DNA of 64,000 nucleotides from Hymenobacter radiodurans. GTDB lineage: Bacteria > Bacteroidota > Bacteroidia > Cytophagales > Hymenobacteraceae. The notes below the pieces were generated by a model that was given only the letters and a program-made list of their open reading frames with translations, was not told where the DNA came from and ran no database searches. Positions 1-64,000 of this stretch are shown here, piece after piece. A program made the position numbers and the translations under genes. Positions within the stretch are counted from its first letter, which is position 1. Each line of letters opens with the position of its first letter. The DNA lies in assembly GCF_004355185.1 (NCBI RefSeq), contig NZ_CP037922.1, positions 3,070,001 to 3,134,000 of the forward strand. The letters run 5' to 3'.

Positions 1-2
1 AT

Positions 3-218
3 ATTGCGCTGGCAGGCTTCAGCAACGAAGGGTTCACGGCCATCACCGAGCCCATGCTGACTTCCGTAGATCAGCGCTGCGAGGAAATGGGGCAGGCCAC
101 GGTGCGCTTATTTATGGAACTGGTGGAGGCCAAAGGCACGCCCTTTTATCAGCGCCAAGTGGTTCTTCAGCCACAATTATTTATTCGGGAATCGTCACTG
201 CATTCGGGCAAGCGTTAG
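3..218 (+). CDS. LacI-family transcriptional regulator, C-terminal fragment
   Basis: The gene enters from the left edge and only its last 71 residues are visible. The pattern is that of the C-terminal sugar-binding subdomain of LacI/GalR repressors: a GFSNEGF segment, then a 'P.LTSVDQ...MG..T..L.' stretch and a closing LFIRESS just before the stop. The helix-turn-helix lies outside the window, so neither ligand nor operator can be judged. It is co-directional with the exonuclease gene 61 bases downstream. It could control a sugar pathway, but nothing here links it to the pectin locus, which begins several kilobases away. Confidence 0.8.
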   Translation: MALAGFSNEGFTAITEPMLTSVDQRCEEMGQATVRLFMELVEAKGTPFYQRQVVLQPQLFIRESSLHSGKR

Positions 219-279
219 GATGTAAATTTGCCCCCCAGCGGTAGCCATCGTTGAACAAGCACACCTAAAGCAGGGCCGC

Positions 280-993
280 GTGAGAGAATATCTGCTTTTC
301 GTTGATACGGAAACTTCCGGCATCCCGCAGGACTGGAACAAGCCGTATTCGAGCCGTGACAACTGGCCCCATATCGCCCAGCTGGCGTGGGTGGTGTACA
401 CGCGCGATGGACAGGAAGTGAAGGCTGAGAATCATTACATCCTCTCTAGCGACTACGACATGAGCCCAGCCTCCGCCACTATTCACGGCATAACGCCGGA
501 ATTTTTGCGTGAGCATGGCAAGCCGCGGCACGAGGTAATGCGCCGTTTGTACGACGATCTACTTCAGTATCAGCCGCTAGTGGTGGCGCATTTTATGCAG
601 CTCGATTATCATATGATGGGCGTGGGCTTTTATCGCGCCGGCCTGGATAATCCGGTGAGTGAGCTGCCCACGTTTTGCACCATGCTGACCTCCGCTCGCT
701 TTCTCCAGTATTCGACTCAACCAAAACGCGGGCTGCGGCTAAATGAGCTGCACCAGCGGCTTTTTGGGGAGCCAATGGCGCGCGAGCACGACGCACTAAC
801 CGATGCGTACGCCACCACTCGCTGCTTTTTTGCCCTGTGGCAGCGTGGCGACATCAACGAACAAATAATAATGGCCCAACGCCCCCTTGGTGAACCCGGG
901 AAAACCGTTTCGCGGCGGTGGCGCCCATCTCTGACGCATTTTATCGTAGTTCTGGCCCTCGCTGCCCTAGTGGCTCTGCTCCTTCTCTTCTGA
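280..993 (+). CDS. DnaQ-like 3'-5' exonuclease with C-terminal membrane anchor
   Basis: This 237-residue protein starts at a GTG codon. It has a DEDD-type exonuclease fold: ExoI motif VDTETSG at residues 8-14 (D9, E11), an ExoII-like segment 'VVAHFMQLDYH' near residues 107-117, and an ExoIII motif EHDALTDA with H170 and D175. The last 24 residues are strongly hydrophobic and look like a single membrane anchor, which is unusual for a proofreading subunit. It therefore probably acts as an accessory or RNA-processing nuclease at the membrane. Only one base separates its stop from the downstream cNMP/CBS/DUF294 gene, so the two are probably one operon. Fold assignment is firm; substrate is unknown. 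Confidence 0.82.
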   Translation: MREYLLFVDTETSGIPQDWNKPYSSRDNWPHIAQLAWVVYTRDGQEVKAENHYILSSDYDMSPASATIHGITPEFLREHGKPRHEVMRRLYDDLLQYQPLVVAHFMQLDYHMMGVGFYRAGLDNPVSELPTFCTMLTSARFLQYSTQPKRGLRLNELHQRLFGEPMAREHDALTDAYATTRCFFALWQRGDINEQIIMAQRPLGEPGKTVSRRWRPSLTHFIVVLALAALVALLLLF

Positions 994-994
994 C

Positions 995-2904
995 ATGAAC
1001 GACCGCCTGGAATTTCTCAAAACGGCAACGCCTTTCAACCGCCTTCCCGTCGATGTGCTGGAGGAAGTAGCGGAGTTGCTGCAGGAAGTAACGCACCCGA
1101 AGGAAGCAGTTATTTATCTGCAGGATGTGTCGAAGTTACGCGGAATCGACCTTATTGTGGAGGGCGAATACGAGACGTTTTTTTACGATAGCCAGCAGAA
1201 CAAACGCCTGATCGAAATTAGCCCCCGGGCTCCTGCTACGGCGGTGTATCAGTGTTGCTGAACAAAAAACGGTCGTTGCGCACCGTCATAGCCCGCAAAG
1301 GCACGCGCGTTTATTTTCTGCATCGGCGCGACTTTCGGGCTCTGTGCCAGGCGTACGAAGACTTCTTTCAATACTTCACGCACCGCTACGGGCAGCAAAT
1401 GCTCAACCCCGAGTATGCCCACTTTTTGCGGCCCGATCATAAGGCTGGGGGGCAAAATTACATAGCCTCTGATCAGCTGTATTCGCGCCGCCTCGAAACC
1501 GTGGAGCTGCGCGATGTTATGGCCTGCCCCGGCAGCACGCCCATTCATGAAGTGGCCCGCCGCATGGCCGCCGCGCGCACCAGTTGCTACTTCATTACCA
1601 ACGACGAGCCTAACGCTTCCATTACAGGCTACGTGACGGATATAACCCTGCGCGACAAGGTGGTAGCTGGCTTGCTCGACGCGAATCAGCCGGTGGCCAC
1701 AATCATGGATGCGCCCGTGGTGGACATTGATAGTCAAGCATTTGTTTATGAGGCTGTGCTGCGGATGTTCAGGACTAAAACCCGGTATTTGTTGGTGAAA
1801 AAGGCCGACGAATACATCGGGTTTATCAGCCGCAACAAGCTACTCAGCGACCAGGCACAGTCGCCGTTTGTGTTCATTCAGGCCGTCAAGCAAACGCTGT
1901 CGGTGCGGGAGTTGAAGCGGCGCTGGGAGCAGGTGCCCAACATGGTGTACCAGCTACTGGACCGCGGGGTGAAGCCCGAAATCGTCAACCAAATTATTTC
2001 CAGCGTTTCTGATACGATTGCTCTCAAAGTCATCGAGGGAGTAATTCAGGAGCAAGGGCCGCCGCCCGCCAAGTTTGCGTTTATCGTGCTGGGCAGCGAG
2101 GGCCGCAAAGAGCAAACTCTGCTCACGGACCAGGATAACGCCATCATTTACGAAGACAAAGCCAACGAGCAGCGCGAAGCGGTACGCGCATATTTTCTGG
2201 AGTTTGCACGCATCGTTTCGGAGCGGCTCAACAACATCGGTTTCTCCTTTTGCGAAGGTGGCCTGATGGCCATGAACCCGAAATGGACGCATTCGCTTTC
2301 GCACTGGAAACGAAACTACACAGCCTGGATGACGGAGGCGAACCAGGAAACGGTGATGAAGTTTTCCAGCTTTTTCGACTGTCGCTACCTCTACGGCGAG
2401 GAAAGCTTGGTAACGGAACTGCAAGATCATCTGCGCGCCGAGTTGCAAGGCCGCCTCGACCGCTTCCTGTATTACATGGCCAATAACGCTCTGCAATACG
2501 AGCCGCCGCTCACGTTTTTCCGCAACATCCGCACCTTCACGCAAGGCTCGCAGCAGGTTTTCGACTTAAAAAAAACCATGACGCCCATTGTTGATCTGGT
2601 GCGCGTGTACGCCCTGCGCCAGCAGATTTTCACCACCAATACTGGTGAGCGAATGGCCTTGCTCAATGAGCAAAACGTGTTTACCGACAAAGAATACCAA
2701 GAGCTTTTGCACGCCTATTATTACCTGATGGGCATCCGGCTCAAGAAGCAGGCCCAGCAAATCATCAACGACCGCACCCCTCCCACCAACTATCTCGACC
2801 CGCGCACACTCACCCAAGTAGAGCAGGTTACGCTAAAAGAAACCTTCAAAGTAATATCCGATTTTCAGGTTAAGATCCGGGTGAGCTTCACAAAGACGTT
2901 ATAA
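995..2904 (+). CDS. cNMP-binding / CBS / DUF294 nucleotidyltransferase-like protein (one-base frameshift)
   Basis: Two overlapping frames make one gene. The first 995-1261 encodes a cyclic-nucleotide-binding-like N-terminus. The frame from about 1222 onward encodes a CBS pair (around 'VMACPGSTPIHEVARRM') and a DUF294 nucleotidyltransferase core with GSEGRKEQ and a DQDNA acid pair near residue 367, then a C-terminal helical domain. Adding one C to the five-C run at 1222-1226 joins the frames into 636 residues, the expected family layout. Such proteins are thought to be nucleotide-sensing transferases related to GlnD; the substrate is unknown. Coupling to the preceding exonuclease gene suggests a functional pair. 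The frameshift is probably a consensus error. Confidence 0.85.
1222..1226 (+). other. One-base C-run contraction breaking the DUF294 gene
   Basis: The upstream frame reads into a stop at 1259-1261 and the downstream frame has a stop just before this run. One extra C here gives an uninterrupted ISPPGSCYGGVSVLL junction. Confidence 0.85.
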
Positions 2905-2916
2905 CTATACAAAGCC

Positions 2917-2952
2917 AAAAAAGCCCCCAGAAATGTTTCTGGGGGGCTTTTT
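2917..2952. terminator. Bidirectional intrinsic terminator between convergent genes
   Basis: An A6-GC-rich stem-T6 hairpin lies between the DUF294 gene on the plus strand and the aldolase gene on the minus strand. The stem pairs GCCCCCAGAAA with TTTCTGGGGGGC around a three-base loop. The left arm has five C and the right arm six G, leaving a bulge that may be another under-called run. Confidence 0.85.
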
Positions 2953-2979
2953 TAGTGAAATCAATTCAAATTAGCGTGA

Positions 2980-4065
2980 CTAGGGACGACGGTTTACGGC
3001 GTTCAAGTCTTCGAATGCCTGCTTCAAGCGCGCCACGAAAGTCTCTTCGCCTTTGCGCAGCCACACACGTGGGTCGTAATACTTTTTGTTCGGCGAATCG
3101 GCGCCGTCAGGGTTACCGATTTGGCCTTGTAGATAGCCTTCGTTCTTCTGGTAGTAGTCTTTGATGCCTTCCCACAATGCCCACTGCAAATCAGTGTCAA
3201 TGTTCATCTTGATGGCACCGTAGCTAATGGCTTCGCGGATTTCTTCTTGGCTAGAACCCGAGCCGCCGTGGAACACAAAGTCAATGGGCAGTGCCTCCGT
3301 GATGCTGTGCTTGCTACGTAGAAACTCCTGCGAGTTGTGCAGGATTTTCGGCTGCAACTTCACGTTGCCGGGCTTGTACACGCCGTGCACGTTGCCAAAG
3401 GCCGCCGCGATAGTAAAGCGGGGGCTGATGGCGCTCAGCTGCTCATAGGCGTAGGCAACCTCTTCAGGCTGAGTATACAGCTTAGAGCTATCGACGTCGG
3501 AGTTGTCCACGCCGTCTTCCTCGCCACCAGTTACGCCTAGCTCGATTTCCAGGGTCATCCCGATCTTGCTCATGCGCTCCAGATAGCGCTTGCAGATTTC
3601 GATGTTCTCTTCAATCGGCTCCTCCGACAAATCGAGCATGTGGGAGCTGTACAGTGGCTGGCCATATTGGGCGAAATGCTTCTCACCGGCTGCCAACAAA
3701 CCATCAATCCAAGGCAGCAATTTCTTGGCCGCGTGGTCGGTGTGCAGAACAACGGGCACATCGTACAGCTCAGCCATCAGGTGCACGTGCTGAGCGCCCG
3801 AAATGGCGCCTGCGATGCTGGCGCGCTGGTCACCATTCGGAATTGACTTACCAGCAAAAAACTGCGCGCCACCGTTTGAGAACTGAATCATAACCGGCGA
3901 ATTCACCGCCTTGGCTGCTTCCAATACGGCGTTCACCGTGTTGGTGCCCGTCACGTTCACGGCCGGCATAGCATAGGCATTAGCCTTCGCATGACGGAAA
4001 AGGGCCTGAATTTCGTCGCCGTGAAGTACGCCGGCTCGCAGTGTGGTTAGTTGTTCAGTCATCAT
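2980..4065 (-). CDS. fbaA: Class II fructose-bisphosphate aldolase
   Basis: This zinc-dependent aldolase cleaves fructose-1,6-bisphosphate to dihydroxyacetone phosphate and glyceraldehyde-3-phosphate in the cytoplasm. The 361-residue product, counted from the MMTEQL start at 4065, matches the roughly 360 residues of the FbaA subfamily. A longer frame would add about 20 unconserved residues. Visible signatures are the zinc-ligand motif LHTDHAAKK, the FGNVHGVY segment, and the phosphate-binding FHGGSGSS followed by KMNIDTD. It is convergent with the DUF294 gene across a shared terminator. It could also process triose phosphate coming from rhamnose breakdown, but its position looks like ordinary housekeeping. 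Confidence 0.95.
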   Translation of the reverse strand: MMTEQLTTLRAGVLHGDEIQALFRHAKANAYAMPAVNVTGTNTVNAVLEAAKAVNSPVMIQFSNGGAQFFAGKSIPNGDQRASIAGAISGAQHVHLMAELYDVPVVLHTDHAAKKLLPWIDGLLAAGEKHFAQYGQPLYSSHMLDLSEEPIEENIEICKRYLERMSKIGMTLEIELGVTGGEEDGVDNSDVDSSKLYTQPEEVAYAYEQLSAISPRFTIAAAFGNVHGVYKPGNVKLQPKILHNSQEFLRSKHSITEALPIDFVFHGGSGSSQEEIREAISYGAIKMNIDTDLQWALWEGIKDYYQKNEGYLQGQIGNPDGADSPNKKYYDPRVWLRKGEETFVARLKQAFEDLNAVNRRP

Positions 4066-4184
4066 AAGAAATGGTGTAAGAGCAAAAAGTATAGGGTGGG
4101 AAGTAGGAGTGGCAATTTCCAACATTTTACCGACGAACCAAACGCCCTTTTTAAGAGGTATGGCGGCAGCTCACTTCAAAACGA

Positions 4185-4271
4185 CGGTCATGCAGAGCGA
4201 AGCATCTCGCGCGATGATGTTGCGGTAGTAATCTAACGACCGCACGCGAGATGCTTCGCTCTGCATGACCG
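4185..4271. repeat. Palindromic intergenic repeat, family A (copy 1)
   Basis: Perfect 27-base inverted arms (left arm begins CGGTCATGCAGAGCGAAGCA, right arm its complement) surround a loop of about 33 bases. It lies between the aldolase start and the glycosidase stop. The same arm sequence recurs at least six more times in the window. Confidence 0.9.
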
Positions 4272-4313
4272 CCTCATGGATTCAGTCTTTACTGTCATTT
4301 GCCGCAGTTGCCA

Positions 4314-7031
4314 TTACTGTACTCGCGTCAGGCGCACATAGTCCAGCATAGCTTGGTTCACTGCGCCATTCATATTCTCATTGGCGGGCTCAAAGGCCAA
4401 AGTCAATGTTTGGGGGCCATTTTCCAAACGAACCAGCACCGAGTTGGAGAAGCCCCAGTTCGACCACTCGGCTACGCCGCGCTGAGGCATTACAATAGTT
4501 CCTAGCTGTTGCTGACCGTTGCGCAGGGTGCGAATAGCGCATTTATTCTCCGTATTGATGGGTCCGTTGCCATTAGCATAGCGAAAATCAACAGCATACA
4601 GACCTGCTGCCGGCACCGTCACGCGAATAGGCAGCGTCTTGTTTTTCGTCTTACTGATTTCCACGAAGCCTTGGCCAGTGAATCCCTTGTACGGCAATGT
4701 CGCCTTCGGCGCAACAGCCTCCAATTGATAGAGCTGGCTGAACTTCTCGCCATTTACCACCAGCGGCTCGCTGGCAAACGATTCGAGCCCTGCCGCGTCT
4801 ACGGCTATCACCTGATACTCAGCGTACACAGTAGCATCGGCAGGCGATTCTAAGGCGGTGGTCGTGGCTATTGCCTGGCCATTTCTCAGAATGCGGTAGC
4901 TTCTTACGCCTTCCTGCTTATTCCAGGTAAGGCGGTTGTTCGCAAAAGTTACTTCGGGCGCTGCCGGTGAGAATCGGTTCGCTACCTGAGTCACGGGGGC
5001 TTTCTGGGGGGCTTTTCCGGCTAAGAGAATCCGCACCTTATGGCGGCCAATAAGCGTGGCAGGGATGGTAGCTTTGGCCAATGGCTTGTCATCCATTGTG
5101 ATGGTCGTTATTTCATTGCCGTAGCCTTCCATTTCTAGGTCCAGCACCGCACCGCGATACTTGAAGTTTGAAAGCTTACGCGGTCCGGCAAATGCCTTTG
5201 GTACAAACGGCCGCAGCACGAGCTTATCGGCCTGAAAATCCATTCCAAACAGCACCTTGTACACGAGGCTGAGGCTACCAGATAGGCTCCAAAGCATATT
5301 GCTGGAGTTGATTTGGGTGCCGGCGAAATCGCCGTTTTCAGCCACGAAGTTTTCCTTATTAGTCAAGAACAAAGCGGCGGGGCGGTAAATGGCGGCAATG
5401 CTTTCCGTCAGGGAGGCGTCGTTGCCGACTTTAGCCGCAGCCAAGGCCCAATAGCTTTGCACAAAAGGCCACACGCCGTTATTGTGGTAAGGCGGAATGC
5501 CGGGTATCTGCGGGTAAATGCAACTGATGCCGTAGGGTGTGGTGGGTGTTTTTTGCACCACTTGCTCCGCACGCTCGCCTTCCGCAATACCAAAAAGTAC
5601 GGTGAGCGCCTCGCCCAAGGCCTCAGCCCGTGGCGACAATATTTTGTAGGTACGCCCGTACAGAAACTGGCCGTAATATCCTTTTTCAGGCTGCCACAGG
5701 TGCTTATTTATACCCTGCTTAATTTGTTGGGCCAGCTGCTGGTGCTTGCTGGCTACGGCCGCCTCACCGAGGATTTGGGCCATCTGGCTAAGCACTACGT
5801 TGGCATTGTAATGCACAGCATTCGTACCCAACGTTTCCGACTCATAAATGTCCACGGGCTGCATCCATTTGGGATAGGTCTGCTCCCGCCAATCCAGAAA
5901 CGACGACTCGCCGCGTACCATGCCCGTCTGCGCGTTGTAAGCGTTCTGCACGTCGTCCTCAATCGACTTTTGGATGATAGGATACACCGTGCGCAGCCAT
6001 TGCTCGTCGCCGGTCACTTTATAGATTTCCCAGGCCGCCGTGGCCCAAATCATGCGGTCAGTGGAGCACGGATACGCACCGCCCGTGCCCGTATCCTGAA
6101 TAATACGCCCCTCCTTCGACACCTTGCGCATCAGGCTACTCTTGGCTACTTCGGGTTGCAGCATGGCCATCGACAGGATGATGCTGTAGCTGATGTCGCG
6201 GGTCCAGACACCGGCCCACTCCTTACCGGTGCGAAAGGTACTGTCCGGCTCCACGGCGCGCCGGGCTTCCTCTAGCGCCAAATTATACAGCGCATCGGTT
6301 ATCGGATACTGAGAAGAGTACTGCGGAAAGTCATCCGTGTTAATCGACTTTTCCCACTTCCCAGCGGTGGTTTTGGCGGCCTGGGGGGCATTTAGGGTCA
6401 GTGTAGTCTCGTAAATTCCGTTGCCATCGGGGTCTTTCAGCTCCAGCTCGGGCTTGTTCACCAGGTTGTCAAAATCCCAGCTAAGCGGAGCCGTATTACC
6501 AGCTACAAATACCTTCTTGAAGTCTTCCTTATAGATCTTTTCGCCCTTGAAAGTGGTGTAGTAGCCTTGCTTCTTAAACGCCGCCAGCACCGGCCGCATA
6601 TCCAGCCGAATCTTCATGGATGTGTTGGGGGGCAAATACAAGTTGGCTGGCACTGCACCGGGGTCTACGTAGCGCTGCCCAAACACAATGACCGGTAGTT
6701 CGGGGGCTGTTTTGCCCGCCCGCGGCACCGCAATAAACCGATGATCTTGGCCCGGCGCCAGCTCGTTGTCCTTGCCGTTTATACTAAACTTAAAGTTGAT
6801 TTCCGGGCTCTGAAACTCATTCGCCGGGCTTTGGTAGTTTGAGGTGAGCGAGGTAGGTGAAACGACCCGCGCTACGTGCTTACCCTGCACCACACTATCG
6901 CGATACACGGCGTACGCCTCCGACTTCCACACCGCCCCAGAGTCGTCGGTATCAGTCGATTGCTGCATCTGACAAGCACTTAAGAGAGAACATGCGAGCA
7001 CAAAGCCCGCTGAATAGGATAGTTGCTTCAT
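4314..7031 (-). CDS. Secreted lipoprotein six-hairpin glycosidase with Fn3-like and CBM-like C-terminus
   Basis: This 905-residue protein has a lipoprotein signal with LSAC lipobox (C20), so it is probably lipid-anchored. After a beta-rich N-terminal region the middle (about 240-620) has the look of an (alpha/alpha)6 six-hairpin glycosidase: 'VWTRDISYS', 'GGAYPCSTDRMIW', 'SSFLDWREQTYPKWM' and 'NNGVWPFVQSYWALAA'. A fibronectin-III-like module follows (about 695-770), then a jelly-roll resembling a CBM6/35-type sugar-binding domain to the end. I cannot assign a GH family. Its place at the edge of a pectin locus suggests action on a plant polysaccharide side chain, but the substrate is unknown. 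No copy of the locus operator was seen upstream. Confidence 0.75.
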   Translation of the reverse strand: MKQLSYSAGFVLACSLLSACQMQQSTDTDDSGAVWKSEAYAVYRDSVVQGKHVARVVSPTSLTSNYQSPANEFQSPEINFKFSINGKDNELAPGQDHRFIAVPRAGKTAPELPVIVFGQRYVDPGAVPANLYLPPNTSMKIRLDMRPVLAAFKKQGYYTTFKGEKIYKEDFKKVFVAGNTAPLSWDFDNLVNKPELELKDPDGNGIYETTLTLNAPQAAKTTAGKWEKSINTDDFPQYSSQYPITDALYNLALEEARRAVEPDSTFRTGKEWAGVWTRDISYSIILSMAMLQPEVAKSSLMRKVSKEGRIIQDTGTGGAYPCSTDRMIWATAAWEIYKVTGDEQWLRTVYPIIQKSIEDDVQNAYNAQTGMVRGESSFLDWREQTYPKWMQPVDIYESETLGTNAVHYNANVVLSQMAQILGEAAVASKHQQLAQQIKQGINKHLWQPEKGYYGQFLYGRTYKILSPRAEALGEALTVLFGIAEGERAEQVVQKTPTTPYGISCIYPQIPGIPPYHNNGVWPFVQSYWALAAAKVGNDASLTESIAAIYRPAALFLTNKENFVAENGDFAGTQINSSNMLWSLSGSLSLVYKVLFGMDFQADKLVLRPFVPKAFAGPRKLSNFKYRGAVLDLEMEGYGNEITTITMDDKPLAKATIPATLIGRHKVRILLAGKAPQKAPVTQVANRFSPAAPEVTFANNRLTWNKQEGVRSYRILRNGQAIATTTALESPADATVYAEYQVIAVDAAGLESFASEPLVVNGEKFSQLYQLEAVAPKATLPYKGFTGQGFVEISKTKNKTLPIRVTVPAAGLYAVDFRYANGNGPINTENKCAIRTLRNGQQQLGTIVMPQRGVAEWSNWGFSNSVLVRLENGPQTLTLAFEPANENMNGAVNQAMLDYVRLTRVQ

Positions 7032-7292
7032 ACTGAAAATTTGGAAACAGGGCTGCCTGCATTGAGCTCCGCCAGCGGCTTACGCAACCACAGAACTCTT
7101 CAGGCCAGGGGACGAAAGATAGAGCAGTTTCGGCATCCGCGCAGGAATTTACCGACAGCGTAGCCTCACTTAAAATGGTTAGTTTCTACAAAAGATAAGA
7201 ATGCTACAAAATGGCCAGCCTAAACCGTAGGAGAATAGCTATACTTTACTTACTTAGCAGTAGGCTTCTCCCTCTTGCATTTCCACTCCGTT

Positions 7293-8075
7293 ATGCAGTT
7301 TCTACTCCACTGGCACCGCTTCTCCCTGCTTCTGACTTTTCTGCTGGGGCTGAGCCTGAGTGCGCCTGCTCAGAAAAAGCCATTGCCGGGCTACGTCGTT
7401 ACGGCTGGCGGCGACACGCTGCGGGGGGCAATTGTTCCGGCTAGTAGGCTCACGCAGCAATACCGGGTGGAGTTTATTCCAATGCAGGGCCACCAACGCC
7501 TTTTTCTAGATGGCTATCAACTCGCATCCTACACTTACTACACAGACCTGGACACCATACGCTACGTTTCGCTTCTGTTTGCACAGCGCGGCATCGATAA
7601 GCCCTGTCGGGGTTTCCTACAGCAGGTAGTGGCCGGCAAGGCGCAATTATATTATTACAGCTTTCACAATTCTGGTCAGCAAATGACCTCCTTTAACAGT
7701 GGCGGCTTGCTCAGTACTAGCCCCAGCAATTCGACTGCTTCCAGGCAGGTGAGTGCTTATGCCCACTCCCTGATGAATAGCACTTCGTTAACTTCTAGCA
7801 TCAAACCGCAGAAAAACGCAAAATACCCCACATTCGGCCCGTTGAGTAAGCGTGGAGTGTACAATCCCGACAACACCCTCGTCATCTATCGCGCGGATAA
7901 GAGCCGGCTGGAAGACGTTAATGAATGGAGATTCCCGAAAGATGCGGCTGTTTATTTTGCCGATTTTCCCGACCTGGTCGCTGACCTTCAATCAGGTCAG
8001 TACCGGGCCCGCGACCTACCACAAATAGTGCGACGCTACAACGCCTGGCATCTCACGCGTAAGTCTGCTCCTTAA
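7293..8075 (+). CDS. Secreted protein of unknown function, tandem paralogue 1
   Basis: This 260-residue protein starts at ATG 7293; an upstream TTG at 7275 would add six residues before the signal peptide and is less likely. A hydrophobic signal sequence ends near SAPAQKK. The mature part begins with a KPLPGYVVTAGGDTLRG segment, contains LDGYQLASYTY, DTIRYVS and RGFLQQ, and ends with a PQIVRRYNAWH motif. No known domain is recognised. It is closely similar to the next gene, so the two arose by duplication. Compared with it, this copy has a serine-rich insertion of about 30 residues in the middle. Likely periplasmic or surface; function unknown. Confidence 0.7.
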   Translation: MQFLLHWHRFSLLLTFLLGLSLSAPAQKKPLPGYVVTAGGDTLRGAIVPASRLTQQYRVEFIPMQGHQRLFLDGYQLASYTYYTDLDTIRYVSLLFAQRGIDKPCRGFLQQVVAGKAQLYYYSFHNSGQQMTSFNSGGLLSTSPSNSTASRQVSAYAHSLMNSTSLTSSIKPQKNAKYPTFGPLSKRGVYNPDNTLVIYRADKSRLEDVNEWRFPKDAAVYFADFPDLVADLQSGQYRARDLPQIVRRYNAWHLTRKSAP

Positions 8076-8167
8076 TAATGAGTTGACTAGCTAACGTTCA
8101 CTATGCGTACCTAGTGACCTACCCGAATGGAAGCTGTTTACGAATTACTTTTCATCCTACCTATTAA

Positions 8168-8237
8168 GGTCTAGATAAGCCTACCTAATTCACAATTAAT
8201 TAGATACTTGCTCACGTTATCTAATGTTATCTAGACC
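8168..8237. repeat. Short inverted repeat between the tandem paralogues
   Basis: GGTCTAGATAA at 8168-8178 pairs with TTATCTAGACC at 8227-8237, with an AT-rich interior that itself holds CTAATT/AATTAG arms. It could be a weak terminator for the first paralogue or an operator for the second. Confidence 0.4.
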
Positions 8238-8243
8238 TCATCT

Positions 8244-8948
8244 ATGTCTCACACTCTCCGTCAGCGCTGTGGACCGGTTCTACTTATTTGCTTCTTAAGT
8301 TTGAGCATCAGCGCCTTTTCTCAGAAGAAAAAGCCATTGCCAGGTTACGTAGTCACCACAGGAGGCGACACCTTGCTGGGGGCCATCTATCCCACCGACC
8401 CTTTATTGCAACAGATTCAAGTAGAGTTTCTAACGGTGCAAGGAAACCAGCGGCTCACTCTAGATGGCTATCAGCTTGCTTCCTACACTTACTTTAAAGA
8501 CCAGGATACAATACGCTATATTTCCTTTCCTTTTTTGCAGAATGGCAGTACTAAGCCAAGTCGCGGTTTTTTGCAACAGCTAATAATCGGGGAGGCCCAA
8601 CTTTATTACTACAGTGCGCATGATACTGGGCCAACACCGATGCCCAACAATCCTAACGTTTATTTCTATATCGTCCCTCAAAAAAACTCGAAATATCCTT
8701 TGTTTACGGCACCAAGGCGGCGTGGATTAGGTCGAAACCCCGCACGCTCCTTTGTTATTTATCGTGAAAACCAGGATCGCCTTGCTCATACTAATGCGTG
8801 GAAATTTCCCAAGGACGCCGTCACTTATTTCAGCGAATGCCCAGAATTAGTTGCTGATTTAAAATCCCGCCGTTACCGGTATCGCGACATTCCACAGATC
8901 GTACGGCGATACAATGCATGGTTCCAAACGCAAAAGCCTACACCCTAA
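8244..8948 (+). CDS. Secreted protein of unknown function, tandem paralogue 2
   Basis: This 234-residue protein has a signal peptide ending near SAFSQKKK. It shares the order of motifs with the preceding gene: KPLPGYVVTTGGDTL, LDGYQLASYTY, DTIRYIS, RGFLQQL, AQLYYYS, and a C-terminal PQIVRRYNAW. The shared segments are almost identical, whereas the middle (about 130-170) has diverged. It lies 168 bases after the first copy, in the same direction. No domain or catalytic motif is recognised. The conserved GYVVT.GGDTL opening is reminiscent of small beta-rich periplasmic proteins of Bacteroidota, but this is an impression only. Confidence 0.7.
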   Translation: MSHTLRQRCGPVLLICFLSLSISAFSQKKKPLPGYVVTTGGDTLLGAIYPTDPLLQQIQVEFLTVQGNQRLTLDGYQLASYTYFKDQDTIRYISFPFLQNGSTKPSRGFLQQLIIGEAQLYYYSAHDTGPTPMPNNPNVYFYIVPQKNSKYPLFTAPRRRGLGRNPARSFVIYRENQDRLAHTNAWKFPKDAVTYFSECPELVADLKSRRYRYRDIPQIVRRYNAWFQTQKPTP

Positions 8949-8997
8949 TTAAGCTGGATAGTCAACTTTCAGTATTTGTACCTGTTCCATTCTGCGT

Positions 8998-10649
8998 ATG
9001 GAAGCTGATGTTATTGTGATTGGGGCTGGGCTAGCGGGGCTGGTAGCCGCCGCAGAGCTAGCTGACGCGAATAAGCGAGTACTGCTGCTGGATCAGGAAC
9101 CCGAGCAAAGCCTCGGTGGACAAGCTTTCTGGTCGCTGGGGGGCATTTTTCTGGTCAACTCGCCTGAACAGCGCCGCCTCGGCATCCGCGATTCGCACGC
9201 GCTGGCCTTAGATGACTGGCTTGGCACCGCTGCCTTCGACCGCCCCGAGGACAAGTGGCCCCGGCGCTGGGCCGAAGCTTATGTTGAGTTTGCGGCTGGC
9301 GAAAAGCGCTCTTGGCTTTATCAGCAGGGTATGCGCTTTTTTCCCGTGGTGGGTTGGGCCGAACGAGGTGGTTACGGCGCTATCGGGCACGGCAATTCTG
9401 TGCCGCGCTTCCACGTCACGTGGGGCACCGGGCCCGGTGTGGTAGCGCCATTTGAGCGCCGCGTGCGCGAAGGCGTAAAACGCGGCCTCATCACCTTCAA
9501 ATTTCGGCATCGAGTAGAAGAGTTAATCGTAACAAATGGCGTCGTGAATGGCGTGTTGGGTGAAATCCTCGAACCCAGCGACGTGCTGCGCGGGCAGAAA
9601 AGCTCTCGCATAGCCGTCGGCGACTTCGCGTTTTATGCCCAGGCAGTCATCGTAACTTCTGGTGGTATTGGGGCCAATCATGCGCTGGTGCGGCAAAACT
9701 GGCCCGCGCGCCTCGGCGAGCCCCCCAAAAGCATGCTGTCGGGTGTGCCCGCCCACGTCGATGGCCTGATGCTGGGCATCAGCGCCGCCGCTGGGGGCAT
9801 TTAATCAACCAGGACCGTATGTGGCACTACCCGGAAGGCATCCAAAACTGGAACCCTATCTGGCCCAACCACGGCATCCGCATTCTGCCCGGCCCTTCCT
9901 CGCTGTGGCTCGATGCGCATGGGAATCGCCTGCCCGTGCCCTTGTTCCCGGGCTTCGACTCGCTGGGCACGCTGCGGCACCTGCGCCAAACAGGTCACGA
10001 CTACAGCTGGTTTGTGCTAACACAGCGCATTCTGCGGAAGGAATTCGCTCTTTCCGGCTCGGAGCAAAACCCCGATCTGACCAACAAAGACTGGCGCCAG
10101 ACCCTTGGCCGCGCCTTTGGCAAAGCCGCACCAGCTCCCGTTGAGGCCTTCAAAAAGCACGGCGCCGACTTTGTAGTAAAAGACAACTTAGCCGACCTCG
10201 TACAGGGCATGAACGCTTTAACAGAGGCGCCGCTCATTGACCTTGCTTCCCTGGAGCGCGAAATTCGAGCCCGCGACCGGCAGCTGGACAATCCCTTCAG
10301 CAAAGACAGCCAGATTACGGCTCTGAGGGGTGCCCGCAACTATCTGGGGGACAAACTTATCCGCACGGCTAAGCCCCACCGTCTGCTCGACCCGGCGGCT
10401 GGGCCGCTCATTGCGGTGCGCCTGCATATCATCACCCGCAAAACCCTTGGCGGCCTCGAAACCGACCTTTCGGGGCGGGTACTGAATGAAGATGGCAACC
10501 CGGTGCGTGGCCTGTATGCGGCGGGTGAGGTAGCCGGTTTTGGTGGCGGTGGGATGCACGGCTACCGTGCTTTGGAGGGCACTTTCCTCGGTGGCTGCCT
10601 TTTCTCGGGCCGAGTGGCCGGCCGTGCCGCTGCGCACGCCGTTATTTAG
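8998..10649 (+). CDS. FAD-binding dehydrogenase, 3-ketosteroid-dehydrogenase-like (one-base frameshift)
   Basis: Flavoprotein of the fumarate-reductase / 3-ketosteroid dehydrogenase superfamily, cytoplasmic, 550 residues after repair. The N-terminus has the Rossmann FAD motif (VIVIGAGLAGLVAAAELA, residues 5-22), followed by an acidic residue in LLLDQEPEQ and the family's SLGGQAFWSLGG stretch. The C-terminus has the second FAD segment GLYAAGEVAGFGGGG and a closing GGCLFSGRVAGR. Two frames (8998-9804 and 9819-10649) join if one G is added to the run at 9793-9797, giving an AAGGHLINQDRMW junction. The substrate is unknown. It stands alone between the small secreted proteins and the pectin genes. 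Confidence 0.85.
9793..9797 (+). other. One-base G-run contraction breaking the FAD dehydrogenase gene
   Basis: The frame ends at a TAA eight bases after this five-G run. A sixth G restores a continuous reading frame with no other change. Confidence 0.85.
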
Positions 10650-10735
10650 CACACCCTACAGTACAGGGAAGCTGACTGCGAGGCGGCGTTTACATTTAAG
10701 TTCGTTGGCAAGTTTCTGTCGCTGCCACTGCCCTT

Positions 10736-12070
10736 ATGAAATGTACTCGCCTCTTACTGGCTTGCCTTGTTTGCCTGATCACAGTCAAAAGCGCAGCCGC
10801 GCAACCGGCTAAAACCAGCTTTAAATTTGATTTCGGATCGGGTAAAACGGCGGCTGGCTACCAGCAGATTTTACCGACTGCTGTGTACGCAGCAGACAAA
10901 GGCTACGGCTTCGATTTCAATACCACTGTTAAAGCTGTTGACCGAGGCGGAAAAGACGCATTAAAGAGCGATTTTATAGCCAGTGACAAGCCCTTGTATT
11001 TCTCCGTCGATCTGCCGGAGGGCAACTACAACGTGACCTTTACGCTGGGCGACGCTAAGGGCCAGTCGTCTACTTCCGTAAAGGCCGAATCGCGCCGCTT
11101 ATTGCTGGAAAAGACGAAAACCGCTCCGGGCAAATTTGCCACGCACACGTTTACCATCAACCTCAAAAGCCGGCAGATTCTGGGGGGCAATTCGGTGGCG
11201 TTGAAACCGCGGGAGCTGACCAAGCTTGATTGGGATAATAAGCTCACGCTGGAGTTCAACGGCGCCGCCACTTGTTTGAATTCTCTGGAAATAACGCCTG
11301 CCCCGAACGCAGTAACAGTTTTCCTGGCCGGCAACTCCACCGTCGTCAATCAGGAAGAGGAGCCTTGGGCCTCCTGGGGACAGATGCTGCCGCGCTTTTT
11401 GAAGTCCGGAGTAGCCGTGGCCAATCACGCTGAATCGGGCCTGAGTCTGGGCAGCTTTCTAGGCTCGCGGCGTTTGGAAAAAGTACTGAGCGTAATGAAG
11501 CCCGGCGACTATTTGTTTATCGAATTTGGGCACAATGACCAGAAGGAAAAAGGCCCCCAGGATGGCGCCTACAACTCCTACACGGAGCGTCTGAAGCTGT
11601 TCGTAGCCGAAGCTAAAAAGAGGGGTGGCATTCCGGTCATTCTAACTTCTACCAGTCGCCGCTCATTTGGCCCAAATAGCAAGATTGAAAACAGCTTGGG
11701 CGACTACCCCGAGGCCGCTCGCCAAGTTGCGCGCGCCGAAAACGTCGCGCTCATTGACCTCACCGCCATGACCCAAACGCTCTACGAAACGATAGGGGTG
11801 GAAGAGTCGAAGAAAGCCTTCGTGCATTACCCGGCCAATACCTATCCGGGACAGGAGCAAGCTCTGGCCGATAACACGCACTTCAGCCCGTATGGCGCCT
11901 ACCAAATTGCCAAGTGCGTAGTGGAGGGCATCAAAGCCAATAAGTTAGGCTTAGTGAAGTTTCTCAGGAATGACACCCCACCCTTCTCCCCTACCCAACC
12001 TGATGCCTTAGCCGCTTGGCAGTGGGCCGAAAGCCCGCGCACCGATACTGTAAAACCTGATGGCAATTAG
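10736..12070 (+). CDS. Rhamnogalacturonan acetylesterase (CE12-type, SGNH hydrolase)
   Basis: Secreted esterase of 444 residues that probably removes acetyl groups from RG-I. A signal peptide (about 1-22) is followed by a beta-rich domain of roughly 160 residues starting FKFDFGSGKTAAGYQ, as found in front of many bacterial CE12 enzymes. The catalytic SGNH domain has block I as AGNSTVV (S201; the usual Asp of GDS is Asn), block III GHND at 265-268 and the DNTH catalytic pair at 379-382. It leads a three-gene run: its stop overlaps the start of the next gene by about 11 bases, and the third follows 12 bases later. First of three acetylesterases in the locus. Confidence 0.88.
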   Translation: MKCTRLLLACLVCLITVKSAAAQPAKTSFKFDFGSGKTAAGYQQILPTAVYAADKGYGFDFNTTVKAVDRGGKDALKSDFIASDKPLYFSVDLPEGNYNVTFTLGDAKGQSSTSVKAESRRLLLEKTKTAPGKFATHTFTINLKSRQILGGNSVALKPRELTKLDWDNKLTLEFNGAATCLNSLEITPAPNAVTVFLAGNSTVVNQEEEPWASWGQMLPRFLKSGVAVANHAESGLSLGSFLGSRRLEKVLSVMKPGDYLFIEFGHNDQKEKGPQDGAYNSYTERLKLFVAEAKKRGGIPVILTSTSRRSFGPNSKIENSLGDYPEAARQVARAENVALIDLTAMTQTLYETIGVEESKKAFVHYPANTYPGQEQALADNTHFSPYGAYQIAKCVVEGIKANKLGLVKFLRNDTPPFSPTQPDALAAWQWAESPRTDTVKPDGN

Positions 12071-13115
12071 CATGATAAAATACCGCCTGTATTGCCTGTT
12101 ACTGATCCTGTTTTTGCCCCCCGCGTATGCCGCGGCGCAAACCCGACCGGCGGGCAAACTGGCGCCCAAGCCCCTGTACCGCGACCCCATTTTCGACGGT
12201 GCTACCGACCCGGTGTTCATCTGGAATAAGCGGGAGAAAAAGTGGTTTATGTTTTACACCAACCGCCGCGCCACCGACCCCACCGCGGAGGGCGTGACTT
12301 GGGTGCATGGTACGCGCATCGGCATTGCCGAATCGGCCGATGGTGGCGCCACGTGGAGCTACCGCGACACAGCCAATATCAACTACCGCCCGACCCCGCA
12401 GTACACGCACTGGGCGCCCGATGTTGTGGAGGATGAAAAAGGCGGTTATCACATGTTTCTGACCTACGTGCCGGGCATTTTTACTGACTGGAATCACCCG
12501 CGTCATATTCTGCACCTCACGAGTGCGGATTTGCTGAATTGGAAATACGAATCGACGCTTAACCTAACCACTGACAAAGTCATTGATGCCTGCGTATTTC
12601 GCCAACCCGATGGCACGTGGCGCATGTGGTATAACAACGAGCGCGACGGCAAATCCATCTACTATGCCGATAGCCCCAACCTGTACACTTGGCAGGACAA
12701 AGGCTTAGCCCTGAAGGAGCGCGGCGAAGGTCCTAAAGTATTCCGCTGGCACGACCGCTACTGGATGGTAATCGACAAGTGGAAGGGCCTGGGCGTGTAC
12801 AGTTCCACCGACTTACAGCAGTGGCAGCCGCAAGAAGAACGTCTTGTAGAGCTACCTGGTAAAGGCGCAGAAGATCAAGCTATTGGCGGCCACCCCGACG
12901 TGGTAGTGCAAGGCGACCGGGCGTATCTGTTCTATTTCACCCACCCCGGCCGCACCGAAGGCACACCTTCCGCAGCGGCCACTTTAGCCACCAAACGCAG
13001 CCTGATTCAGGTAACTGAGCTGCACTACGCCAACGGCAAGCTCACCTGCGACCGGGACCAGCCCACGTATATTCAGCTCAAGCCAACTGGTAAACAACCT
13101 AAAAAACGATTGTAA
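12060..13115 (+). CDS. Secreted five-bladed beta-propeller glycoside hydrolase (GH43-like)
   Basis: This 351-residue secreted protein (347 if it starts at the ATG at 12072) has a signal peptide ending near AYAAAQT. The repeated propeller features are YRDPIFDGATDPVFIW near the N-terminus, YTHWAPDVVEDEKGGYHMF, VIDACVFRQPDGTWRMW and AIGGHPDVVVQGDRAYLF. The Asp in 'TDPVF' and the later acidic positions resemble the catalytic layout of clan GH-F (GH43/GH62) enzymes. A GH43 assignment is tentative, since other propeller families share the fold. It overlaps the acetylesterase stop and is followed by a second propeller gene, suggesting joint trimming of arabinan or galactan side chains of RG-I. Confidence 0.7.
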   Translation: MAISMIKYRLYCLLLILFLPPAYAAAQTRPAGKLAPKPLYRDPIFDGATDPVFIWNKREKKWFMFYTNRRATDPTAEGVTWVHGTRIGIAESADGGATWSYRDTANINYRPTPQYTHWAPDVVEDEKGGYHMFLTYVPGIFTDWNHPRHILHLTSADLLNWKYESTLNLTTDKVIDACVFRQPDGTWRMWYNNERDGKSIYYADSPNLYTWQDKGLALKERGEGPKVFRWHDRYWMVIDKWKGLGVYSSTDLQQWQPQEERLVELPGKGAEDQAIGGHPDVVVQGDRAYLFYFTHPGRTEGTPSAAATLATKRSLIQVTELHYANGKLTCDRDQPTYIQLKPTGKQPKKRL

Positions 13116-13127
13116 AAAGCCCCCCAG

Positions 13128-14093
13128 ATGCCGCCATTTTTCTCCTCAAAAAGCCTGAAAGCTTTCCCGCTTATCATCAGTTTTTTTATCAGCTTTGGTG
13201 CGTTTGCTCAGCAAGCTGTACCGAAAGGACAGGCACTGGTTTTTGCCTACTTCAAAGGCAACGGACAAGATGGTCTACACCTAGCGCACAGCCAGGATGG
13301 CTACACCTGGTCGGCGCTGAAAAAAGACAGCACCTTCCTGCGGCCTACTGTGGCTCAAGACAAGCTCATGCGTGACCCTTGCGTGATTCGGGGCAAAGAT
13401 GGGCTGTTTCACATGGTCTGGACGGTGAGCTGGAACGATAAGGGCATCGGTTACGCCACTTCCAAAGACCTGGTGAATTGGTCGGCGCAGCAGTTTATTC
13501 CGGTGATGCAGCACGAGCCCGCAGCGCGTAACTGCTGGGCGCCTGAAATTACGCTCGATGAAAAAACGGGCACTTATCTCATCTACTGGGCCACTACCAT
13601 TACCGGCAAATTTCCCGAAACACAGAGCACCGCCGACAAAGCCTACAACCACCGCATCTACTACGTCACGACCAAGGACTTCAAGACGTTCAGCGACACA
13701 AAGCTGCTGTACGAGCCGGGCTTCAACTCCATTGATGCCACTATTCAGCGCGACGGCAAACGCTACGTTATGATTCTGAAAGACGAAACCCGCGAGCCCG
13801 CTCAAAAGAACCTTAAGGTAGCTTTCAGCAATAATTTGCTGGGTCCGTACAGCAAAGCCTCTGCTCCCATCACCGGCAAGTACTGGGCAGAAGGCCCTAC
13901 TGCTATTCAGCTAGGCAAGCAATGGCTGGTGTACTTCGATAAATACACCGAGCACAAGTACGGCGCCATTCGCTCCACTGACCTCAAAACCTGGACTGAC
14001 ATTTCCGACCAAGTACGCTTCCCGGCCGGCGCCCGCCACGGCACTGTCATTCAAGTATCGCAGAAGGAGCTGGAACTGCTGCTGAAGCAGTAA
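13128..14093 (+). CDS. Secreted glycoside hydrolase, GH43 family-like
   Basis: This 321-residue secreted five-bladed propeller has a signal peptide ending at FGAFAQQ. Visible GH43-like elements are LMRDPCVIRGKDGLFHMVW (catalytic-base region), CWAPEITLDEKTGTYLIYW, SIDATIQRDGKRYVMI and YWAEGPTAIQLGKQWLVYFD (likely general-acid Glu in AEGP). This arrangement is typical of bacterial arabinan- or galactan-acting family members; the exact substrate cannot be read from sequence. It is the last gene of the run starting at 10736 and is followed by a palindromic repeat that may end transcription. Confidence 0.8.
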   Translation: MPPFFSSKSLKAFPLIISFFISFGAFAQQAVPKGQALVFAYFKGNGQDGLHLAHSQDGYTWSALKKDSTFLRPTVAQDKLMRDPCVIRGKDGLFHMVWTVSWNDKGIGYATSKDLVNWSAQQFIPVMQHEPAARNCWAPEITLDEKTGTYLIYWATTITGKFPETQSTADKAYNHRIYYVTTKDFKTFSDTKLLYEPGFNSIDATIQRDGKRYVMILKDETREPAQKNLKVAFSNNLLGPYSKASAPITGKYWAEGPTAIQLGKQWLVYFDKYTEHKYGAIRSTDLKTWTDISDQVRFPAGARHGTVIQVSQKELELLLKQ

Positions 14094-14136
14094 TTGCTAG
14101 AACGGTTGTGCGATTATGTACCTGCCATCATCAGAA

Positions 14137-14230
14137 CGTCATGCAGAGCGCAGCGAAGCATCTCGCGTGTTTTCCAGGATTAGTAACCTCACATCAGCAC
14201 GGGAGATGCTTCGCTGCGCTCTGCATGACG
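14137..14230. repeat. Palindromic intergenic repeat, family A (copy 2)
   Basis: Inverted arms of about 30 bases, beginning CGTCATGCAGAGCGCAGCGA and ending with the complement, with one mismatch near the loop (CTCGCG against CGGGAG). It lies between the convergent GH43 and acetylesterase genes and could terminate both. Confidence 0.9.
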
Positions 14231-14244
14231 ACCTGATTAACAAT

Positions 14245-15095
14245 CTACCCTGCCTTTTTTACCAAGTACTTCTGCAGGGGGCATTTTTTGAGGTCGCGAA
14301 TTCCCTCCGCCACGATGGCCGCGTTCAGCTTCGCACCGGCCTCAATGGTGTGCGTGTGGTCTTGGGTGTTGAAGTAGGTTGCGCGTACTTTTTGCTCGCC
14401 CTCCGCGTCGTATTTATCGGCCACAAGGCTGTTTAAGTCGATATAATACGCACCACCTTGCTTAGCGGCTGCCGCGGCCCACTGGCCGTAGTCGGCGGCG
14501 GCGCGCTTCACCTTGCCGTCTTGCCACTGATTACGTGGAATAAGCGAGCATACAATGACGGTGGCGCCTTTTGCTTTGGCCTCGACGATGTACTGGCGCA
14601 GATACCAGCCGTAGCTGTGCACTACTTCCTGCTGCTTGGTAATGGGATTATAAATCTCCTGGCTTTCGTCGCCATTGCTACGGATGGTGCCGCGGGCACG
14701 GGCGGTATCGGCCAGGGGACCATTGTCGTTGTGGCCGAACTGTATGATGACGAAATCGCCGGGCTTTAGCTTGGCCTGCACATCGGCCCACAATCCTTTA
14801 GTGCGAAACGTGCGACTGCTGGTGCCACCCAAAGCCGCGTTGCGAATGGCAAGGCGTGTAGTATCGAAGTGCGCGGGCAAAAAAGCCCCCAGCCCCAGAG
14901 GCCGCCGTCGCCGTTGCCTTTTCCGTTTTTCACAGTTGAGTCGCCGATGAGGTAGAGTGTGGGTTTTGGCCGTTCTTTTTGCAGAAAAGCCAACGAGATA
15001 AACACAGCAAAAAGAAGCAGAAGGCTGTACAGTTTGCGGCCTCTTTTCTTCGAAAAAACTGACAATACAGTAGCGGCGGGCTTCGGCGTTTTCAT
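14245..15095 (-). CDS. Rhamnogalacturonan acetylesterase 2 (CE12-type; one-base frameshift)
   Basis: SGNH esterase of 283 residues after repair, with an N-terminal hydrophobic anchor or signal (LYSLLLLFAVFISLAFL). Block I is LYLIGDSTV, followed by GLWGWGAFLPAHF across the junction, block III is FGHND, and block V is DHTH near the C-terminus; these are the CE12 catalytic signatures. The N-terminal frame (14766-15095) and main frame (14245-14880) join if one base is added to the five-C run at 14886-14890. It lies 19 bases downstream of a third, related esterase in the same direction, so the two are probably one transcript. Confidence 0.87.
14886..14890 (-). other. One-base C-run contraction breaking acetylesterase 2
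   Basis: The run sits in an AAAAAAGCCCCCAG context. Restoring six C gives the GWGAFLPAHFD junction on the coding strand. Confidence 0.85.
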
Positions 15096-15114
15096 AGCTA
15101 AGTGAAGGAATAAA

Positions 15115-15880
15115 TTAGCGTTTGGCGAGAAAGCTTCGCAGAGGCAACCGCTTAAGTTCTTTGATACCGGCTACTACCGATTCGGCATTGATGCGCGCTC
15201 CGGCTTCGTTGGTGTGGGTGTGGTCACCGGCGAACAATTTGGCGACTTCCTCGGGGCCCATTTTGTCGTATTTGTCGGCTGTGATTTTATTCAAGTCAAT
15301 GAACTGCACCCCTTCCTGCTGCGCTACTTCAGCCGCCCATTTACCAAAATCCTGATTGGCACGCTTCACCTTATCATCCTGCCACTGGTTGCGCGGAATC
15401 ATAGAGGCCACAATGGGCGTGGCGCCCTTCGCTTTTGCCCCCGAATAAAAGAGCGCAGATACCAGCCGTAAGTGTGAACCGTTTCCTGGCGGCCATTGGG
15501 CCAAGTTAAGCTCTTGGTTTCTTCACCGGTGCCGCGCAGCACGCCACGCCGGCCGGCTTTGGTGGTGTCGGGCTCGCTGCCTTCGTTGTGGCCAAACTGC
15601 ATGATGAGAAAGTCGCCGGGCCGCAGCAGCGAATCGACACGCCGCCAGCGCCCTTCCGACACGAAGGTGCGCGTGCTGCGGCCAGCCATAGCGTGGTTGG
15701 CAATAGCAATGCGCGTGGTGTCAAAAAAGCCCCCAGCTTGCTTCCCCAGCCCATTTGTGGCAAGTGCGAATTGTTGACGGTGGAGTCGCCGATGAGGTAG
15801 AGCGTGGGCTTGGTCTTGGCCGATTGAACGAATGCCGTCAGGCAGCCAAGTAGCGCAAACAGAACGACGAGTTTTTTCAT
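15115..15880 (-). CDS. Rhamnogalacturonan acetylesterase 3 (CE12-type; two one-base frameshifts)
   Basis: SGNH esterase of 255 residues after repair, starting at MKKLVVLFALLG (15880) with a signal peptide. Block I LYLIGDSTVNN, block III FGHNEG (Asn kept, the following Asp replaced by Glu) and block V GDHTHTNEAG identify CE12. Three reading frames cover it; adding one base at 15730-15734 and one at 15438-15442 makes a single frame. It begins a minus-strand pair with acetylesterase 2 and is divergent from the PL11 lyase gene. The shared upstream region carries CAGGA-type repeats on both sides. Confidence 0.85.
15438..15442 (-). other. One-base C-run contraction (second break in acetylesterase 3)
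   Basis: The coding strand moves from the frame ending in 'SFIRGQKRRAP' to the frame reading 'AKAKGATPIVAS'. One added base at this five-C run joins them. Confidence 0.8.
15730..15734 (-). other. One-base C-run contraction (first break in acetylesterase 3)
   Basis: AAAAAAGCCCCCAG context. One added base joins the GDST-containing N-terminus to the 'GGFFDTTRIAIANHAMAG' frame. Confidence 0.85.
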
Positions 15881-15930
15881 AAACAACGCACCAGTAGGCA
15901 AATGAACCGATCAGCAAGGAAAAGCTTCGC

Positions 15931-15948
15931 CTTACCGCAACTCTCCTG
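15931..15948 (-). promoter_or_regulatory. CAGGA-type tandem operator copy, acetylesterase 3 side
   Basis: The minus strand reads CAGGAGAGTTGCGGTAAG, 51 bases upstream of the acetylesterase 3 start. The first half-site matches the locus consensus exactly; the second is degenerate. Confidence 0.5.
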
Positions 15949-16123
15949 TACTGTTCGGTGCGCGCCAGCAACCGAAGCACTACTTCGACAGCCCAGATTA
16001 AAGCTTTTGTAGTCCTCCGCGTCGTGATTTTGGACTAGCAGGAAAGTAGTATCGGGCCCTGCAGGAAGCAACGGGCGCCTGTAGCAGGCTGTCAGAATAC
16101 ACTGATCATTAAAATGTTATAGA

Positions 16124-16139
16124 CAGGACACTGCAGGAC
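16124..16139 (+). promoter_or_regulatory. CAGGA-type tandem operator copy, PL11 side
   Basis: CAGGACACTGCAGGAC, two CAGGAC half-sites exactly 10 bases apart, about 98 bases before the PL11 start. It forms the plus-strand side of the divergent promoter region 15881-16237. Confidence 0.6.
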
Positions 16140-16237
16140 ACATCGTGGAATTTTATTGGTCAGCTTTGATAAGTGCACTCTCACCCGGTGTGCATGTATT
16201 TCCGACCTACCCAATTTCCACTTCCAACCCCATTACT

Positions 16238-18429
16238 ATGCTTAAAAACCTACCATGGCTCAAGCGTAATATTGCCTTTTGCGCTTTGCTAGCTGCAACG
16301 GGTACGCCTTTTATGAGCGCCGCGCAGGGCAAGAAAAAAGCCCCCAGACCGCCCAGCGCCAGCTTGAAAAGCTCGGGCGCGGCATTGTGGCCGTCAAGCT
16401 CGACGAGAGCAAAGTATTCGTGAGCTGGCGCCTGCTGGCCACCGATAATCCGGAAGTCGGCTTTAACCTGTTTCGCAAAACGGCCGACGGCGAAACGGTT
16501 AAGCTGAACACCACTCCCATTACGGAGAGCACCAACTGGGTAGACGAAACTGCGGCCGGCATCCAGGACGCAACGTACTTTGTGCGCGCCGTGCGCAACG
16601 GCGGACCAGGACACGGCGAGGAATCCTCGAACCCGGAAACCACCGGAGTGTGGGGCCAGCAGTTTATGCGCTTGCCTTTGCAGCGCCCGGCCGGGGGCAC
16701 CAACCCCAACGGCGCAACCTACACGTATAGTCCCGGCGACTGCTCGGTGGGTGATATGGACGGCGACGGCACCTACGAAATTGTGGTGAAGTGGGACCCC
16801 TCCAATCAGCAAGACAACTCGCTGAGCGGCTTTACCGGCAACGTCATTCTGGACGCCTACAAGCTCAACGGCGAGCGGCTGTGGCGCATCGATCTGGGTA
16901 AGAACATCCGGGCCGGCGCGCACTACACGCAGTTTATGGTGTACGATCTGGACGGCGACGGCAAGGCAGAAGTGGCTTGCAAAACGGCGGATGGCACCAT
17001 CGACGGCACGGGTCAGGTGTTGGGCGACGCCAGCGCTGACCATCGTAACACGGCTGGTTATATTCTGCGCGGGCCGGAGTTCCTGACGGTGTTTAATGGC
17101 CTGACGGGCGCGGCCTACCCCAGCGTACGCTACCTGCCCCAGCGCCATCCCACGGTGGGCGACAACCCCACACCAGCCCAAATCAATACCATCTGGGGCG
17201 ACAATTACGGTAACCGAATCGACCGTTTCCTGGCTGCCGTGGCTTACCTCGACGGTGTAAACCCCAGCCTAGTAATGTGCCGCGGCTACTATACGCGCAC
17301 CGTGCTGGTGGCTTGGGACTTCAAGAACGGACAGCTCACCGAGCGCTGGACCTTCGACAGCAACGACGGCACTCCCGGCAACCTAGCCTACCGCGGTCAG
17401 GGCTATCATAGCCTGGCCGTTGCGGACGTAGACGAAGACGGCAAAGATGAAATCGTGTACGGCGCCTGCGCTATCGACGACGACGGCAAAGGCTTGTACA
17501 CCACCGGCCGCGGCCACGGCGACGCCATGCACGTATCGGACCTGGACCCAGACCGGCCGGGCCTGGAAATATTCTCTGTGCACGAAACCCAGTCCCAATA
17601 TGGCTCGGCGCCCAATGACTTCCGTGATGCGCGCACTGGCACTCTAATTTGGGGCGCACCGGGCCCGAACCAGGGTGATGTAGGCCGGGGCGTAACGATG
17701 GACGTGGATCCTCGCACGTTGGGCACCGAATCGTGGAGCACCCGCGGCGGGCTGTACTCGGCCAAAGGGGTTCAGATTTCGACCGTTAAGCCCAACAGCA
17801 TCAACTTCGGCGTGTGGTGGGATGGCGACTTGCTGCGCGAACAGCTCAATGGCACTGATATCAACAAATGGGACTGGCTGAACAGCCGTACCAACTCTTT
17901 GCTACCCGCTGCTACGCTTGGCGCCGGCTCAAATAATGGCACAAAGGCAACGCCTAACCTGAGCGCCGACTTGTTTGGCGACTGGCGGGAGGAAGTAATC
18001 TGGCGCAACACCAACAACGAGGAGCTGCTGATTTTTACGACCACGATTCCTTCCACCTACCGCCTCACCACGCTCATGCACGACCCCGTGTACCGCCTAA
18101 GCATTGCGTGGCAGAACGTGGGCTACAACCAGCCGCCGCACCCTGGCTTCTACCTGGGCGATGGCATGACGCTGGCCAGCGTCAGCAGTCCGGTAGGGGA
18201 AAAAGCGGCTACCTCAGCCACCGTATATCCTAACCCCACCACTAGCTCGTTCCACATCAACGCCCCTGGTGCATTCACCTACGAAGTGTACAACAACTTC
18301 GGACAAGTAGTAGAGCAAGGCGCGGGCGAGCCGGCGAATACAATTGGGGCCAGCTTGAAGGCAGGCTTGTACACGGTAAAAGTGCACTCCACCGAAGGCG
18401 TGCAAACCATCCAAGTATCCAAGGAATAA
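16238..18429 (+). CDS. Rhamnogalacturonan lyase (PL11-type) with type IX secretion sorting domain (one-base frameshift)
   Basis: Endo- or exo-acting lyase on the RG-I backbone, 730 residues after repair. The start is ATG 16238 with a signal peptide (LPWLKRNIAFCALLAA). Following the junction, the PL11 signature is clear: EKLGRGIVAVK, VFVSWRLLATDNPEVGFNLFR, calcium-binding DxDGDG loops ('MDGDGTYEIVVKWDPSNQQDNS', 'DLDGDGKAEVACKTADGT') and RGYYTRTVLVAWD. The last ~75 residues (VYPNPTTSSFHI ... VQTIQVSKE) are a Por/T9SS C-terminal sorting domain, so it is probably surface-exposed or released. It is the only such domain seen in the locus. One C added at 16341-16345 joins the signal peptide to the mature frame. 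Confidence 0.9.
16341..16345 (+). other. One-base C-run contraction after the PL11 signal peptide
   Basis: AAAAAAGCCCCCAG context. With six C the signal-peptide frame (SAAQGKKKAPQT...) continues into AQRQLEKLGRG. Confidence 0.85.
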
Positions 18430-18447
18430 TCGACTCAGTTAAGTTAG

Positions 18448-18484
18448 AAAAGGGGCGCTGACGATATCGTCAGCGCCCCTTTTT
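18448..18484. terminator. Intrinsic terminator after the PL11 gene
   Basis: A perfect inverted repeat of 18-base arms (AAAAGGGGCGCTGACGAT and complement) with essentially no loop, followed by T. It lies 19 bases after the PL11 stop. Confidence 0.85.
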
Positions 18485-18539
18485 TGTGGCTTGTAAAACC
18501 ACTAAGAGGCAGCCGGCACGAACAAAAAAGCCCCCCAGA

Positions 18540-18586
18540 CAGGAAAAATGCGGTGAGTTCAGGACGAAGCAGGATACTACAGGTAG
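18540..18586 (+). promoter_or_regulatory. CAGGA-type tandem operator copies before the GH2 gene
   Basis: CAGGAAAAATGCGGTGAG at 18540 is followed by three half-sites in strict 10-base register (CAGGACGAAG, CAGGATACTA, CAGGTAGCAC from 18560). They lie about 70-110 bases before the GH2 start. Confidence 0.6.
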
Positions 18587-18653
18587 CACACAGAAGAAAT
18601 CTGGCCTAAGTTGGCTACCTAAATGCCCCTTCTGCCCTTCTGAGCTACTGATT

Positions 18654-21522
18654 ATGAAAACCAATCTGCTGACCTGGCTCACCTGTTTGACGCTGCTCTG
18701 GGGTGGTAATGCCACCGCCCAAGCACCCCCGCAAAAGCAGGTACGCTACCTCTCCGGCACCGACAACACGCACACCGCCACCTGGGATTTTTACTGCACC
18801 GGGGGCGAAAAAGCGGGTTTTGGACCAAAATTCAGGTTCCGTCGTGCTGGGAGCAGCAGGGTTTTGGCAGCTACAACTACGGCCGCGACTACAAAACCTA
18901 CGGCAAAAACTTCCGCTTCGCCGACGAGAAAGGCCTATACAAGCACACCTTCCAGGTGCCCGCCGAGTGGCGCGACCGGGAGGTATTTATCGTGTTTGAG
19001 GGCTCCATGACGGATACCGAAGTCAAAATAAACGGGCAACTGGCCGGTCCGATTCATCAGGGGGCTTTTTACCGTTTCAAATACAACCTCTCCGACAAGC
19101 TGAACTTCGACAAGCCCAACGTGCTGGAAGTGACGGTGAGCAAGATGTCGGCCGACGCTTCCGTGAACAACGCCGAGCGCTTGGCCGACTACTGGATTTT
19201 CGGTGGCATTTTCCGGCCCGTGTATCTCGAAGCTTTCCCCAAGCAATTTGCCCCCCAGCTAGCCATTGATGCCCGCGCCGACGGCTCGTTTAAGATGAAC
19301 GTAGCCCTGAAGGGTCTGCGCCAAGCTACCGACGTGCAGGCCGACATCGTGAATGCGCAGGGCGCAGTAGTAGGTACGGCGCGGGGCCAAGCCAACGCCC
19401 AGGATACGCTGGTACAGCTCAAAACTACGGTCAGCAAGCCGCTGCTCTGGACCTCCGAAACCCCGAATATGTACCGCGTAAACGTGAGCATGCAGGCTGG
19501 GGGGCAAAAGCTGTATCAAACCTCCGAGCGCTTTGGCTTTCGCACCATCGAGATTCGTCGGGGCAAAGGCGTGTATGTAAACAGCACGCAAGTCAAATTC
19601 AAAGGCATCAACCGCCACAGCTGGTGGCCCGAAACTGGCCGCACACTCAATGACTCCATTCACCTAATGGATGTGCAGCTGATGAAGGAGATGAATATGA
19701 ACGCCGTGCGCATGTCGCACTACCCGCCCGACGCTAAGTTCCTGGACCTCTGCGACTCGCTGGGCCTGTACGTACTCGACGAGCTGGCCGGCTGGCAGAA
19801 AGCGTATAGCACGCCCGCCGGCGCCAAGCTGGTGAAGGAGATGGTGCAAAAGGATGTGAACCATCCCAGCATCATCTTCTGGAGCAACGGCAACGAAGGC
19901 GGCCACAACAAAGAGCTGGACGACGACTACGGCCAGTACGACCTCTCCAAACGCCCCGTTATTCACGCCCACCACCGCCCCGGCAACCAGCACAACGGCA
20001 TCGACTGCAACCACTACGAGAACTACTACAGCTCGCAGAAAATCCTGGCAGACTCGCTGATTTACATGCCCACCGAGTTTCTACACGCCCAGGACGACGG
20101 CGGCGCGGCTGTGGGTCTGCACGACTTCTGGGAGTTGCACTGGGCGTCCCAACGCTCGGCGGGGGCTTTTTGTGGGCCTTGGTCGATGAAGGAATCGTGC
20201 GCACCGACCAGCGCAATATCATCGACGTGAACGGCGTAAACGCCCCCGATGGCGTGGTGGGTCCGCACCGCGAAAAGGAAGGCAGCTTCTTTGCTATCCG
20301 CGAGATTTTCTCGCCCATCAAGATTGATCTGAAGGAGCTGCCGACCAAGTTTAACGGCACCGTGGACGTAGAAAATCGCTACCATTTCAACAACCTTAGC
20401 CAGTGCTTTTTCCAGTGGGAATTGGTGAACTACCGCCTGCCCGGCGAGACTTTCACGGGGTCTACCACCATGAAGAAAAGCCGGGTTGACAGCCCCAAGG
20501 TTTTTCCATTGGCAAAAGGCAAACTGAAGCTTGGCTTGCCTAAAGACTGGAAAAACTACGATGCTCTGGTGCTCTCCGCCTTCGACCCACAAAAGAACTT
20601 GGTGTATAAATGGACGTGGTCGACGGGGGGTAATAAACAGCTACTGCGCAACGTATTGACGCTTCAGGACAAGGAGAAGCAACCCATTGAGACGAACGAA
20701 ACCGACAGCACCCTCACGCTCAAGGCCAGCAACATCACCGTCACGTTCAACAAAACCAACGGTCACATCACTGGCCTGAAAGGCAACAGCGGCGACAAGC
20801 TTTCCTTCGGCAACGGCCCCATTTTAGCTGCCGGTCAAGCCAAGTTCACGGGTCTGCGGCGCCGCACTGAGGCCGACGGCGAAGTAATTGAGGCCAGCTA
20901 TCAGGGCGACTTGAAAACCGTGCGCTGGAAAATGTACGGCAGCGGTTGGCTCCAGCTCGATTACGAGTACGCACTGCAAGGCGATTTCCCCTTCACCGGC
21001 CTGAGCTTCACCTACCCCGAAAACTTCGTAATTGGGGCCAAATGGCTGGGTAAAGGTCCCTACCGCGTCTGGAAAAACCGCCTGCAAGGCGTAAACACCG
21101 ACGTGTGGGAAAACGCCTACAATAACACCCACACCGGCGCTGCCCCCTGGATTTACCCTGAGTTTAAAGGCTACTTCGCCGACATTGCTTGGCTGGAAAT
21201 GAACACCGTGGAAGGCAAGTTCCTGGTTGCCAGTCCCGAAAAAGGCCTGTTCGTGCGCCTCTTCGATTTCTACGGCCTCTCCGGCGTCAAGTCCAGCCCC
21301 GATCTGCCGGGGGGCAATTTATCCTTCCTCGACGCCATTCCGCCCCTAGGCACTAAGCTCGCCTTGAACATTGACGCCAACACGAAAAACCTGGGACCCA
21401 ACAGCGAGCTCAACCACCTCAACGGCTCCACCAAACGCACGCTTTATTTCTTCTTCGGCCTGCCCAAAACAACCGGCACGCCCCAGCCCTACACCGTCCC
21501 CGCCAAGAACGATTTGTTTTAA
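18654..21522 (+). CDS. Beta-galactosidase, GH2 family (two one-base frameshifts)
   Basis: Secreted GH2 enzyme of 956 residues after repair, with a signal peptide ending near GGNATAQ. The order is jelly-roll sugar-binding domain (VPAEWRDREVFIVFEG), Ig-like domain, TIM barrel (FKGINRHSWWPETG; acid/base Glu in WSNGNEGG near residue 410; likely nucleophile in MPTEFLHAQDDGG near 476), then a C-terminal domain resembling the beta-galactosidase small chain (WLGKGPYRVWKNRLQG). Adding one G at 18801-18805 and one at 20161-20165 gives a single frame. The likely role is removing galactose from RG-I side chains. It has its own CAGGA operator array. Confidence 0.9.
18801..18805 (+). other. One-base G-run contraction (first break in GH2 gene)
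   Basis: With a sixth G the frame reads CTGGRKSGFWTKIQVPSCWE and continues into the GSYNYGRDYKTYG segment. Confidence 0.85.
20161..20165 (+). other. One-base G-run contraction (second break in GH2 gene)
   Basis: A sixth G joins FWELHWASQRSAG to GFLWALVDEGIVRTD, a continuous GH2 barrel sequence. Confidence 0.85.
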
Positions 21523-21556
21523 GTAAGGCAGCAAGATTCTCTTAGTCATAACAGCC

Positions 21557-21670
21557 AAAAAGAACGTCATGCAGAGGCGGAGCCGAAGCATCTCGCGTGC
21601 TGATGTTGCCATGCTAACCTTATTAAACACGCGAGATGCTTCGGCTCCGCCTCTGCATGACGTTCTTTTT
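21557..21670. repeat. Palindromic intergenic repeat, family A (copy 3), likely bidirectional terminator
   Basis: Near-perfect arms of about 43 bases with A-rich and T-rich ends (AAAAAGAACGTCATGCAGAG to the matching complement) sit between the convergent GH2 and GH105 genes. The flanking A/T tracts make it a plausible terminator for both. Confidence 0.85.
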
Positions 21671-21713
21671 TATTGTCGAGATGCGTTCTTCGACACCTCG
21701 ACTATTGCTTAAT

Positions 21714-22898
21714 CTACTTCACCATCTCCATCTCCACGCTGGCCATGATAAATGGCCCCACACCTTTAAAGTCATTTTTCTGGATAGGCTCGCTGAGGTA
21801 GTATTCATAGCTGCCGTCGCGGTAAGGTTTGCCCCCCAGACCACCTACGCTCACCGTGCCATTCAGCGTCAGCAGTCCATCAGGTTCCGTTTGCACAAAC
21901 TGCTTCAGAATTCCCTGGTAGCCTTTGTCGGCCACTTTCTGATAAGATTTATCGAGGTAGCCGAGGCGGGCCCCCTTAGCCAGCGCATACACAAACATGC
22001 ACGAGGCCGAAGCCTCCACGTAGTTGCCCGCCCGAGTACCCTGGTCGGACACTTGCCACCACGCACCGGTTTTGGGGTCCTGATACTTCGCCAGCACGGG
22101 AGCCAACCGTTGCAGATACTTAATGAGCTTGGTCCGCTCGGGATGGTCTTTGGGAAAGTAGTCGAGCACATCTACCAGCGCCATTGCATACCACCCCATA
22201 CCGCGCCCCCAAAAGTTGGGCGACAAGCCAGTTTGCTTATTGGCCCATTGTTCCGTGCGGCTCTCATCGTAGCCGTGGTAAAGCAGCCCAGTCTTCGGAT
22301 CGACCAGGTTTTTCTCGATTAGCGCAAACTGTTTGGCTACTTCATCAAATCCTTTTGGCTGCTTAAATAGCTTACTGTACTCAGCAGAAAAAGGCTCTGC
22401 CATGTATAAGCCATCCAGCCACATCTGGTTAGTATAGCGCTGCTTATGCCAGTAACCGCCGGCCTTTGTACGCGGCTGCGCGTCGAGCTGCTGATGCAGA
22501 CGCTGGGCGGCCTTGCGGTACTTCTCCTGTTGTAAGCCCGGCTGCTGACTTAGCGTAAGCAATATGCGGCCGGTGTTGATATTATCAAGGTTAAAATCCT
22601 CGTATTTGTAACGCTGAATCGAGCCGTCCTCGCCAATGGAGTAGTCCATGATGCGCACAATGTAGTCGAGGTATTTTCGCTCGCCAGTGCGCTCCCACAC
22701 GCGTTCGATGGCCTTCAGCATCAGGCCCTGCTCGTAGCCCCAGCGGGCCACTTTATTCTGCTCCAGCCCCAGCGAATCGGGGTAGCGCTTGATAAACGAA
22801 TCCACCATGCGCTGCGACAACGCGGCAGGCTTATTCTGGGCAAAAACCGCTGGGCAGAGCAGCAGAAACAACAGCGAAAGCAGCAGGTTTTTTTTCAT
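21714..22898 (-). CDS. Unsaturated rhamnogalacturonyl hydrolase, GH105
   Basis: This 394-residue (alpha/alpha)6 enzyme has a signal peptide ending AVFAQNK, so it is probably periplasmic. GH105 enzymes remove the 4,5-unsaturated galacturonyl residue left by RG lyases, releasing it from rhamnose. Family features visible are KVARWGYEQGLMLKAIERVW, YKYEDFNLDNINTGR, the catalytic Asp in NQMWLDGLYMAEPF near residue 161, WGRGMGWYAMALVDVLDYFP, and GNYVEASASCMFVYALAKG. It is the natural partner of the PL11 lyase. It lies between two family-A hairpins and has no CAGGA array in front of it. Confidence 0.92.
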   Translation of the reverse strand: MKKNLLLSLLFLLLCPAVFAQNKPAALSQRMVDSFIKRYPDSLGLEQNKVARWGYEQGLMLKAIERVWERTGERKYLDYIVRIMDYSIGEDGSIQRYKYEDFNLDNINTGRILLTLSQQPGLQQEKYRKAAQRLHQQLDAQPRTKAGGYWHKQRYTNQMWLDGLYMAEPFSAEYSKLFKQPKGFDEVAKQFALIEKNLVDPKTGLLYHGYDESRTEQWANKQTGLSPNFWGRGMGWYAMALVDVLDYFPKDHPERTKLIKYLQRLAPVLAKYQDPKTGAWWQVSDQGTRAGNYVEASASCMFVYALAKGARLGYLDKSYQKVADKGYQGILKQFVQTEPDGLLTLNGTVSVGGLGGKPYRDGSYEYYLSEPIQKNDFKGVGPFIMASVEMEMVK

Positions 22899-22975
22899 AG
22901 AGAAAACTCGTCTGGGGGGCTTTTTTGAAGCTTATTAGCTCACAAATGATTTTTTATATGGTCATAAAAGTCGAC

Positions 22976-23072
22976 CGTCATGCAGAGGCAAAGCCGAAGC
23001 ATCTCGCGTGTTTAGTAAGAGTAGTAATCAGTCATCAGCACGCAAGATGCTTCGCTGCGCTCTGCATGACCG
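22976..23072. repeat. Palindromic intergenic repeat, family A (copy 4)
   Basis: Arms begin CGTCATGCAGAGGCAAAGCC and end GCTCTGCATGACCG with several mismatches: the left arm is of the GAGGC type and the right of the GAGCGCAGCG type. It looks like a mosaic of two subtypes. It lies between GH105 and GH28 genes. Confidence 0.85.
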
Positions 23073-23113
23073 CCTTTTGATTTTTATAGGTATTTCCACT
23101 CAGCCTTAGCGGC

Positions 23114-24775
23114 TTACTTTTTGGAGACGACCACAGCTTTCTTCTTCACCTTTTCGCCAAACTCCACACCTAGTTTCGCCTTCGAGACATCTGTATTAGT
23201 AAGCCGCACATTCTTGGCTTTGTCCGCACCAGATACGCGCAGGAGCACGGCCGCCTGGGGGGCATATTTGATGTTATCGAGGGTGATATTCTGGCTGTTG
23301 TGCACTTCCATTACCGGGTCGGTTTTCTGCGTTAGCAACGTCACGTTGCGCAACTGAATATTGTCTGCCTCAATGCACACCAAGCCCTGCTGACTTTGCA
23401 GCACCGCGTTTTCGATGCTGATGTCTTTGATGCTCATCTCGGGCAAGCCACGCACCATGATACCGGTTTTGGCGCCGTTGCAGGTCACGTTGCGAATCTG
23501 AATTTTGCGGAATTGCGGGGTACCTTCATCCACCGGCTTGGCCGGTGAAACGGGCCGTTCTTTGGAGCCTGCTACCTGCGGCGTGGGGTCCTTGATCATG
23601 TAGTACATGTCGAACAGAATAGCCTCGCCGGGAATGTCTTTCATGTCCACGTTTTCGATGAAGATATTCTCCACTACGCCGCCCCGGCCCCGCGTCGTTT
23701 TGAAACGCAAGCCAATATCGGTGCCGATGAATGTGAGGTTGGAGACATAGATATTGCGCGCTCCGCCCGACATTTCGGAGCCAATCACAAAGCCGCCGTG
23801 GGCCCGGTACACTTTGCAGTTGCGGATGATAAAATTCTCTGTGGGCATGGCCCGCTGCCGCCCCTGCTCATTGCGCCCCGATTTGATACAAATCGCATCG
23901 TCGCCTACATCAAACGTGGAGCCTTCCACCAACCCATTTTTGCAGGACTCCAAATCCAGTGCATCGGTATTGGGCGTGTAGGGGCCGTTAAACACCGTCA
24001 CATTACGTACGATTACATCTTCGCTCATCATGGGGTGCAGGGTCCAGGCTGGCGAATTCTGAAACGTCACGCCTTCCAGTAGTAGCCGTTTGCAGTGGTC
24101 GAGCACCAGCATATCGGGGCGCAGATAGTCCTTTATTTCCTCAAAATCCTTGATTTCGGATTTCTCTTCGCTGAGTACACCAGCCTCTTTTACCATGGTA
24201 CCCTTCAGGCTTTGTGGCGAAGGATACCACCGATCCTGCTTCTCGTTAAGCACACCGCCCGACGCTACCAGCTGCTTCCACTCCGACTCCGTGGAGCGAC
24301 CTTTCTGCACCATGTACCACGCTTCGCCCGCGCCATCCACAATGCCTTTGCCGGTAACGGCTACGTTTTCGAGGTTTTTGCCATAAATCTGCGGCTGATT
24401 GCGCACCGCGGCCAAACCTTCCCAGTTAGTTTTGATCAGCTTGTAGTCAGCCATCTTATCGCTGAACTGCACCAATGCTCCTTCGGCAATGTGCAGGTTC
24501 ACGTTACTGCGCAACTCAATGGGACCCGTGCGCCAATGTCCGCGCGGTACCAGAACTACGCCCCCACCCTTTTGGCCACAGGCGTCAATCGCTTGCTGCA
24601 GGGCCGCAGTGTTGGAAATTACCCCGTCGGCCACCGCGCCATACTTAGCAATCGAAAACGTGTCGGCCCGGAAGGACGTGGTTTTGACGGGGGGCAAATT
24701 TGGCGTAAAAGAAGTTTGGGCAGCAGCCAGCGTGGGCAGCGTCAGCAGGCTAAAAAGAGCGAGGCGTTTTATCAT
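23114..24775 (-). CDS. Secreted GH28 polygalacturonase / rhamnogalacturonan hydrolase-like protein 1
   Basis: Right-handed beta-helix enzyme of 553 residues with a signal peptide ending TLAAAQTSF. Residues from about 43 read FSIAKYGAVADGVISNTAALQQAID, the usual GH28 opening. Catalytic signatures are NTDALDLE (about 268-275), VGDDAICIKSGR (about 289-300) and AHGGFVIGSEMSGG (about 326-339), the last standing in for the classical GHG. An insertion around 180-215 is lysine/glutamate-rich. It probably trims galacturonic acid from pectic oligosaccharides; bond preference cannot be decided. A family-B hairpin lies just upstream. Confidence 0.87.
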   Translation of the reverse strand: MIKRLALFSLLTLPTLAAAQTSFTPNLPPVKTTSFRADTFSIAKYGAVADGVISNTAALQQAIDACGQKGGGVVLVPRGHWRTGPIELRSNVNLHIAEGALVQFSDKMADYKLIKTNWEGLAAVRNQPQIYGKNLENVAVTGKGIVDGAGEAWYMVQKGRSTESEWKQLVASGGVLNEKQDRWYPSPQSLKGTMVKEAGVLSEEKSEIKDFEEIKDYLRPDMLVLDHCKRLLLEGVTFQNSPAWTLHPMMSEDVIVRNVTVFNGPYTPNTDALDLESCKNGLVEGSTFDVGDDAICIKSGRNEQGRQRAMPTENFIIRNCKVYRAHGGFVIGSEMSGGARNIYVSNLTFIGTDIGLRFKTTRGRGGVVENIFIENVDMKDIPGEAILFDMYYMIKDPTPQVAGSKERPVSPAKPVDEGTPQFRKIQIRNVTCNGAKTGIMVRGLPEMSIKDISIENAVLQSQQGLVCIEADNIQLRNVTLLTQKTDPVMEVHNSQNITLDNIKYAPQAAVLLRVSGADKAKNVRLTNTDVSKAKLGVEFGEKVKKKAVVVSKK

Positions 24776-24837
24776 AGCAAAGGGAGAGTAACGGAAAGGA
24801 AATTGATTACTAAAGTTAGAAGGCTAGAGAGCTAGTT

Positions 24838-24992
24838 CCCCTCCTCAGCTGAGGAGGGGTTAGGGGTGGTTGGCTCGTTGAACGATTCGAGATTAGATGG
24901 TTCAGGTAAACAACATCAGCAACGCCTTCCCTCCGGTGGCACCACCCCAGCCGCGCCTTCAGCGCGGCGTCCCCTCCTCAGCTGAGGAGGGG
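24838..24992. repeat. Composite intergenic repeat, family B (copy 1, without inserted family-A hairpin)
   Basis: Both ends carry the same 22-base palindrome (CCCCTCCTCAGCTGAGGAGG followed by GG). Inside are GGGGTGGTTGG on the left and CACCACCCCAGCCGCGC with GCGCGGCGT on the right. The flanks GAGCTAG on the left and AGTTGGTCGTTCT on the right also occur at the copy near 62.6 kb. Confidence 0.85.
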
Positions 24993-25008
24993 AGTTGGTC
25001 GTTCTACC

Positions 25009-27150
25009 TTAAGGCATTTTGCTTAAGCCTTCCCACTGCACTTTCCAGCCTTTTGGAATGCCGGGATTCTCTTCTTTGCAGCCATCGTAGCCGGCGCACA
25101 TGAGGGCTACGGCCGCCAATAAACCACCGTTGCCGGGTAGGTAAATGGGCAAACGACCTTCCTGGTAATTGTGGCCACTGGGCAGGTAAGTATTGGTGCG
25201 CACTTTCATGAGCAACGCATCTACAGCCCGATCGGGCAGGCCGAGGCGCGTGGCGGTCATGGAGGTCATGGGGAAGTCCCAGCCCCAGGTTTTATCCCAG
25301 CTCCAATCCTTCCAAATCAGGTCGAAGGTGCGGCGCATGGTGGCGGGGTCAACTTGGCCGGTGGCGGGCATTACGCCCAAGGCGGCCAGCACGGAAGGGT
25401 GGTCGGTTTTGAACTCGGGGTTAGTGTAAGAGTCGGGGGCGCTTTCGGTGGCTAAGTACACACCGTTGGCCTGGGGCAGCGTCGAGAGCTTTTGCAGGAC
25501 GGCATCCCACTTTGGGTTACGTGGCTGGCCTTGGCGCACGCGCCATTGCTGGGCCGTGTTGAGGGCCCAATTCCAGTACACCAGCTCGAAGGTTGGGTTG
25601 AAAGTTTCTTCGGCTTTAAAGCGCTCCTGCGCTGGAATTACGCCTTTACCGAGAATGTAGCGGTCTTTTTCTTTCTCAAAAAACGGATACGAAGCCATGA
25701 ATTCGGCGGTGGCCGACACCCGATCTTGATACAGCTTTAGCGTAGCCGCATCAGGGCGCTGCCGGTAGATTTCCTCGGCGAAGTAGATGAAGTGGGGCTG
25801 CTGCCAAATCAAAAAGGCCCCCACCGACGAAGGTCCTTCCTGACCCCAGGGGTCCGTCATTTTTTGCCACCGCACACCCTCGTACCCCTGGCGCTTAGCA
25901 ATGCCGCGCGCTACAGCTTGTACATCAGGGCGGGCGTACCAAGTTAGGCTTTTTTCGAGCAACGCCGGGCGACCCCACAACGCAAAGTGAGCCGAGTGCC
26001 ACCAGTGCATTTCCAAGTGTGGCCGGCCATACCAGCTATTGAGCACGAGGCCCGTTTCTTGGGGCGGCTGTGAGCCGGCACCTTGCAGCTTCGTGAGGTA
26101 CTGCGACAGTACAATGCGCCGCTCTAGCTCCTTAGCCCGCGGATCAGTGGTGCCGCTGAAATCAACGGCTCCACCGCTCCGCCAAAAAGCCCCCCACTGC
26201 TGCTGGCTGTTCTGACGCGTGGCGGCGAAGGTTGGGGCAGGCGTGGAGCGCGGACGAGGCGAGAAACGACAGGTGAATTCCAGCACCTTTTCGCTCTTGC
26301 CGGGCGTAAGCACAAACTCGTGGGCTTTGCCCGCTGCCACCGTTGCCGACTGTACCCAGCTCAGCGCCGCATAGTATTTGGTGGTATCCAGTTGGTGGGA
26401 AATCAGAGCGGCACCTTTTTTCTGCTCGGCTATGGCTGATTTGTGCTGATCAGGCTTGGAATAATCGGTGCCCATATCGGCCCAGCCGGCCGTCGGGAAT
26501 GGGAAGCGTAGCGCCACTTTCAAGCGGCCCGATTTTATCAAATCGGACTCCACGCGCGCGGCTACTACATCCTGTTCTTGGTGCCCTACGGTCACGACAT
26601 CGACTGGCACGTTTTCTAGGGCAAAGTGGCTTTTCAGCTCGCCTGTCCACGGATTCAGCTCCTGTCGGATATCCCGCAGATCTTTAATAGTGGCTTCCTG
26701 ACCATTCTTTTTGAGTAGCACAAAGCCCAGATTCCCCAGCTGCAAGCGGTGCGGATTAGCGCGCAGATAATCTACGGCTTCCTTGTTGCCGGGCGTTTTT
26801 ACCTGCACCGCATACGGCACCTTCCGTCCATTCAACTCCACCTCGCGCAGACTTTGCTCAAACTTGTAGCCCTGCGTGTTCGGAAACGTATGCCAGCCCC
26901 ACTCCGACTGCGTGCCCAGCGGCACGCCCTTTTCATAGTAAGTCGGGAAAGTTTGCAACCCCGTGACATCAGCCGTGAAGGCAAAAGCCCCATTGCCCAC
27001 TGACAGCGACGAAAGCGTATCGGTGTTCGTGATAATCACACGGTGGCGCTCCACCAAAGCTTGGCGGTTGATAGGCTTTTGCTGAGCGACAAGGGGCAGA
27101 ATGATACCAGCCAGCAGGACACAGGAAAGGAATTTCGGGAGAAGGCGCAT
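25009..27150 (-). CDS. Secreted (alpha/alpha)6-barrel protein, GH65/GH95-like, family unassigned
   Basis: This 713-residue protein has a signal peptide ending near LPLVAQQKP. The N-terminal half is a beta-rich domain (LSSLSVGNGAFAFTADVTGLQT). The C-terminal half has helical-barrel features: LNSWYGRPHLEMHWWHSAHFALWGR, a QKMTDPWGQEGPSSVGAFLIWQQPHFIYFAEEIY run, 'FNPTFELVYWNWAL' and 'WGWDFPMTSMTATRLG'. The order beta-sandwich then six-hairpin barrel is that of clan GH-L and GH95 enzymes; the E in 'HLEMHWWH' and the E/D in later helices are possible catalytic residues. No exact family can be given. It lies in the minus-strand run below SusC/SusD, so a pectic substrate is likely. Confidence 0.65.
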   Translation of the reverse strand: MRLLPKFLSCVLLAGIILPLVAQQKPINRQALVERHRVIITNTDTLSSLSVGNGAFAFTADVTGLQTFPTYYEKGVPLGTQSEWGWHTFPNTQGYKFEQSLREVELNGRKVPYAVQVKTPGNKEAVDYLRANPHRLQLGNLGFVLLKKNGQEATIKDLRDIRQELNPWTGELKSHFALENVPVDVVTVGHQEQDVVAARVESDLIKSGRLKVALRFPFPTAGWADMGTDYSKPDQHKSAIAEQKKGAALISHQLDTTKYYAALSWVQSATVAAGKAHEFVLTPGKSEKVLEFTCRFSPRPRSTPAPTFAATRQNSQQQWGAFWRSGGAVDFSGTTDPRAKELERRIVLSQYLTKLQGAGSQPPQETGLVLNSWYGRPHLEMHWWHSAHFALWGRPALLEKSLTWYARPDVQAVARGIAKRQGYEGVRWQKMTDPWGQEGPSSVGAFLIWQQPHFIYFAEEIYRQRPDAATLKLYQDRVSATAEFMASYPFFEKEKDRYILGKGVIPAQERFKAEETFNPTFELVYWNWALNTAQQWRVRQGQPRNPKWDAVLQKLSTLPQANGVYLATESAPDSYTNPEFKTDHPSVLAALGVMPATGQVDPATMRRTFDLIWKDWSWDKTWGWDFPMTSMTATRLGLPDRAVDALLMKVRTNTYLPSGHNYQEGRLPIYLPGNGGLLAAVALMCAGYDGCKEENPGIPKGWKVQWEGLSKMP

Positions 27151-27170
27151 GGGCTAATTTGCTATTGAAA

Positions 27171-27219
27171 GAACGTCATGCCGAGCGGTAGCGCAGCATC
27201 TCGCTCGGCATGACGTTCT
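27171..27219. repeat. Short palindromic repeat, family A (copy 5)
   Basis: Seventeen-base perfect arms (GAACGTCATGCCGAGCG and complement) with a 15-base loop holding the GCGCAGCATCT core. A minimal version of the longer family-A hairpins. Confidence 0.85.
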
Positions 27220-27247
27220 GATTGTTGATATTCATTCGTGTTGATTC

Positions 27248-30200
27248 TTATTCTCGCACGAGCGTTACGCTCATAAGGCCAATGACCACGTCATTGGCTA
27301 GGGCTTTAAGCGTGAGGCTGCGAAGCTTTTTCTTCGGATTGAGGGGCATATCCAACACGCTGGCGGCTCCACCGTCGATGGCGCGGGTGCTGAAGCCTTT
27401 GATGCTGGTGTAGTCCTTAAAATCGCGGGTGAGCAGGCCGGTTTTGAGATGAAGGCGGAAGGGTTTGGGGGCCCCTGTATCAAAGGCGAAATCATCCTGA
27501 AAGTAGTCCTGCTCAATCGGCGCCCAGTTATCAGGGTTGCGCAGAGGCAGCGTATCGGTGGTGCCGTCGGTGTAGGTTACCACCACTTCGCCGTTCACGA
27601 GTTGGCTTTGCATAGGATTGGTGGAGCCGGCCATGAGCAGGTAGGCATGGCTGGATTTGCCCCCCAGCGGCACTGTCGCCTGATCCGCGTAATTGTCCCA
27701 CTGCGACACGAACAGAATGTTCTTCTCCCCTGCCGCGCTAGGCGTGCGCAAGGGCGTACCCCAGGGCAACGCAATTTCGTTTTTGCCCCCCGCCAGCTTG
27801 CGCAAACCGGCGTCGTCGATGACGGCTTGGGTGAGCGGGTAGCACCAGTTGCCAATGCCTTGGGTGGGCAGTTGGAGCGTAGGTCCGGCGGGACGAGGCG
27901 AGAGGTATACGTTCTGAAAAATTCGCGTTACCTGGTCATTAAAATGCGGGGCTAGATTGACGGTTTCATAGCGCGCTTTGGCGACTTTGGGAGCGTCCCA
28001 GGTCAGTACTTTGTCCACGACCCGGCCGTTGCTCCATTCCACGGTCACGACATTGGAGCCGGGTACCACGAACGCAGTGGGCACTGCAATTTCTGCAGTC
28101 GTGCCGCGCGGGATTTTCAGGTTGGTAACGTACAGTTTGCGACCATTGCCTACGGTTACTTTCGCGGCTATATCTTCCGTATTATTCTGTACCCAAAACC
28201 GCAAGCCATTCGGCTGGGGGCTTTTTCAGCAATAATTTTCACGGCGTCCTGAATCTCAAAAGGCAGGGGTGCCCACCAGGAAAGTCCGCCCTGACGGAGC
28301 TGCACGAAGGCAGTGCGGGCACCTGTTGAGCCAATTACTTGAGCCGTTAGCGTCGAGCCGTTTGGGGTCGCATTGCGCAACGCTTTTTGCGGGTCGAACA
28401 CCTTGGTGATGGTAGCGTGCGGGAAACGCACTTCCAGCTGGCTGTTGGCGGCATACACCGGAGCTATTGCGGCCGTGTCGGGTGCGGCACCTTGCCAAGT
28501 TATGGCTACCTCGTATTTCGCGGCTGGCGCGCTATTAATTTCAATAACCGGCTGACCTACAGCTGCCTCTAGCGCTTGCCACTTACCGGGCTGCCCGTTC
28601 ACGGTTATCGACTGAATATCGTCGGCCTGGGCTTGCACCTGCATACGCAGCCGGAGCGGCTGGGCGAAGCGCGGCGTGATAGTGTAAGCATCTTGCTGTC
28701 CCTGCCGCTTAAAGTCAAAATCGATGTCAGGCACCGACAGGGCAGCGTTGTTCCAGGCGGCGGGCAAACCTGGGCGGATGGTCAAAATGCCCCCCAGCGC
28801 ATCCGGTACAATGCCGAACAATCCTTCCAAGAGTGTGCGGGATGCCACACCGATAGGGTCGGCAAAGTCACGGTACAGCTCGCCGCGGTGAGCATCGTAG
28901 AAGGACACCTGCTGAATATTGCCCGGACTAGAGCCCAAATACATGCTTTCGAGCAGAGCACTTTTCCAAAGCTTAAACGCCTCATCTGTTCGCCCGGCCT
29001 GCCAGTTAGCCAGCGTAGTATGCAGCACTTCGGCTAGCGCCACATTGTTGATAGACCAGTCGTAGGGCTGCCAGTTGGTGGTGGAAAGCAGATGGTAGCC
29101 CTCATCCGGCAAGCCCGTGGCCCGCACCGGAATATGCGGAATGCTGGTATCCACATAGCGCAGGGCTTGGTAAGCCTGAAAAGCATCCGGCACATCCGAA
29201 TCGAGGGCGTGATACACCGTCCAGAGAGCAGCGGCGGGGTGCAGTTGCTTCAACCCCAGCGCATCCTGATACTCGGCGTACCAACCCTGGCCCGGCATCC
29301 ACAAACGGGCGTTGAGGGCCTGATGAATCTTAGTGGCTTCCTGCTGGTATGGCTCAGGATTTTGGCCCAGGCGTGTTGCTAGCTCAGCGGCCACCTTGTT
29401 GGCGAGGTAGTTATAGGCCGACGAATGAGTTACGGCGCCACCACTGTATTGCAGGGCGTCGCTGGCCCAGATGGCGGCGTAAGCGTCGTAGAGGCCGTCA
29501 TTATCGGTGTCGAAGTTGCGCTTTTCCCAGGCCAGATGGCGCTGCAATACGGGCCACAGTTCGCGGGCCATGGTCAGGTCGCCGGTCCAGCGCAGGTGGC
29601 GCAGCAACGCGTCGATATAGACCAGGTTCATATCGTAGTGATGAGGGCGAAAGTCACCCCCAGGATTGCGCGAAATGTAGCCGCTGCTAAACACCGCCGT
29701 TCCCAGTTTTTCCTGGTGGCGCGCCAGGTGCAGGGCCGTATCCATGACCAGCGGCCCCACCGCCGGACTAGTCAACTGCGACTTGGCATACGACCGAAAG
29801 TGGGTTTGCGCGCGGTCGTGCCAGCCGAGTGGGTCAGCGGTATAGGCCCCGCGCCAGCCATTAAGAGGCATGCGCCAGGCAATGGAGCCGTGCAGGTATG
29901 CAGGGTCCTGCCAAATAGCATCCGCGGCAATGCTTAAGGCGCCACCTAGGGTATTGATGTAAGGGTCAGGGGTTTGCACCCGCACACGGTTAGCCAGCTT
30001 TTGCCGGGCAGCCTCGGCGCGCGTCCAAACTTGGGGCAACTCGTTGTAGCGTGGGGCGGCCGTTTCCGGCTTTTGAATGGTGAAATAGAGTGCTTCCCCG
30101 GCTTTTACCTTTATAGCGCCCGTCAGCACAGGGGTTGTTGAGTTTTGGGAGGCGTAGAGTTGGGCGGGCGATGCTTGCTGAGTAGCATCGGCAATGTGGG

Positions 30201-31002
30201 TTTCGGAGGTTGGTGGAACGACGCCTGTCAGCGTAGGGCGGGCAGCTGGAATGATGGCGACGGGGGGCTTTTTGCTTGCTGCCTCGGCTACTAGAGCTTC
30301 ATTTTTTGGGGGCTTGGGTGGGGCGCCGAATGTTAGACGGAAGGTGTTGTTTTTTAGCTCAAATACATTGCCCTGGCAATACTCCGGCTTGAGGTAGAAG
30401 TTGGATTCGGGGTCGGCGCCGATGTCGCCGTCGCGGCTGAATTTCTTGCCCGTAGCGCCGCCGAAGGCCCACAGCAGGCGAACTTTCCCGGCGGGCACAC
30501 CATCGAAGGTGGCACGAACCAGCATGCCTTCCGCGTCGGCTTGGGCCAGCACCTCCAGTTGTAGCTTACCGGCTCCCAGCAGTGCATCCTTCACTTCGTA
30601 GAGCATGGCGCCGGGCCGGTAGCGGGCCTCAATGCTATCAGCCTCAATCAGCCACTTGCTTTGGCCATCGACTAGTAAGCCGAGCTTAAAATTGCCCCCC
30701 ATGCCAGGCAGGTACAGCGCAAACTCCGGTAGGTCGCCGGTTTCTACGCGGAAGGCGGTGTTGGTGCCGTAGAGCGCACGGGTGAAGCGCTTGTTGCCAT
30801 TGGTGATGACGAAGTCGGAGCCGTCGGGGCGGTAGCGGAGCGTGCGGGCCTGATCGTGCCAGAGCGCTGGCGGAGTTGGCGGCGCAGATTGCGCCTGGGC
30901 GCCGGTGCTCAACAAACAAACTATGCCCACCACCAGCCAGCCTGCTACCAGTGTCGGCAGCGAATTTTTAATGAAGGTTTTTCTACAGTCGGATCTACTC
31001 AT
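27248..31002 (-). CDS. DUF4450-domain secreted protein (one-base frameshift)
   Basis: This protein has 1251 residues after repair and an N-terminal hydrophobic signal (LVAGWLVVGIVCLLSTGAQAQ). The first ~330 residues match the DUF4450 pattern (RYRPDGSDFVITNGNKRFTRALYG, FALYLPGMGGNFKLGL). The middle (~390-750) is an (alpha/alpha)6 barrel ('GAYTADPLGWHDRAQTHFRSYAKSQ', 'DTDNDGLYDAYAAIWASDALQYSGGAVTHSSAYNYLAN'), like glycogen-debranching or six-hairpin glycosidases. The remainder is beta-rich, suggesting binding modules. One base added at 28216-28220 joins frame 28168-31002 to 27248-28204 at EKAPQPNGLRFW. DUF4450 proteins are known from plant-polysaccharide loci, but their reaction is not known to me. 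It follows SusD directly. Confidence 0.8.
28216..28220 (-). other. One-base run contraction breaking the DUF4450 gene
   Basis: The coding strand reads AAAAAGCCCCCAGCC; six C gives KAPQPNGLRF. The frame downstream is then open to 27248. Confidence 0.85.
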
Positions 31003-31111
31003 TACCCTTTTTTATGCGTGAATTTGCCCCCCAGGGCCGCAAAAAACCCGGCTCTGACCAGGCTATATTCCTGGGAGAGCCGGGCTTTACTTTACCTGCC
31101 TGTCAGCGACT

Positions 31112-32602
31112 TTAGTAGCCGGGATTCTGATCGTAGAGGCCGGGCGTGGCGCTTAGCTCATTCAGCGGTACGGCGTAGATAACGTCATTGGGGCCAATAT
31201 TACGGCGAATCTTGCCCGAGGCGTCTTCCTTCGCAATCCAAGCATTCATGGTGGTCAGCACGGTACCGGAGCGTACCAGATCGTGCCAACGCAGACCTTC
31301 TCCGATGAATTCGCGCCGACGCTCATCCATCAGTTGGGCCATGGTCAGGCTGCCCGTAAGCGCAGGCAGTTTGGAGCGGGTGCGAATCTGGTTTACGATA
31401 GTTAATGCCTCAGCTGGCGTGCCGCCGCCACCGCGCAGAATTGCTTCGGCTTTCATGAGCAGAATATCGGCGTAGCGCATCACAATGAAGTTGATGGGCC
31501 AGTCGGTGTTGCCCGTACCGCGACCGGCAGCACTCACGTATTTTTTCAGTACAGTACGGTTTTCGGCAACGCCTGCTACTAAATAACCCGTCTGCACGCT
31601 GGCGGCCCGACGGTCATCGTTAGTTGCCAAAATGCTCAGAAAATCGGTAGAAACTGGTTTTATCTCAACCCCGCGCGAACCGAATGGAATACCCAGCGAA
31701 GTGAAGTAGTTGTCAGGTACCATCACGCCCGGATGGGTAGCGCCGTTGCCCACAATGTATTGAACATCAAATACTACTTCCGCATTATTCTCATTCGTGT
31801 ACGAGAAAACGTTGGCGTAGCTTGGCAGCAAAGAGTAGCGGTTGCTGGCAATTACTTCGTTAAGCAACGCCAGAGCTTTGTCATTCTCATTACTTGCCAA
31901 ACCGGGGCCATCGATATCATAGGTTGGGCCCGAACGAGTGAGATACACCAACGCTAGCAGGCCCTTCGCCGCACCCGACGTTACACGGCCCACATTGACG
32001 CCAGTATAATTCAGCGGCAGATTATCCTTGGCGAATTCCAGATCCTTGATGATCAGGTCGTATACCTCTGCTACCGAGCCGCGCGGAATTTTGGCTACTT
32101 CCTGGGGCAGCAGCGCTTTGTCGATAACCGGTACGCGGCCGAACATGCGCACCAGGTCGAAGTAGTGAAATGCACGCAGGAAGCGCGCCTCACCCTCGTA
32201 GCGTATCCGCAGCCCTTCGCCTACTACTGAGCCGTTGGCGCTCAGCTGATCGAGCATGGTGTTGGCCCGGAAAATAGCGCCGAAGTCCGATGCCCAAGTA
32301 TCGGACATATAGGGACTTACTGAGAGCGTGGTGTTGAAGTTGTTGATGGCATCCCAGTCGCGTACACCCTGGCTGCTGACGCCATAAATGTTGTCGGAGC
32401 GCAGTTCAGACAAAATCAGGATGCGGTCAGGATATCCACGGAGCTGGCTGTACACCGCGTTCATGGCCTGCTCGAAGTCAATGGCGGTCTTAAAGAAAGC
32501 CGGTACCGACCCGTTGGAAATCGGGGTTTGATCGAGGTCATCTTCGCAGCTGCCCAAGGTGAGAAGGCAAGCAGTGGCGAGAAGGAGAGATATTTTTTTC
32601 AT
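31112..32602 (-). CDS. SusD/RagB-family surface glycan-binding lipoprotein 1
   Basis: This 496-residue lipoprotein has lipobox LGSC (C19). It shows the usual SusD elements: an N-terminal helical TPR-like region ('AIDFEQAMNAVYSQLRGYP'), 'RFLRAFHYFDLVRMFGRVPVIDKAL', 'GAAKGLLALVYLTRSG', 'YADILLMKAEAILRGGG' and a C-terminal 'MDERRREFIGEGLRWHDLVRSG ... NPGY'. It caps the SusC channel at the cell surface and hands oligosaccharides to it. SusC lies 71 bases upstream in the same direction, the standard order. The ligand is probably an RG-I oligosaccharide, judged from the enzymes downstream. Confidence 0.93.
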   Translation of the reverse strand: MKKISLLLATACLLTLGSCEDDLDQTPISNGSVPAFFKTAIDFEQAMNAVYSQLRGYPDRILILSELRSDNIYGVSSQGVRDWDAINNFNTTLSVSPYMSDTWASDFGAIFRANTMLDQLSANGSVVGEGLRIRYEGEARFLRAFHYFDLVRMFGRVPVIDKALLPQEVAKIPRGSVAEVYDLIIKDLEFAKDNLPLNYTGVNVGRVTSGAAKGLLALVYLTRSGPTYDIDGPGLASNENDKALALLNEVIASNRYSLLPSYANVFSYTNENNAEVVFDVQYIVGNGATHPGVMVPDNYFTSLGIPFGSRGVEIKPVSTDFLSILATNDDRRAASVQTGYLVAGVAENRTVLKKYVSAAGRGTGNTDWPINFIVMRYADILLMKAEAILRGGGGTPAEALTIVNQIRTRSKLPALTGSLTMAQLMDERRREFIGEGLRWHDLVRSGTVLTTMNAWIAKEDASGKIRRNIGPNDVIYAVPLNELSATPGLYDQNPGY

Positions 32603-32673
32603 GAGAAGTAGTAGTTAGAAGCTAAGAGCTGGGATACCGGAGCAAGCCCCGACCGTCAGCTGGTGGCTGAAAC

Positions 32674-35600
32674 TTAGAAAGTAACGTTGAGGCCCAGAAC
32701 CAACGATTTAGCCAAAGGCAATCCGCCGTAGTCAACACCCGAGGTGAAGGTGCTGCCATTGTCGGTGTTCACGGCATCGGGGTTGAAGCCGCCGTAGTAC
32801 TTGTCTTTGCCGAACCAGTTTTCAGCCGTTACATATACACGGGCACCCTGCATTACACTCTTGCTGACAATGCGGCCCAGGTCGTAGCCCAGCGTGATGT
32901 TGCGCACGCGGTAGTAGTCGGAAGAGTACAGCCAGTCGGTGTTCTTGATGAAGCCAAACCGAGCAGTAGCCTTGCCTTTCACACCGTCGCCGGGGTCTTC
33001 TTCCGAACGCCACCGGTCGCGGGAGCGGCCAAGGGCGTTTTCCTGGTAGCCCACGCTGGTGCGGTCGATGGCGCGGCCAAACATGGAGTAGATGTAGCCA
33101 CCGTTCTGACCCTGCACAAGGAAGCTCAGATCGAAGCCTTTGTACTTGAAGGTGTTCGTGATGCCCCAGGTGTATTTAGGGTTAGGCTGACCCACAATCA
33201 CGCGGTCGTTGGCGTCAATCTTACCGTCGCCGTTGGCGTCTTCGTAGCGGGGATCACCGGCCGTCTGGTTGTTGTAGAGCGCGGCGCCGTTATCGATATC
33301 AGCCTGGCTCAGGATGCCATTCTGGCGAATAACGAAGATGCTATACATCGGCTTGCCAACCTGCAATACGTTGCTGGGCAGGTCAGCTACGGAGGCTACT
33401 TCGATGGTTGCGTCGCCGGGGCCAAGGTGCTTCACTTCGTTCGCATTGTGGCTGAAGTTGAGCGAGGTAGTCCACTCCAGGGCGTTATTCAGGTTGTTGG
33501 TAGTTAATTCCACTTCCCAACCGCGGTTCTCCACTTCTCCAATGTTTACGAGGTTGTTGCCAAAGCCCGAAGCCGTGTTGATGGGTACGTTCAGGAGCAG
33601 GTCCTTGCTGGTTTTGGTGTAGTAGTCGAACGAGCCGAAGATGCGGTTCTGGAAGAAGCCCACGTCCACACCGAAGTCGATGGTGCGGTTGCGCTCCCAC
33701 TTCAGCTCGGGGTTTTCTACCCGGTTCGGAGCCTGACCCGTAGCCAAAGCACCACCAAAAGTGTAGTTATAAATACCCAGGGTGGCAATGCTGTTGTAGT
33801 CGCCGATGCTGTTGTTGCCCGACAAGCCGATGCTGGCCCGCAGTTTCAGGTCGCTGAGGAGCGTAATGCTCTTCATGAACTCTTCCTGCGAAATGCGCCA
33901 GCCCACGGAGGCGGCGGGGAATACACCGAACTGATTTTGCCCCCCAAAGCGCGACGAGCCGTCGCGGCGGATGCTGGTAGAGAGCAGGTATTTACCATCG
34001 TAGCTATACTGCAAACGGCCGAAGTAAGAAATCAGGACGTTCTGGCTTTCGGTGGTGTTATTGCTGCCAGTGCCGTTGATGTTGGTAGCCGCGTTTAGGG
34101 TGGTTACTTGGTTGTTGACGAAACCGCCGGTAGCGCCGAGGCGCACGTTATCGATGCGTGAGATATTGTAGGCATAACCCGCCAGCGCCGTCAGGTCGTG
34201 CTTTTCGCCGATGACCTTGCTGTAGGTGGCCGTGTTCTCGTTCACAAACGTTTGCCGGCGGAATCCACTATAAGAGCCCGAAGCTAGCGAGGTAGGCAGA
34301 TCACGCACGGCCGGCTGGTACGATTTGGCCGTTACGTCGTTGTTGTCGAAGTTGATGCTGGTGCGCAGGCGCAGGCCACTTATTACTTCGTACTCCGCAA
34401 ACAGGGTGCTCAGGGTGCGGAAGGTTTTGGTTTGGCCGATGGCATTTTCCATCACGCGCACCGGGCTGGCCGTCGATACACCCCAGCGGTACACTTCGTT
34501 TTTGCCGTAGCCGGTAGCTACGCCCGCGGTGTCCTCCACGATGGGGGCCATGGATACGAGCTGATGCAGGCGGTTGTCTTTGCCCTCAATGCCCGGGTCG
34601 TCGGTGATGGAGTAAGTAGGCGTCACGTTCAGACCGAAGCGCAGCTTATTGCTGGCTTTTACTTCCACGTTGGCGCGCGCCGAGTAGCGCTTATACCCAA
34701 GTCCCACCATCATGCCCTGCTGATCGGTGTAGTTTCCTGATATGAAGTAGTTTACATTATCAGTGGCGCCGCTGGCTCCTACTTGGTAGCTCTGGGTGCG
34801 GCCTGTGCGGAAGGCTTCGTCCTGCCAGTCGATGTACTGCAAGCCGGGGTGACCGGGCTGAAACCACCGCTCATCAATCATCTGGGCGGGCACAATGTTG
34901 GTTACCCGTAGGATAGCCTGACGCTCAGCCGTGGTTTGGCTGGCGGTGCGGCCAGCGCCCGAGCGTACCCAGTTGTCGTTGATGATTTCGGCGGCCCGCT
35001 CAGCCCACTCTTCGGCGCTCAGCACGTCCAGCTTTTTGGCGGCCTGCGAAACACCAACGTAGGTATTCAGCGTGATCTGAGGCTTACCCGACTTACCTTT
35101 CTTCGTCGTGATAATAACGACGCCGTTGGCAGCGCGCGAACCGTAAATAGCGGCCGCGGCAGCATCTTTCAATACCTGAATCGACTCGATGTCGTTGGGG
35201 TTGATGTTATCGAGCGGGCTGCCGCTGGCAAAACGCCCCCCGCCATTCTGGGCTACGTTGTCGAGTGGGAAACCATCGATTACATACAGCGGCTCATTGC
35301 CGGCCGTGATGGAGCCTGCGCCCCGTACCTGCACACTAAAGCCCCGGCCGGGTACACCGGTGTTCTGCTTTACCTGCACACCCGCCATCTGGCCTACCAA
35401 GGCCTGATCGACGCGGGCAATAGGCCGCTCTTCCAAGCGGCTGGCGTCGAAGGTGGCGATGGCGCCGGTTACGTCGCCCTTCTTCTGCGTGCCGTAGCCT
35501 ACTACCACGACTTCTTCCAGGCTCTTCACATCTTCAGCCATCTTAATGGTGAACGCCTGTGAGCCAGTGAAAGGGCGCTCCTGGCTTGTGAAGCCGATGA

Positions 35601-35877
35601 AGCTAAACACCAATGTACCAGCCGTTTCGGGTACTGATAAGCTGAAAGTACCATCGGGGCCAGTGGTGGTGCCGTTGGTAGTGCCCTTGATAACGACCGT
35701 GACGCCGGGCAAACCTTCGTTGTTTTGCGATACGACCTTACCGGTCAGCTGCCATTCGGCTACTTTATTGGTGCTGCTGGTGTGGGCTTGCACGGCCGTG
35801 ATGCCCGGTCCTGCTAGCAGTAGCATTGGCAGGCATACCGCTATCGGGTAGCGCCGCCATGTGTAACTTTTCTTCAT
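32674..35877 (-). CDS. SusC/RagA-family TonB-dependent outer-membrane transporter 1
   Basis: This 1067-residue protein is counted from the MKKSYTWRR start at 35877, followed by a signal peptide ending at AVQAHTSS. The carboxypeptidase-like domain (WQLTGKVVSQNNEGLPGVTVVIKG) comes first, then the TonB-box-like EEVVVVGYGTQKKGDVTGA, the plug with GVQVKQNTGVPGRGFSVQVRG and DIESIQVLKDAAAAAIYGSRAANGVV, and a 22-strand barrel ending in VLGLNVTF. It imports oligosaccharides using the proton-motive force through TonB. This gene has no frameshift, unlike the second SusC. A CAGGA-type element lies about 85 bases upstream. Confidence 0.95.
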   Translation of the reverse strand: MKKSYTWRRYPIAVCLPMLLLAGPGITAVQAHTSSTNKVAEWQLTGKVVSQNNEGLPGVTVVIKGTTNGTTTGPDGTFSLSVPETAGTLVFSFIGFTSQERPFTGSQAFTIKMAEDVKSLEEVVVVGYGTQKKGDVTGAIATFDASRLEERPIARVDQALVGQMAGVQVKQNTGVPGRGFSVQVRGAGSITAGNEPLYVIDGFPLDNVAQNGGGRFASGSPLDNINPNDIESIQVLKDAAAAAIYGSRAANGVVIITTKKGKSGKPQITLNTYVGVSQAAKKLDVLSAEEWAERAAEIINDNWVRSGAGRTASQTTAERQAILRVTNIVPAQMIDERWFQPGHPGLQYIDWQDEAFRTGRTQSYQVGASGATDNVNYFISGNYTDQQGMMVGLGYKRYSARANVEVKASNKLRFGLNVTPTYSITDDPGIEGKDNRLHQLVSMAPIVEDTAGVATGYGKNEVYRWGVSTASPVRVMENAIGQTKTFRTLSTLFAEYEVISGLRLRTSINFDNNDVTAKSYQPAVRDLPTSLASGSYSGFRRQTFVNENTATYSKVIGEKHDLTALAGYAYNISRIDNVRLGATGGFVNNQVTTLNAATNINGTGSNNTTESQNVLISYFGRLQYSYDGKYLLSTSIRRDGSSRFGGQNQFGVFPAASVGWRISQEEFMKSITLLSDLKLRASIGLSGNNSIGDYNSIATLGIYNYTFGGALATGQAPNRVENPELKWERNRTIDFGVDVGFFQNRIFGSFDYYTKTSKDLLLNVPINTASGFGNNLVNIGEVENRGWEVELTTNNLNNALEWTTSLNFSHNANEVKHLGPGDATIEVASVADLPSNVLQVGKPMYSIFVIRQNGILSQADIDNGAALYNNQTAGDPRYEDANGDGKIDANDRVIVGQPNPKYTWGITNTFKYKGFDLSFLVQGQNGGYIYSMFGRAIDRTSVGYQENALGRSRDRWRSEEDPGDGVKGKATARFGFIKNTDWLYSSDYYRVRNITLGYDLGRIVSKSVMQGARVYVTAENWFGKDKYYGGFNPDAVNTDNGSTFTSGVDYGGLPLAKSLVLGLNVTF

Positions 35878-35954
35878 GAGTAGGTATGGGTAGGAAGTAG
35901 AGTGTTTTGACAAGACCGAGGCTTTTGAGCATGACCAAATTATTACCTCCTCTA

Positions 35955-35985
35955 GCCGAAACCCTCCTGTAGACTACCGCCTTGA
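35955..35985 (-). promoter_or_regulatory. CAGGA-type operator copy before SusC 1
   Basis: The minus strand reads CAGGAGGGTT with CGGTAGTCTA 10 bases before it and TCGGCTAGAG 10 bases after, so only the central half-site is canonical. It lies roughly 80-110 bases upstream of the SusC start. Confidence 0.45.
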
Positions 35986-36190
35986 GCCGATTCCCCTGAA
36001 ATTATTTTTCCAATAATGCTTTGGACTGTGTTTTTGGCACGGCGCGCTTAGCGGTAGAGCTTACAAATACTGGCTTGGCTGCGCAAGTATCTATGGCCGT
36101 GCAGTTTGTAGTAGCGGTTACTGAGACTTATACCTCTCTTTCCAAGTGGCGGACTTTGTCAGCCGAGCATCTACTTACCTGCCCCCTTCA

Positions 36191-36296
36191 CAGCTGTCAT
36201 CCTGACGAAGGAAGGACCTTCTCACGCCAGCACGAGTTGTTACTACACGAGTTGTTCATCGGTGAAAAGGTCCTTCCTTCGTCAGGATGACAGCTG
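36191..36296. repeat. Long intergenic hairpin repeat, related type
   Basis: Perfect arms of about 30 bases (CAGCTGTCATCCTGACGAAG on, and complement) flank a loop with two further ACGAGTTGTT direct repeats. It shares the GTCAT start and alternating-arm layout with family A but not its body. It is in the 580-base gap between SusC 1 and rhaT. Apart from this hairpin, the CAGGA element and the rhaT terminator, nothing else was seen in that gap. Confidence 0.8.
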
Positions 36297-36397
36297 TAGA
36301 GATATAGGATAGATGGAAATAAGTGACAACGCTTCTTCAAAAAATTGTTGAGACATGTATCTCCAGTGCTGTATGGCTGATGCTTCTACATAGACAC

Positions 36398-36444
36398 AAA
36401 AAAGCCCCCCAGTAGAGCATTTGCAGCACTGGGGGGCTTTTTTT
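36398..36444. terminator. Intrinsic terminator downstream of rhaT
   Basis: AAAAAAGCCCCCCAGT pairs with ACTGGGGGGCTTTTTT around a 14-base loop, 15 bases past the rhaT stop codon. It contains two copies of the window-wide GCCCCCCAG motif in opposite directions. Confidence 0.9.
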
Positions 36445-36458
36445 GATGCCTGTTAACT

Positions 36459-37496
36459 CTAGGAGCCTAAGTAGTTGCCAAAGCCTACAACCACCGTTGA
36501 AAATACCACGACTAGGATGCCGAGCGAGATGGTGCGCATGGTCAGGCGGTTGGAGCCGCGCCACTCGTGCAAAATCAGGCCCCACATGCTGCTAAAGGCA
36601 ATAATGAAGGCCATGTGCAGCGTCCAGCCGGAGAAGCGGTACTCGCCCATTTGGCTGTCGCCCATGCCGTAAAAGAAGAACTGGAAATACCAGGTAAAAC
36701 CCGCCAGCGCGCAGAAAATAATGTTGCGCGCAATTGGGGCCGACATATTAGTGTAGTCGGTGTATGTCTTGTTCTTGATATTCAAATAAATGGTCCAGAT
36801 GGCGTTCGTAGTAAGGCCGCCGAGCAGGATGATCACCAGGATGGCATTGTTGGCGTAGAGTGGATTTGTGCCGTTATCCGTCGCTAGTTCCGCAATAGAT
36901 TGGCCAGCGGTTAGGCCGAAAGAAAAACAGGCGCTCATCACGCCTGAAAACACGGCCACAAGCAGGCCCTTACGCATATCGAATTCGGCCACGCCGGCTT
37001 GTTTTTCTTCCGTGGTCTGGTGCTTTTCTTTCATCACGCCGGCCATCCCACAAATCAGGATACCCGCCACGCATACCACCAACCCCATGATAATTACCTT
37101 GCCGGACAGGGTGCTGATCAGGGCCGGAAAAGTACCTTCCCAAATAGGCGGCACCAATGTTCCAAACACGGCGCATAAGCCTAGGGTGACGGCCATCCCC
37201 AGCGATAACCCCAAGTAGCGCATGGCGAGGCCAAACGTCAGGCCACCGAAGCCCCACAGAATGCCCCAGAAGTAGGTCCAGAGAATGGTTTCGGTGTCTG
37301 CCTGGGCCAGCACCCCGAATAGGTTAGGCACGGTGAGGTAGCCAAGCAACAGGGGCGCCATTAGCCAGGAAAAAAGCCCCCCCACGAGCCAATAGCTCTC
37401 CCAGGCCCAGCCATTTACTTTCTTGTAAGGCAGATAAAAGCTGCCGGAGGCGAAACCGCCTAGTGCGTGGAGCACCACTCCCAGAAAAACACTCAT
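36459..37496 (-). CDS. rhaT: L-rhamnose/proton symporter
   Basis: This 345-residue integral membrane protein of the RhaT family brings L-rhamnose into the cytoplasm with protons. The start is MSVFLGVVLHALGGF at 37496; a longer frame adds eleven unlikely residues. About ten hydrophobic helices are visible. Recognisable family segments are GGFASGSFYLPYKKVNGWAWESYWL, FGGLTFGLAMRYLGLSLGMAVTLG and WYFQFFFYGMGDSQMG. It is divergent from the aldolase/dehydrogenase gene, and the space between them carries CAGGA arrays on both strands, so both are likely controlled together. A C-run of seven in the gene is in frame. Confidence 0.93.
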   Translation of the reverse strand: MSVFLGVVLHALGGFASGSFYLPYKKVNGWAWESYWLVGGLFSWLMAPLLLGYLTVPNLFGVLAQADTETILWTYFWGILWGFGGLTFGLAMRYLGLSLGMAVTLGLCAVFGTLVPPIWEGTFPALISTLSGKVIIMGLVVCVAGILICGMAGVMKEKHQTTEEKQAGVAEFDMRKGLLVAVFSGVMSACFSFGLTAGQSIAELATDNGTNPLYANNAILVIILLGGLTTNAIWTIYLNIKNKTYTDYTNMSAPIARNIIFCALAGFTWYFQFFFYGMGDSQMGEYRFSGWTLHMAFIIAFSSMWGLILHEWRGSNRLTMRTISLGILVVVFSTVVVGFGNYLGS

Positions 37497-37554
37497 AAGT
37501 CGAAGTTGTTGGTCGTGTTGTTTTACCAAATCTGCCTTAATCGATTACCGGAAC

Positions 37555-37590
37555 CCTCCTGTTCTCTCCTGAAAGCAGGAAACTACAGCC
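37555..37590 (-). promoter_or_regulatory. CAGGA-type tandem operator before rhaT
   Basis: The minus strand reads CAGGAGAGAACAGGAGG, two canonical half-sites exactly 10 bases apart (37555-37571), about 60 bases upstream of the rhaT start. An adjacent plus-strand CAGGAAACTACAG begins at 37576. Confidence 0.65.
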
Positions 37591-37648
37591 CAGCAGGGAA
37601 TAAATCGGCGAAAAGCAGACAGTTGCAAGAATTTATTTCGTCCGCGAA

Positions 37649-37664
37649 CAGGAGAGTGCAGGAG
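37649..37664 (+). promoter_or_regulatory. CAGGA-type tandem operator before the RhaEW gene
   Basis: CAGGAGAGTGCAGGAG, the best match to the consensus, about 79 bases upstream of the start at 37743. With the rhaT copy it forms a back-to-back control region. Confidence 0.7.
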
Positions 37665-37742
37665 TTTTACTGCGTACACTTCCTCTTCTTTTGTGAGCAA
37701 TCTAATTATCCGGTTTTCGCCCCTCAAATCAGCAGCCTCAAT

Positions 37743-39851
37743 ATGGAAAAAACGCTCACCTTTCAGCACGTCAGTTACTTGTGGGATGAGGCCCAAGCGG
37801 CGGCACTAGCCAGCGACGAAGTAGCGCTATTCATTTACCGCTCCAACCTGCTCGGGGCCGATTTGCGCCTGACCAACTACGCGGGCGGCAATACCTCCGT
37901 TAAAATCACCGAAACTGACCCCGTAACTGGCGAGCAAGTGCCCGTGATGTGGGTAAAAGGCTCGGGCGGCGACATCGGCACTCTCACCAAAGCCGGCTGC
38001 GCCAACCTTTACGTCGAGAAACTGCACCAACTGAAAAACCGCTACCGCGGCCTGGAGCACGAAGACGAGATGGTAGAACTGTTCAACCATTGCCTCTTCG
38101 ACCCCAAGTGCGCCGCGCCCTCCATTGATACGCCCCTGCACGGCCTGCTGCCTTTCAAGCATATCGACCACCTTCACCCCGATGCACTCATTGCCATTGC
38201 CGCCAGCCAAGACGGGGAGCAAATCATGCGCGAGATCTGGGGCGACACGATGGCGTGGCTGCCCTGGCAGCGACCCGGCTTCGATCTGGGCTTACAGCTC
38301 GAAAAAGTAGTGTTGGAAAACCCCAACCTGCGCGGCGTAATTCTCGGCGGACACGGCTTGTTTACCTGGGGCGACACGTCGTACGAGTCGTACATGAACA
38401 CCTTAGAAGTAATTGAGCAAGCCGCTGCTTATCTGGAAAGCAACTACGGTAAGCAAAAGCCTGTATTTGGTGGCGTAAAGCTCTCGAATGGCCCCGATGC
38501 AGCCACGCGCAAGCAGCAAGCTGCTGCTATTATGCCTACGCTGCGCGGCTTGGCATCCGGCCACCGTCGGATGCTGGGTCACTTTACCGATGATCCGCGC
38601 GTGCTGGAGTTTGTGAACTCGAACGACTTAGCGCGTTTGGCGCAAAAAGGCACCAGCTGCCCCGACCACTTCCTGCGCACCAAAATTCGCCCCCTGGTCC
38701 TCGACCCGGAGGTGATGAGCCAGCCATTGGCGGAAGTAAAAACCTATTTGCAAGAGCATTTTGCGGCCTACCGCCAAGATTATGCGGCCTATTATGAGCG
38801 TAGCAAGCACGCCAACAGCCCGGCCATGCGCGACGCCAATCCGGTTATCATTTTATGGCCCGGTGTGGGCATGTTTGCCTTCGCTAAAGATAAGCAGACG
38901 GCTCGTGTAGCCGCCGAGTTCTACACCAACGCTATCAACGTGATGAAGGGCGCGGAAGCGGTGAGCACCTACGTTGGTTTGCCTGAGCAGGAAGCGTTTG
39001 ACATTGAATACTGGTTGCTGGAAGAAGCTAAGCTCCAGCGCATGGCGCCCCCTAAGTCGCTCTCGGGGAAGGTGGCCTTTGTTACGGGTGGTACGGGCGG
39101 TATCGGCAAAGCAATATGCGAGGCCCTGCTGCAACAGGGTGCTTGCATCGTCGCTGCCGACCGTGCCGACCTGGACGAAACCCAAGCCGATTTGCGCAAG
39201 CAATATGGCAAAGACAGCTCTTTGGCCGTAGGCATTGAAGTTACGAGCGCAGACGGTATTGCCGAGGCCCTGCGCCAGAGCGTACTGCAATTTGGCGGCG
39301 TGGATATCATTGTCAACTGCGCGGGGCTGAGCATTTCCAAGCCTTTGGCCGAGACCACGCAAGCCGACTGGGATATCCTCAACGATGTGCTGGTGAAAGG
39401 TCAGTTTCTGGTGAGTCAGGCCGCTGTGGAGATTCTGCGCCAGCAGGCTTTAGGCGGAGATATTGTGAACATCGCCAGCAAAAATGGTCTGGTGGCTGGT
39501 CCGAACAACGTGGCCTATGGCACGGCCAAAGCAGCGCAGCTGCACATGTCGCGCCTCTTGGCCGCCGAGCTCGGCCCCGACAAGATTCGCGTGAACACCG
39601 TGAACCCCGATGCCGTGCTACGCGGCTCCAAAATCTGGGAAGGCGCTTGGGCACAAGGTCGCGCTAAGGCTTACGGTATTTCGGTGGAAGAATTGCCCCA
39701 GCACTACGCCAAGCGCACTTTACTCGGCGAAGAGTTATTGGCTGAAGACATTGCCAAAGCCGTGCGCGTGTTCGTCGATGGAAGCCTAAGCAAGTCTACG
39801 GGCAATGTGCTCAACGTTGATGGCGGCGTAGCGATGGCCTTCGTGCGCTAA
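37743..39851 (+). CDS. rhaEW: Bifunctional rhamnulose-1-phosphate aldolase / L-lactaldehyde dehydrogenase
   Basis: This 702-residue cytoplasmic fusion starts at MEKTLTFQHV (37743); the longer open frame has no conserved sequence before it. The N-terminal ~400 residues are a class II aldolase/adducin domain with metal-site motifs HIDHLHPDALIAIA and GGHGLFTWGD. The C-terminal ~255 residues are a short-chain dehydrogenase with cofactor motif TGGTGGIG (near 448) and catalytic YGTAK (near 592). Together they would split L-rhamnulose-1-phosphate to dihydroxyacetone phosphate and L-lactaldehyde and oxidise the latter to L-lactate, as established for YuxG-type proteins. The nearby lutABC genes fit lactate as product. 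Confidence 0.92.
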   Translation: MEKTLTFQHVSYLWDEAQAAALASDEVALFIYRSNLLGADLRLTNYAGGNTSVKITETDPVTGEQVPVMWVKGSGGDIGTLTKAGCANLYVEKLHQLKNRYRGLEHEDEMVELFNHCLFDPKCAAPSIDTPLHGLLPFKHIDHLHPDALIAIAASQDGEQIMREIWGDTMAWLPWQRPGFDLGLQLEKVVLENPNLRGVILGGHGLFTWGDTSYESYMNTLEVIEQAAAYLESNYGKQKPVFGGVKLSNGPDAATRKQQAAAIMPTLRGLASGHRRMLGHFTDDPRVLEFVNSNDLARLAQKGTSCPDHFLRTKIRPLVLDPEVMSQPLAEVKTYLQEHFAAYRQDYAAYYERSKHANSPAMRDANPVIILWPGVGMFAFAKDKQTARVAAEFYTNAINVMKGAEAVSTYVGLPEQEAFDIEYWLLEEAKLQRMAPPKSLSGKVAFVTGGTGGIGKAICEALLQQGACIVAADRADLDETQADLRKQYGKDSSLAVGIEVTSADGIAEALRQSVLQFGGVDIIVNCAGLSISKPLAETTQADWDILNDVLVKGQFLVSQAAVEILRQQALGGDIVNIASKNGLVAGPNNVAYGTAKAAQLHMSRLLAAELGPDKIRVNTVNPDAVLRGSKIWEGAWAQGRAKAYGISVEELPQHYAKRTLLGEELLAEDIAKAVRVFVDGSLSKSTGNVLNVDGGVAMAFVR

Positions 39852-39864
39852 ACGAATAAGATAG

Positions 39865-39905
39865 AAAAGAAGGGCCGGCTTAGTAGTCGGCCCTTCTTTT
39901 TTTGT
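39865..39905 (+). terminator. Intrinsic terminator after the RhaEW gene
   Basis: GAAGGGCCG pairs with CGGCCCTTC around a nine-base loop, flanked by A and T tracts, about 15 bases past the stop. Confidence 0.88.
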
Positions 39906-40014
39906 CCTCGCAAAAATTCTATGCGCTATGTATCAGGTGTGTTCGATTAAACACGCAGAAATCTAACGACCTAAGCCGGATCCTACCGGGGGATTTTTTG
40001 CAAGACGTGAATTG

Positions 40015-40028
40015 CGGGAACGTTCCCG
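40015..40028. promoter_or_regulatory. Perfect palindrome upstream of the GntR-type regulator
   Basis: CGGGAACGTTCCCG is a perfect 14-base palindrome located 174 bases before the regulator gene, inside the 350-base gap 39852-40201 that otherwise holds only the upstream terminator. It is unlike the CAGGA tandem arrays and may be the regulator's own autoregulatory site. Confidence 0.4.
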
Positions 40029-40201
40029 GCAACGATGGCATAATGAAATCCAGTCAATCGTTTCCAATTGAACTTTAATCTCCTTAATTTAAGCCTAGGT
40101 AGCTTAATTGCACCTGAACCGTATGCCGCAGACACACGAAAAAAGCGAATGATTTTCCGTGTTTTCTCTCAGCGCTAGTTTCTCCCACCCAACTATCCGC
40201 T

Positions 40202-41245
40202 ATGGCCGTCTTACTTCCGCCTAATCAGAGCATGTACAAGTTGCAGTTTAAGCCTTTCGACAAAACCCCTAAGTACAAGCAGATTGTGCAGTCGGTGATA
40301 ACCGATATTGAGCGGGGAACCCTAAAGAAAGGCGACCAACTGCCCTCCATCAGTGAGCTAAGCGCCGAATACTACCTGGCCCGCGACACCGTCGAAAAAG
40401 CGTATCGGGAGCTGCGGGAGCGGGGTTTTTGCACTTCGGTGCAGGGCAAGGGCTACTACGTGCAGGCCACTGATGCCACCAAGATCAAAATCCTGCTGGT
40501 ATTCAACAAGCTCAGCTCCTACAAGAAGATCATCTATTACGCTTTCCTGCAAGCCCTGGGCGACCGCGCTACCGTCGATCTACAAATTCATCACTACAGC
40601 GCCCACCTGTTTCAGGAAATAATTGAGAAGAACCTGGGCAAGTACAACTACTATGTGGTGATGCCCCACTTTGCACTCGATCTGGATAAAGCCGACTACC
40701 GAAGCGTTCTTAATTCCATTCCCGCAAACGAATTAGTACTGCTCGATAAGGACCTGCCCGACATAAAACGCGATGTACTGACCGTATATCAGGACTTCGA
40801 CAAGGACATTTTTACGGCCTTGGAAGGCGTGCAGGATTTGCTGGAAAAATACGAGCGCATGGTGCTGGTACTGCCCAGCGTCGGCAACAATTATCCGGTG
40901 GAAATTGCTTGGGGTTTTCGCACGTTTTGCATCAACTACAACAAGGGTTTTTCGGTCAAGGAAAACGCCATAAATGAAGTGCTGGAAGCCGGCACCGCTT
41001 ACGTAGTAGTGGAGACTACTGACCTGGCAGAACTGATGAAAAAAGTACGTCAAACGCCTTTCTTGCTGGGTCGCGAAATCGGTATTTTATCGTTCAATGC
41101 CAGCACGCTGAAGGAGCTGTTGGGCATTACGGTTATCACCACTGATTTTGAGGCTATGGGCCGCACGGCCGCGGAGCTTTTGCTTGAGAAGCAGCGCGTA
41201 AAAGTCAAGAATCCATTCTACACCATTCGGCGCGGGTCGTTGTAA
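40202..41245 (+). CDS. GntR-family transcriptional regulator with periplasmic-binding-protein-like sensor domain
   Basis: This 347-residue regulator starts at ATG 40202; an alternative at 40232 (MYKLQFKPF) is also reasonable. The winged-helix DNA-binding part (about 20-90) reads KYKQIVQSVITDIERGTLKKGDQLPSISELSAEYYLARDTVEKAYRELRERGF and ends in a VQGKGYYV wing. The rest resembles a LacI/periplasmic-binding-protein sugar sensor ('YVVMPHFALDL', 'MVLVLPSVGNNYPVEIAWGF', 'TVITTDFEAMGRTAAELLLEK'). The AraR-like architecture and its place between the rhamnose aldolase and isomerase genes make it the prime candidate for the rhamnose regulator. Whether it binds the CAGGA arrays or the 40015 palindrome is open. 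Confidence 0.87.
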   Translation: MAVLLPPNQSMYKLQFKPFDKTPKYKQIVQSVITDIERGTLKKGDQLPSISELSAEYYLARDTVEKAYRELRERGFCTSVQGKGYYVQATDATKIKILLVFNKLSSYKKIIYYAFLQALGDRATVDLQIHHYSAHLFQEIIEKNLGKYNYYVVMPHFALDLDKADYRSVLNSIPANELVLLDKDLPDIKRDVLTVYQDFDKDIFTALEGVQDLLEKYERMVLVLPSVGNNYPVEIAWGFRTFCINYNKGFSVKENAINEVLEAGTAYVVVETTDLAELMKKVRQTPFLLGREIGILSFNASTLKELLGITVITTDFEAMGRTAAELLLEKQRVKVKNPFYTIRRGSL

Positions 41246-41411
41246 GAGCAGTAGTCTCAAAAAGACCCTTTCTGCTCATCGGGGGCTTTTTTTGTAGAGA
41301 AACATAGTTGTGTCTCGTCGTTGCGTAGCACAACGTTCTACTTAAACCGTTCAATGCGGAGAGGCAAAGTAAAGTGCCTCAATTCCGTATTGACAACACG
41401 AATTAGTTCAG

Positions 41412-41450
41412 GGCGAGGAGAAGCAACTGAGTGCTTCTCCTCGCCTTTTT
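41412..41450. terminator. Intrinsic terminator between regulator and isomerase genes
   Basis: GGCGAGGAGAAGCA pairs with TGCTTCTCCTCGCC around a six-base loop, followed by T6. It lies within the 407-base gap 41246-41652, which otherwise shows only the CAGGA operator copy. Confidence 0.85.
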
Positions 41451-41511
41451 TCTCTCACTTAATAGGCCAGTAGTTTGGGGCAGATTTAATCCAGTAAAAA
41501 AGCCCCCCGCA

Positions 41512-41527
41512 CAGGAGAGTTCAGAAC
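41512..41527 (+). promoter_or_regulatory. CAGGA-type tandem operator before the rhamnose isomerase gene
   Basis: CAGGAGAGTTCAGAAC: the first half-site is canonical, the second degenerate, 10 bases apart and followed in register by CAGTTTGGG. About 126 bases upstream of the isomerase start. Confidence 0.55.
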
Positions 41528-41652
41528 AGTTTGGGCGGACAATGGTGCTAGGTTGCTTCTCTGAAAAAAGCTGTGTTTTTAGTCTGGGTGGCTAACCTGC
41601 TAAACCGAAGCTGCCCGACCCTGATCTTCCCACTATCGACCCCTACCCTACT

Positions 41653-42933
41653 ATGCTTTCCGACCAACAAATTCAGGACCTTAACCAACCGCTGTTGAGT
41701 GAGCACCAGCTCCGCTTCAGCTATCTGGCCGACATGCTGGCCCGCCGTAGCCTCGACGCGCAAGATGTGATCCGGCAGCTCGTTGAATTTCAGGTAGCTA
41801 TTCCAAGCTGGGCCCTGGGTACGGGCGGCACGCGCTTTGGGCGCTACCCATCGGGGGGCGAACCGCGCAGCCTTGAGGAGAAGATTAGTGATGTGGCACT
41901 ACTTAATCGTCTTAATCGCTCTTCGAACTCGATTTCCCTGCATATTCCGTGGGATATTCCGAAGGATATTGCCGCGCTCCAGCAGCAACTGCAAGCGGAA
42001 GGGCTGACAATTGATTCGATGAACTCGAATACGTTTCAGGACCAGAAAGACCAGCCAGTATCTTACAAGTTTGGCTCGCTGAGTCACACGGAAGAAGGTG
42101 TTCGGCAGCAGGCCATTCAGCATAATATTGAGTGCGTAGAATACGGCAAGCAGCTGGGGGCCAAAATTCATACGGTGTGGCTCGCTGATGGCTCTAATTT
42201 TCCGGGTCAGCAACACCTGCGCCGCGCGTATCAGCGCACGGCCGAATCGTTGGCCAGCATCTACGAAGCCATGCCTTCGGACATGACGATGCTGATCGAG
42301 TACAAACCTTACGAGCCGCACTTCTACTCCATGGTTATTCCGGATTGGGGCACGTCGTATTCGCTGTGTCAGTATCTGGGCAAGAATGCACAAGTGTTGG
42401 TTGATTTAGGCCATCATTTACCGAACACCAATATTGAGCAGATTGTGGGCCGCTTGCTGCATTTCGGGCGTTTGGGGGGCTTTCACTTCAACGGGTCCAT
42501 GTACGGCGACGACGACCTGACCACGGGCAGCATCAAGCCGTATCAGCTCTTCCTGATTTTCAACGAGCTGGTAGATGGCGCTCAGGACACGGCCGTGACG
42601 AACCCAGCTGTAGCCTACATGATTGACGCCAGCCACAACACCAAAGATCCGCTGGAAGACTTGCTCCAATCGGTGGAAAGCATCCTAGGAGCTTACGCCA
42701 AAGCCTTACTGGTAGACCGCGCAGCCCTGCAAGAAGCCCAGGATAATAATGACGTGGTGCGGGCCGAAGAAATCCTGCGCGACGCCTTCCTCACCGATGT
42801 ACGGCCGCTTGTGGCCGAAGCCTACAGCCAAGGTGGCGGGGCGCTCAACCCCATTGCGGCCTACCGCGCCGGCAAAATTCGGGAGCAGCTTATTCAGCAA
42901 CGCGGCAAATTCAGTCTGTCTACTGGCTTATGA
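41653..42933 (+). CDS. rhaI: L-rhamnose / sugar isomerase
   Basis: This 426-residue cytoplasmic TIM-barrel isomerase of the RhaI type (as in Pseudomonas stutzeri, distinct from E. coli RhaA) converts L-rhamnose to L-rhamnulose with metal ions. Family elements are VAIPSWALGTGGTRFGRYP, SISLHIPWDIP, a metal-ligand Glu in LIEYKPYEPHFYS near residue 216, DLGHHLPNTNIEQIV near 250 and GGFHFNGSMYGDDDL. It overlaps the kinase gene by four bases (ATGA), suggesting translational coupling. A terminator upstream separates it from the regulator, so it probably starts its own transcript. Confidence 0.93.
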   Translation: MLSDQQIQDLNQPLLSEHQLRFSYLADMLARRSLDAQDVIRQLVEFQVAIPSWALGTGGTRFGRYPSGGEPRSLEEKISDVALLNRLNRSSNSISLHIPWDIPKDIAALQQQLQAEGLTIDSMNSNTFQDQKDQPVSYKFGSLSHTEEGVRQQAIQHNIECVEYGKQLGAKIHTVWLADGSNFPGQQHLRRAYQRTAESLASIYEAMPSDMTMLIEYKPYEPHFYSMVIPDWGTSYSLCQYLGKNAQVLVDLGHHLPNTNIEQIVGRLLHFGRLGGFHFNGSMYGDDDLTTGSIKPYQLFLIFNELVDGAQDTAVTNPAVAYMIDASHNTKDPLEDLLQSVESILGAYAKALLVDRAALQEAQDNNDVVRAEEILRDAFLTDVRPLVAEAYSQGGGALNPIAAYRAGKIREQLIQQRGKFSLSTGL

Positions 42934-44258
42934 AAAAGTCTATCTACGCCGTGTTTGATGTTGGCAAGACCAACAAAAAAGTCTTGCTTTTCGATGAGGA
43001 TCGGCAGATCATTGACGAGCACCAGCAGGTATGTCTGGAAACCGTAGATGAGGAAGGATTTCCGTGCGAAACGCTCACGCGGCTTTCGCAGTGGGTGCAG
43101 GACCGCTGGCACGCTCTGCGACATAATCCGCACTACAATCTGAAGGGAGTGAATTTCACTTCCTACGGCGCCAGCTTTGTGCACCTTGGCGCCAATGGGC
43201 AGCCCATATTGCCGCTCTACAATTACCTAAAGCCGATGCCACCAGCCTTGATGGCTCAGTTTTACGCTGAGCTTGATCAGGGCCCCGTTGACTTTGCTAC
43301 GGCTACCTGCTCGCCGCAAATGGGAATGCTTAACTCCGGTATGCAGCTGTATTGGCTCAAGCAAACCAAGCCCGAGCATTACGCTCGCATTCGTACGTCG
43401 CTGCATTTGCCGCAGTATCTCTCGTACCTGATTAGCGGTGAAGCTTTTAGCGATTATACCTCCGTCGGTTGCCACACGGGCCTCTGGGATTTCAAGCGCA
43501 ACCAATACCACGACTGGGTATACCGCGAGGGCATCGACGACAAATTAGCCCCCCTGACTAAAGACTCGATTGCTTCCGTGGTCGATGGCATTTTGGTGGG
43601 CGTTGGCTTGCATGATAGCTCGGCGGCGTTGCTCCCGTATATGCAACAGGATGAGAAGCCTTTCCTGTTAATTTCAACGGGCACCTGGGCTGTGACGCTT
43701 AGTCCCTTCAATCGAGAGCCACTCACGCCGGAGCTGTTGCGCCGCGACTGCCTGAGTTTCCTTTCGCCCAAGGGCGAGATGACTAAAGCATCACGGGTAT
43801 TTTTCGGTCGCGAGCATGACTTTCAGGTGCAGCGTATTGCTCACCACTTTCACGTAAAGCCCGATTTTTACCACTCCTTGATGCTGGCCCGGCCTTACGA
43901 TGAAGCCTCGCATGACTTTCAGCCGTGGTGCATGCGCGGCACCGGTCCCTTCCCGGAGCGGCACGCGAAAGAGTGGGATCTATCGGGCTTTACTACTGCG
44001 GGTGATGCATACCATCACCTCATGCACGGCCTCATGGATATTCTCACCGAATCCATCAACCTGATTCGGCGCGACGAGAAGCTGATTTACGTGGATGGTG
44101 GCTTCGCCCGCAACCCGTTGTTCATGCAGATTCTCGGCTGGAATTTCCCCGACGCGAAAATCAAGACTCTGGAAGTACCTCAAGCTACTGCCCTTGGTGC
44201 CTTGATTCATTTAGAACAAGGTGAAGCTTGGAAGAAAACGCAATTGCTATTCTCCTAA
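42930..44258 (+). CDS. FGGY-family carbohydrate kinase, probable rhamnulokinase
   Basis: This 442-residue cytoplasmic kinase of the FGGY family (actin-like ATPase fold) probably phosphorylates L-rhamnulose to L-rhamnulose-1-phosphate. The phosphate-1-type motif YAVFDVGKTNKKVLLFD is at residues 6-22. The second domain has LISTGTWAVTLSPFNREPL and the adenosine-site segment YVDGGFARNPLFMQILGWNFPDAKI, followed by PQATALGALIHL. The ATGA overlap with the isomerase and lack of another kinase in the pathway support the role. It is not close enough to E. coli RhaB for me to use that symbol. A composite hairpin lies 18 bases downstream. Confidence 0.88.
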   Translation: MKKSIYAVFDVGKTNKKVLLFDEDRQIIDEHQQVCLETVDEEGFPCETLTRLSQWVQDRWHALRHNPHYNLKGVNFTSYGASFVHLGANGQPILPLYNYLKPMPPALMAQFYAELDQGPVDFATATCSPQMGMLNSGMQLYWLKQTKPEHYARIRTSLHLPQYLSYLISGEAFSDYTSVGCHTGLWDFKRNQYHDWVYREGIDDKLAPLTKDSIASVVDGILVGVGLHDSSAALLPYMQQDEKPFLLISTGTWAVTLSPFNREPLTPELLRRDCLSFLSPKGEMTKASRVFFGREHDFQVQRIAHHFHVKPDFYHSLMLARPYDEASHDFQPWCMRGTGPFPERHAKEWDLSGFTTAGDAYHHLMHGLMDILTESINLIRRDEKLIYVDGGFARNPLFMQILGWNFPDAKIKTLEVPQATALGALIHLEQGEAWKKTQLLFS

Positions 44259-44275
44259 TATCCACAACGACAATT

Positions 44276-44546
44276 CCCCTCCTCATCTGAGGAGGGGACG
44301 CCGCGCTAACAGCGCGGCTGGGGTGGTTGAGGGCGTGGCTGATGTTGTTTGGAAGGTTACAAAGGCGGTCATGCAGAGCAGAGCGAAGCATCTCGCGTGC
44401 TGACGAAAGGTTAGTAACATAACGGAACAAGCTACTTCGCTTTGCTCTGCATAAAGTTCAGCCAAACACCTAAACAACATCAGCCACGAGCTCAACCACC
44501 CCAGCTTCGGCTTCGCCAAAGCATCCCCTCCTCATCCGAGGAGGGG
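44276..44546. repeat. Composite intergenic repeat, family B (copy 2) with a family-A hairpin nested inside
   Basis: The outer ends are CCCCTCCTCATCTGAGGAGG and a near-identical right copy. Moving inward, GCGCGGCTGGGGTGGTTGA, the CTGATGTTGTTTGG segment and their rough complements (AAACAACATCAG, CTCAACCACCCCAG) form long inverted arms. The apex is a family-A hairpin (44367-44453, GGTCATGCAGAGCA to GCTCTGCATAA). The repeat fills nearly the whole 320-base gap between the kinase and lutA. Confidence 0.87.
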
Positions 44547-44578
44547 AGCTTCGTCCTGAATTCATCTCTTTCCTCTTC

Positions 44579-45319
44579 ATGAAAGTTGCTTTATTCATTC
44601 CCTGTTACGTTGATCAGTTTTATCCGCAAGTAGGTATTGCTACCTATCAATTGCTGCAAAAACTGGGGATACAGGCTGCCTTCCCGCAGAAGCAAACCTG
44701 CTGCGGCCAGCCGATGGCTAACAGCGGCTGTGAGCAGGACGCTATTCCCGTTTACCATCACTTCGTCGATACCTTTCAGGGCTACGACTACGTCGTAGCG
44801 CCAGCGGGCAGCTGCGTGTATCATGTGCGCAAGCATTTCAATATTATCGAGCAGACTCCGGCTGTGCAACATGTGCGCGAGACCACTTACGATCTGATTG
44901 ATTTTATCACTACTATTCTCGGCGTCACGGAAATACCAGGTGTATTTCCGCACAAAGTAGGTTTGCACCTGAGCTGCCACGGACAGCGCGGTTTGCACCA
45001 AGCAAATGAATCGGAAATAACCCCAGTTCGCGATGGGTATTTGCGGCGTCTGCTAAAGTCCCTAGATGGCATTGAGCTAACGGAACTCGACCGCAACGAT
45101 GAGTGCTGCGGATTTGGTGGCACTTTCTGCGTGTCGGAGGCCGCTATTTCGGCGCGCATGGGGCAGGACAGAGTGCAGGATCACCTACGAAACGGCACGC
45201 GGGTGCTTACGGGCGGCGATATGTCGTGCCTGATGCACTTGGAGGGCATTGTGCGACGCCAAAAGCTACCCATGCGGGTGATGCACGCCGCCGAAATATT
45301 GAATGGCACCATCTTATGA
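44579..45319 (+). CDS. lutA: L-lactate utilisation protein LutA-type, cysteine-rich CCG-domain subunit
   Basis: This 246-residue subunit of the LutABC (YkgEFG) iron-sulfur L-lactate dehydrogenase carries two cysteine-rich CCG modules, KQTCCGQPMANSG near residues 40-50 and NDECCGFGGTFCV near 178-190, with supporting cysteines in 'FIPCYVDQF' and 'LHLSCHGQRG'. It would help transfer electrons from lactate to the membrane quinone pool. The gene ends in an ATGA overlap with lutB. Its placement beside the rhamnose genes fits disposal of the L-lactate formed by the RhaEW-type enzyme. Confidence 0.93.
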   Translation: MKVALFIPCYVDQFYPQVGIATYQLLQKLGIQAAFPQKQTCCGQPMANSGCEQDAIPVYHHFVDTFQGYDYVVAPAGSCVYHVRKHFNIIEQTPAVQHVRETTYDLIDFITTILGVTEIPGVFPHKVGLHLSCHGQRGLHQANESEITPVRDGYLRRLLKSLDGIELTELDRNDECCGFGGTFCVSEAAISARMGQDRVQDHLRNGTRVLTGGDMSCLMHLEGIVRRQKLPMRVMHAAEILNGTIL

Positions 45320-46685
45320 GTCACCCCAAACGAGCGGAAGTCTTTACCCGCGATGCAGAGCGCACCACTTGGCACGATGAAACCTTGTGGTTTGTGCGCC
45401 AAAAGCGCGATAAGGCCGTGTATGCGGTGCCCGAGTTTCAGGAGCTGCGCGAGCTGGCCTCCCAGATCAAAACGCATACACTGAGCCGCCTAGCTGACTA
45501 CTTAGAGCAGTTCGAAGCGCAGGCCAAGGCAAATGGTGTGCACGTGCATTGGGCGGCCAACGCAGAAGAGCACAACGCCATTGTGCTCGATATTATTCGG
45601 CAGGAAAAGGCCAGCAGCATTGTCAAAAGCAAGTCGATGCTAACGGAAGAATGCCACCTAAATCCCTACCTGCTGCGCCACGGCGTGGAGATTGTGGATA
45701 CGGACTTGGGGAACGCATCGTGCAGTTGCGGCAAGAGTCGCCGAGCCACTTGGTGCTGCCGGCCATTCACTTGAAGAAGGAAGACGTGGGCGCCACGTTT
45801 TTTAAGCACTTGGGCACGGCGGAGGGCGAAGTCGATCCGCAGGTTCTCACCGAAGCGGCGCGTCAGCACTTACGCGCCAGGTTTTTGGCGGCTGAGATAG
45901 CTATTTCGGGGGTTAATTTTGCCATTGCCGAAACGGGCAGCATTGTCGTTTGCACCAACGAAGGCAACGCTGACTTGGCCGTTAACCTGGCGCGGGTGCA
46001 CATTGCCAGCATGGGCATTGAAAAGCTGATTCCCCGCCTTTCTGATCTAAGCGTGTTCACGCGCCTGCTGGCCCGTAGTGCCACTGGCCAGCCCGCCACT
46101 ACTTACACGTCGCACTTCAGCCGGCCTGCCGCGGGCAAGGAAATGCACGTGATTTTGGTAGATAATGGCCGCACGCAGCAGCTCGGTCGCCCCGATTTTC
46201 GGGCCTCCCTAAAGTGCATTCGGTGTGGTGCCTGCATGAATACCTGCCCAGTGTACCGCCGCAGCGGCGGCCACAGCTATGACTTCACCGTACCAGGGCC
46301 GATTGGGGCTATTCTGTCGCCCAACATCGACATGCGCCAGCATGCTTCGTTACCGTTTGCCTCCACGCTCTGTGGCTCCTGCACGGATGTGTGCCCGGTG
46401 AAGATTGATATTCACACCCAGCTTTACAAGTGGCGCCAAGTGATTGCGGCCGCTGATGAAATTCCGGCTAGTAAGAAGTGGAGCATGCGTCTGCTGAGTC
46501 GGGTGCTAGCCCGGCCGGGTATGTACGAGTTGGGGGGCAAATTTGCCCGCACGGGTCTGCGTTTTGTACCCCACGCCCTCACCCACGCACCCGGTTACAA
46601 CCCGTGGGCCATTGCCCGCGAACTACCCGAGCCGCCACCCCAAAGCTTCCGCGAATGGTTCAAGCAAACCAATCCCAAACCATGA
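45316..46685 (+). CDS. lutB: L-lactate utilisation protein LutB-type, iron-sulfur subunit (one-base frameshift)
   Basis: This protein has 456 residues after repair. The N-terminal part resembles the LutB/LUD domain (KSKSMLTEECHLNPYLLRHG, AIAETGSIVVCTNEGNADL). The C-terminus has two 4Fe-4S motifs, CIRCGACMNTCPVYR and CGSCTDVCPVK, followed by a helical region. The frame beginning at ATG 45316 shifts at a four-G run (45708-45711); adding one G joins VDTDLGE to RIVQLRQESPSH. It overlaps lutA and lutC by four bases at each end, an intact three-gene operon. It is the one break not in a five-base run. Confidence 0.92.
45708..45711 (+). other. One-base G-run contraction breaking lutB
   Basis: Four G where five are needed for the VDTDLGERIVQLRQ junction; otherwise the frame runs on only to 45774. 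Confidence 0.8.
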
Positions 46686-47251
46686 CGGCCACTTCTCGTG
46701 AGCGAATTCTGGCCGCGACCCGCGCCAATCACTTCGAAGAAAACCCATTACCTACCGTGCCTTCGTTTGATGGCAACAATACAGTGGAGCGCTTCACAGA
46801 AGTTCTGCAAAGCATTGGGGGGCAATTTGTGCGTGTTTCAGCGGGCCAATCACTCGCAGAAGTAGTACAGCGGCTTTTCCCATCTGCTGGTCCGCTCGCT
46901 TCTCCCCTGCTTCCCGCTACAATTTTCATCGACGAGCAAACGCCGACTGCTGTGCTCAACACGGTAGATGTGGCCGTGTTGGGGGGCGAATTCGGCGTAG
47001 CTGAAAATGCCTGCATTTGGCTACCCGAAGCAAACATGCTACACCGGGCTTTGCCCTTGATAACCCAACATCTGGTGCTCGTGCTTTCGCAGCAAAACAT
47101 TGTGGCTACCATGCACCAGGCTTATGCCCGAGTGCAAGACGTAGGTGGCTATGGCATGTTCATCGCGGGCCCATCCAAAACGGCTGATATTGAGCAGTCG
47201 TTGGTTATCGGAGCCCACGGTGCCCGTAGCCTTACCGTGCTTTTGTCTTAG
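46682..47251 (+). CDS. lutC: L-lactate utilisation protein LutC-type (LUD domain)
   Basis: This 189-residue LUD-domain protein is the third component of the LutABC lactate oxidation system. The start is ATG 46682 (MTATSRERILAAT), overlapping the lutB stop; a longer frame is an overlap shadow. Typical segments are VDVAVLGGEFGVAENACIWL and HLVLVLSQQNIVATMHQAYARV, then a closing GPSKTADIEQSLVIGAHGARSLTVLL. It contains two GGGGGGC runs, both in frame. A strong bidirectional terminator follows directly, ending the operon. Confidence 0.93.
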   Translation: MTATSRERILAATRANHFEENPLPTVPSFDGNNTVERFTEVLQSIGGQFVRVSAGQSLAEVVQRLFPSAGPLASPLLPATIFIDEQTPTAVLNTVDVAVLGGEFGVAENACIWLPEANMLHRALPLITQHLVLVLSQQNIVATMHQAYARVQDVGGYGMFIAGPSKTADIEQSLVIGAHGARSLTVLLS

Positions 47252-47260
47252 TACACGCCG

Positions 47261-47332
47261 CTTCACTGAAAAAAGCGTGGCCCTATACGATGTTAAGTAT
47301 AGGGCCACGCTTTTTTCAGTGAAGCGAAACAA
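47261..47332. terminator. Very long perfect-arm terminator after lutABC
   Basis: Arms of about 30 bases, from CTTCACTGAAAAAAGCGTGG to the exact complement, around an eight-base loop. With A6/T6 tracts in the arms it would act in either direction. Confidence 0.92.
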
Positions 47333-47424
47333 TGCTTTGGTCAATTCCTTAGAATAACCGGTCTTTGAGAAGAGAACTTCAGGGCCGGTAGATAAACTGG
47401 TGGCGTAGCACACAGAAACACTTC

Positions 47425-48699
47425 ATGAGGAAGCAAGACGTACTAAATGAGATTCAAGCCGGTAAAGATGAAGAATACTACCGGCTTGTCACCGATGCCG
47501 CGCTGTACTATGCTGTAGCGGGTTTTCTGCCTGAAGCTACGGAACTACTGCGGGCGCTTTGGCAACAGCTTCCCCATAGTCGCCATGTGTGGCTGCAGGA
47601 TCAGGCGTTTATAGTGTTGTGGCAGGTGGCAGGCATGTCGGTTCCGGAGGCTCCGTTTCCCCTGCAGGTTATTGACGATATCGAGTGGCGACATCGCGGC
47701 TACCTCGGCGGCGACCGGTACGCATATCCGATGCCAGCCGTGGAATGGTCGGAGTTGCGGGGCAAGAACGCCTTCCGGCAAGCCCAAGCCTGGTTTACCT
47801 CCGGAGACTATGATCCGCAAATTCTTGTGCTGCTCCAGCATGCTTTGCAACAACCCCAAGAACTAGCCGACTATGAGTTAGGCGACGCGGTATGCATTGG
47901 TGCTGAAGTTGCGGCCAAGGCCGGCAATGAAAAGCTGACCCTTGCCATATTGCATAAGTGGCCTTATTATGCCGCCCCCGACAACCCGAATTGGTTTTTT
48001 GCTAAGCTGGCTTCTAGCCGTCACGTCGCTCCAATGTTGTTGCGTGGAGTGCTTACCGCCAATCTGGGCTTGACCTTGGAAACTTGCCGGCAGGATGTAG
48101 GTAAGCTGATTGCAGCCTTAAACCGCCGCATGATTCAGGGTCCTGAACCTTTATACGCCCACCTCACTTGGCCAGAGTTGCTCGCTCGATTAAACCAACT
48201 AGCGTTGGCCGCCGAGCCCGACTTGCTGGATATGAACCAGTGGCCACAGGACTGGATTGGGCGGGAGCCTGCCAGCGGAGCGGAAATTACCCATCAGGAG
48301 CAGCAACTCGGAATAGAGTTGCCTGCCGACTACAAATCCTTTTTGCGGGTTTCCAACGGCCTAGCTAATTTCTCGGGAACTGACCCGCAACTACTGCCTG
48401 TGACTGAAATCAATTGGTATCAGCATGCGGAAGATCCGGAGTTGTATGAGATTGCCAAAACCTACTTCGACGCTGAGAGTGACGAGGAAGAGGCTACCAT
48501 CGCGGCCTCCGTGGAACGGGCTGTGCTGATCAGCAGCCTCGACCACGAACAGTTACTGTGGCTGATTGCGCCACAACAGCCCGGTGATGCCTGGCAGACA
48601 TGGTTTTTCGCCTCCTGGCTACCTGGCGAAACACGCTATTCCAGTTTTCGGGCCTACGTGGAAGAACAACTTAAGACGCTGGAGCAGCAAAACGCTTAG
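47425..48699 (+). CDS. SMI1/KNR4 (SUKH)-domain protein
   Basis: This 424-residue protein has no signal peptide. The C-terminal part, from about residue 285, matches the SUKH pattern: EITHQEQQLGIELPADYKSFLRVSNGLANF, then LPVTEINWY and a YFDAESDEEE acid-rich stretch. The N-terminal ~280 residues are helical and lack a recognised domain. SUKH proteins often act as immunity proteins to contact-dependent toxins, but single-copy SUKH genes also have cellular roles, and no toxin gene is seen nearby. It stands between two terminators, so it forms its own unit and is not obviously part of the pectin locus. Confidence 0.75.
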   Translation: MRKQDVLNEIQAGKDEEYYRLVTDAALYYAVAGFLPEATELLRALWQQLPHSRHVWLQDQAFIVLWQVAGMSVPEAPFPLQVIDDIEWRHRGYLGGDRYAYPMPAVEWSELRGKNAFRQAQAWFTSGDYDPQILVLLQHALQQPQELADYELGDAVCIGAEVAAKAGNEKLTLAILHKWPYYAAPDNPNWFFAKLASSRHVAPMLLRGVLTANLGLTLETCRQDVGKLIAALNRRMIQGPEPLYAHLTWPELLARLNQLALAAEPDLLDMNQWPQDWIGREPASGAEITHQEQQLGIELPADYKSFLRVSNGLANFSGTDPQLLPVTEINWYQHAEDPELYEIAKTYFDAESDEEEATIAASVERAVLISSLDHEQLLWLIAPQQPGDAWQTWFFASWLPGETRYSSFRAYVEEQLKTLEQQNA

Positions 48700-48732
48700 T
48701 CCCAAAGCAGAGTTTGCTGAGTTCTAAAATAA

Positions 48733-48759
48733 AAAGCGGCCTCTATGAAGGGCCGCTTC
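48733..48759. terminator. Intrinsic terminator between SUKH and GH28 genes
   Basis: AGCGGCC pairs with GGCCGCT around a ten-base loop; A5 precedes the stem, so it suits the minus-strand GH28 gene (stop 22 bases away) at least as well as the SUKH gene. Confidence 0.8.
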
Positions 48760-48780
48760 TGCCTTCTCAGCCTAAATATC

Positions 48781-50208
48781 TTAGAACTTCACACTAGTAC
48801 TGTTCGCTACGGCTACGGACTGCTGGTTTTGGGAGGTGATATTCATATCCTTCACAGTCCAGTTCTTGGCGTAGCTGATGTCACCAGCGGTTTGCGCCGT
48901 CATCGTGATGTTGCTCAGGGTCATGTTTTCAAGCAGAGAGTTTGCTTGACCTTCGGCCGAAATCGCCTTTTTGGCGTTGGTCACGCGTACGTTGCTGATG
49001 TGCACGTCGCGGAAGTAAGGGAGGCCTTTTTCGGCAGGCTCTACTTTGGTCAGCATGGCTTTCCAATGGGCCGGCAGCGTTTCCTGAGTGTAGCCTTCGG
49101 GCAGCGTGGAGTAGCTGTAGGAGGGGTTCCAGTTCATGGTCATCTCGATGGCCACACCTACGCCGTCCATCTCGATATTATCAACGCGAATATCCTCTAC
49201 TGTACCGCCCCGCGTGAGGGCCGATTTGATGCGGATACCAACCTTGGTGCCTTTCGCTTTCAGGTTGCGGGCAATGACGTGGCGAATGCCCCCCGAGGTC
49301 TCGCTGCCGCAGGTAAAAAGCCCCCCACCGGCACCAGCGACGCAGTTTTGGATGAGCACGTACTCCGTGGGCTTGTTCACCCGCAGGCCATCCGCGTCGC
49401 GGCCCGACTTCAGGCAGAAGTTGTCGTCGTTGCAGTCGATGTCGCAGTTTTGCACCAGCACGTAACTGCTGGAATCAATGTCGATGCCGTCGGTGCTGGG
49501 GCCGTGGCCGCCGAGATTATTGCGGATGATGAGGCCGTCGGCGGTGACGTTCTTGGAGTACAACACATGAACCGTCCAGAAACCGGCCCGCTGCAACGTA
49601 ATATCTTTAATGGTAACGTTTGAGGAGTTTGACACGAGCAGCGTGCGTGGGCGCTTGGCGTCGTAGTCGACAATCCAGCGCAGGCCTTTTGCATTATAGT
49701 CTTTGCGCAAAGCCCAATACATATCCCAGAATGGCTTGCCTTGTCCATCCACGGTTCCTTTGCCAGTGATGGCCACGTTATCCTGATCCAGCACATTGAT
49801 GAGCGCCGCGGGCCACACCATCTCGATGCCAGCAATGCGGCTCGGCATTTCAGGGTAGTCTTTGATATCCTGGCTGCCGAGCAGCGTGACACCTTTATCG
49901 AGGTGCAGAGTAACGCCTTTCTTCAAAAAGATAGAGCCCGTCAGATACTGACCAGGCTCAAATGTAACCACACCGCCATTTTTGGCAGCGGCGTCAATGG
50001 CTTTTTGAATGGCTTTGGTGTTAAGTGTTTTGCCATCACCGACTACGCCATACGTAGTGGCTGCAAACGTCGTTTTAGTCGTGGGCAGTGTTCTGGCGCC
50101 TACTTCCTTTACCCAGGCCGGATCTTCGGCGGTGAGCGCCGCTAGGTCGGTTACAAACGGACATAACCAGGAAATAAGCAGAAACAGAAAGGAGAGCAGC
50201 AGCTTCAT
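48781..50208 (-). CDS. Secreted GH28-family beta-helix protein 2
   Basis: This 475-residue protein has a signal peptide (LLLSFLFLLISWLCPFVTDLAALT). The GH28 opening FAATTYGVVGDGKTLNTKAIQKAIDAAAKNGG is clear. Catalytic-region motifs are STDGIDIDSS (about 239) and CNDDNFCLKSGRD (about 261). Where most GH28 enzymes have a histidine in a GHG-type motif, this protein reads AGAGGGLFTCGSETSGG (about 296), with Gly instead of His, so it may be inactive or use an altered mechanism. Related divergent GH28 enzymes act on RG-I or RG-II branches. A CAGGA-type triple array lies 155-185 bases upstream. Confidence 0.83.
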   Translation of the reverse strand: MKLLLSFLFLLISWLCPFVTDLAALTAEDPAWVKEVGARTLPTTKTTFAATTYGVVGDGKTLNTKAIQKAIDAAAKNGGVVTFEPGQYLTGSIFLKKGVTLHLDKGVTLLGSQDIKDYPEMPSRIAGIEMVWPAALINVLDQDNVAITGKGTVDGQGKPFWDMYWALRKDYNAKGLRWIVDYDAKRPRTLLVSNSSNVTIKDITLQRAGFWTVHVLYSKNVTADGLIIRNNLGGHGPSTDGIDIDSSSYVLVQNCDIDCNDDNFCLKSGRDADGLRVNKPTEYVLIQNCVAGAGGGLFTCGSETSGGIRHVIARNLKAKGTKVGIRIKSALTRGGTVEDIRVDNIEMDGVGVAIEMTMNWNPSYSYSTLPEGYTQETLPAHWKAMLTKVEPAEKGLPYFRDVHISNVRVTNAKKAISAEGQANSLLENMTLSNITMTAQTAGDISYAKNWTVKDMNITSQNQQSVAVANSTSVKF

Positions 50209-50361
50209 GTGAGGTTGGGTTGGTACAGCTCAGGATAAAGCCCCAAATGCAACATGACGCGAGACGAAGGGGCGGTACAACAGATTCCCACCACCGCTGT
50301 TTTTGCCCCCCAGCCCCGCGTCAGTTAACACTTGCTTTTGCTTACTTAGCCAAATCTGCAT

Positions 50362-50395
50362 TTTCTCTCCTGCTGAACCCTCCCGCACCCTCCTG
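50362..50395 (-). promoter_or_regulatory. CAGGA-type triple operator array before GH28 2
   Basis: The minus strand reads three decamers in register: CAGGAGGGTG, CGGGAGGGTT, CAGCAGGAGA. It lies in the 342-base gap 50209-50550, which otherwise contains only the hairpin at 50501. Confidence 0.6.
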
Positions 50396-50500
50396 TTACC
50401 AAAAAATTATTTGGCAAAACAGGCAAGAAAATTTAGATGGCTGCGCCTTGAACTTCGCCCTTATTCGCTAGAAGCAATTCATCACACTTGGCTAAAAATT

Positions 50501-50529
50501 AAGCCCGTCATGCTGAGCATGACGGGCTT
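50501..50529. terminator. Short palindromic terminator after SusD 2, family-A-like core
   Basis: AAGCCCGTCATG pairs with CATGACGGGCTT around CTGAG, 21 bases past the SusD 2 stop codon. The CGTCATGC core matches the tips of the family-A arms. Confidence 0.75.
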
Positions 50530-50550
50530 GAAAATCTGGTTGATGATCGG

Positions 50551-52484
50551 CTAGTAACCAGGGTTTTGCTCAGCTTGGCGCTGCTCCTGCGTCAGAGCTT
50601 GGCCACCGCGGAAAATCCGCTCCAAGTGCTCACGTGGAATCGGCCGCAGCTTGTGGTAGGGCTGAATTTCGGCCCGGGTGTCGGGGTTGAACGTGCGGGC
50701 GCGCTCCAGCAGCGTTTCGGTGCGGGCCAGGTCTTCCCAGCGGTGCAGCTCGCCGGCCAGTTCGCGGGTTCTTTCGTTTAGAATGAAAGCAATGAAGCGC
50801 GCCTGCGTAGTGGTAGCCGACGGTGGATAAAGCTCGGCGGGGTCATTGGTCGTGAATTTGGTCATGGTAACTTGCAAGGCCGGAGCCGTGCTCGTCACGT
50901 CGCCGCGGGTGCCGCCTTCTACAAGGGAGAAAGCCGTTGGTTTGGCCTCGCCGGCCTTATATGCGGCCCGGTTACGCAGAATATTGATGTAGCTGATGGC
51001 CTTGGCATAATCGCCTTTGCGACCGTAAGCCTCAGCAGCAATCAGGTACGTTTCGGCAAAGCGAGCCAGAATGCCATCACGAGTGCCAGCTTCTTCGTTC
51101 ACACCAGAGCCAGCCCGGAAAGGATCGATGTACTTGAGCAGCTGGGGATATTTGTTGCGCACGCCTACTGGGCCGGTTGGGTCATAGGCAGAAGCTACGG
51201 CGCCAGTAGCGTTGCGGAAATAGCGCGCAAACGTAGCGTAGCGCGTGCGAGCAATCTGGGCAGCCGTGAGCGTAGTCTGGGGGTATTTACCCGAATGAAA
51301 ATGGCTGTGTCACCTATCACGAACTTACGCTGACCGACCAGCGCGGGGGTCGGTGCATTTGCGGCCGTCCACGGCGGAATAGTGGCGGCGTTGTTGGCTA
51401 GCCAAGCCGTTTTGAAGCTCTTATAAAACCGTGAGTCGTTGCGCCGGTCGTAGATGTCCATGGTGTAGTTGGTGGGCATCAGGCGGCGGAAGGGCCGGTC
51501 GTTGAGCAGGTCGCGCGACATGCCGGGCGTGTCCTCATAAAACATGGTGAAGTAGGAGTGCACACGGTTGCCAAAGCGGCCCGCCAGCGTAATCACGTTG
51601 TTGAACTGCGTGGAGAAGATAACTTCCCGACTTGTCTGGGCAGCGCGGTTGTTGGCGTAGCTGGAAATATCCCAGAGGCGGGCAAAGTCGTTTTCCAGAA
51701 TGTAGCGGCCGGAGGTAATCACCTGGTCGGCGTAGTAAGCGGCGCTGTCTACGTCAGTGGGCTTCTGGCCGCGCTCGTCGGTAATGGCGCTGCCACGCGT
51801 CAGATATACCTTCGCTAAGTAGTGCTGGGCCGCACCCTTGGTCGCCCGGCCAAACTCAGCGCTGGTGGGGGACAAATTTTCCTCCGCGAAGCGCAGGTCT
51901 TTGATAATCTGCTGGTACACCTGCGGCACGGGCGTACGCTCGTATTCCAGCTGCACACTTTCAGTAGGCTTGAGCGAAATGGGAATGGCGCCGTACTGCT
52001 GCACCAACTGGAAGTAATAGTAGGCCCGCAGGAAATGCAGCTCGCCGAGGCGCTGGGCTTTCTGCGCGGGCGTGGCCAGCGTAGTAGTGCCCGTGAAAGC
52101 CGGAATCTTGTCGATGCCAATGTTGCAGCGGTTGATGCCATCGTAGTCGGCCGTCCATACGTCGTGCACGAAGCTCTCGATGCCGTTACCGGTATTCAGG
52201 CGGGCACGCTCGTAGGTATTCCAATACACGTAGTTTACCTGGTCGGCGTGGGTAAACTCATCGGTGCCGAAGTTGAACATCGCGTAGCTGTGCTCATTGG
52301 CGTACTTGAAGCGAGTTTGTTCGTAAGCCGCTTTTACGAGGTCTTCCAGCCCTTTTTCCGTGTTGTAATAATCGTTGGTAAGGGTAGAGACGAGTTCTTC
52401 CTGCAGATAGTCCTTGCAGGCCGTGGTAGTCAGGCCGAAGGTGGTAAGCAGGGCAATGGTTATGAGTCGATAGGAACGTTTCAT
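50551..52484 (-). CDS. SusD/RagB-family lipoprotein 2 (one-base frameshift)
   Basis: Surface glycan-binding lipoprotein, 644 residues after repair, with lipobox-type TTAC (C23). Features are DLVKAAYEQTRFK, LHFLRAYYYFQLVQQYGAIPISLKP, 'RATKGAAQHYLAKVYLTRGS' and a C-terminal 'RFAETYLIAAEAYGRKGDYAKAISYINILRNRAAY', 'ERTRELAGELHRWEDLARTETL' and NPGY end. It is longer than SusD 1. Frames 51195-52484 and 50551-51162 join if one base is added at 51279-51283, giving RVNTPQTTLTAAQIART. SusC 2 is immediately upstream, so the pair forms a second uptake system for this locus. Confidence 0.9.
51279..51283 (-). other. One-base run contraction breaking SusD 2
   Basis: Five bases where six restore the coding-strand reading RVNTPQTTLTAAQ. 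Confidence 0.85.
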
Positions 52485-52519
52485 GAGACTAGGCTAGACG
52501 TGGGGAATTAGTCGTCAAA

Positions 52520-55500
52520 TCAGAAGCCGATGCGCAGGCCAACCACCAAGCTTTTGGTGCTCAGGTTGCGGGCTTGCGCCAGCTCGCCAGAGGTGGTACC
52601 GATGTCGGTAGCTTCGGGGTCTAGGCCTTTGAACTTGGTAATCAGGAAGGGATTGACCGCATTCACATACACACTCAAATTGGTGCTGTAAAACTTGGCA
52701 GCCAGGTCTTTGGGAATGGTGTAGGTAAGCGAAATGCTACGCACTTTGGCGAAGCTGCCATTCTGGTACCGCATAGCGTCGCCGAAGGTGGCGATGTCCT
52801 GCTGGCTGTTTGGCCGGGGTGCCTCGGTGGTCGGGTTGGCGGGAGTCCAGTAGTCCACTTGTTGGCCCGGAAAACGCCCCCCAAGGCCAGGCCGGAAGCC
52901 CGTGGCCAGCATCTGCCCGACGCGGGCATACACGAGGAAGCTCAAATCGAAGCCGGCGTAGGAGAAGCTGTTGCTCACGCTGCCGCTCCATTTGGGACGG
53001 TTTGAGCCCAGCACAATCTGGTCTTGGGTGTTGATCAGGCCATCATTGTTTACGTCCACAACTTTTATCGTACCGGGCTGCGCGTTGTAGCGTGCCAGGC
53101 CTTCGGTGTCGTAGCTCTGCCAGATACCGTCGAACTTATAGTCGTAGTACACGCCCAGCGGCTCGCCGATAAACCAGCGGTTGCCCAGGTCATCCTGCTT
53201 GCCCGAGGCTAGCTCCACGAATTCTTCCTTGTTCTTGGTAAAAACGAAGTCAGTGCCCCAGCGGAACTTGCTGGTTTCCACGTTCACCGTCGACACCGTT
53301 GCTTCTACACCGGTGTTGCGCGTGGCGCCGATGTTTTGCAGCACGTTGTTAAAGCCCGAAACCGTAGGAAGCGCGCGGGGCAGCAACAGACCGGTGGTAT
53401 TCGCACGGTACACTTCCACCGAGCCGTTGATACGATTTTGGAACAAACCGAAGTCCAGACCTACGTTGACGGTGTTGGTCCGCTCCCACTCCAGCTCACT
53501 GTTGGGTAAGCCCCCAGCGTATTGGGTAGCGTGCCGGGGGTGGGCGTGTAGCCATAGGCTGGCGTCTCGTCCCACACATACGGCGTTTGCTGCAAGGTGC
53601 CGCCGGTGGTGTACGGGTCCACGGAAGCCTGGCCTACGGAGCCGTAGCCGCTGCGCAGCTTCAGCTCGCTCAGCATGGCTATGTCTTTAAAGAAGCCTTC
53701 TTCCTGTAGTTTCCAAGCCAGAGCCACGGAAGGGAAAAATGCCCATTTACGGCCCTCAGCCAGCACCGAAGCGCCATCGGCGCGGCCCGTAGCCGTGAGC
53801 ACGTACTTGTCGCGGAAGCTATAGTTCACCCGTCCCATCCACGACATCAGCTGCCGTTGAATAAAGGGGCCGGAGCCGAAGCTTTGAGCCGCCGCGTTGT
53901 TAGTCGAGCCCAGGTTGTACCACTTCTGCGAGTCGTAAGGCAGATTGGTGGCACTGATGGACGAGCCTTCGCTGCGGTCCTGCTGAATACTTTGGAGCAG
54001 CGTTACTCCCAGGCTGTGGTCGGAGGTGATTTGCTTATCATAGAAAAGCAAGTTCTCAACGACGTACGTAAAGTTCTGATTCTGGTCGTATTGCGCAAAG
54101 GATACGGCGTTGGGGCCCCCACCCTGCCCGGTTGAGCGGGCCGAGCGAAACTGACCGTTGCGGGCGTTGCGGAAGTCGGGGCCCACGTTGAGGCGGTAGC
54201 GCAGACCTTCGAGCAGGCGGGCTTCGGCGTACAGGCTGGTGAAGAAACGGGCTACGCGTCGCTCGCTGAAGGTATTCTCCGGGTCGAGCAGCGGGTTCAG
54301 GATGTTGGCGTCCGCGCCGGGGTTGGTCTGAAATACGCCTTCCGCGTTGTATGGCGCGGCATAGGGCAGTTGCCCCACGGCCTTGCCGTAGATGTCGGGG
54401 CCGACGTTCTGAATGCCGAGGCTAGCGTTGGTGGAGCCGCCCACCGAAATGACTTTGTTGACTTTGAAGTCGAAGGTGGCGCGGGCAGTGTAGCGAGTAA
54501 AGTCCTGGCCGGGCTGAATACCTTCCTGGTTCAGGTAGCCCACCGACAGCGACGCGCGCAGGTTTTCGGAGCCACCGCTGGCGCTTAGCTGGTGGTTTTG
54601 GGTGAAGGCATTGCGCAAGGCCGCATCCTGCCAATCGAAGCTCTTGATCTTGCTGGGGTCGTAGATCGGAATCTGCGTAACGTTCGGGAAGCCGTACAGC
54701 GCAAAACGAGCTTTCTCCTCCTCCGTCGCTTCGCGCGTTTCAGGAACGCGGGCGTCGAAATCCCGCCAAGTGTACGCTCCGGCGATGTTGGCCCACACGT
54801 TCGGGTCGGTGCCAAACAGCGTGAAATCGTTTACGGGATTGGGGTAAGGCGTGGTGTAGGAGCCGGACGTACGATACGCTTCGCGGCGCACGTCGGCAAA
54901 CTCCGCCGCGTCAAACAGCTCCGGAATGCGCAAAGCCCGGTCGAAGCTGCCGTAGGTGTTGTAGCTGATGTTGAACTTACCTTCCTTGCCGCGCTTGGTC
55001 GTAACGATGACCACGCCATTTGCCCCCGCGAACCGTAAATGGCCGTAGCTGAGGCATCTTTTAGCACTTCTACCGATTCAATATCATCAGGATTGAAGTC
55101 GTTCAGACCTGTGCCTTGGGCCAGCGGGATACCATCGACCACGTACAACGGCTCGTTGGAAGCCCGCACCGAGCGGTTGCCGCGAATACGAATGGCCGGC
55201 GTCTCGCCAGGCCGAAAATTGCCCCCCGCCACGTCCACACCGGCTGCGCGGCCTTGCAAGGCCTGCGTCAAGTTCTGAACTGGCACCTGCTTAATCTTCT
55301 CCTCCGATACCGACGACAGCGCGCCCGTTACATCGCTCTTTTTCTGGGTGCCGTAGCCGACCACCACCACGTCTGCCAACTGGGTTACATCCTCGGCCAA
55401 TGTCACGTTTATGGGCGACGCACTCGCGGGCACTTCCTGGGTTACGAAGCCAATCGACGAGATTGTAAGCGTAGCACCGGCCGGGGCCTGCAAGCTGAAG

Positions 55501-55697
55501 CTGCCATCGGGGTTGGTACTCGTGCCCGTAGTAGTGCCTTTCACCACCACACTTGCCCCCGGCAAACCACTTTTATCGGTTGCCGTTGTCACTCGGCCCG
55601 TCACGGTTTGATCGGTCTGGGCATAAACACTGGCGGGCGCCAATCCAACCAAAACGGTCAGCGGCAGCCAGCGAGCTGAGTTATAAAGTTGTAACAT
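52520..55697 (-). CDS. SusC/RagA-family TonB-dependent transporter 2 (two one-base frameshifts)
   Basis: Outer-membrane oligosaccharide importer, 1059 residues after repair. The start MLQLYNSARW (55697) opens a signal peptide ending near ASVYAQTD. Then come the carboxypeptidase-like domain (TVTGRVTTATDKSGLPGASVVVKG), LADVVVVGYGTQKKSDVTGALSS, and a plug with GVDVAGGNFRPGETPAIRIRG and DIESVEVLKDASATAIYGSRG. The barrel has RYTARATFDFKVNKVIS and ends RIGF. Bases added at 55023-55027 and 53511-53515 join three frames. SusD 2 follows after 35 bases. A strong CAGGA array lies about 76 bases upstream. Confidence 0.92.
53511..53515 (-). other. One-base C-run contraction (second break in SusC 2)
   Basis: Six C join 'LPNTLGAYPT' frame to 'QYAGGLPNSELEWERTNTV' on the coding strand. 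Confidence 0.8.
55023..55027 (-). other. One-base C-run contraction (first break in SusC 2)
   Basis: Six C restore the conserved SusC plug reading AIYGSRGANGVVIVTTKRG. Confidence 0.88.
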
Positions 55698-55772
55698 AAA
55701 GGAGGAGTTGGAAGTGGGATTGCAAACAAGGACTTTCTGCCTACCAAGTACTTGTCTTCCTTGCCCAAATCC

Positions 55773-55788
55773 CTCCCGCACTCTCCTG
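55773..55788 (-). promoter_or_regulatory. CAGGA-type tandem operator before SusC 2
   Basis: The minus strand reads CAGGAGAGTGCGGGAG, then GGAT in register, about 76-91 bases before the start codon. Confidence 0.65.
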
Positions 55789-55912
55789 CTACCGTGCTAG
55801 TTATTCTTCGATGTGATCAAAAGTTTTGCGATTGCCTCACACAGCCTATATCAATCGTACTTTGCTATGGCTCATTTCAATGGGCTTTCGTTTTTGTTGT
55901 GGTGCGTTGTTT

Positions 55913-56488
55913 TTACTCTACTCTTATTTGTGAAATCTGTTCACTCACTCTGTCCAGCGTTGCCTCATCAACCGTTAACTCCATTGAGTTCTTCGTGTAG
56001 TCGGCCAAGATTTCTTTTATTTCTTTTTTGTCCCGTTTGTTCAACAGTACTGATAATGTTCGAAAATTCATTGTGTCGTATTCATTGTCTACCAAATCAG
56101 CAACTCCAATTGGGTCCCAGTCATTTAGAATTTCTCTGATTTTTATAAAAGTGTTCTCCCATTCAGGTTTAAACGATTTATTATTAGATGTCAATTGTAT
56201 GCTCCTTAATTTTTCCATTATAAGTCCTGCGATGTTTTGAAGTCGGACGAAATATTGTCTATCTGCCCCTTTTAATTCTTTAACAACTCTTCTTAAGTCG
56301 AAATAACAATGATGCAATATTCTAAAGTCGTCAGTACTTAATTGACCACGAGAGCCAATGTATTTGGTAATCAATCCAGCGGTGTCACTGTCAATTGAAA
56401 CTAAGTCAATGCCCAATATCTCATCTCCTTGTCTGTCAGGGAAAGGAGTTATTAAATGTTCATTGTATAGTTTAACTATCTCGTCCAT
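55913..56488 (-). CDS. Hypothetical AT-rich gene with a DUF1871/YugE-like C-terminal segment
   Basis: This 191-residue protein has no signal peptide. Its codon use is clearly AT-rich against GC-rich neighbours, a sign of recent acquisition. The N-terminal half ('IDLVSIDSDTAGLITKYIGSRG', 'LQNIAGLIMEKLRSIQ') looks helical. The C-terminal part 'FIKIREILNDWDPIGVADLVDNEYDT...RTLSVLLNKRDKKEIKEILADYT' resembles small DUF1871/YugE-like proteins, some of which sit in polymorphic-toxin immunity islands. This resemblance is by pattern only. It stands alone, minus strand, between SusC 2 and the RhaM run. No regulatory site was recognised. Confidence 0.65.
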   Translation of the reverse strand: MDEIVKLYNEHLITPFPDRQGDEILGIDLVSIDSDTAGLITKYIGSRGQLSTDDFRILHHCYFDLRRVVKELKGADRQYFVRLQNIAGLIMEKLRSIQLTSNNKSFKPEWENTFIKIREILNDWDPIGVADLVDNEYDTMNFRTLSVLLNKRDKKEIKEILADYTKNSMELTVDEATLDRVSEQISQIRVE

Positions 56489-56588
56489 AAAAAATGCGCC
56501 ACAACACCGGCATAAAACGCCTCACTCCATCTCAAAGACCTGATTCAGGTAGCTTTGTGGAGTCAAAATCAACCAGAACCTTGTGACT

Positions 56589-56903
56589 TTAAGCCTGATA
56601 AAATACGCGTTCTAACAGCGCTACCACCGGCGAGTTATCTGGGTTGGTCAGCATCAGATCGGCCATATAGTCCCACCAGCGCTGCATAATGGGCAGCGAC
56701 GGTAGCTGATCAGCGGTGTGCTCGGGCAGGCGACGCTGCACGGCGAATAAGGTATCGGTGGCGGGATTCAGGTAGATAGAATACTCGCGAATGCCGGCCT
56801 CGTGCAGGGCTTCGGTCAGCTCGGGCCATATTTCGTCGTGGCGGCGCTGGTACTCGGCTTGTACGCCGGGGCGGAGCTGCATAGTAAAGGCTATTTCTTG
56901 CAT
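56589..56903 (-). CDS. rhaM: L-rhamnose mutarotase
   Basis: This 104-residue cytoplasmic enzyme interconverts alpha and beta anomers of L-rhamnose, supplying the form used by the isomerase. Family marks are AFTMQLRPGVQAEYQRRHDEIWPEL (catalytic His near residue 22), GIREYSIYL and the tryptophan pair in PIMQRWWDYMADLM. It follows the SASA-type esterase after seven bases, as last gene of the run 62477-56589. It shows the downstream half of the window belongs to the same rhamnose pathway as 36-44 kb. Confidence 0.95.
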   Translation of the reverse strand: MQEIAFTMQLRPGVQAEYQRRHDEIWPELTEALHEAGIREYSIYLNPATDTLFAVQRRLPEHTADQLPSLPIMQRWWDYMADLMLTNPDNSPVVALLERVFYQA

Positions 56904-56910
56904 GGGGGGC

Positions 56911-58446
56911 TTATTTTTTACCTTGAGTACTCACGCGCCACTGGTCGGTGCGGAAGGGTGAAGCGGGTAGTCCGGCTTTATTGTAGAAGTTAGGCATGGG
57001 CGACTTACTCCAGCCAAAACGCACAGCTACCGGCTGCTTTACCTGCTCGCTCCACACTACAACCGAGTTGCCCTCAATACGAGCCTGAGCGGGCCGAAAC
57101 ACGCTGTCGGGGCCGGCGATAATGAACTCGCGCAGATCCCCGTTTTGCGCCACTAGGCCGCCCGATGTATAGTCGAATTGCAGGCGGGCTTTGCCATCTT
57201 TCACTTCCATCTTCTTGTAAATCGGCCCCGAATAGGGCAGGTTTTTCTGCCCATACTCTTTGGCTAAAGCCCACAATGCCAACCGGTGGCCCACAACCTG
57301 CTTGTTGCGCGGATGAATATCAAGCGAGTCGCCAACGTCAGTGGTGACCACCATGCCTGTGTTCGGCACGGTTTGCATGCTCACCAGCTGGGCTTCGCGG
57401 ATTTCAGGGTTCTGGCCTTTGTGGGGGGTAATTTGAACAAAGTAAAATGGCAGATTCGGCTGCTGCCAGTCTTGGCGCCAGTTGGCAATCATGGCCGGAA
57501 ACAGCTTACGGTACTGATACGCGCGCTCGGCGTTGCTCTCGCCCTGGTACCAGATCACGCCCTTCAGCGTGTACGGAATCAGGGGCTTAATCATGCCGTT
57601 ATAAAGCTTGTAGGGCGACTTATTGCTGGTCGCGCTAAGTGGCTCGGCGGGTTTGGGCGTCGTGGTTTGGGGCGTGGCGGCTTTTTCTTGCTGCCACGCG
57701 GTGAGGGCCGCTTCGTAGGCGGGGCGCTGGGTCAGGCCTTGGTCGTAGCGCGTGAGAATGGGCTGCAAATCCGGGTCCTTTTCCAGCACGTCTTTGCGCG
57801 TCCACGACTCGGCCGGCGTGCCACCCCAGGAAGCGTGAATCAGACCCACCGGCACCTTGGTTTTCTCGTGAATTTCCTGGCCAAAAAAGTAGGCTACGGC
57901 CGAAAAGCCCCCTACTGTTTCGGGGCTGCACACTACCCAACTCCCCTCCGTATCCATCTGGGGCGTATCGGCCACTTTCTGCGGCACCGTGAACATGCGA
58001 ATGGCGGGGTATTTCGCCTTTGGTACTACCTCCGCTTCATTCACGACGCCCGTCATCCATTTAGAAGAGCCTTTCGCCACCGGGAAATTCATGTTCGACT
58101 GCCCCGAGCACAGCCACACCTCCCCTAGCAGCACATTGCTGACAGTCAGCTTATTCTTGCCTTGAAAGGTAATCGTGTGTGGTCCGCCAGCCGCACCGGT
58201 CGGTATCCGCACCTGCCAGTTGCCTTGGGCGTCGGCGGTAGCTTTCTGGGGGGCTTTTTGCCAGCTGGCAGTTACCGTTACCGCTTCGCCGGGGTCGGCC
58301 CAGCCCCAGAGAGCAACAGTTGTTTTTTGCTGAAGTACCATATTGTCGGCTATCAAAGCGGGCAGTTTGATGTTGGCCCAAGCAGGGCTAGCCAGCGCAA
58401 ACAGCAGTAAAAGCAATAAGTGGCACGAATGAAGCCGATAGGTCAT
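56911..58446 (-). CDS. Secreted SASA-type carbohydrate acetylesterase
   Basis: This 511-residue secreted SGNH-type esterase of the sialate O-acetylesterase (SASA) family has a signal peptide ending SPAWANIK. An N-terminal beta domain (LPALIADNMVLQQKTTVALWGWADPGE) precedes the catalytic domain with WLCSGQSNMNFPV (Ser near residue 116), HASWGGTPAESWT and KGVIWYQGESNAERAYQYRKLFPAMI. The name is historical; in a plant-polysaccharide locus it more likely deacetylates pectin or hemicellulose. It lies between the Tat-exported propeller (13-base gap) and rhaM. Confidence 0.88.
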   Translation of the reverse strand: MTYRLHSCHLLLLLLFALASPAWANIKLPALIADNMVLQQKTTVALWGWADPGEAVTVTASWQKAPQKATADAQGNWQVRIPTGAAGGPHTITFQGKNKLTVSNVLLGEVWLCSGQSNMNFPVAKGSSKWMTGVVNEAEVVPKAKYPAIRMFTVPQKVADTPQMDTEGSWVVCSPETVGGFSAVAYFFGQEIHEKTKVPVGLIHASWGGTPAESWTRKDVLEKDPDLQPILTRYDQGLTQRPAYEAALTAWQQEKAATPQTTTPKPAEPLSATSNKSPYKLYNGMIKPLIPYTLKGVIWYQGESNAERAYQYRKLFPAMIANWRQDWQQPNLPFYFVQITPHKGQNPEIREAQLVSMQTVPNTGMVVTTDVGDSLDIHPRNKQVVGHRLALWALAKEYGQKNLPYSGPIYKKMEVKDGKARLQFDYTSGGLVAQNGDLREFIIAGPDSVFRPAQARIEGNSVVVWSEQVKQPVAVRFGWSKSPMPNFYNKAGLPASPFRTDQWRVSTQGKK

Positions 58447-58459
58447 GCTGGGGGGCTTT

Positions 58460-59545
58460 TTACGAAGTGATTTTGAAGATAAAGGCAGAAGCGGTCATGG
58501 ATTTCCCGCCCTGGGAAGCGCCAAACAAATACGCCGGCTTTCCATCGCGCAGCAATAACTGAGGCCGTTCCAAGCGGCCGTAGCGCTTCAGATTAGAGGG
58601 CGCAGGCGGCTCCACTACGCCATAGTCGCGCAGGGGCAAATAGGCAATTTTGGGGAAGTCCCAGCGCTTGCCGTCCTCCGATTCCAGGTAGAGACCAACT
58701 TCGTGGTTGTACACGCCCATATCGCGGGCCAGCAGCCGAAATTTGCCCCCCTGCCGCCACACAAAGGCGTCTTCAAACTGCTTGTTATGGCCTTGGTTGG
58801 AGAAGTCGATAACCGGATTGCCAGTGTGCTTCACGTAAGGACCTTCCAGCTTATCAGCCACGGCCAAACCGTACTTACGGTTGCCGCGAATGGTGGGGTC
58901 TTTAGCCGTGAGGTAGTCCTGAGTGTTCCACGATTTATAGTACAGCCAATACTGCCCGTTGGGGTGCTTGATGAAGGCCGGATTGGTGGTGCAATGGTCA
59001 TCCCAGGCGCCTTCGGCGCCGGGCTCCAGCAAGGGCGCATCAGGTCGCTGCCAAGGGCCGTTGAGCGAATCGGCGGTGGCTAAGCCAATGCGCTTTGTGT
59101 TGGTTTTGCCGTTGCTGTTGCCCATGTAAAACAGGCAGTATTTCCCATCTACAAACTGAATACTGGGATTGTGGCAGGTGGTAGCGTCCCAATATCCGGG
59201 TCCGCGCGGGGCCAATACTACATCTACAAAACTGAACGGGCCTTCCGCCGAATCACCAACAGCGTGGGCAATTTCGGAGCTATTGATCCAGCCCCCCATA
59301 CCTTTCTTGGCCGGCCAGCGCGAGAAAAATACGTGCACTTTGCCGTCGGGCCCGTCGATGGGACTTGTGCACCACACGTAGTAATCGGGCAGTTCCAGTG
59401 CGCGACCTACGGGCTTCAGGTGCTTGCTGAATTTAGAGAGGCGGCCTTTGGGATAATCAATCAGCCGGCCCGCAGAAAAGCCCCCCAGCGCCCGCGCCAC
59501 TGGTGCGAGGGTTAGCGTAGCAAGAAAGGCGCGACGGGTAAGCAT
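58460..59545 (-). CDS. Tat-exported five-bladed beta-propeller glycoside hydrolase (GH43-like)
   Basis: This 361-residue protein starts with a twin-arginine signal, MLTRRAFLATLTLAP, so it is probably exported folded to the periplasm. Propeller blades are visible as LPDYYVWCTSPIDGPDGKVHVFFSRW, GYWDATTCHNPSIQFVDGKYCLFYMG, DDHCTTNPAFIKHPNGQYWLYYKS and NKQFEDAFVWRQGGKFRLLA. Acidic residues in 'SPIDG' and 'QFEDAF' could be catalytic, but I cannot fix the family beyond the GH43/GH32-like propeller clans. Its neighbours are GH106 (64 bases upstream) and the SASA-type esterase (13 bases downstream). Confidence 0.75.
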   Translation of the reverse strand: MLTRRAFLATLTLAPVARALGGFSAGRLIDYPKGRLSKFSKHLKPVGRALELPDYYVWCTSPIDGPDGKVHVFFSRWPAKKGMGGWINSSEIAHAVGDSAEGPFSFVDVVLAPRGPGYWDATTCHNPSIQFVDGKYCLFYMGNSNGKTNTKRIGLATADSLNGPWQRPDAPLLEPGAEGAWDDHCTTNPAFIKHPNGQYWLYYKSWNTQDYLTAKDPTIRGNRKYGLAVADKLEGPYVKHTGNPVIDFSNQGHNKQFEDAFVWRQGGKFRLLARDMGVYNHEVGLYLESEDGKRWDFPKIAYLPLRDYGVVEPPAPSNLKRYGRLERPQLLLRDGKPAYLFGASQGGKSMTASAFIFKITS

Positions 59546-59609
59546 GGCTAACGGTGGTTTCGGATTAAAATAGATGACAGATCATTAGGACGGCGTCGCG
59601 TCACTAGAG

Positions 59610-62477
59610 TCATAACCCTGGCGACGCTTTATCCTGGCGCCCATTCGTTGTCGTTGGGGTTAGTGTCACGGGGCCTAGCAAACCAGACTCTTTTGGGGCC
59701 CATTTTTCAGCCGTGAAAAGGCCATCGGCGCCACGGTTTTCCTTGAGCTTGCTCGACATATTGATGTTGTAGGCATTCTTGTAGGGCACCTTGTTGCGGT
59801 CCATGTGAATGATGCGGTTTGCCATACCATTACTGACAGTAACTACCAGCTTGTTGGTCGTTTGCATTTGGTCTTTGGGCACAAATACCTGATACGTCGG
59901 GCCTACAAGCGTGCCTAGCTCCTTGCCATTGAGCTGTACGCGGGCACTTTCCGCCACCCGGCCCAAGTCCAGCAGAAATCCTTCGCCCGTACCCTGAGGC
60001 TTGGCGAATGAAATGGTATAAGTGGCCGTACCAGAGAAGTTTTTGACTGCTTCGCCGTTCCAACTGGTCCACGAGCTTAGTTCTTTCACCTGCGCTTTGG
60101 CCGGCAGTTCCGGTCCACCCGATACAAAGCTCACATCCCAAGTGCCTTGCACGGGCTGCGAGGCGCCGGTAGCTTTCATATATGCGTAAGCAGGACCCGT
60201 CAGAGCGGCATCGTTGGTTTCTAGAATACACGATTCGCCGGGCACCAGCTGCACGTACACTTCCGTGCCCGCCGCCGACGTACGCGAGGCCGCCACCCCC
60301 AACTTCTCGGTCATGGGGTTGTATAGCGCCACCGATTTGCCCCCCACACGCAGCGGCACCCACCCTTCCACTGGTTTTTCGCCCCAGTTGGCCACAAAGT
60401 AATAGTGTCCTTTATCGTGGCGGCGGCGCACAAATTCGAGGCCCTTATCTACCATCATTTCGCGCTGCACGCCAGCGGCAGTCAGCGCTTGGTCGACATC
60501 TTTGCTAACCAGCACGGAGCCTTTGCCTACGCTAGCTTTTTGCACCCCACCAGCGGTAGTAAACTTAAGCGAACCGATCAGCTTCTTAAAGGCGCTACGA
60601 CGAGCGTCGAGCTTGCCCAAGCCGGGTACATCGGCAGGCAATTGGTCCTGAAACACAATGGTAGCCCCGTTCTGAGCCAGCTTCATCAGCTGCTCTATCG
60701 TGGTCAAAGGCATCACCTGCGCGGCCGGCACCAGAATGGTTTGGTAAGCCGAGCCGCCACCTGTTTGCAGTGTTTTACCGGTGTTTTTAACCTGCTGAAT
60801 TTGCAGATCGGAGATGAAATCAAAGCCATAGCCTTTGGCCAGCAATGCCTCACCGGTAGCTCCTACTGGCATGCCTTTGAAGCCGTGGTCGATGCCGTCG
60901 AAGTGCTGAAGCATGACCTTGCCGGGTTTGCCATACGAGTCATAAATGGGCAAGTACACCAGCACGTCGTTGCTGGGCTGCCCGGCCTGCAAAAAGGACT
61001 GCGCGTGCGCCACGTAGCGGTTTAGCTGGGCGAAATCCGTCCAGAACGTATTATTCGGGTTGAAGTGAACGGCGGCGTAAAACAGCCAGCCCGGCCAAGC
61101 TGCGGCCTGGGGTGAGTAGTTGGTGCCGTGGTAAAACGTGTGATTAACGCCCCCCAGCAGCATACGGTCCATGGCCTTTTTGATGTCACTGAGCTTAGAC
61201 AAGAAGTGGTCATTTTCCCACGTCGCGGACTCCGACGACGTGAGTTTTTTGCCCGTTACGTGAGCGGCCGAAGAAGCAAATTTGATACGCAGCAAGTCCT
61301 CCCCTTCAATTTCAGGGATATCTGTAACTGCGTACAAATCGAGGATATTAGCTGGTGAGCCGTGCGCCTGATTGCGAATCAAGGCTTTATGCGTTTTGGC
61401 CCAATCGCTCCAGGTTTTGGTGTAGTTTTCCAGCAGCAATTCCGACAAGGTCTCGCGGTAATCGGTGAGCACGCGCTGATTTTGGTCGTCGCTGGCTTTA
61501 CCAAATAATGCGGGCAAGTGCTGGCGCAAATCGTAGCCGCGGCGCTTCTGGAATTCAGCAAACATCTGGGGCGTCCAGTTACTCTCGCCCTGAGCATCGT
61601 CTACCTCGTAGGAATCGTTGAAAAACGCGCGAATGCCGGATACGTCGCGGCCCTTGAAAGCTTCGTCAAAACGCTGCAAATAATGCTGCGTTGCGGTTTG
61701 GGAGAAGTGGTCAATTACGTCGCCCTCGCCGCCGGGGCCGGCCCGCTCCACTTGCTTGCCGTGCCAGCCTTGGAACACGCCATACAAGGTCCAGTTGCCA
61801 GCGGGCGCTGTCCAGTTAAGCTTGCCGCTAGCATCTACTTTACTGGTCAAATCTACCGTCTGGCCCCTATCTGAATAAGCCATGAGCGCCTGCAACGGCA
61901 GCGGCTTCTCAAACCGCACTTGGTCGAAAGCATGGAGCTGCAAATCCTTGTTTTTGGCTATCGGCTCTACTAACTGCTTGATGTCAATTGGTTGGCCCAC
62001 CGTGCGGATCATCGGCTTCTGAATGTAGCTAACCGCCTCCTTCAATTGCTCTCCGCCTTTCACGGTATACGTCTGGTAGGCCACGTACTTGCAAGCATCC
62101 TCTGACGTCACCCAAGGTCCACCAAACGGCCACCCGGACGCCTGCGCCATATCCACACCCAGCCCCAAGCGCTTCGACTCGGTGAGCGTGTGCGTGAGCA
62201 TGGTCATCCACTTGGGCGAGAGGAAGTCGATGAACTGTTTTTCCGTGCCTTTCACCCCATAAATCGGCGTGATTTCGGTGCCACCCAAGCCTGCTTGCTG
62301 GTACTGCGTAAGCAAGCGCGTCAGATCCTGCTCGTTTACGGCGCTACCCTGCCACCACCAGCGCGTCCACGGCTTGTTTTGCTGGGTGATTTCGGGCCAT
62401 TTCAAGGCTTGGGCCGAAGCAGCGTTTTGATGAAGCGCCGCGGCAACAAGCAGAGAGAAAAACAGGGATTTTTTCAT
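59610..62477 (-). CDS. Alpha-L-rhamnosidase, GH106
   Basis: This 955-residue secreted enzyme has a signal peptide ending NAASAQALK. GH106 identity is clear from WPEITQQNKPWTRWWWQGSAVNEQDLTRLL, GLGGTEITPIYGVKG, GLGVDMAQASGWPFGGPWV, FFNDSYEVDDAQGESNWTP and the later EGEDLLRIKFASSAAHVTGK and SSESATWENDHFLSKLSDIKK. A C-terminal beta-sandwich follows (TYTISFAKPQGTGEGFLLDLGRV). GH106 enzymes remove terminal rhamnose from pectic oligosaccharides, providing sugar for the catabolic genes. It heads a run of five co-directional genes ending in rhaM. No CAGGA array was seen upstream. Confidence 0.93.
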   Translation of the reverse strand: MKKSLFFSLLVAAALHQNAASAQALKWPEITQQNKPWTRWWWQGSAVNEQDLTRLLTQYQQAGLGGTEITPIYGVKGTEKQFIDFLSPKWMTMLTHTLTESKRLGLGVDMAQASGWPFGGPWVTSEDACKYVAYQTYTVKGGEQLKEAVSYIQKPMIRTVGQPIDIKQLVEPIAKNKDLQLHAFDQVRFEKPLPLQALMAYSDRGQTVDLTSKVDASGKLNWTAPAGNWTLYGVFQGWHGKQVERAGPGGEGDVIDHFSQTATQHYLQRFDEAFKGRDVSGIRAFFNDSYEVDDAQGESNWTPQMFAEFQKRRGYDLRQHLPALFGKASDDQNQRVLTDYRETLSELLLENYTKTWSDWAKTHKALIRNQAHGSPANILDLYAVTDIPEIEGEDLLRIKFASSAAHVTGKKLTSSESATWENDHFLSKLSDIKKAMDRMLLGGVNHTFYHGTNYSPQAAAWPGWLFYAAVHFNPNNTFWTDFAQLNRYVAHAQSFLQAGQPSNDVLVYLPIYDSYGKPGKVMLQHFDGIDHGFKGMPVGATGEALLAKGYGFDFISDLQIQQVKNTGKTLQTGGGSAYQTILVPAAQVMPLTTIEQLMKLAQNGATIVFQDQLPADVPGLGKLDARRSAFKKLIGSLKFTTAGGVQKASVGKGSVLVSKDVDQALTAAGVQREMMVDKGLEFVRRRHDKGHYYFVANWGEKPVEGWVPLRVGGKSVALYNPMTEKLGVAASRTSAAGTEVYVQLVPGESCILETNDAALTGPAYAYMKATGASQPVQGTWDVSFVSGGPELPAKAQVKELSSWTSWNGEAVKNFSGTATYTISFAKPQGTGEGFLLDLGRVAESARVQLNGKELGTLVGPTYQVFVPKDQMQTTNKLVVTVSNGMANRIIHMDRNKVPYKNAYNINMSSKLKENRGADGLFTAEKWAPKESGLLGPVTLTPTTTNGRQDKASPGL

Positions 62478-62579
62478 GGGAGAAGCAAGAGAGCAGAACT
62501 GGAAGCTGGCACTACAGAAGAAGCAAAGAAGCCTGAAGAAGCAAGACTTAAGACTAGAAAAGCTAGGTTAGAGCTAGCT

Positions 62580-62847
62580 CCCCTCCTCCGCGGAGGAGGG
62601 GTTGGGGGTGGTTGACCGGAGCGTTGTTTTGTTGCCCTAAAAAAGGCGTTCATGCCGAGCGCAGCGACGCATCTCGCTCGCGCTAGTGAGAGTACTAATC
62701 TAGTGTCAGCACGCACGATGCGTCGCGTTGCTCGGCATGACGGGCTTATTTGAAAAAAGCCCCCCGAACAACTAAACAACGTCAGCAACGAGGTCAACCA
62801 CCCCAGCCGCGCCGTTGGCGCGGCGTCCCCTCCTCCGCTGAGGAGGG
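62580..62847. repeat. Composite intergenic repeat, family B (copy 3) with a family-A hairpin nested inside
   Basis: The outer ends are CCCCTCCTCCGCGGAGGAGG plus GG and a right copy CCCCTCCTCCGCTGAGGAGG. GGGGTGGTTGA is matched by TCAACCACCCC. The family-A hairpin at 62648-62742 (CATGCCGAGCGCAGCGACGC to CTCGGCATGA) is the apex, followed by an AAAAAAGCCCCCCG run. Its flanks match family-B copy 1. Confidence 0.87.
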
Positions 62848-62860
62848 AGTTGGTCGTTCT

Positions 62861-64000
62861 TTAGTTTCCAGCGCTTACTGATTTTGATTTAACATCATTC
62901 ATTTTGTAGATCTCGCTGCCGGCCAGCAGGAAGCAGCCGAGGCCGTAGTCCTCGAAATCGGGCTTGCTGGTGTAGCTCACGGGCTGGCCGTCTTTGGGCT
63001 CTTTGCCGGTGCCTTGCACATAGCCAAGGAAGCCATTGGGGTGCACGCACTCCTTAGCCATGGCGTTCCAGGCTTTGGCGATGATAGGCTGGTATTGCTT
63101 GGCGTCGAGCAGGCCGTTGTTGATGCCCCAGGCCATCCCGTAGATGAATAAGGACGTGCCCGTTAGCTCTTTGCCACCGAAGTTTGTAGGGTCGTGGAGA
63201 CTGACGTTCCAATACCCGTCGGGGCGCTGCAGGGCGGGCAAAGCCTTTATCATGTTCAGGTACATTTGCTCGTACTCAGCGCGGTGGGGGGCATTTTGGG
63301 GCAGGATTTCGAGCGTCCGGACCATGGCCGCCACTACCCAACCGTTGCCGCGGCTCCAGTAGCAATCTTCACCGTTGGGCTCCTTGTATGGGGGCACAAA
63401 GTCCTTGTCGCGCCACCAGAGCTGGTCTTGGGGGTTGTAGAGGCCGTTGGTACCGTGCACCGTCTTGGAGTAGTTGTAGAGGCGGTACATCTTCTCGTAG
63501 TAGGCCGTATCCTTAGTCATTACACCGAGCTTGGCGTACACGGGCATGGCCATTTGCAGGGCGTCAATCCACCACCAGTCGTCTACCTTCGGGCTGTTCA
63601 CCATCAGGTCGATACTGGCTTTGATGTCGCGGATGCGCTCGGGCTTGGGGTCTATCTCGTAGAGCGCAAGGTAGGTTTGGCCGGCGGCTTGGTTGTCGGC
63701 GTTGCGAGTCGTAATGCCGTTATTCAGGCCCCATTGGTGCTTTTCGCCCCAGTCCACGGCGTAGTCGTAGTACTGCTTCTGCTTATCGATGCCGTAGAGC
63801 GCCATCAGGCCTTCGTAGTACACGGCCCGCGTCCAGATGTGGCTGGGGCGCGTTTTGTTGGTCACGATTTCCTTGCCTGTGTCCGGCCACTTTTTCATGA
63901 AGTAGGCGTTGGTCTTGCGCATGGTTTTGAGCACGTCCTTCTGCTTGGGCATTTTCTGGGCCTCCGCCGTCGTTCCCAAGCAAGCAAGTAGGCAAGCCGC
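62861..64000 (-). CDS. GH105 unsaturated uronyl hydrolase 2, 5' end beyond the window
   Basis: At least 379 residues; the frame is still open at base 64000, where part of a signal peptide (AACLLACLGTTAEAQ) is visible, so the true start lies outside. The (alpha/alpha)6 pattern of GH105/GH88 is clear: SHIWTRAVYYEGLMALY, WGLNNGITTRNADNQAAGQTYLALYE, a probable catalytic Asp in DDWWWIDALQMAMPVYAKLG, CYWSRGNGWVVAAMVRTLEILP and LTGTSLFIYGMAWGINNGLLD. It differs from the GH105 at 21714-22898, so the locus has two such enzymes, perhaps for different linkages. It lies upstream of GH106, with a composite hairpin between them. Confidence 0.88.
   Translation of the reverse strand, partial: AACLLACLGTTAEAQKMPKQKDVLKTMRKTNAYFMKKWPDTGKEIVTNKTRPSHIWTRAVYYEGLMALYGIDKQKQYYDYAVDWGEKHQWGLNNGITTRNADNQAAGQTYLALYEIDPKPERIRDIKASIDLMVNSPKVDDWWWIDALQMAMPVYAKLGVMTKDTAYYEKMYRLYNYSKTVHGTNGLYNPQDQLWWRDKDFVPPYKEPNGEDCYWSRGNGWVVAAMVRTLEILPQNAPHRAEYEQMYLNMIKALPALQRPDGYWNVSLHDPTNFGGKELTGTSLFIYGMAWGINNGLLDAKQYQPIIAKAWNAMAKECVHPNGFLGYVQGTGKEPKDGQPVSYTSKPDFEDYGLGCFLLAGSEIYKMNDVKSKSVSAGN

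Follow-up and report, generated by a model that had tools for sequence, protein, structure and literature searches.

A 10-bp direct repeat at constant distance from the promoter, a putative operator of a GntR-LacI rhamnose and rhamnogalacturonan regulon in Hymenobacter radiodurans and other Bacteroidota

In the 64,000-nucleotide stretch of Hymenobacter radiodurans DNA analysed here (the window), a head-to-tail repeat of 18 bp precedes genes for rhamnose and rhamnogalacturonan use. It is made of two units in exact 10-base register (CAKGAYAGTNCAKGAYAG across the phylum, approximately CAGGAGAGTNCAGGAGGG in H. radiodurans), and a sigma-A -7 box (TAnnTTTG) begins 37 bases after its first C. Sequence comparison makes it likely that this element serves a rhamnose/rhamnogalacturonan regulon as its operator, and that the GntR-LacI chimera encoded at 40202 reads it as a class II activator. 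The 37-base lock to the -7 box and the phylum-wide conservation were both missed in the preliminary description of this DNA, where the repeat was first proposed as a shared operator.

Results

On direct reading of the sequence, CAGGA-like half-sites in 10-base register were present at eight of the nine places that had been listed. All sites were scored with a matrix trained solely on 12 sites of other genomes (threshold in the window, a score of at least 13). The eight operators and the weak ninth site are as follows.

16124..16168, + strand: PL11 operator; repeat CAGGACACTGCAGGACAC at 16124-16141, -7 box CAGCTTTG at 16161-16168 (matrix score 15.5; box 5/6 at offset 37)
18540..18614, + strand: GH2 operator; pair nearest the promoter at 18570-18587, -7 box TAAGTTGG at 18607-18614 (matrix score only 7.2; register chosen out of several)
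35935..35979, - strand: SusC1 operator; repeat CGGTAGTCTACAGGAGGG at 35979-35962, -7 box TAATTTGG at 35942-35935 (matrix score 13.4; box 5/6)
37527..37571, - strand: rhaT operator; repeat CAGGAGAGAACAGGAGGG at 37571-37554, -7 box CAGATTTG at 37534-37527 (matrix score 27.0; box 5/6)
37649..37693, + strand: rhaEW operator; repeat CAGGAGAGTGCAGGAGTT at 37649-37666, -7 box TTCTTTTG at 37686-37693 (matrix score 22.0; box 5/6)
41512..41556, + strand: L-rhamnose isomerase operator; repeat CAGGAGAGTTCAGAACAG at 41512-41529, -7 box TAGGTTGC at 41549-41556 (matrix score 25.7; box 4/6)
50351..50395, - strand: GH28 operator; repeat CAGGAGGGTGCGGGAGGG at 50395-50378 with a further, weaker unit, -7 box CAGATTTG at 50358-50351 (matrix score 16.1; box 5/6)
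55744..55788, - strand: SusC2 operator; repeat CAGGAGAGTGCGGGAGGG at 55788-55771, -7-like box GTACTTGG at 55751-55744 (matrix score 21.9; box at 37 only 3/6, tied with 36, 38 and 41)
15931..15958, - strand: weak CAGGA-like acetylesterase site, left out of the operator count

The GH2 operator has CAGGA-type units at 18540, 18560, 18570 and 18580, and a poor one (GCGGT) at 18550. The SusC1 repeat is read in the register CGGTAGTCTA followed by CAGGA, its first unit matching at 3/5 positions. The acetylesterase site (matrix score 12.1) was dropped because its one good half-site is paired with a poor one and offset 37 lacks a -7 box; read in its other register, the site shows a 5/6 box at 42.

The scan of the window returned 7 sites scoring at least 13, compared with a mean of 0.32 (maximum 2) in 100 dinucleotide shuffles. 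When a -7 box of at least 4/6 was also required at offset 37, 6 sites remained in the window and none in all 100 shuffles. Near-exact matches are not spread evenly over the genome: allowing up to one mismatch, CAGGAGRGTNCAGGA occurs 9 times, and 5 of these matches fall inside the window, which makes up 1.3% of the genome. With up to two mismatches there were 36 matches (8 in the window) versus 18 for the reversed pattern. The earlier statement that no copy occurs elsewhere holds within the window, but beyond it there are two plausible unlinked candidate sites, one upstream of a GH28 gene and one upstream of a GH115 region. A rhamnosidase search of the same genome matched solely the window's own gene, which has no motif upstream.

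The genes behind the operators include the following.

16279..18429, + strand: PL11 rhamnogalacturonan lyase (Pfam RGL11_C, 1.2e-237)
21714..35913, - strand: SusC1, SusD1, a DUF4450 protein, GH28 and GH88 behind the SusC1 operator, a putative operon judged from gene order
36459..37529, - strand: rhaT, L-rhamnose permease (Pfam RhaT, 1.9e-68)
37743..39851, + strand: rhaEW, bifunctional rhamnulose-1-phosphate aldolase/dehydrogenase (NCBIfam NF006191, 1267.7 bits, above cut-off)
41653..44258, + strand: operon of an L-rhamnose isomerase-like gene (TIGR02629, 499 bits, under the cut-off of 646.75) and an FGGY sugar kinase (FGGY Pfam domains)
48781..50208, - strand: GH28 (Pfam Glyco_hydro_28, 2e-30)

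A site common to rhamnose uptake and breakdown, RG-I attack and SusC/D uptake, together with the clustering of near-exact matches, supports the earlier proposal that these genes would form one regulon.

The distance between repeat and promoter is constant. Offset 37 is the best or tied-best position of the -7 box in 8/9 window sites; six of the nine have at least 5/6 box bases there, and no site reaches this at the remaining offsets between 20 and 51. TAnnTTTG is described as the ordinary sigma-A -7 box (PMC9723704). With transcription start coordinates inferred from the same source, the fixed offset would place the repeat roughly between -49 and -32, centred near -40.5, overlapping the -33 element. 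This is where a class II activator would sit, at a constant position beside the core promoter and over the -35/-33 region.

The same arrangement is found in other genomes. Among the 38 rha promoters of a non-redundant set, 24 have the -7 box at 37, and each other offset from 28 to 47 has it in at most 2; in the promoter logo the box is retained, and the spacer after the repeat is near-random. The site is conserved upstream of rhaT (L031, L032, L033, L065), of rhaEW (L031, L032, L065) and of the isomerase gene (L031, L032, L033, L065). SusC1 orthologs have an identical site and box in L065 and a slightly changed version in L032. The motif, at a score of 15, is missing from 14 of 80 rha loci, 4 of which have GntR in the locus.

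The same GntR regulator could use this operator as a repressor, covering the -33 region and excluding RNA polymerase until rhamnose or a rhamnose product frees the DNA. We judge this unlikely, though it has precedents: repression is known for GntR-LacI chimeras, AraR among them (PMC4494728), and NanR is a GntR repressor that binds tandem repeats (PMC8012715). A repressor, however, needs no defined spacing to the -7 box, and here that distance is kept with single-base precision in different genes and genera, so that an activator is the likelier reading. Moreover, no TTTG -33 element was seen beneath the repeat, at offsets 8-17, in any of the 38 rha promoters.

The preferred reader of the operator is encoded within the window.

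40202..41245, + strand: GntR-LacI chimera, the protein proposed to read the operator

The protein has an N-terminal GntR winged helix (Pfam GntR, 2.9e-13, above cut-off) and a C-terminal LacI/GalR-type sugar-binding domain, an AraR-type architecture. With a profile, it matched the AraR DNA-binding chain 4egy at 1.7e-13; the Foldseek comparison with PDB chains was carried out as a re-alignment of Foldseek's own matches. In a draw of 198 genomes, GntR-LacI was present in 23 of the 24 with a close RhaEW and in none without; 21 of these 23 GntR genes lay within about 6 kb of rhaEW. The motif at a score of at least 12 occurred in 19/22 GntR-positive genomes of the draw (3/22 had none) versus 2/11 GntR-negative genomes, and across 42 loci the GntR recognition helix covaries with a half-site base (Val/Ala to G/T), both comparisons being confounded with ancestry. 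Co-occurrence, adjacency, covariation and a galactan paralog (below) thus favour the 40202 product, one of two options originally offered, as the probable reader of the site.

A reading in which the GntR gene is just a neighbour, and the repeat is recognised by the product of a gene elsewhere (AraC-type, hybrid two-component or of unknown type), is improbable. The known rhamnose activator in Bacteroides is the AraC-type RhaR (PMC3870299, PMC3878776), the H. radiodurans genome has 17 AraC-type matches, and GntR lies beyond +-10 kb of the locus in 24/66 motif-bearing loci. Set against this are the genome-level co-occurrence of GntR with RhaEW, the helix-base covariation, and a GntR paralog that has the same layout and register with different letters. 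In the AraC and HTCS motifs that are known, the period is 21 bp (PMC3870299, PMC3878776). GntR was found in 46 of the 80 rha loci, AraC in just 4 (queries, own-genome AraC domains) and DeoR in none (queries, two own-genome DeoR proteins); the latter two were rejected as linked regulators.

GntR-family operators are usually palindromes, with NanR, FarR and NagQ given as direct-repeat exceptions (PMC4494728). The operator described here is a conserved 10-bp direct repeat and lacks the palindrome of the GntR consensus. Among the titles and abstracts listed in one literature collection for GntR paired with rhamnose or Bacteroidetes, none dealt with a GntR-type rhamnose regulator or with this motif. 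FucR is a known GntR regulator of Bacteroides (PMC3878776).

Beside galactan genes there is a GntR paralog whose sites keep this layout, with CTGGTA as the half-site. In its group the 10-bp layout occurs in 9/9 members, and the box lies 37 from the C in 7/9. A blind scan of period by offset in 20 paralog loci gave no excess (3 at period 10 and offset 37, up to 6 in other cells). The same loci held 14 matches to CTGGT-type repeats, 2 of them with a full -7 box at 37 (L146, L148). Most paralogs examined outside the galactan group had no such site, and nothing convincing came from eight stretches (L221-L228) that surround the genes of GntR proteins in further Bacteroidota genomes. The neighbours of the L221 GntR gene are TRAP transporter genes. 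We give about even chances to the wider proposal that a Bacteroidota GntR-LacI clade activates from each paralog's own 10-bp half-site, placed head to tail at about -40.5 and replacing the -33 element. The regulons (rhamnose/RG-I, galactan, perhaps others) would then share one promoter grammar and differ in half-site letters alone.

It is highly improbable that the repeat is no regulator site and belongs instead to an alternative (ECF-type) sigma promoter as its upstream element. The spacing is constant, as it is between promoter elements, but the -7 box is of the ordinary sigma-A type TAnnTTTG (PMC9723704), and the tandem repeat with extra in-register units and the same layout with other letters at the GntR paralog also speak against it. 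The window ORFs scanned with Pfam included neither an ECF sigma gene nor a hybrid two-component gene.

Discussion

We propose that the 40202 protein would bind the repeat at about -49 to -32, where the promoter appears to lack a -33 element, each 10-bp unit taking up one winged helix on a single DNA face. A rhamnose-derived ligand would sit in its sugar-binding domain, and the ligand-bound protein would act as a class II activator that helps RNA polymerase to reach the promoter. The additional units at GH2 and GH28 may contribute cooperative binding. To judge from the promoter layout, the regulator probably switches its genes on.

ECF sigma systems belong to the usual account of polysaccharide control in Bacteroides. 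Likewise, this control is usually described through SusR and HTCS (PMC3878776). A sensor of GntR type seems to couple polymer attack and uptake with monomer breakdown in many other families of Bacteroidota. The constant geometry provides a rule for locating such regulons and suggests that AraR-like proteins can activate from direct repeats.

AraR of Bacillus subtilis (GntR family, AraR subfamily) likewise combines a GntR winged helix with a LacI-type sugar-binding domain and governs a sugar regulon. AraR operators are palindromic; those proposed here are direct repeats with a 10-bp period, held at a constant distance from the promoter. AraR is described as a repressor (PMC4494728). NanR of Escherichia coli is also a GntR protein acting on tandem direct repeats, which it binds cooperatively (PMC8012715); it differs in its FadR-type effector domain, its repressor role and a repeat spacing of under half a turn, compared with one full turn and an activator position here. 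The AraC-type RhaR of Bacteroides thetaiotaomicron exerts positive control over a rhamnose regulon, also in Bacteroidota, but belongs to the AraC family and has a repeat period of 21 bp, not 10 (PMC3870299). DeoR-type RhaR acts on rhamnose genes through imperfect direct repeats with a period of 10-11 bp (PMC3870299), close to the period of 10 here, yet no DeoR relative was found in the 80 rha loci. Finally, HTCS_Rgu of Bacteroides controls rhamnogalacturonan loci via direct repeats (PMC3878776); it is a hybrid two-component regulator of AraC type with about 21 bp between units, in contrast to the GntR-LacI protein and the 10-bp register proposed for H. radiodurans.

Operator sites in the window and in the genome

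The candidate operator is an 18-bp head-to-tail repeat of CAGGA-like half-sites in 10-bp register. The preliminary description had placed such half-sites at nine positions; reading all nine bore out the register for eight, while the acetylesterase site at 15931 did not hold. The targets fall into three groups:

Rhamnose: rhaT, rhaEW (rhamnulose-1-phosphate aldolase/dehydrogenase), a rhamnose isomerase-like gene, kinase
Polymer attack: PL11, GH2, GH28
Uptake: SusC1/SusD1, SusC2/SusD2

The assignment of SusC2 rests on the resemblance between SusC1 orthologs and the first SusC2 fragment. The genes for SusC1, SusD1, a DUF4450 protein, a GH28 and a GH88 are arranged consecutively on the minus strand, and judging from this order a single promoter may serve them all. 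A matrix scan of the window found no operator upstream of GH106 or of the other rhamnosidase-like gene.

Several genes in the window are split between frames, due either to long-read indel errors or to gene decay:

8998-10649, FAD_binding_2 protein gene
15115-15901, acetylesterase gene
18655-21522, GH2 gene
53461-55781, SusC2 gene

Directly behind the sugar kinase lie LutABC-like genes (44579-46685; CCG, LUD and LUD/Fer4/LutB_C domains), whose products could oxidize the L-lactate formed by RhaEW.

A matrix trained solely on 12 sites outside the source genome (three Hymenobacter and Arsenicibacter) gave seven window matches at a score of at least 13, compared with a shuffle mean of 0.32. RhaEW proteins of three Hymenobacter genomes share 85-87% identity with that of the window. 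Matches with a sigma-A -7 box (TAnnTTTG; 4/6 or better) at offset 37, counted from the first C of the repeat, numbered six in the window and none in 100 shuffles. Lowering the score to at least 2 and demanding a box of at least 5/6 yielded six matches in the whole window, all at already listed sites; within the window this agrees with the earlier remark that no copy was noticed elsewhere.

The window (G000:C2:3070001-3134000) contains five of the nine matches with at most one mismatch in the 4.92 Mb genome. Outside it there are 28 matches with at most two mismatches; the DNA of 22 was examined, and in two of these, L024 and L029, offset 37 holds a -7 box that scores 4/6 or better. No ORF was found close downstream of L024. 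L029 (G000:C2:3198409) precedes a short ORF, for which no Pfam match was found, and then a GH115 region. L004 (G000:C2:2079431) lies upstream of a GH28 gene and has a poor -7 match (2/6). L004 and L029 are possible further, unlinked members of the regulon. The operator as such is close to certain. As far as titles, abstracts and passages of the literature searched show, it has no published description.

The repeat is locked to the -7 box

When offsets 28-51 were scanned, the best TAnnTTTG match fell uniquely at 37 in seven of the nine sites, and at SusC2 offset 37 tied for best. Boxes of at least 5/6 occur at 37 in six sites, the sole other one within offsets 20-59 being at 52 (binomial p = 2e-13 for boxes at 37, uncorrected for choice of offset or register). 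The GH2 and SusC1 registers were picked from several with the box already seen; that of SusC1 has independent support from the orthologous genes of L065 and L032, where the site is retained and the box again stands at 37. Mean identity over eight sites is 32% for the spacers (18-36) and 69% for the repeats, and the distance is thus no relic of recent copying.

The arrangement was followed in 80 RhaEW loci across Bacteroidota with a matrix seeded with 19 sites from those same loci. At a score of at least 16, 88 matches were obtained versus 7 with the reversed matrix, and 66 of the 80 loci have a match of at least 15. Promoter-proximal matches of at least 13 numbered 73 in 63 loci (38 rhaT, 31 rhaEW, 4 isomerase). 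Keeping one per genus label and gene left 38 promoters under 33 labels, some of which stand for unplaced MAGs. In 24 of these promoters a 5/6 or better box stands at 37; each of the remaining offsets between 28 and 47 accounts for two at most (local background 1.1%). Since the matrix spans only positions 0-17, the box result is independent of it. The logo consists of two blocks, 0-17 and 37-44, and the bases between them are nearly random; all 38 promoters have T at base 42, and TTTG at offsets 8-17 was found in none of them. A passage of PMC9723704 places TAnnTTTG at -12 to -5 in Flavobacterium; on this basis the repeat would cover about -49 to -32.

A GntR protein is the likely reader

With proteins of the source genome as queries, the 80 RhaEW loci were searched as far as 10 kb to either side. 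A GntR relative was present in 46 loci, AraC in 4 and DeoR in 0. GntR occurs in 42 of 66 loci with the motif and in 4 of 14 without it. A whole-genome search of 41 of the 80 genomes found a strong GntR relative (E 6.8e-60 or better) in 40; in L044, the one exception, the motif is missing too. Among 198 drawn genomes, which may overlap with those of the 80 loci, RhaEW (E ≤ 1e-295) is present in 24 and the GntR relative (E ≤ 1e-70) in 23 of them, at most about 6 kb from rhaEW in 21 (exceptions G231, G167). No genome of the draw had GntR at this threshold without RhaEW; weaker relatives (E 7e-41 to 2e-63) occur in five more.

Flanks chosen blind to the motif were compared between 22 genomes with GntR (own excluded) and 11 without. 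Motifs of at least 12 were found in 19/22 versus 2/11, and motifs accompanied by a 4/6 or better box at 37 in 17/22 versus 1/11, a comparison in which distance is confounded with GntR absence, because 10 of the 11 have RhaEW proteins just 42-47% identical. Among the genomes with GntR, G117 and G235 have a 3/6 box at 37, and the flanks of G140, G105 and G203 yielded no motif of at least 12. The motif was not found in G160 (GntR 37%, RhaEW 43% identical). Co-occurrence with RhaEW (23/24) and with the motif (19/22 versus 2/11) supports one of the two regulators proposed earlier, the GntR-LacI chimera encoded at 40202. Judged from sequence, this protein is the likely reader of the operator and probably acts as an activator.

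GntR paralogs and the recognition helix

Speaking against the assignment, a first blind scan of 20 paralog loci showed no excess of sites, and no such site was seen with most of the paralogs outside the group described here. In Flavobacterium (L146 4570-7888), a paralog gene is oriented divergently from the genes for an aldose epimerase and two GH53 galactanases. CTGGTAGGTACTGGTA, or a sequence close to it, occurs with this paralog and eight orthologs (48-81% identical; L146, L151-L158). Counted from the C, the -7 box lies at 37 in seven of the nine and at 38 and 35 in the remaining two. Consensus bases C0, G3, G7, T8, C10 and G13 are common to this and the rhamnose motif. The paralog, its promoter-locked CTGGTAGGTACTGGTA repeat and the neighbouring epimerase and GH53 genes likely constitute a galactose/galactan regulon of Flavobacterium. 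In a Sphingobacterium genome (L148 4482, minus strand), CTGGTCTAGACTGGT followed by TATCTTTG at 37 points at another GntR paralog gene, possibly reflecting autoregulation.

Covariation was examined in the 42 loci having both motif and GntR gene. In 11 of them Ala stands behind the helix motif RDT/RNT, and all 11 have T as the third base in the two half-sites. The other 31 have Val or Ile at this position, and T is present in both half-sites in two of these. This supports the assignment without proving it, because the pattern tracks clades. The GntR relatives of L050, L086, L059 and L168 have SRNT instead of SRDT at the recognition helix; the half-sites of L050 and L086 are of the AAAGA/AAGGA type. 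As far as Table 1 of PMC4494728 shows, the residues flanking the covarying position on either side contact DNA in AraR and FadR.
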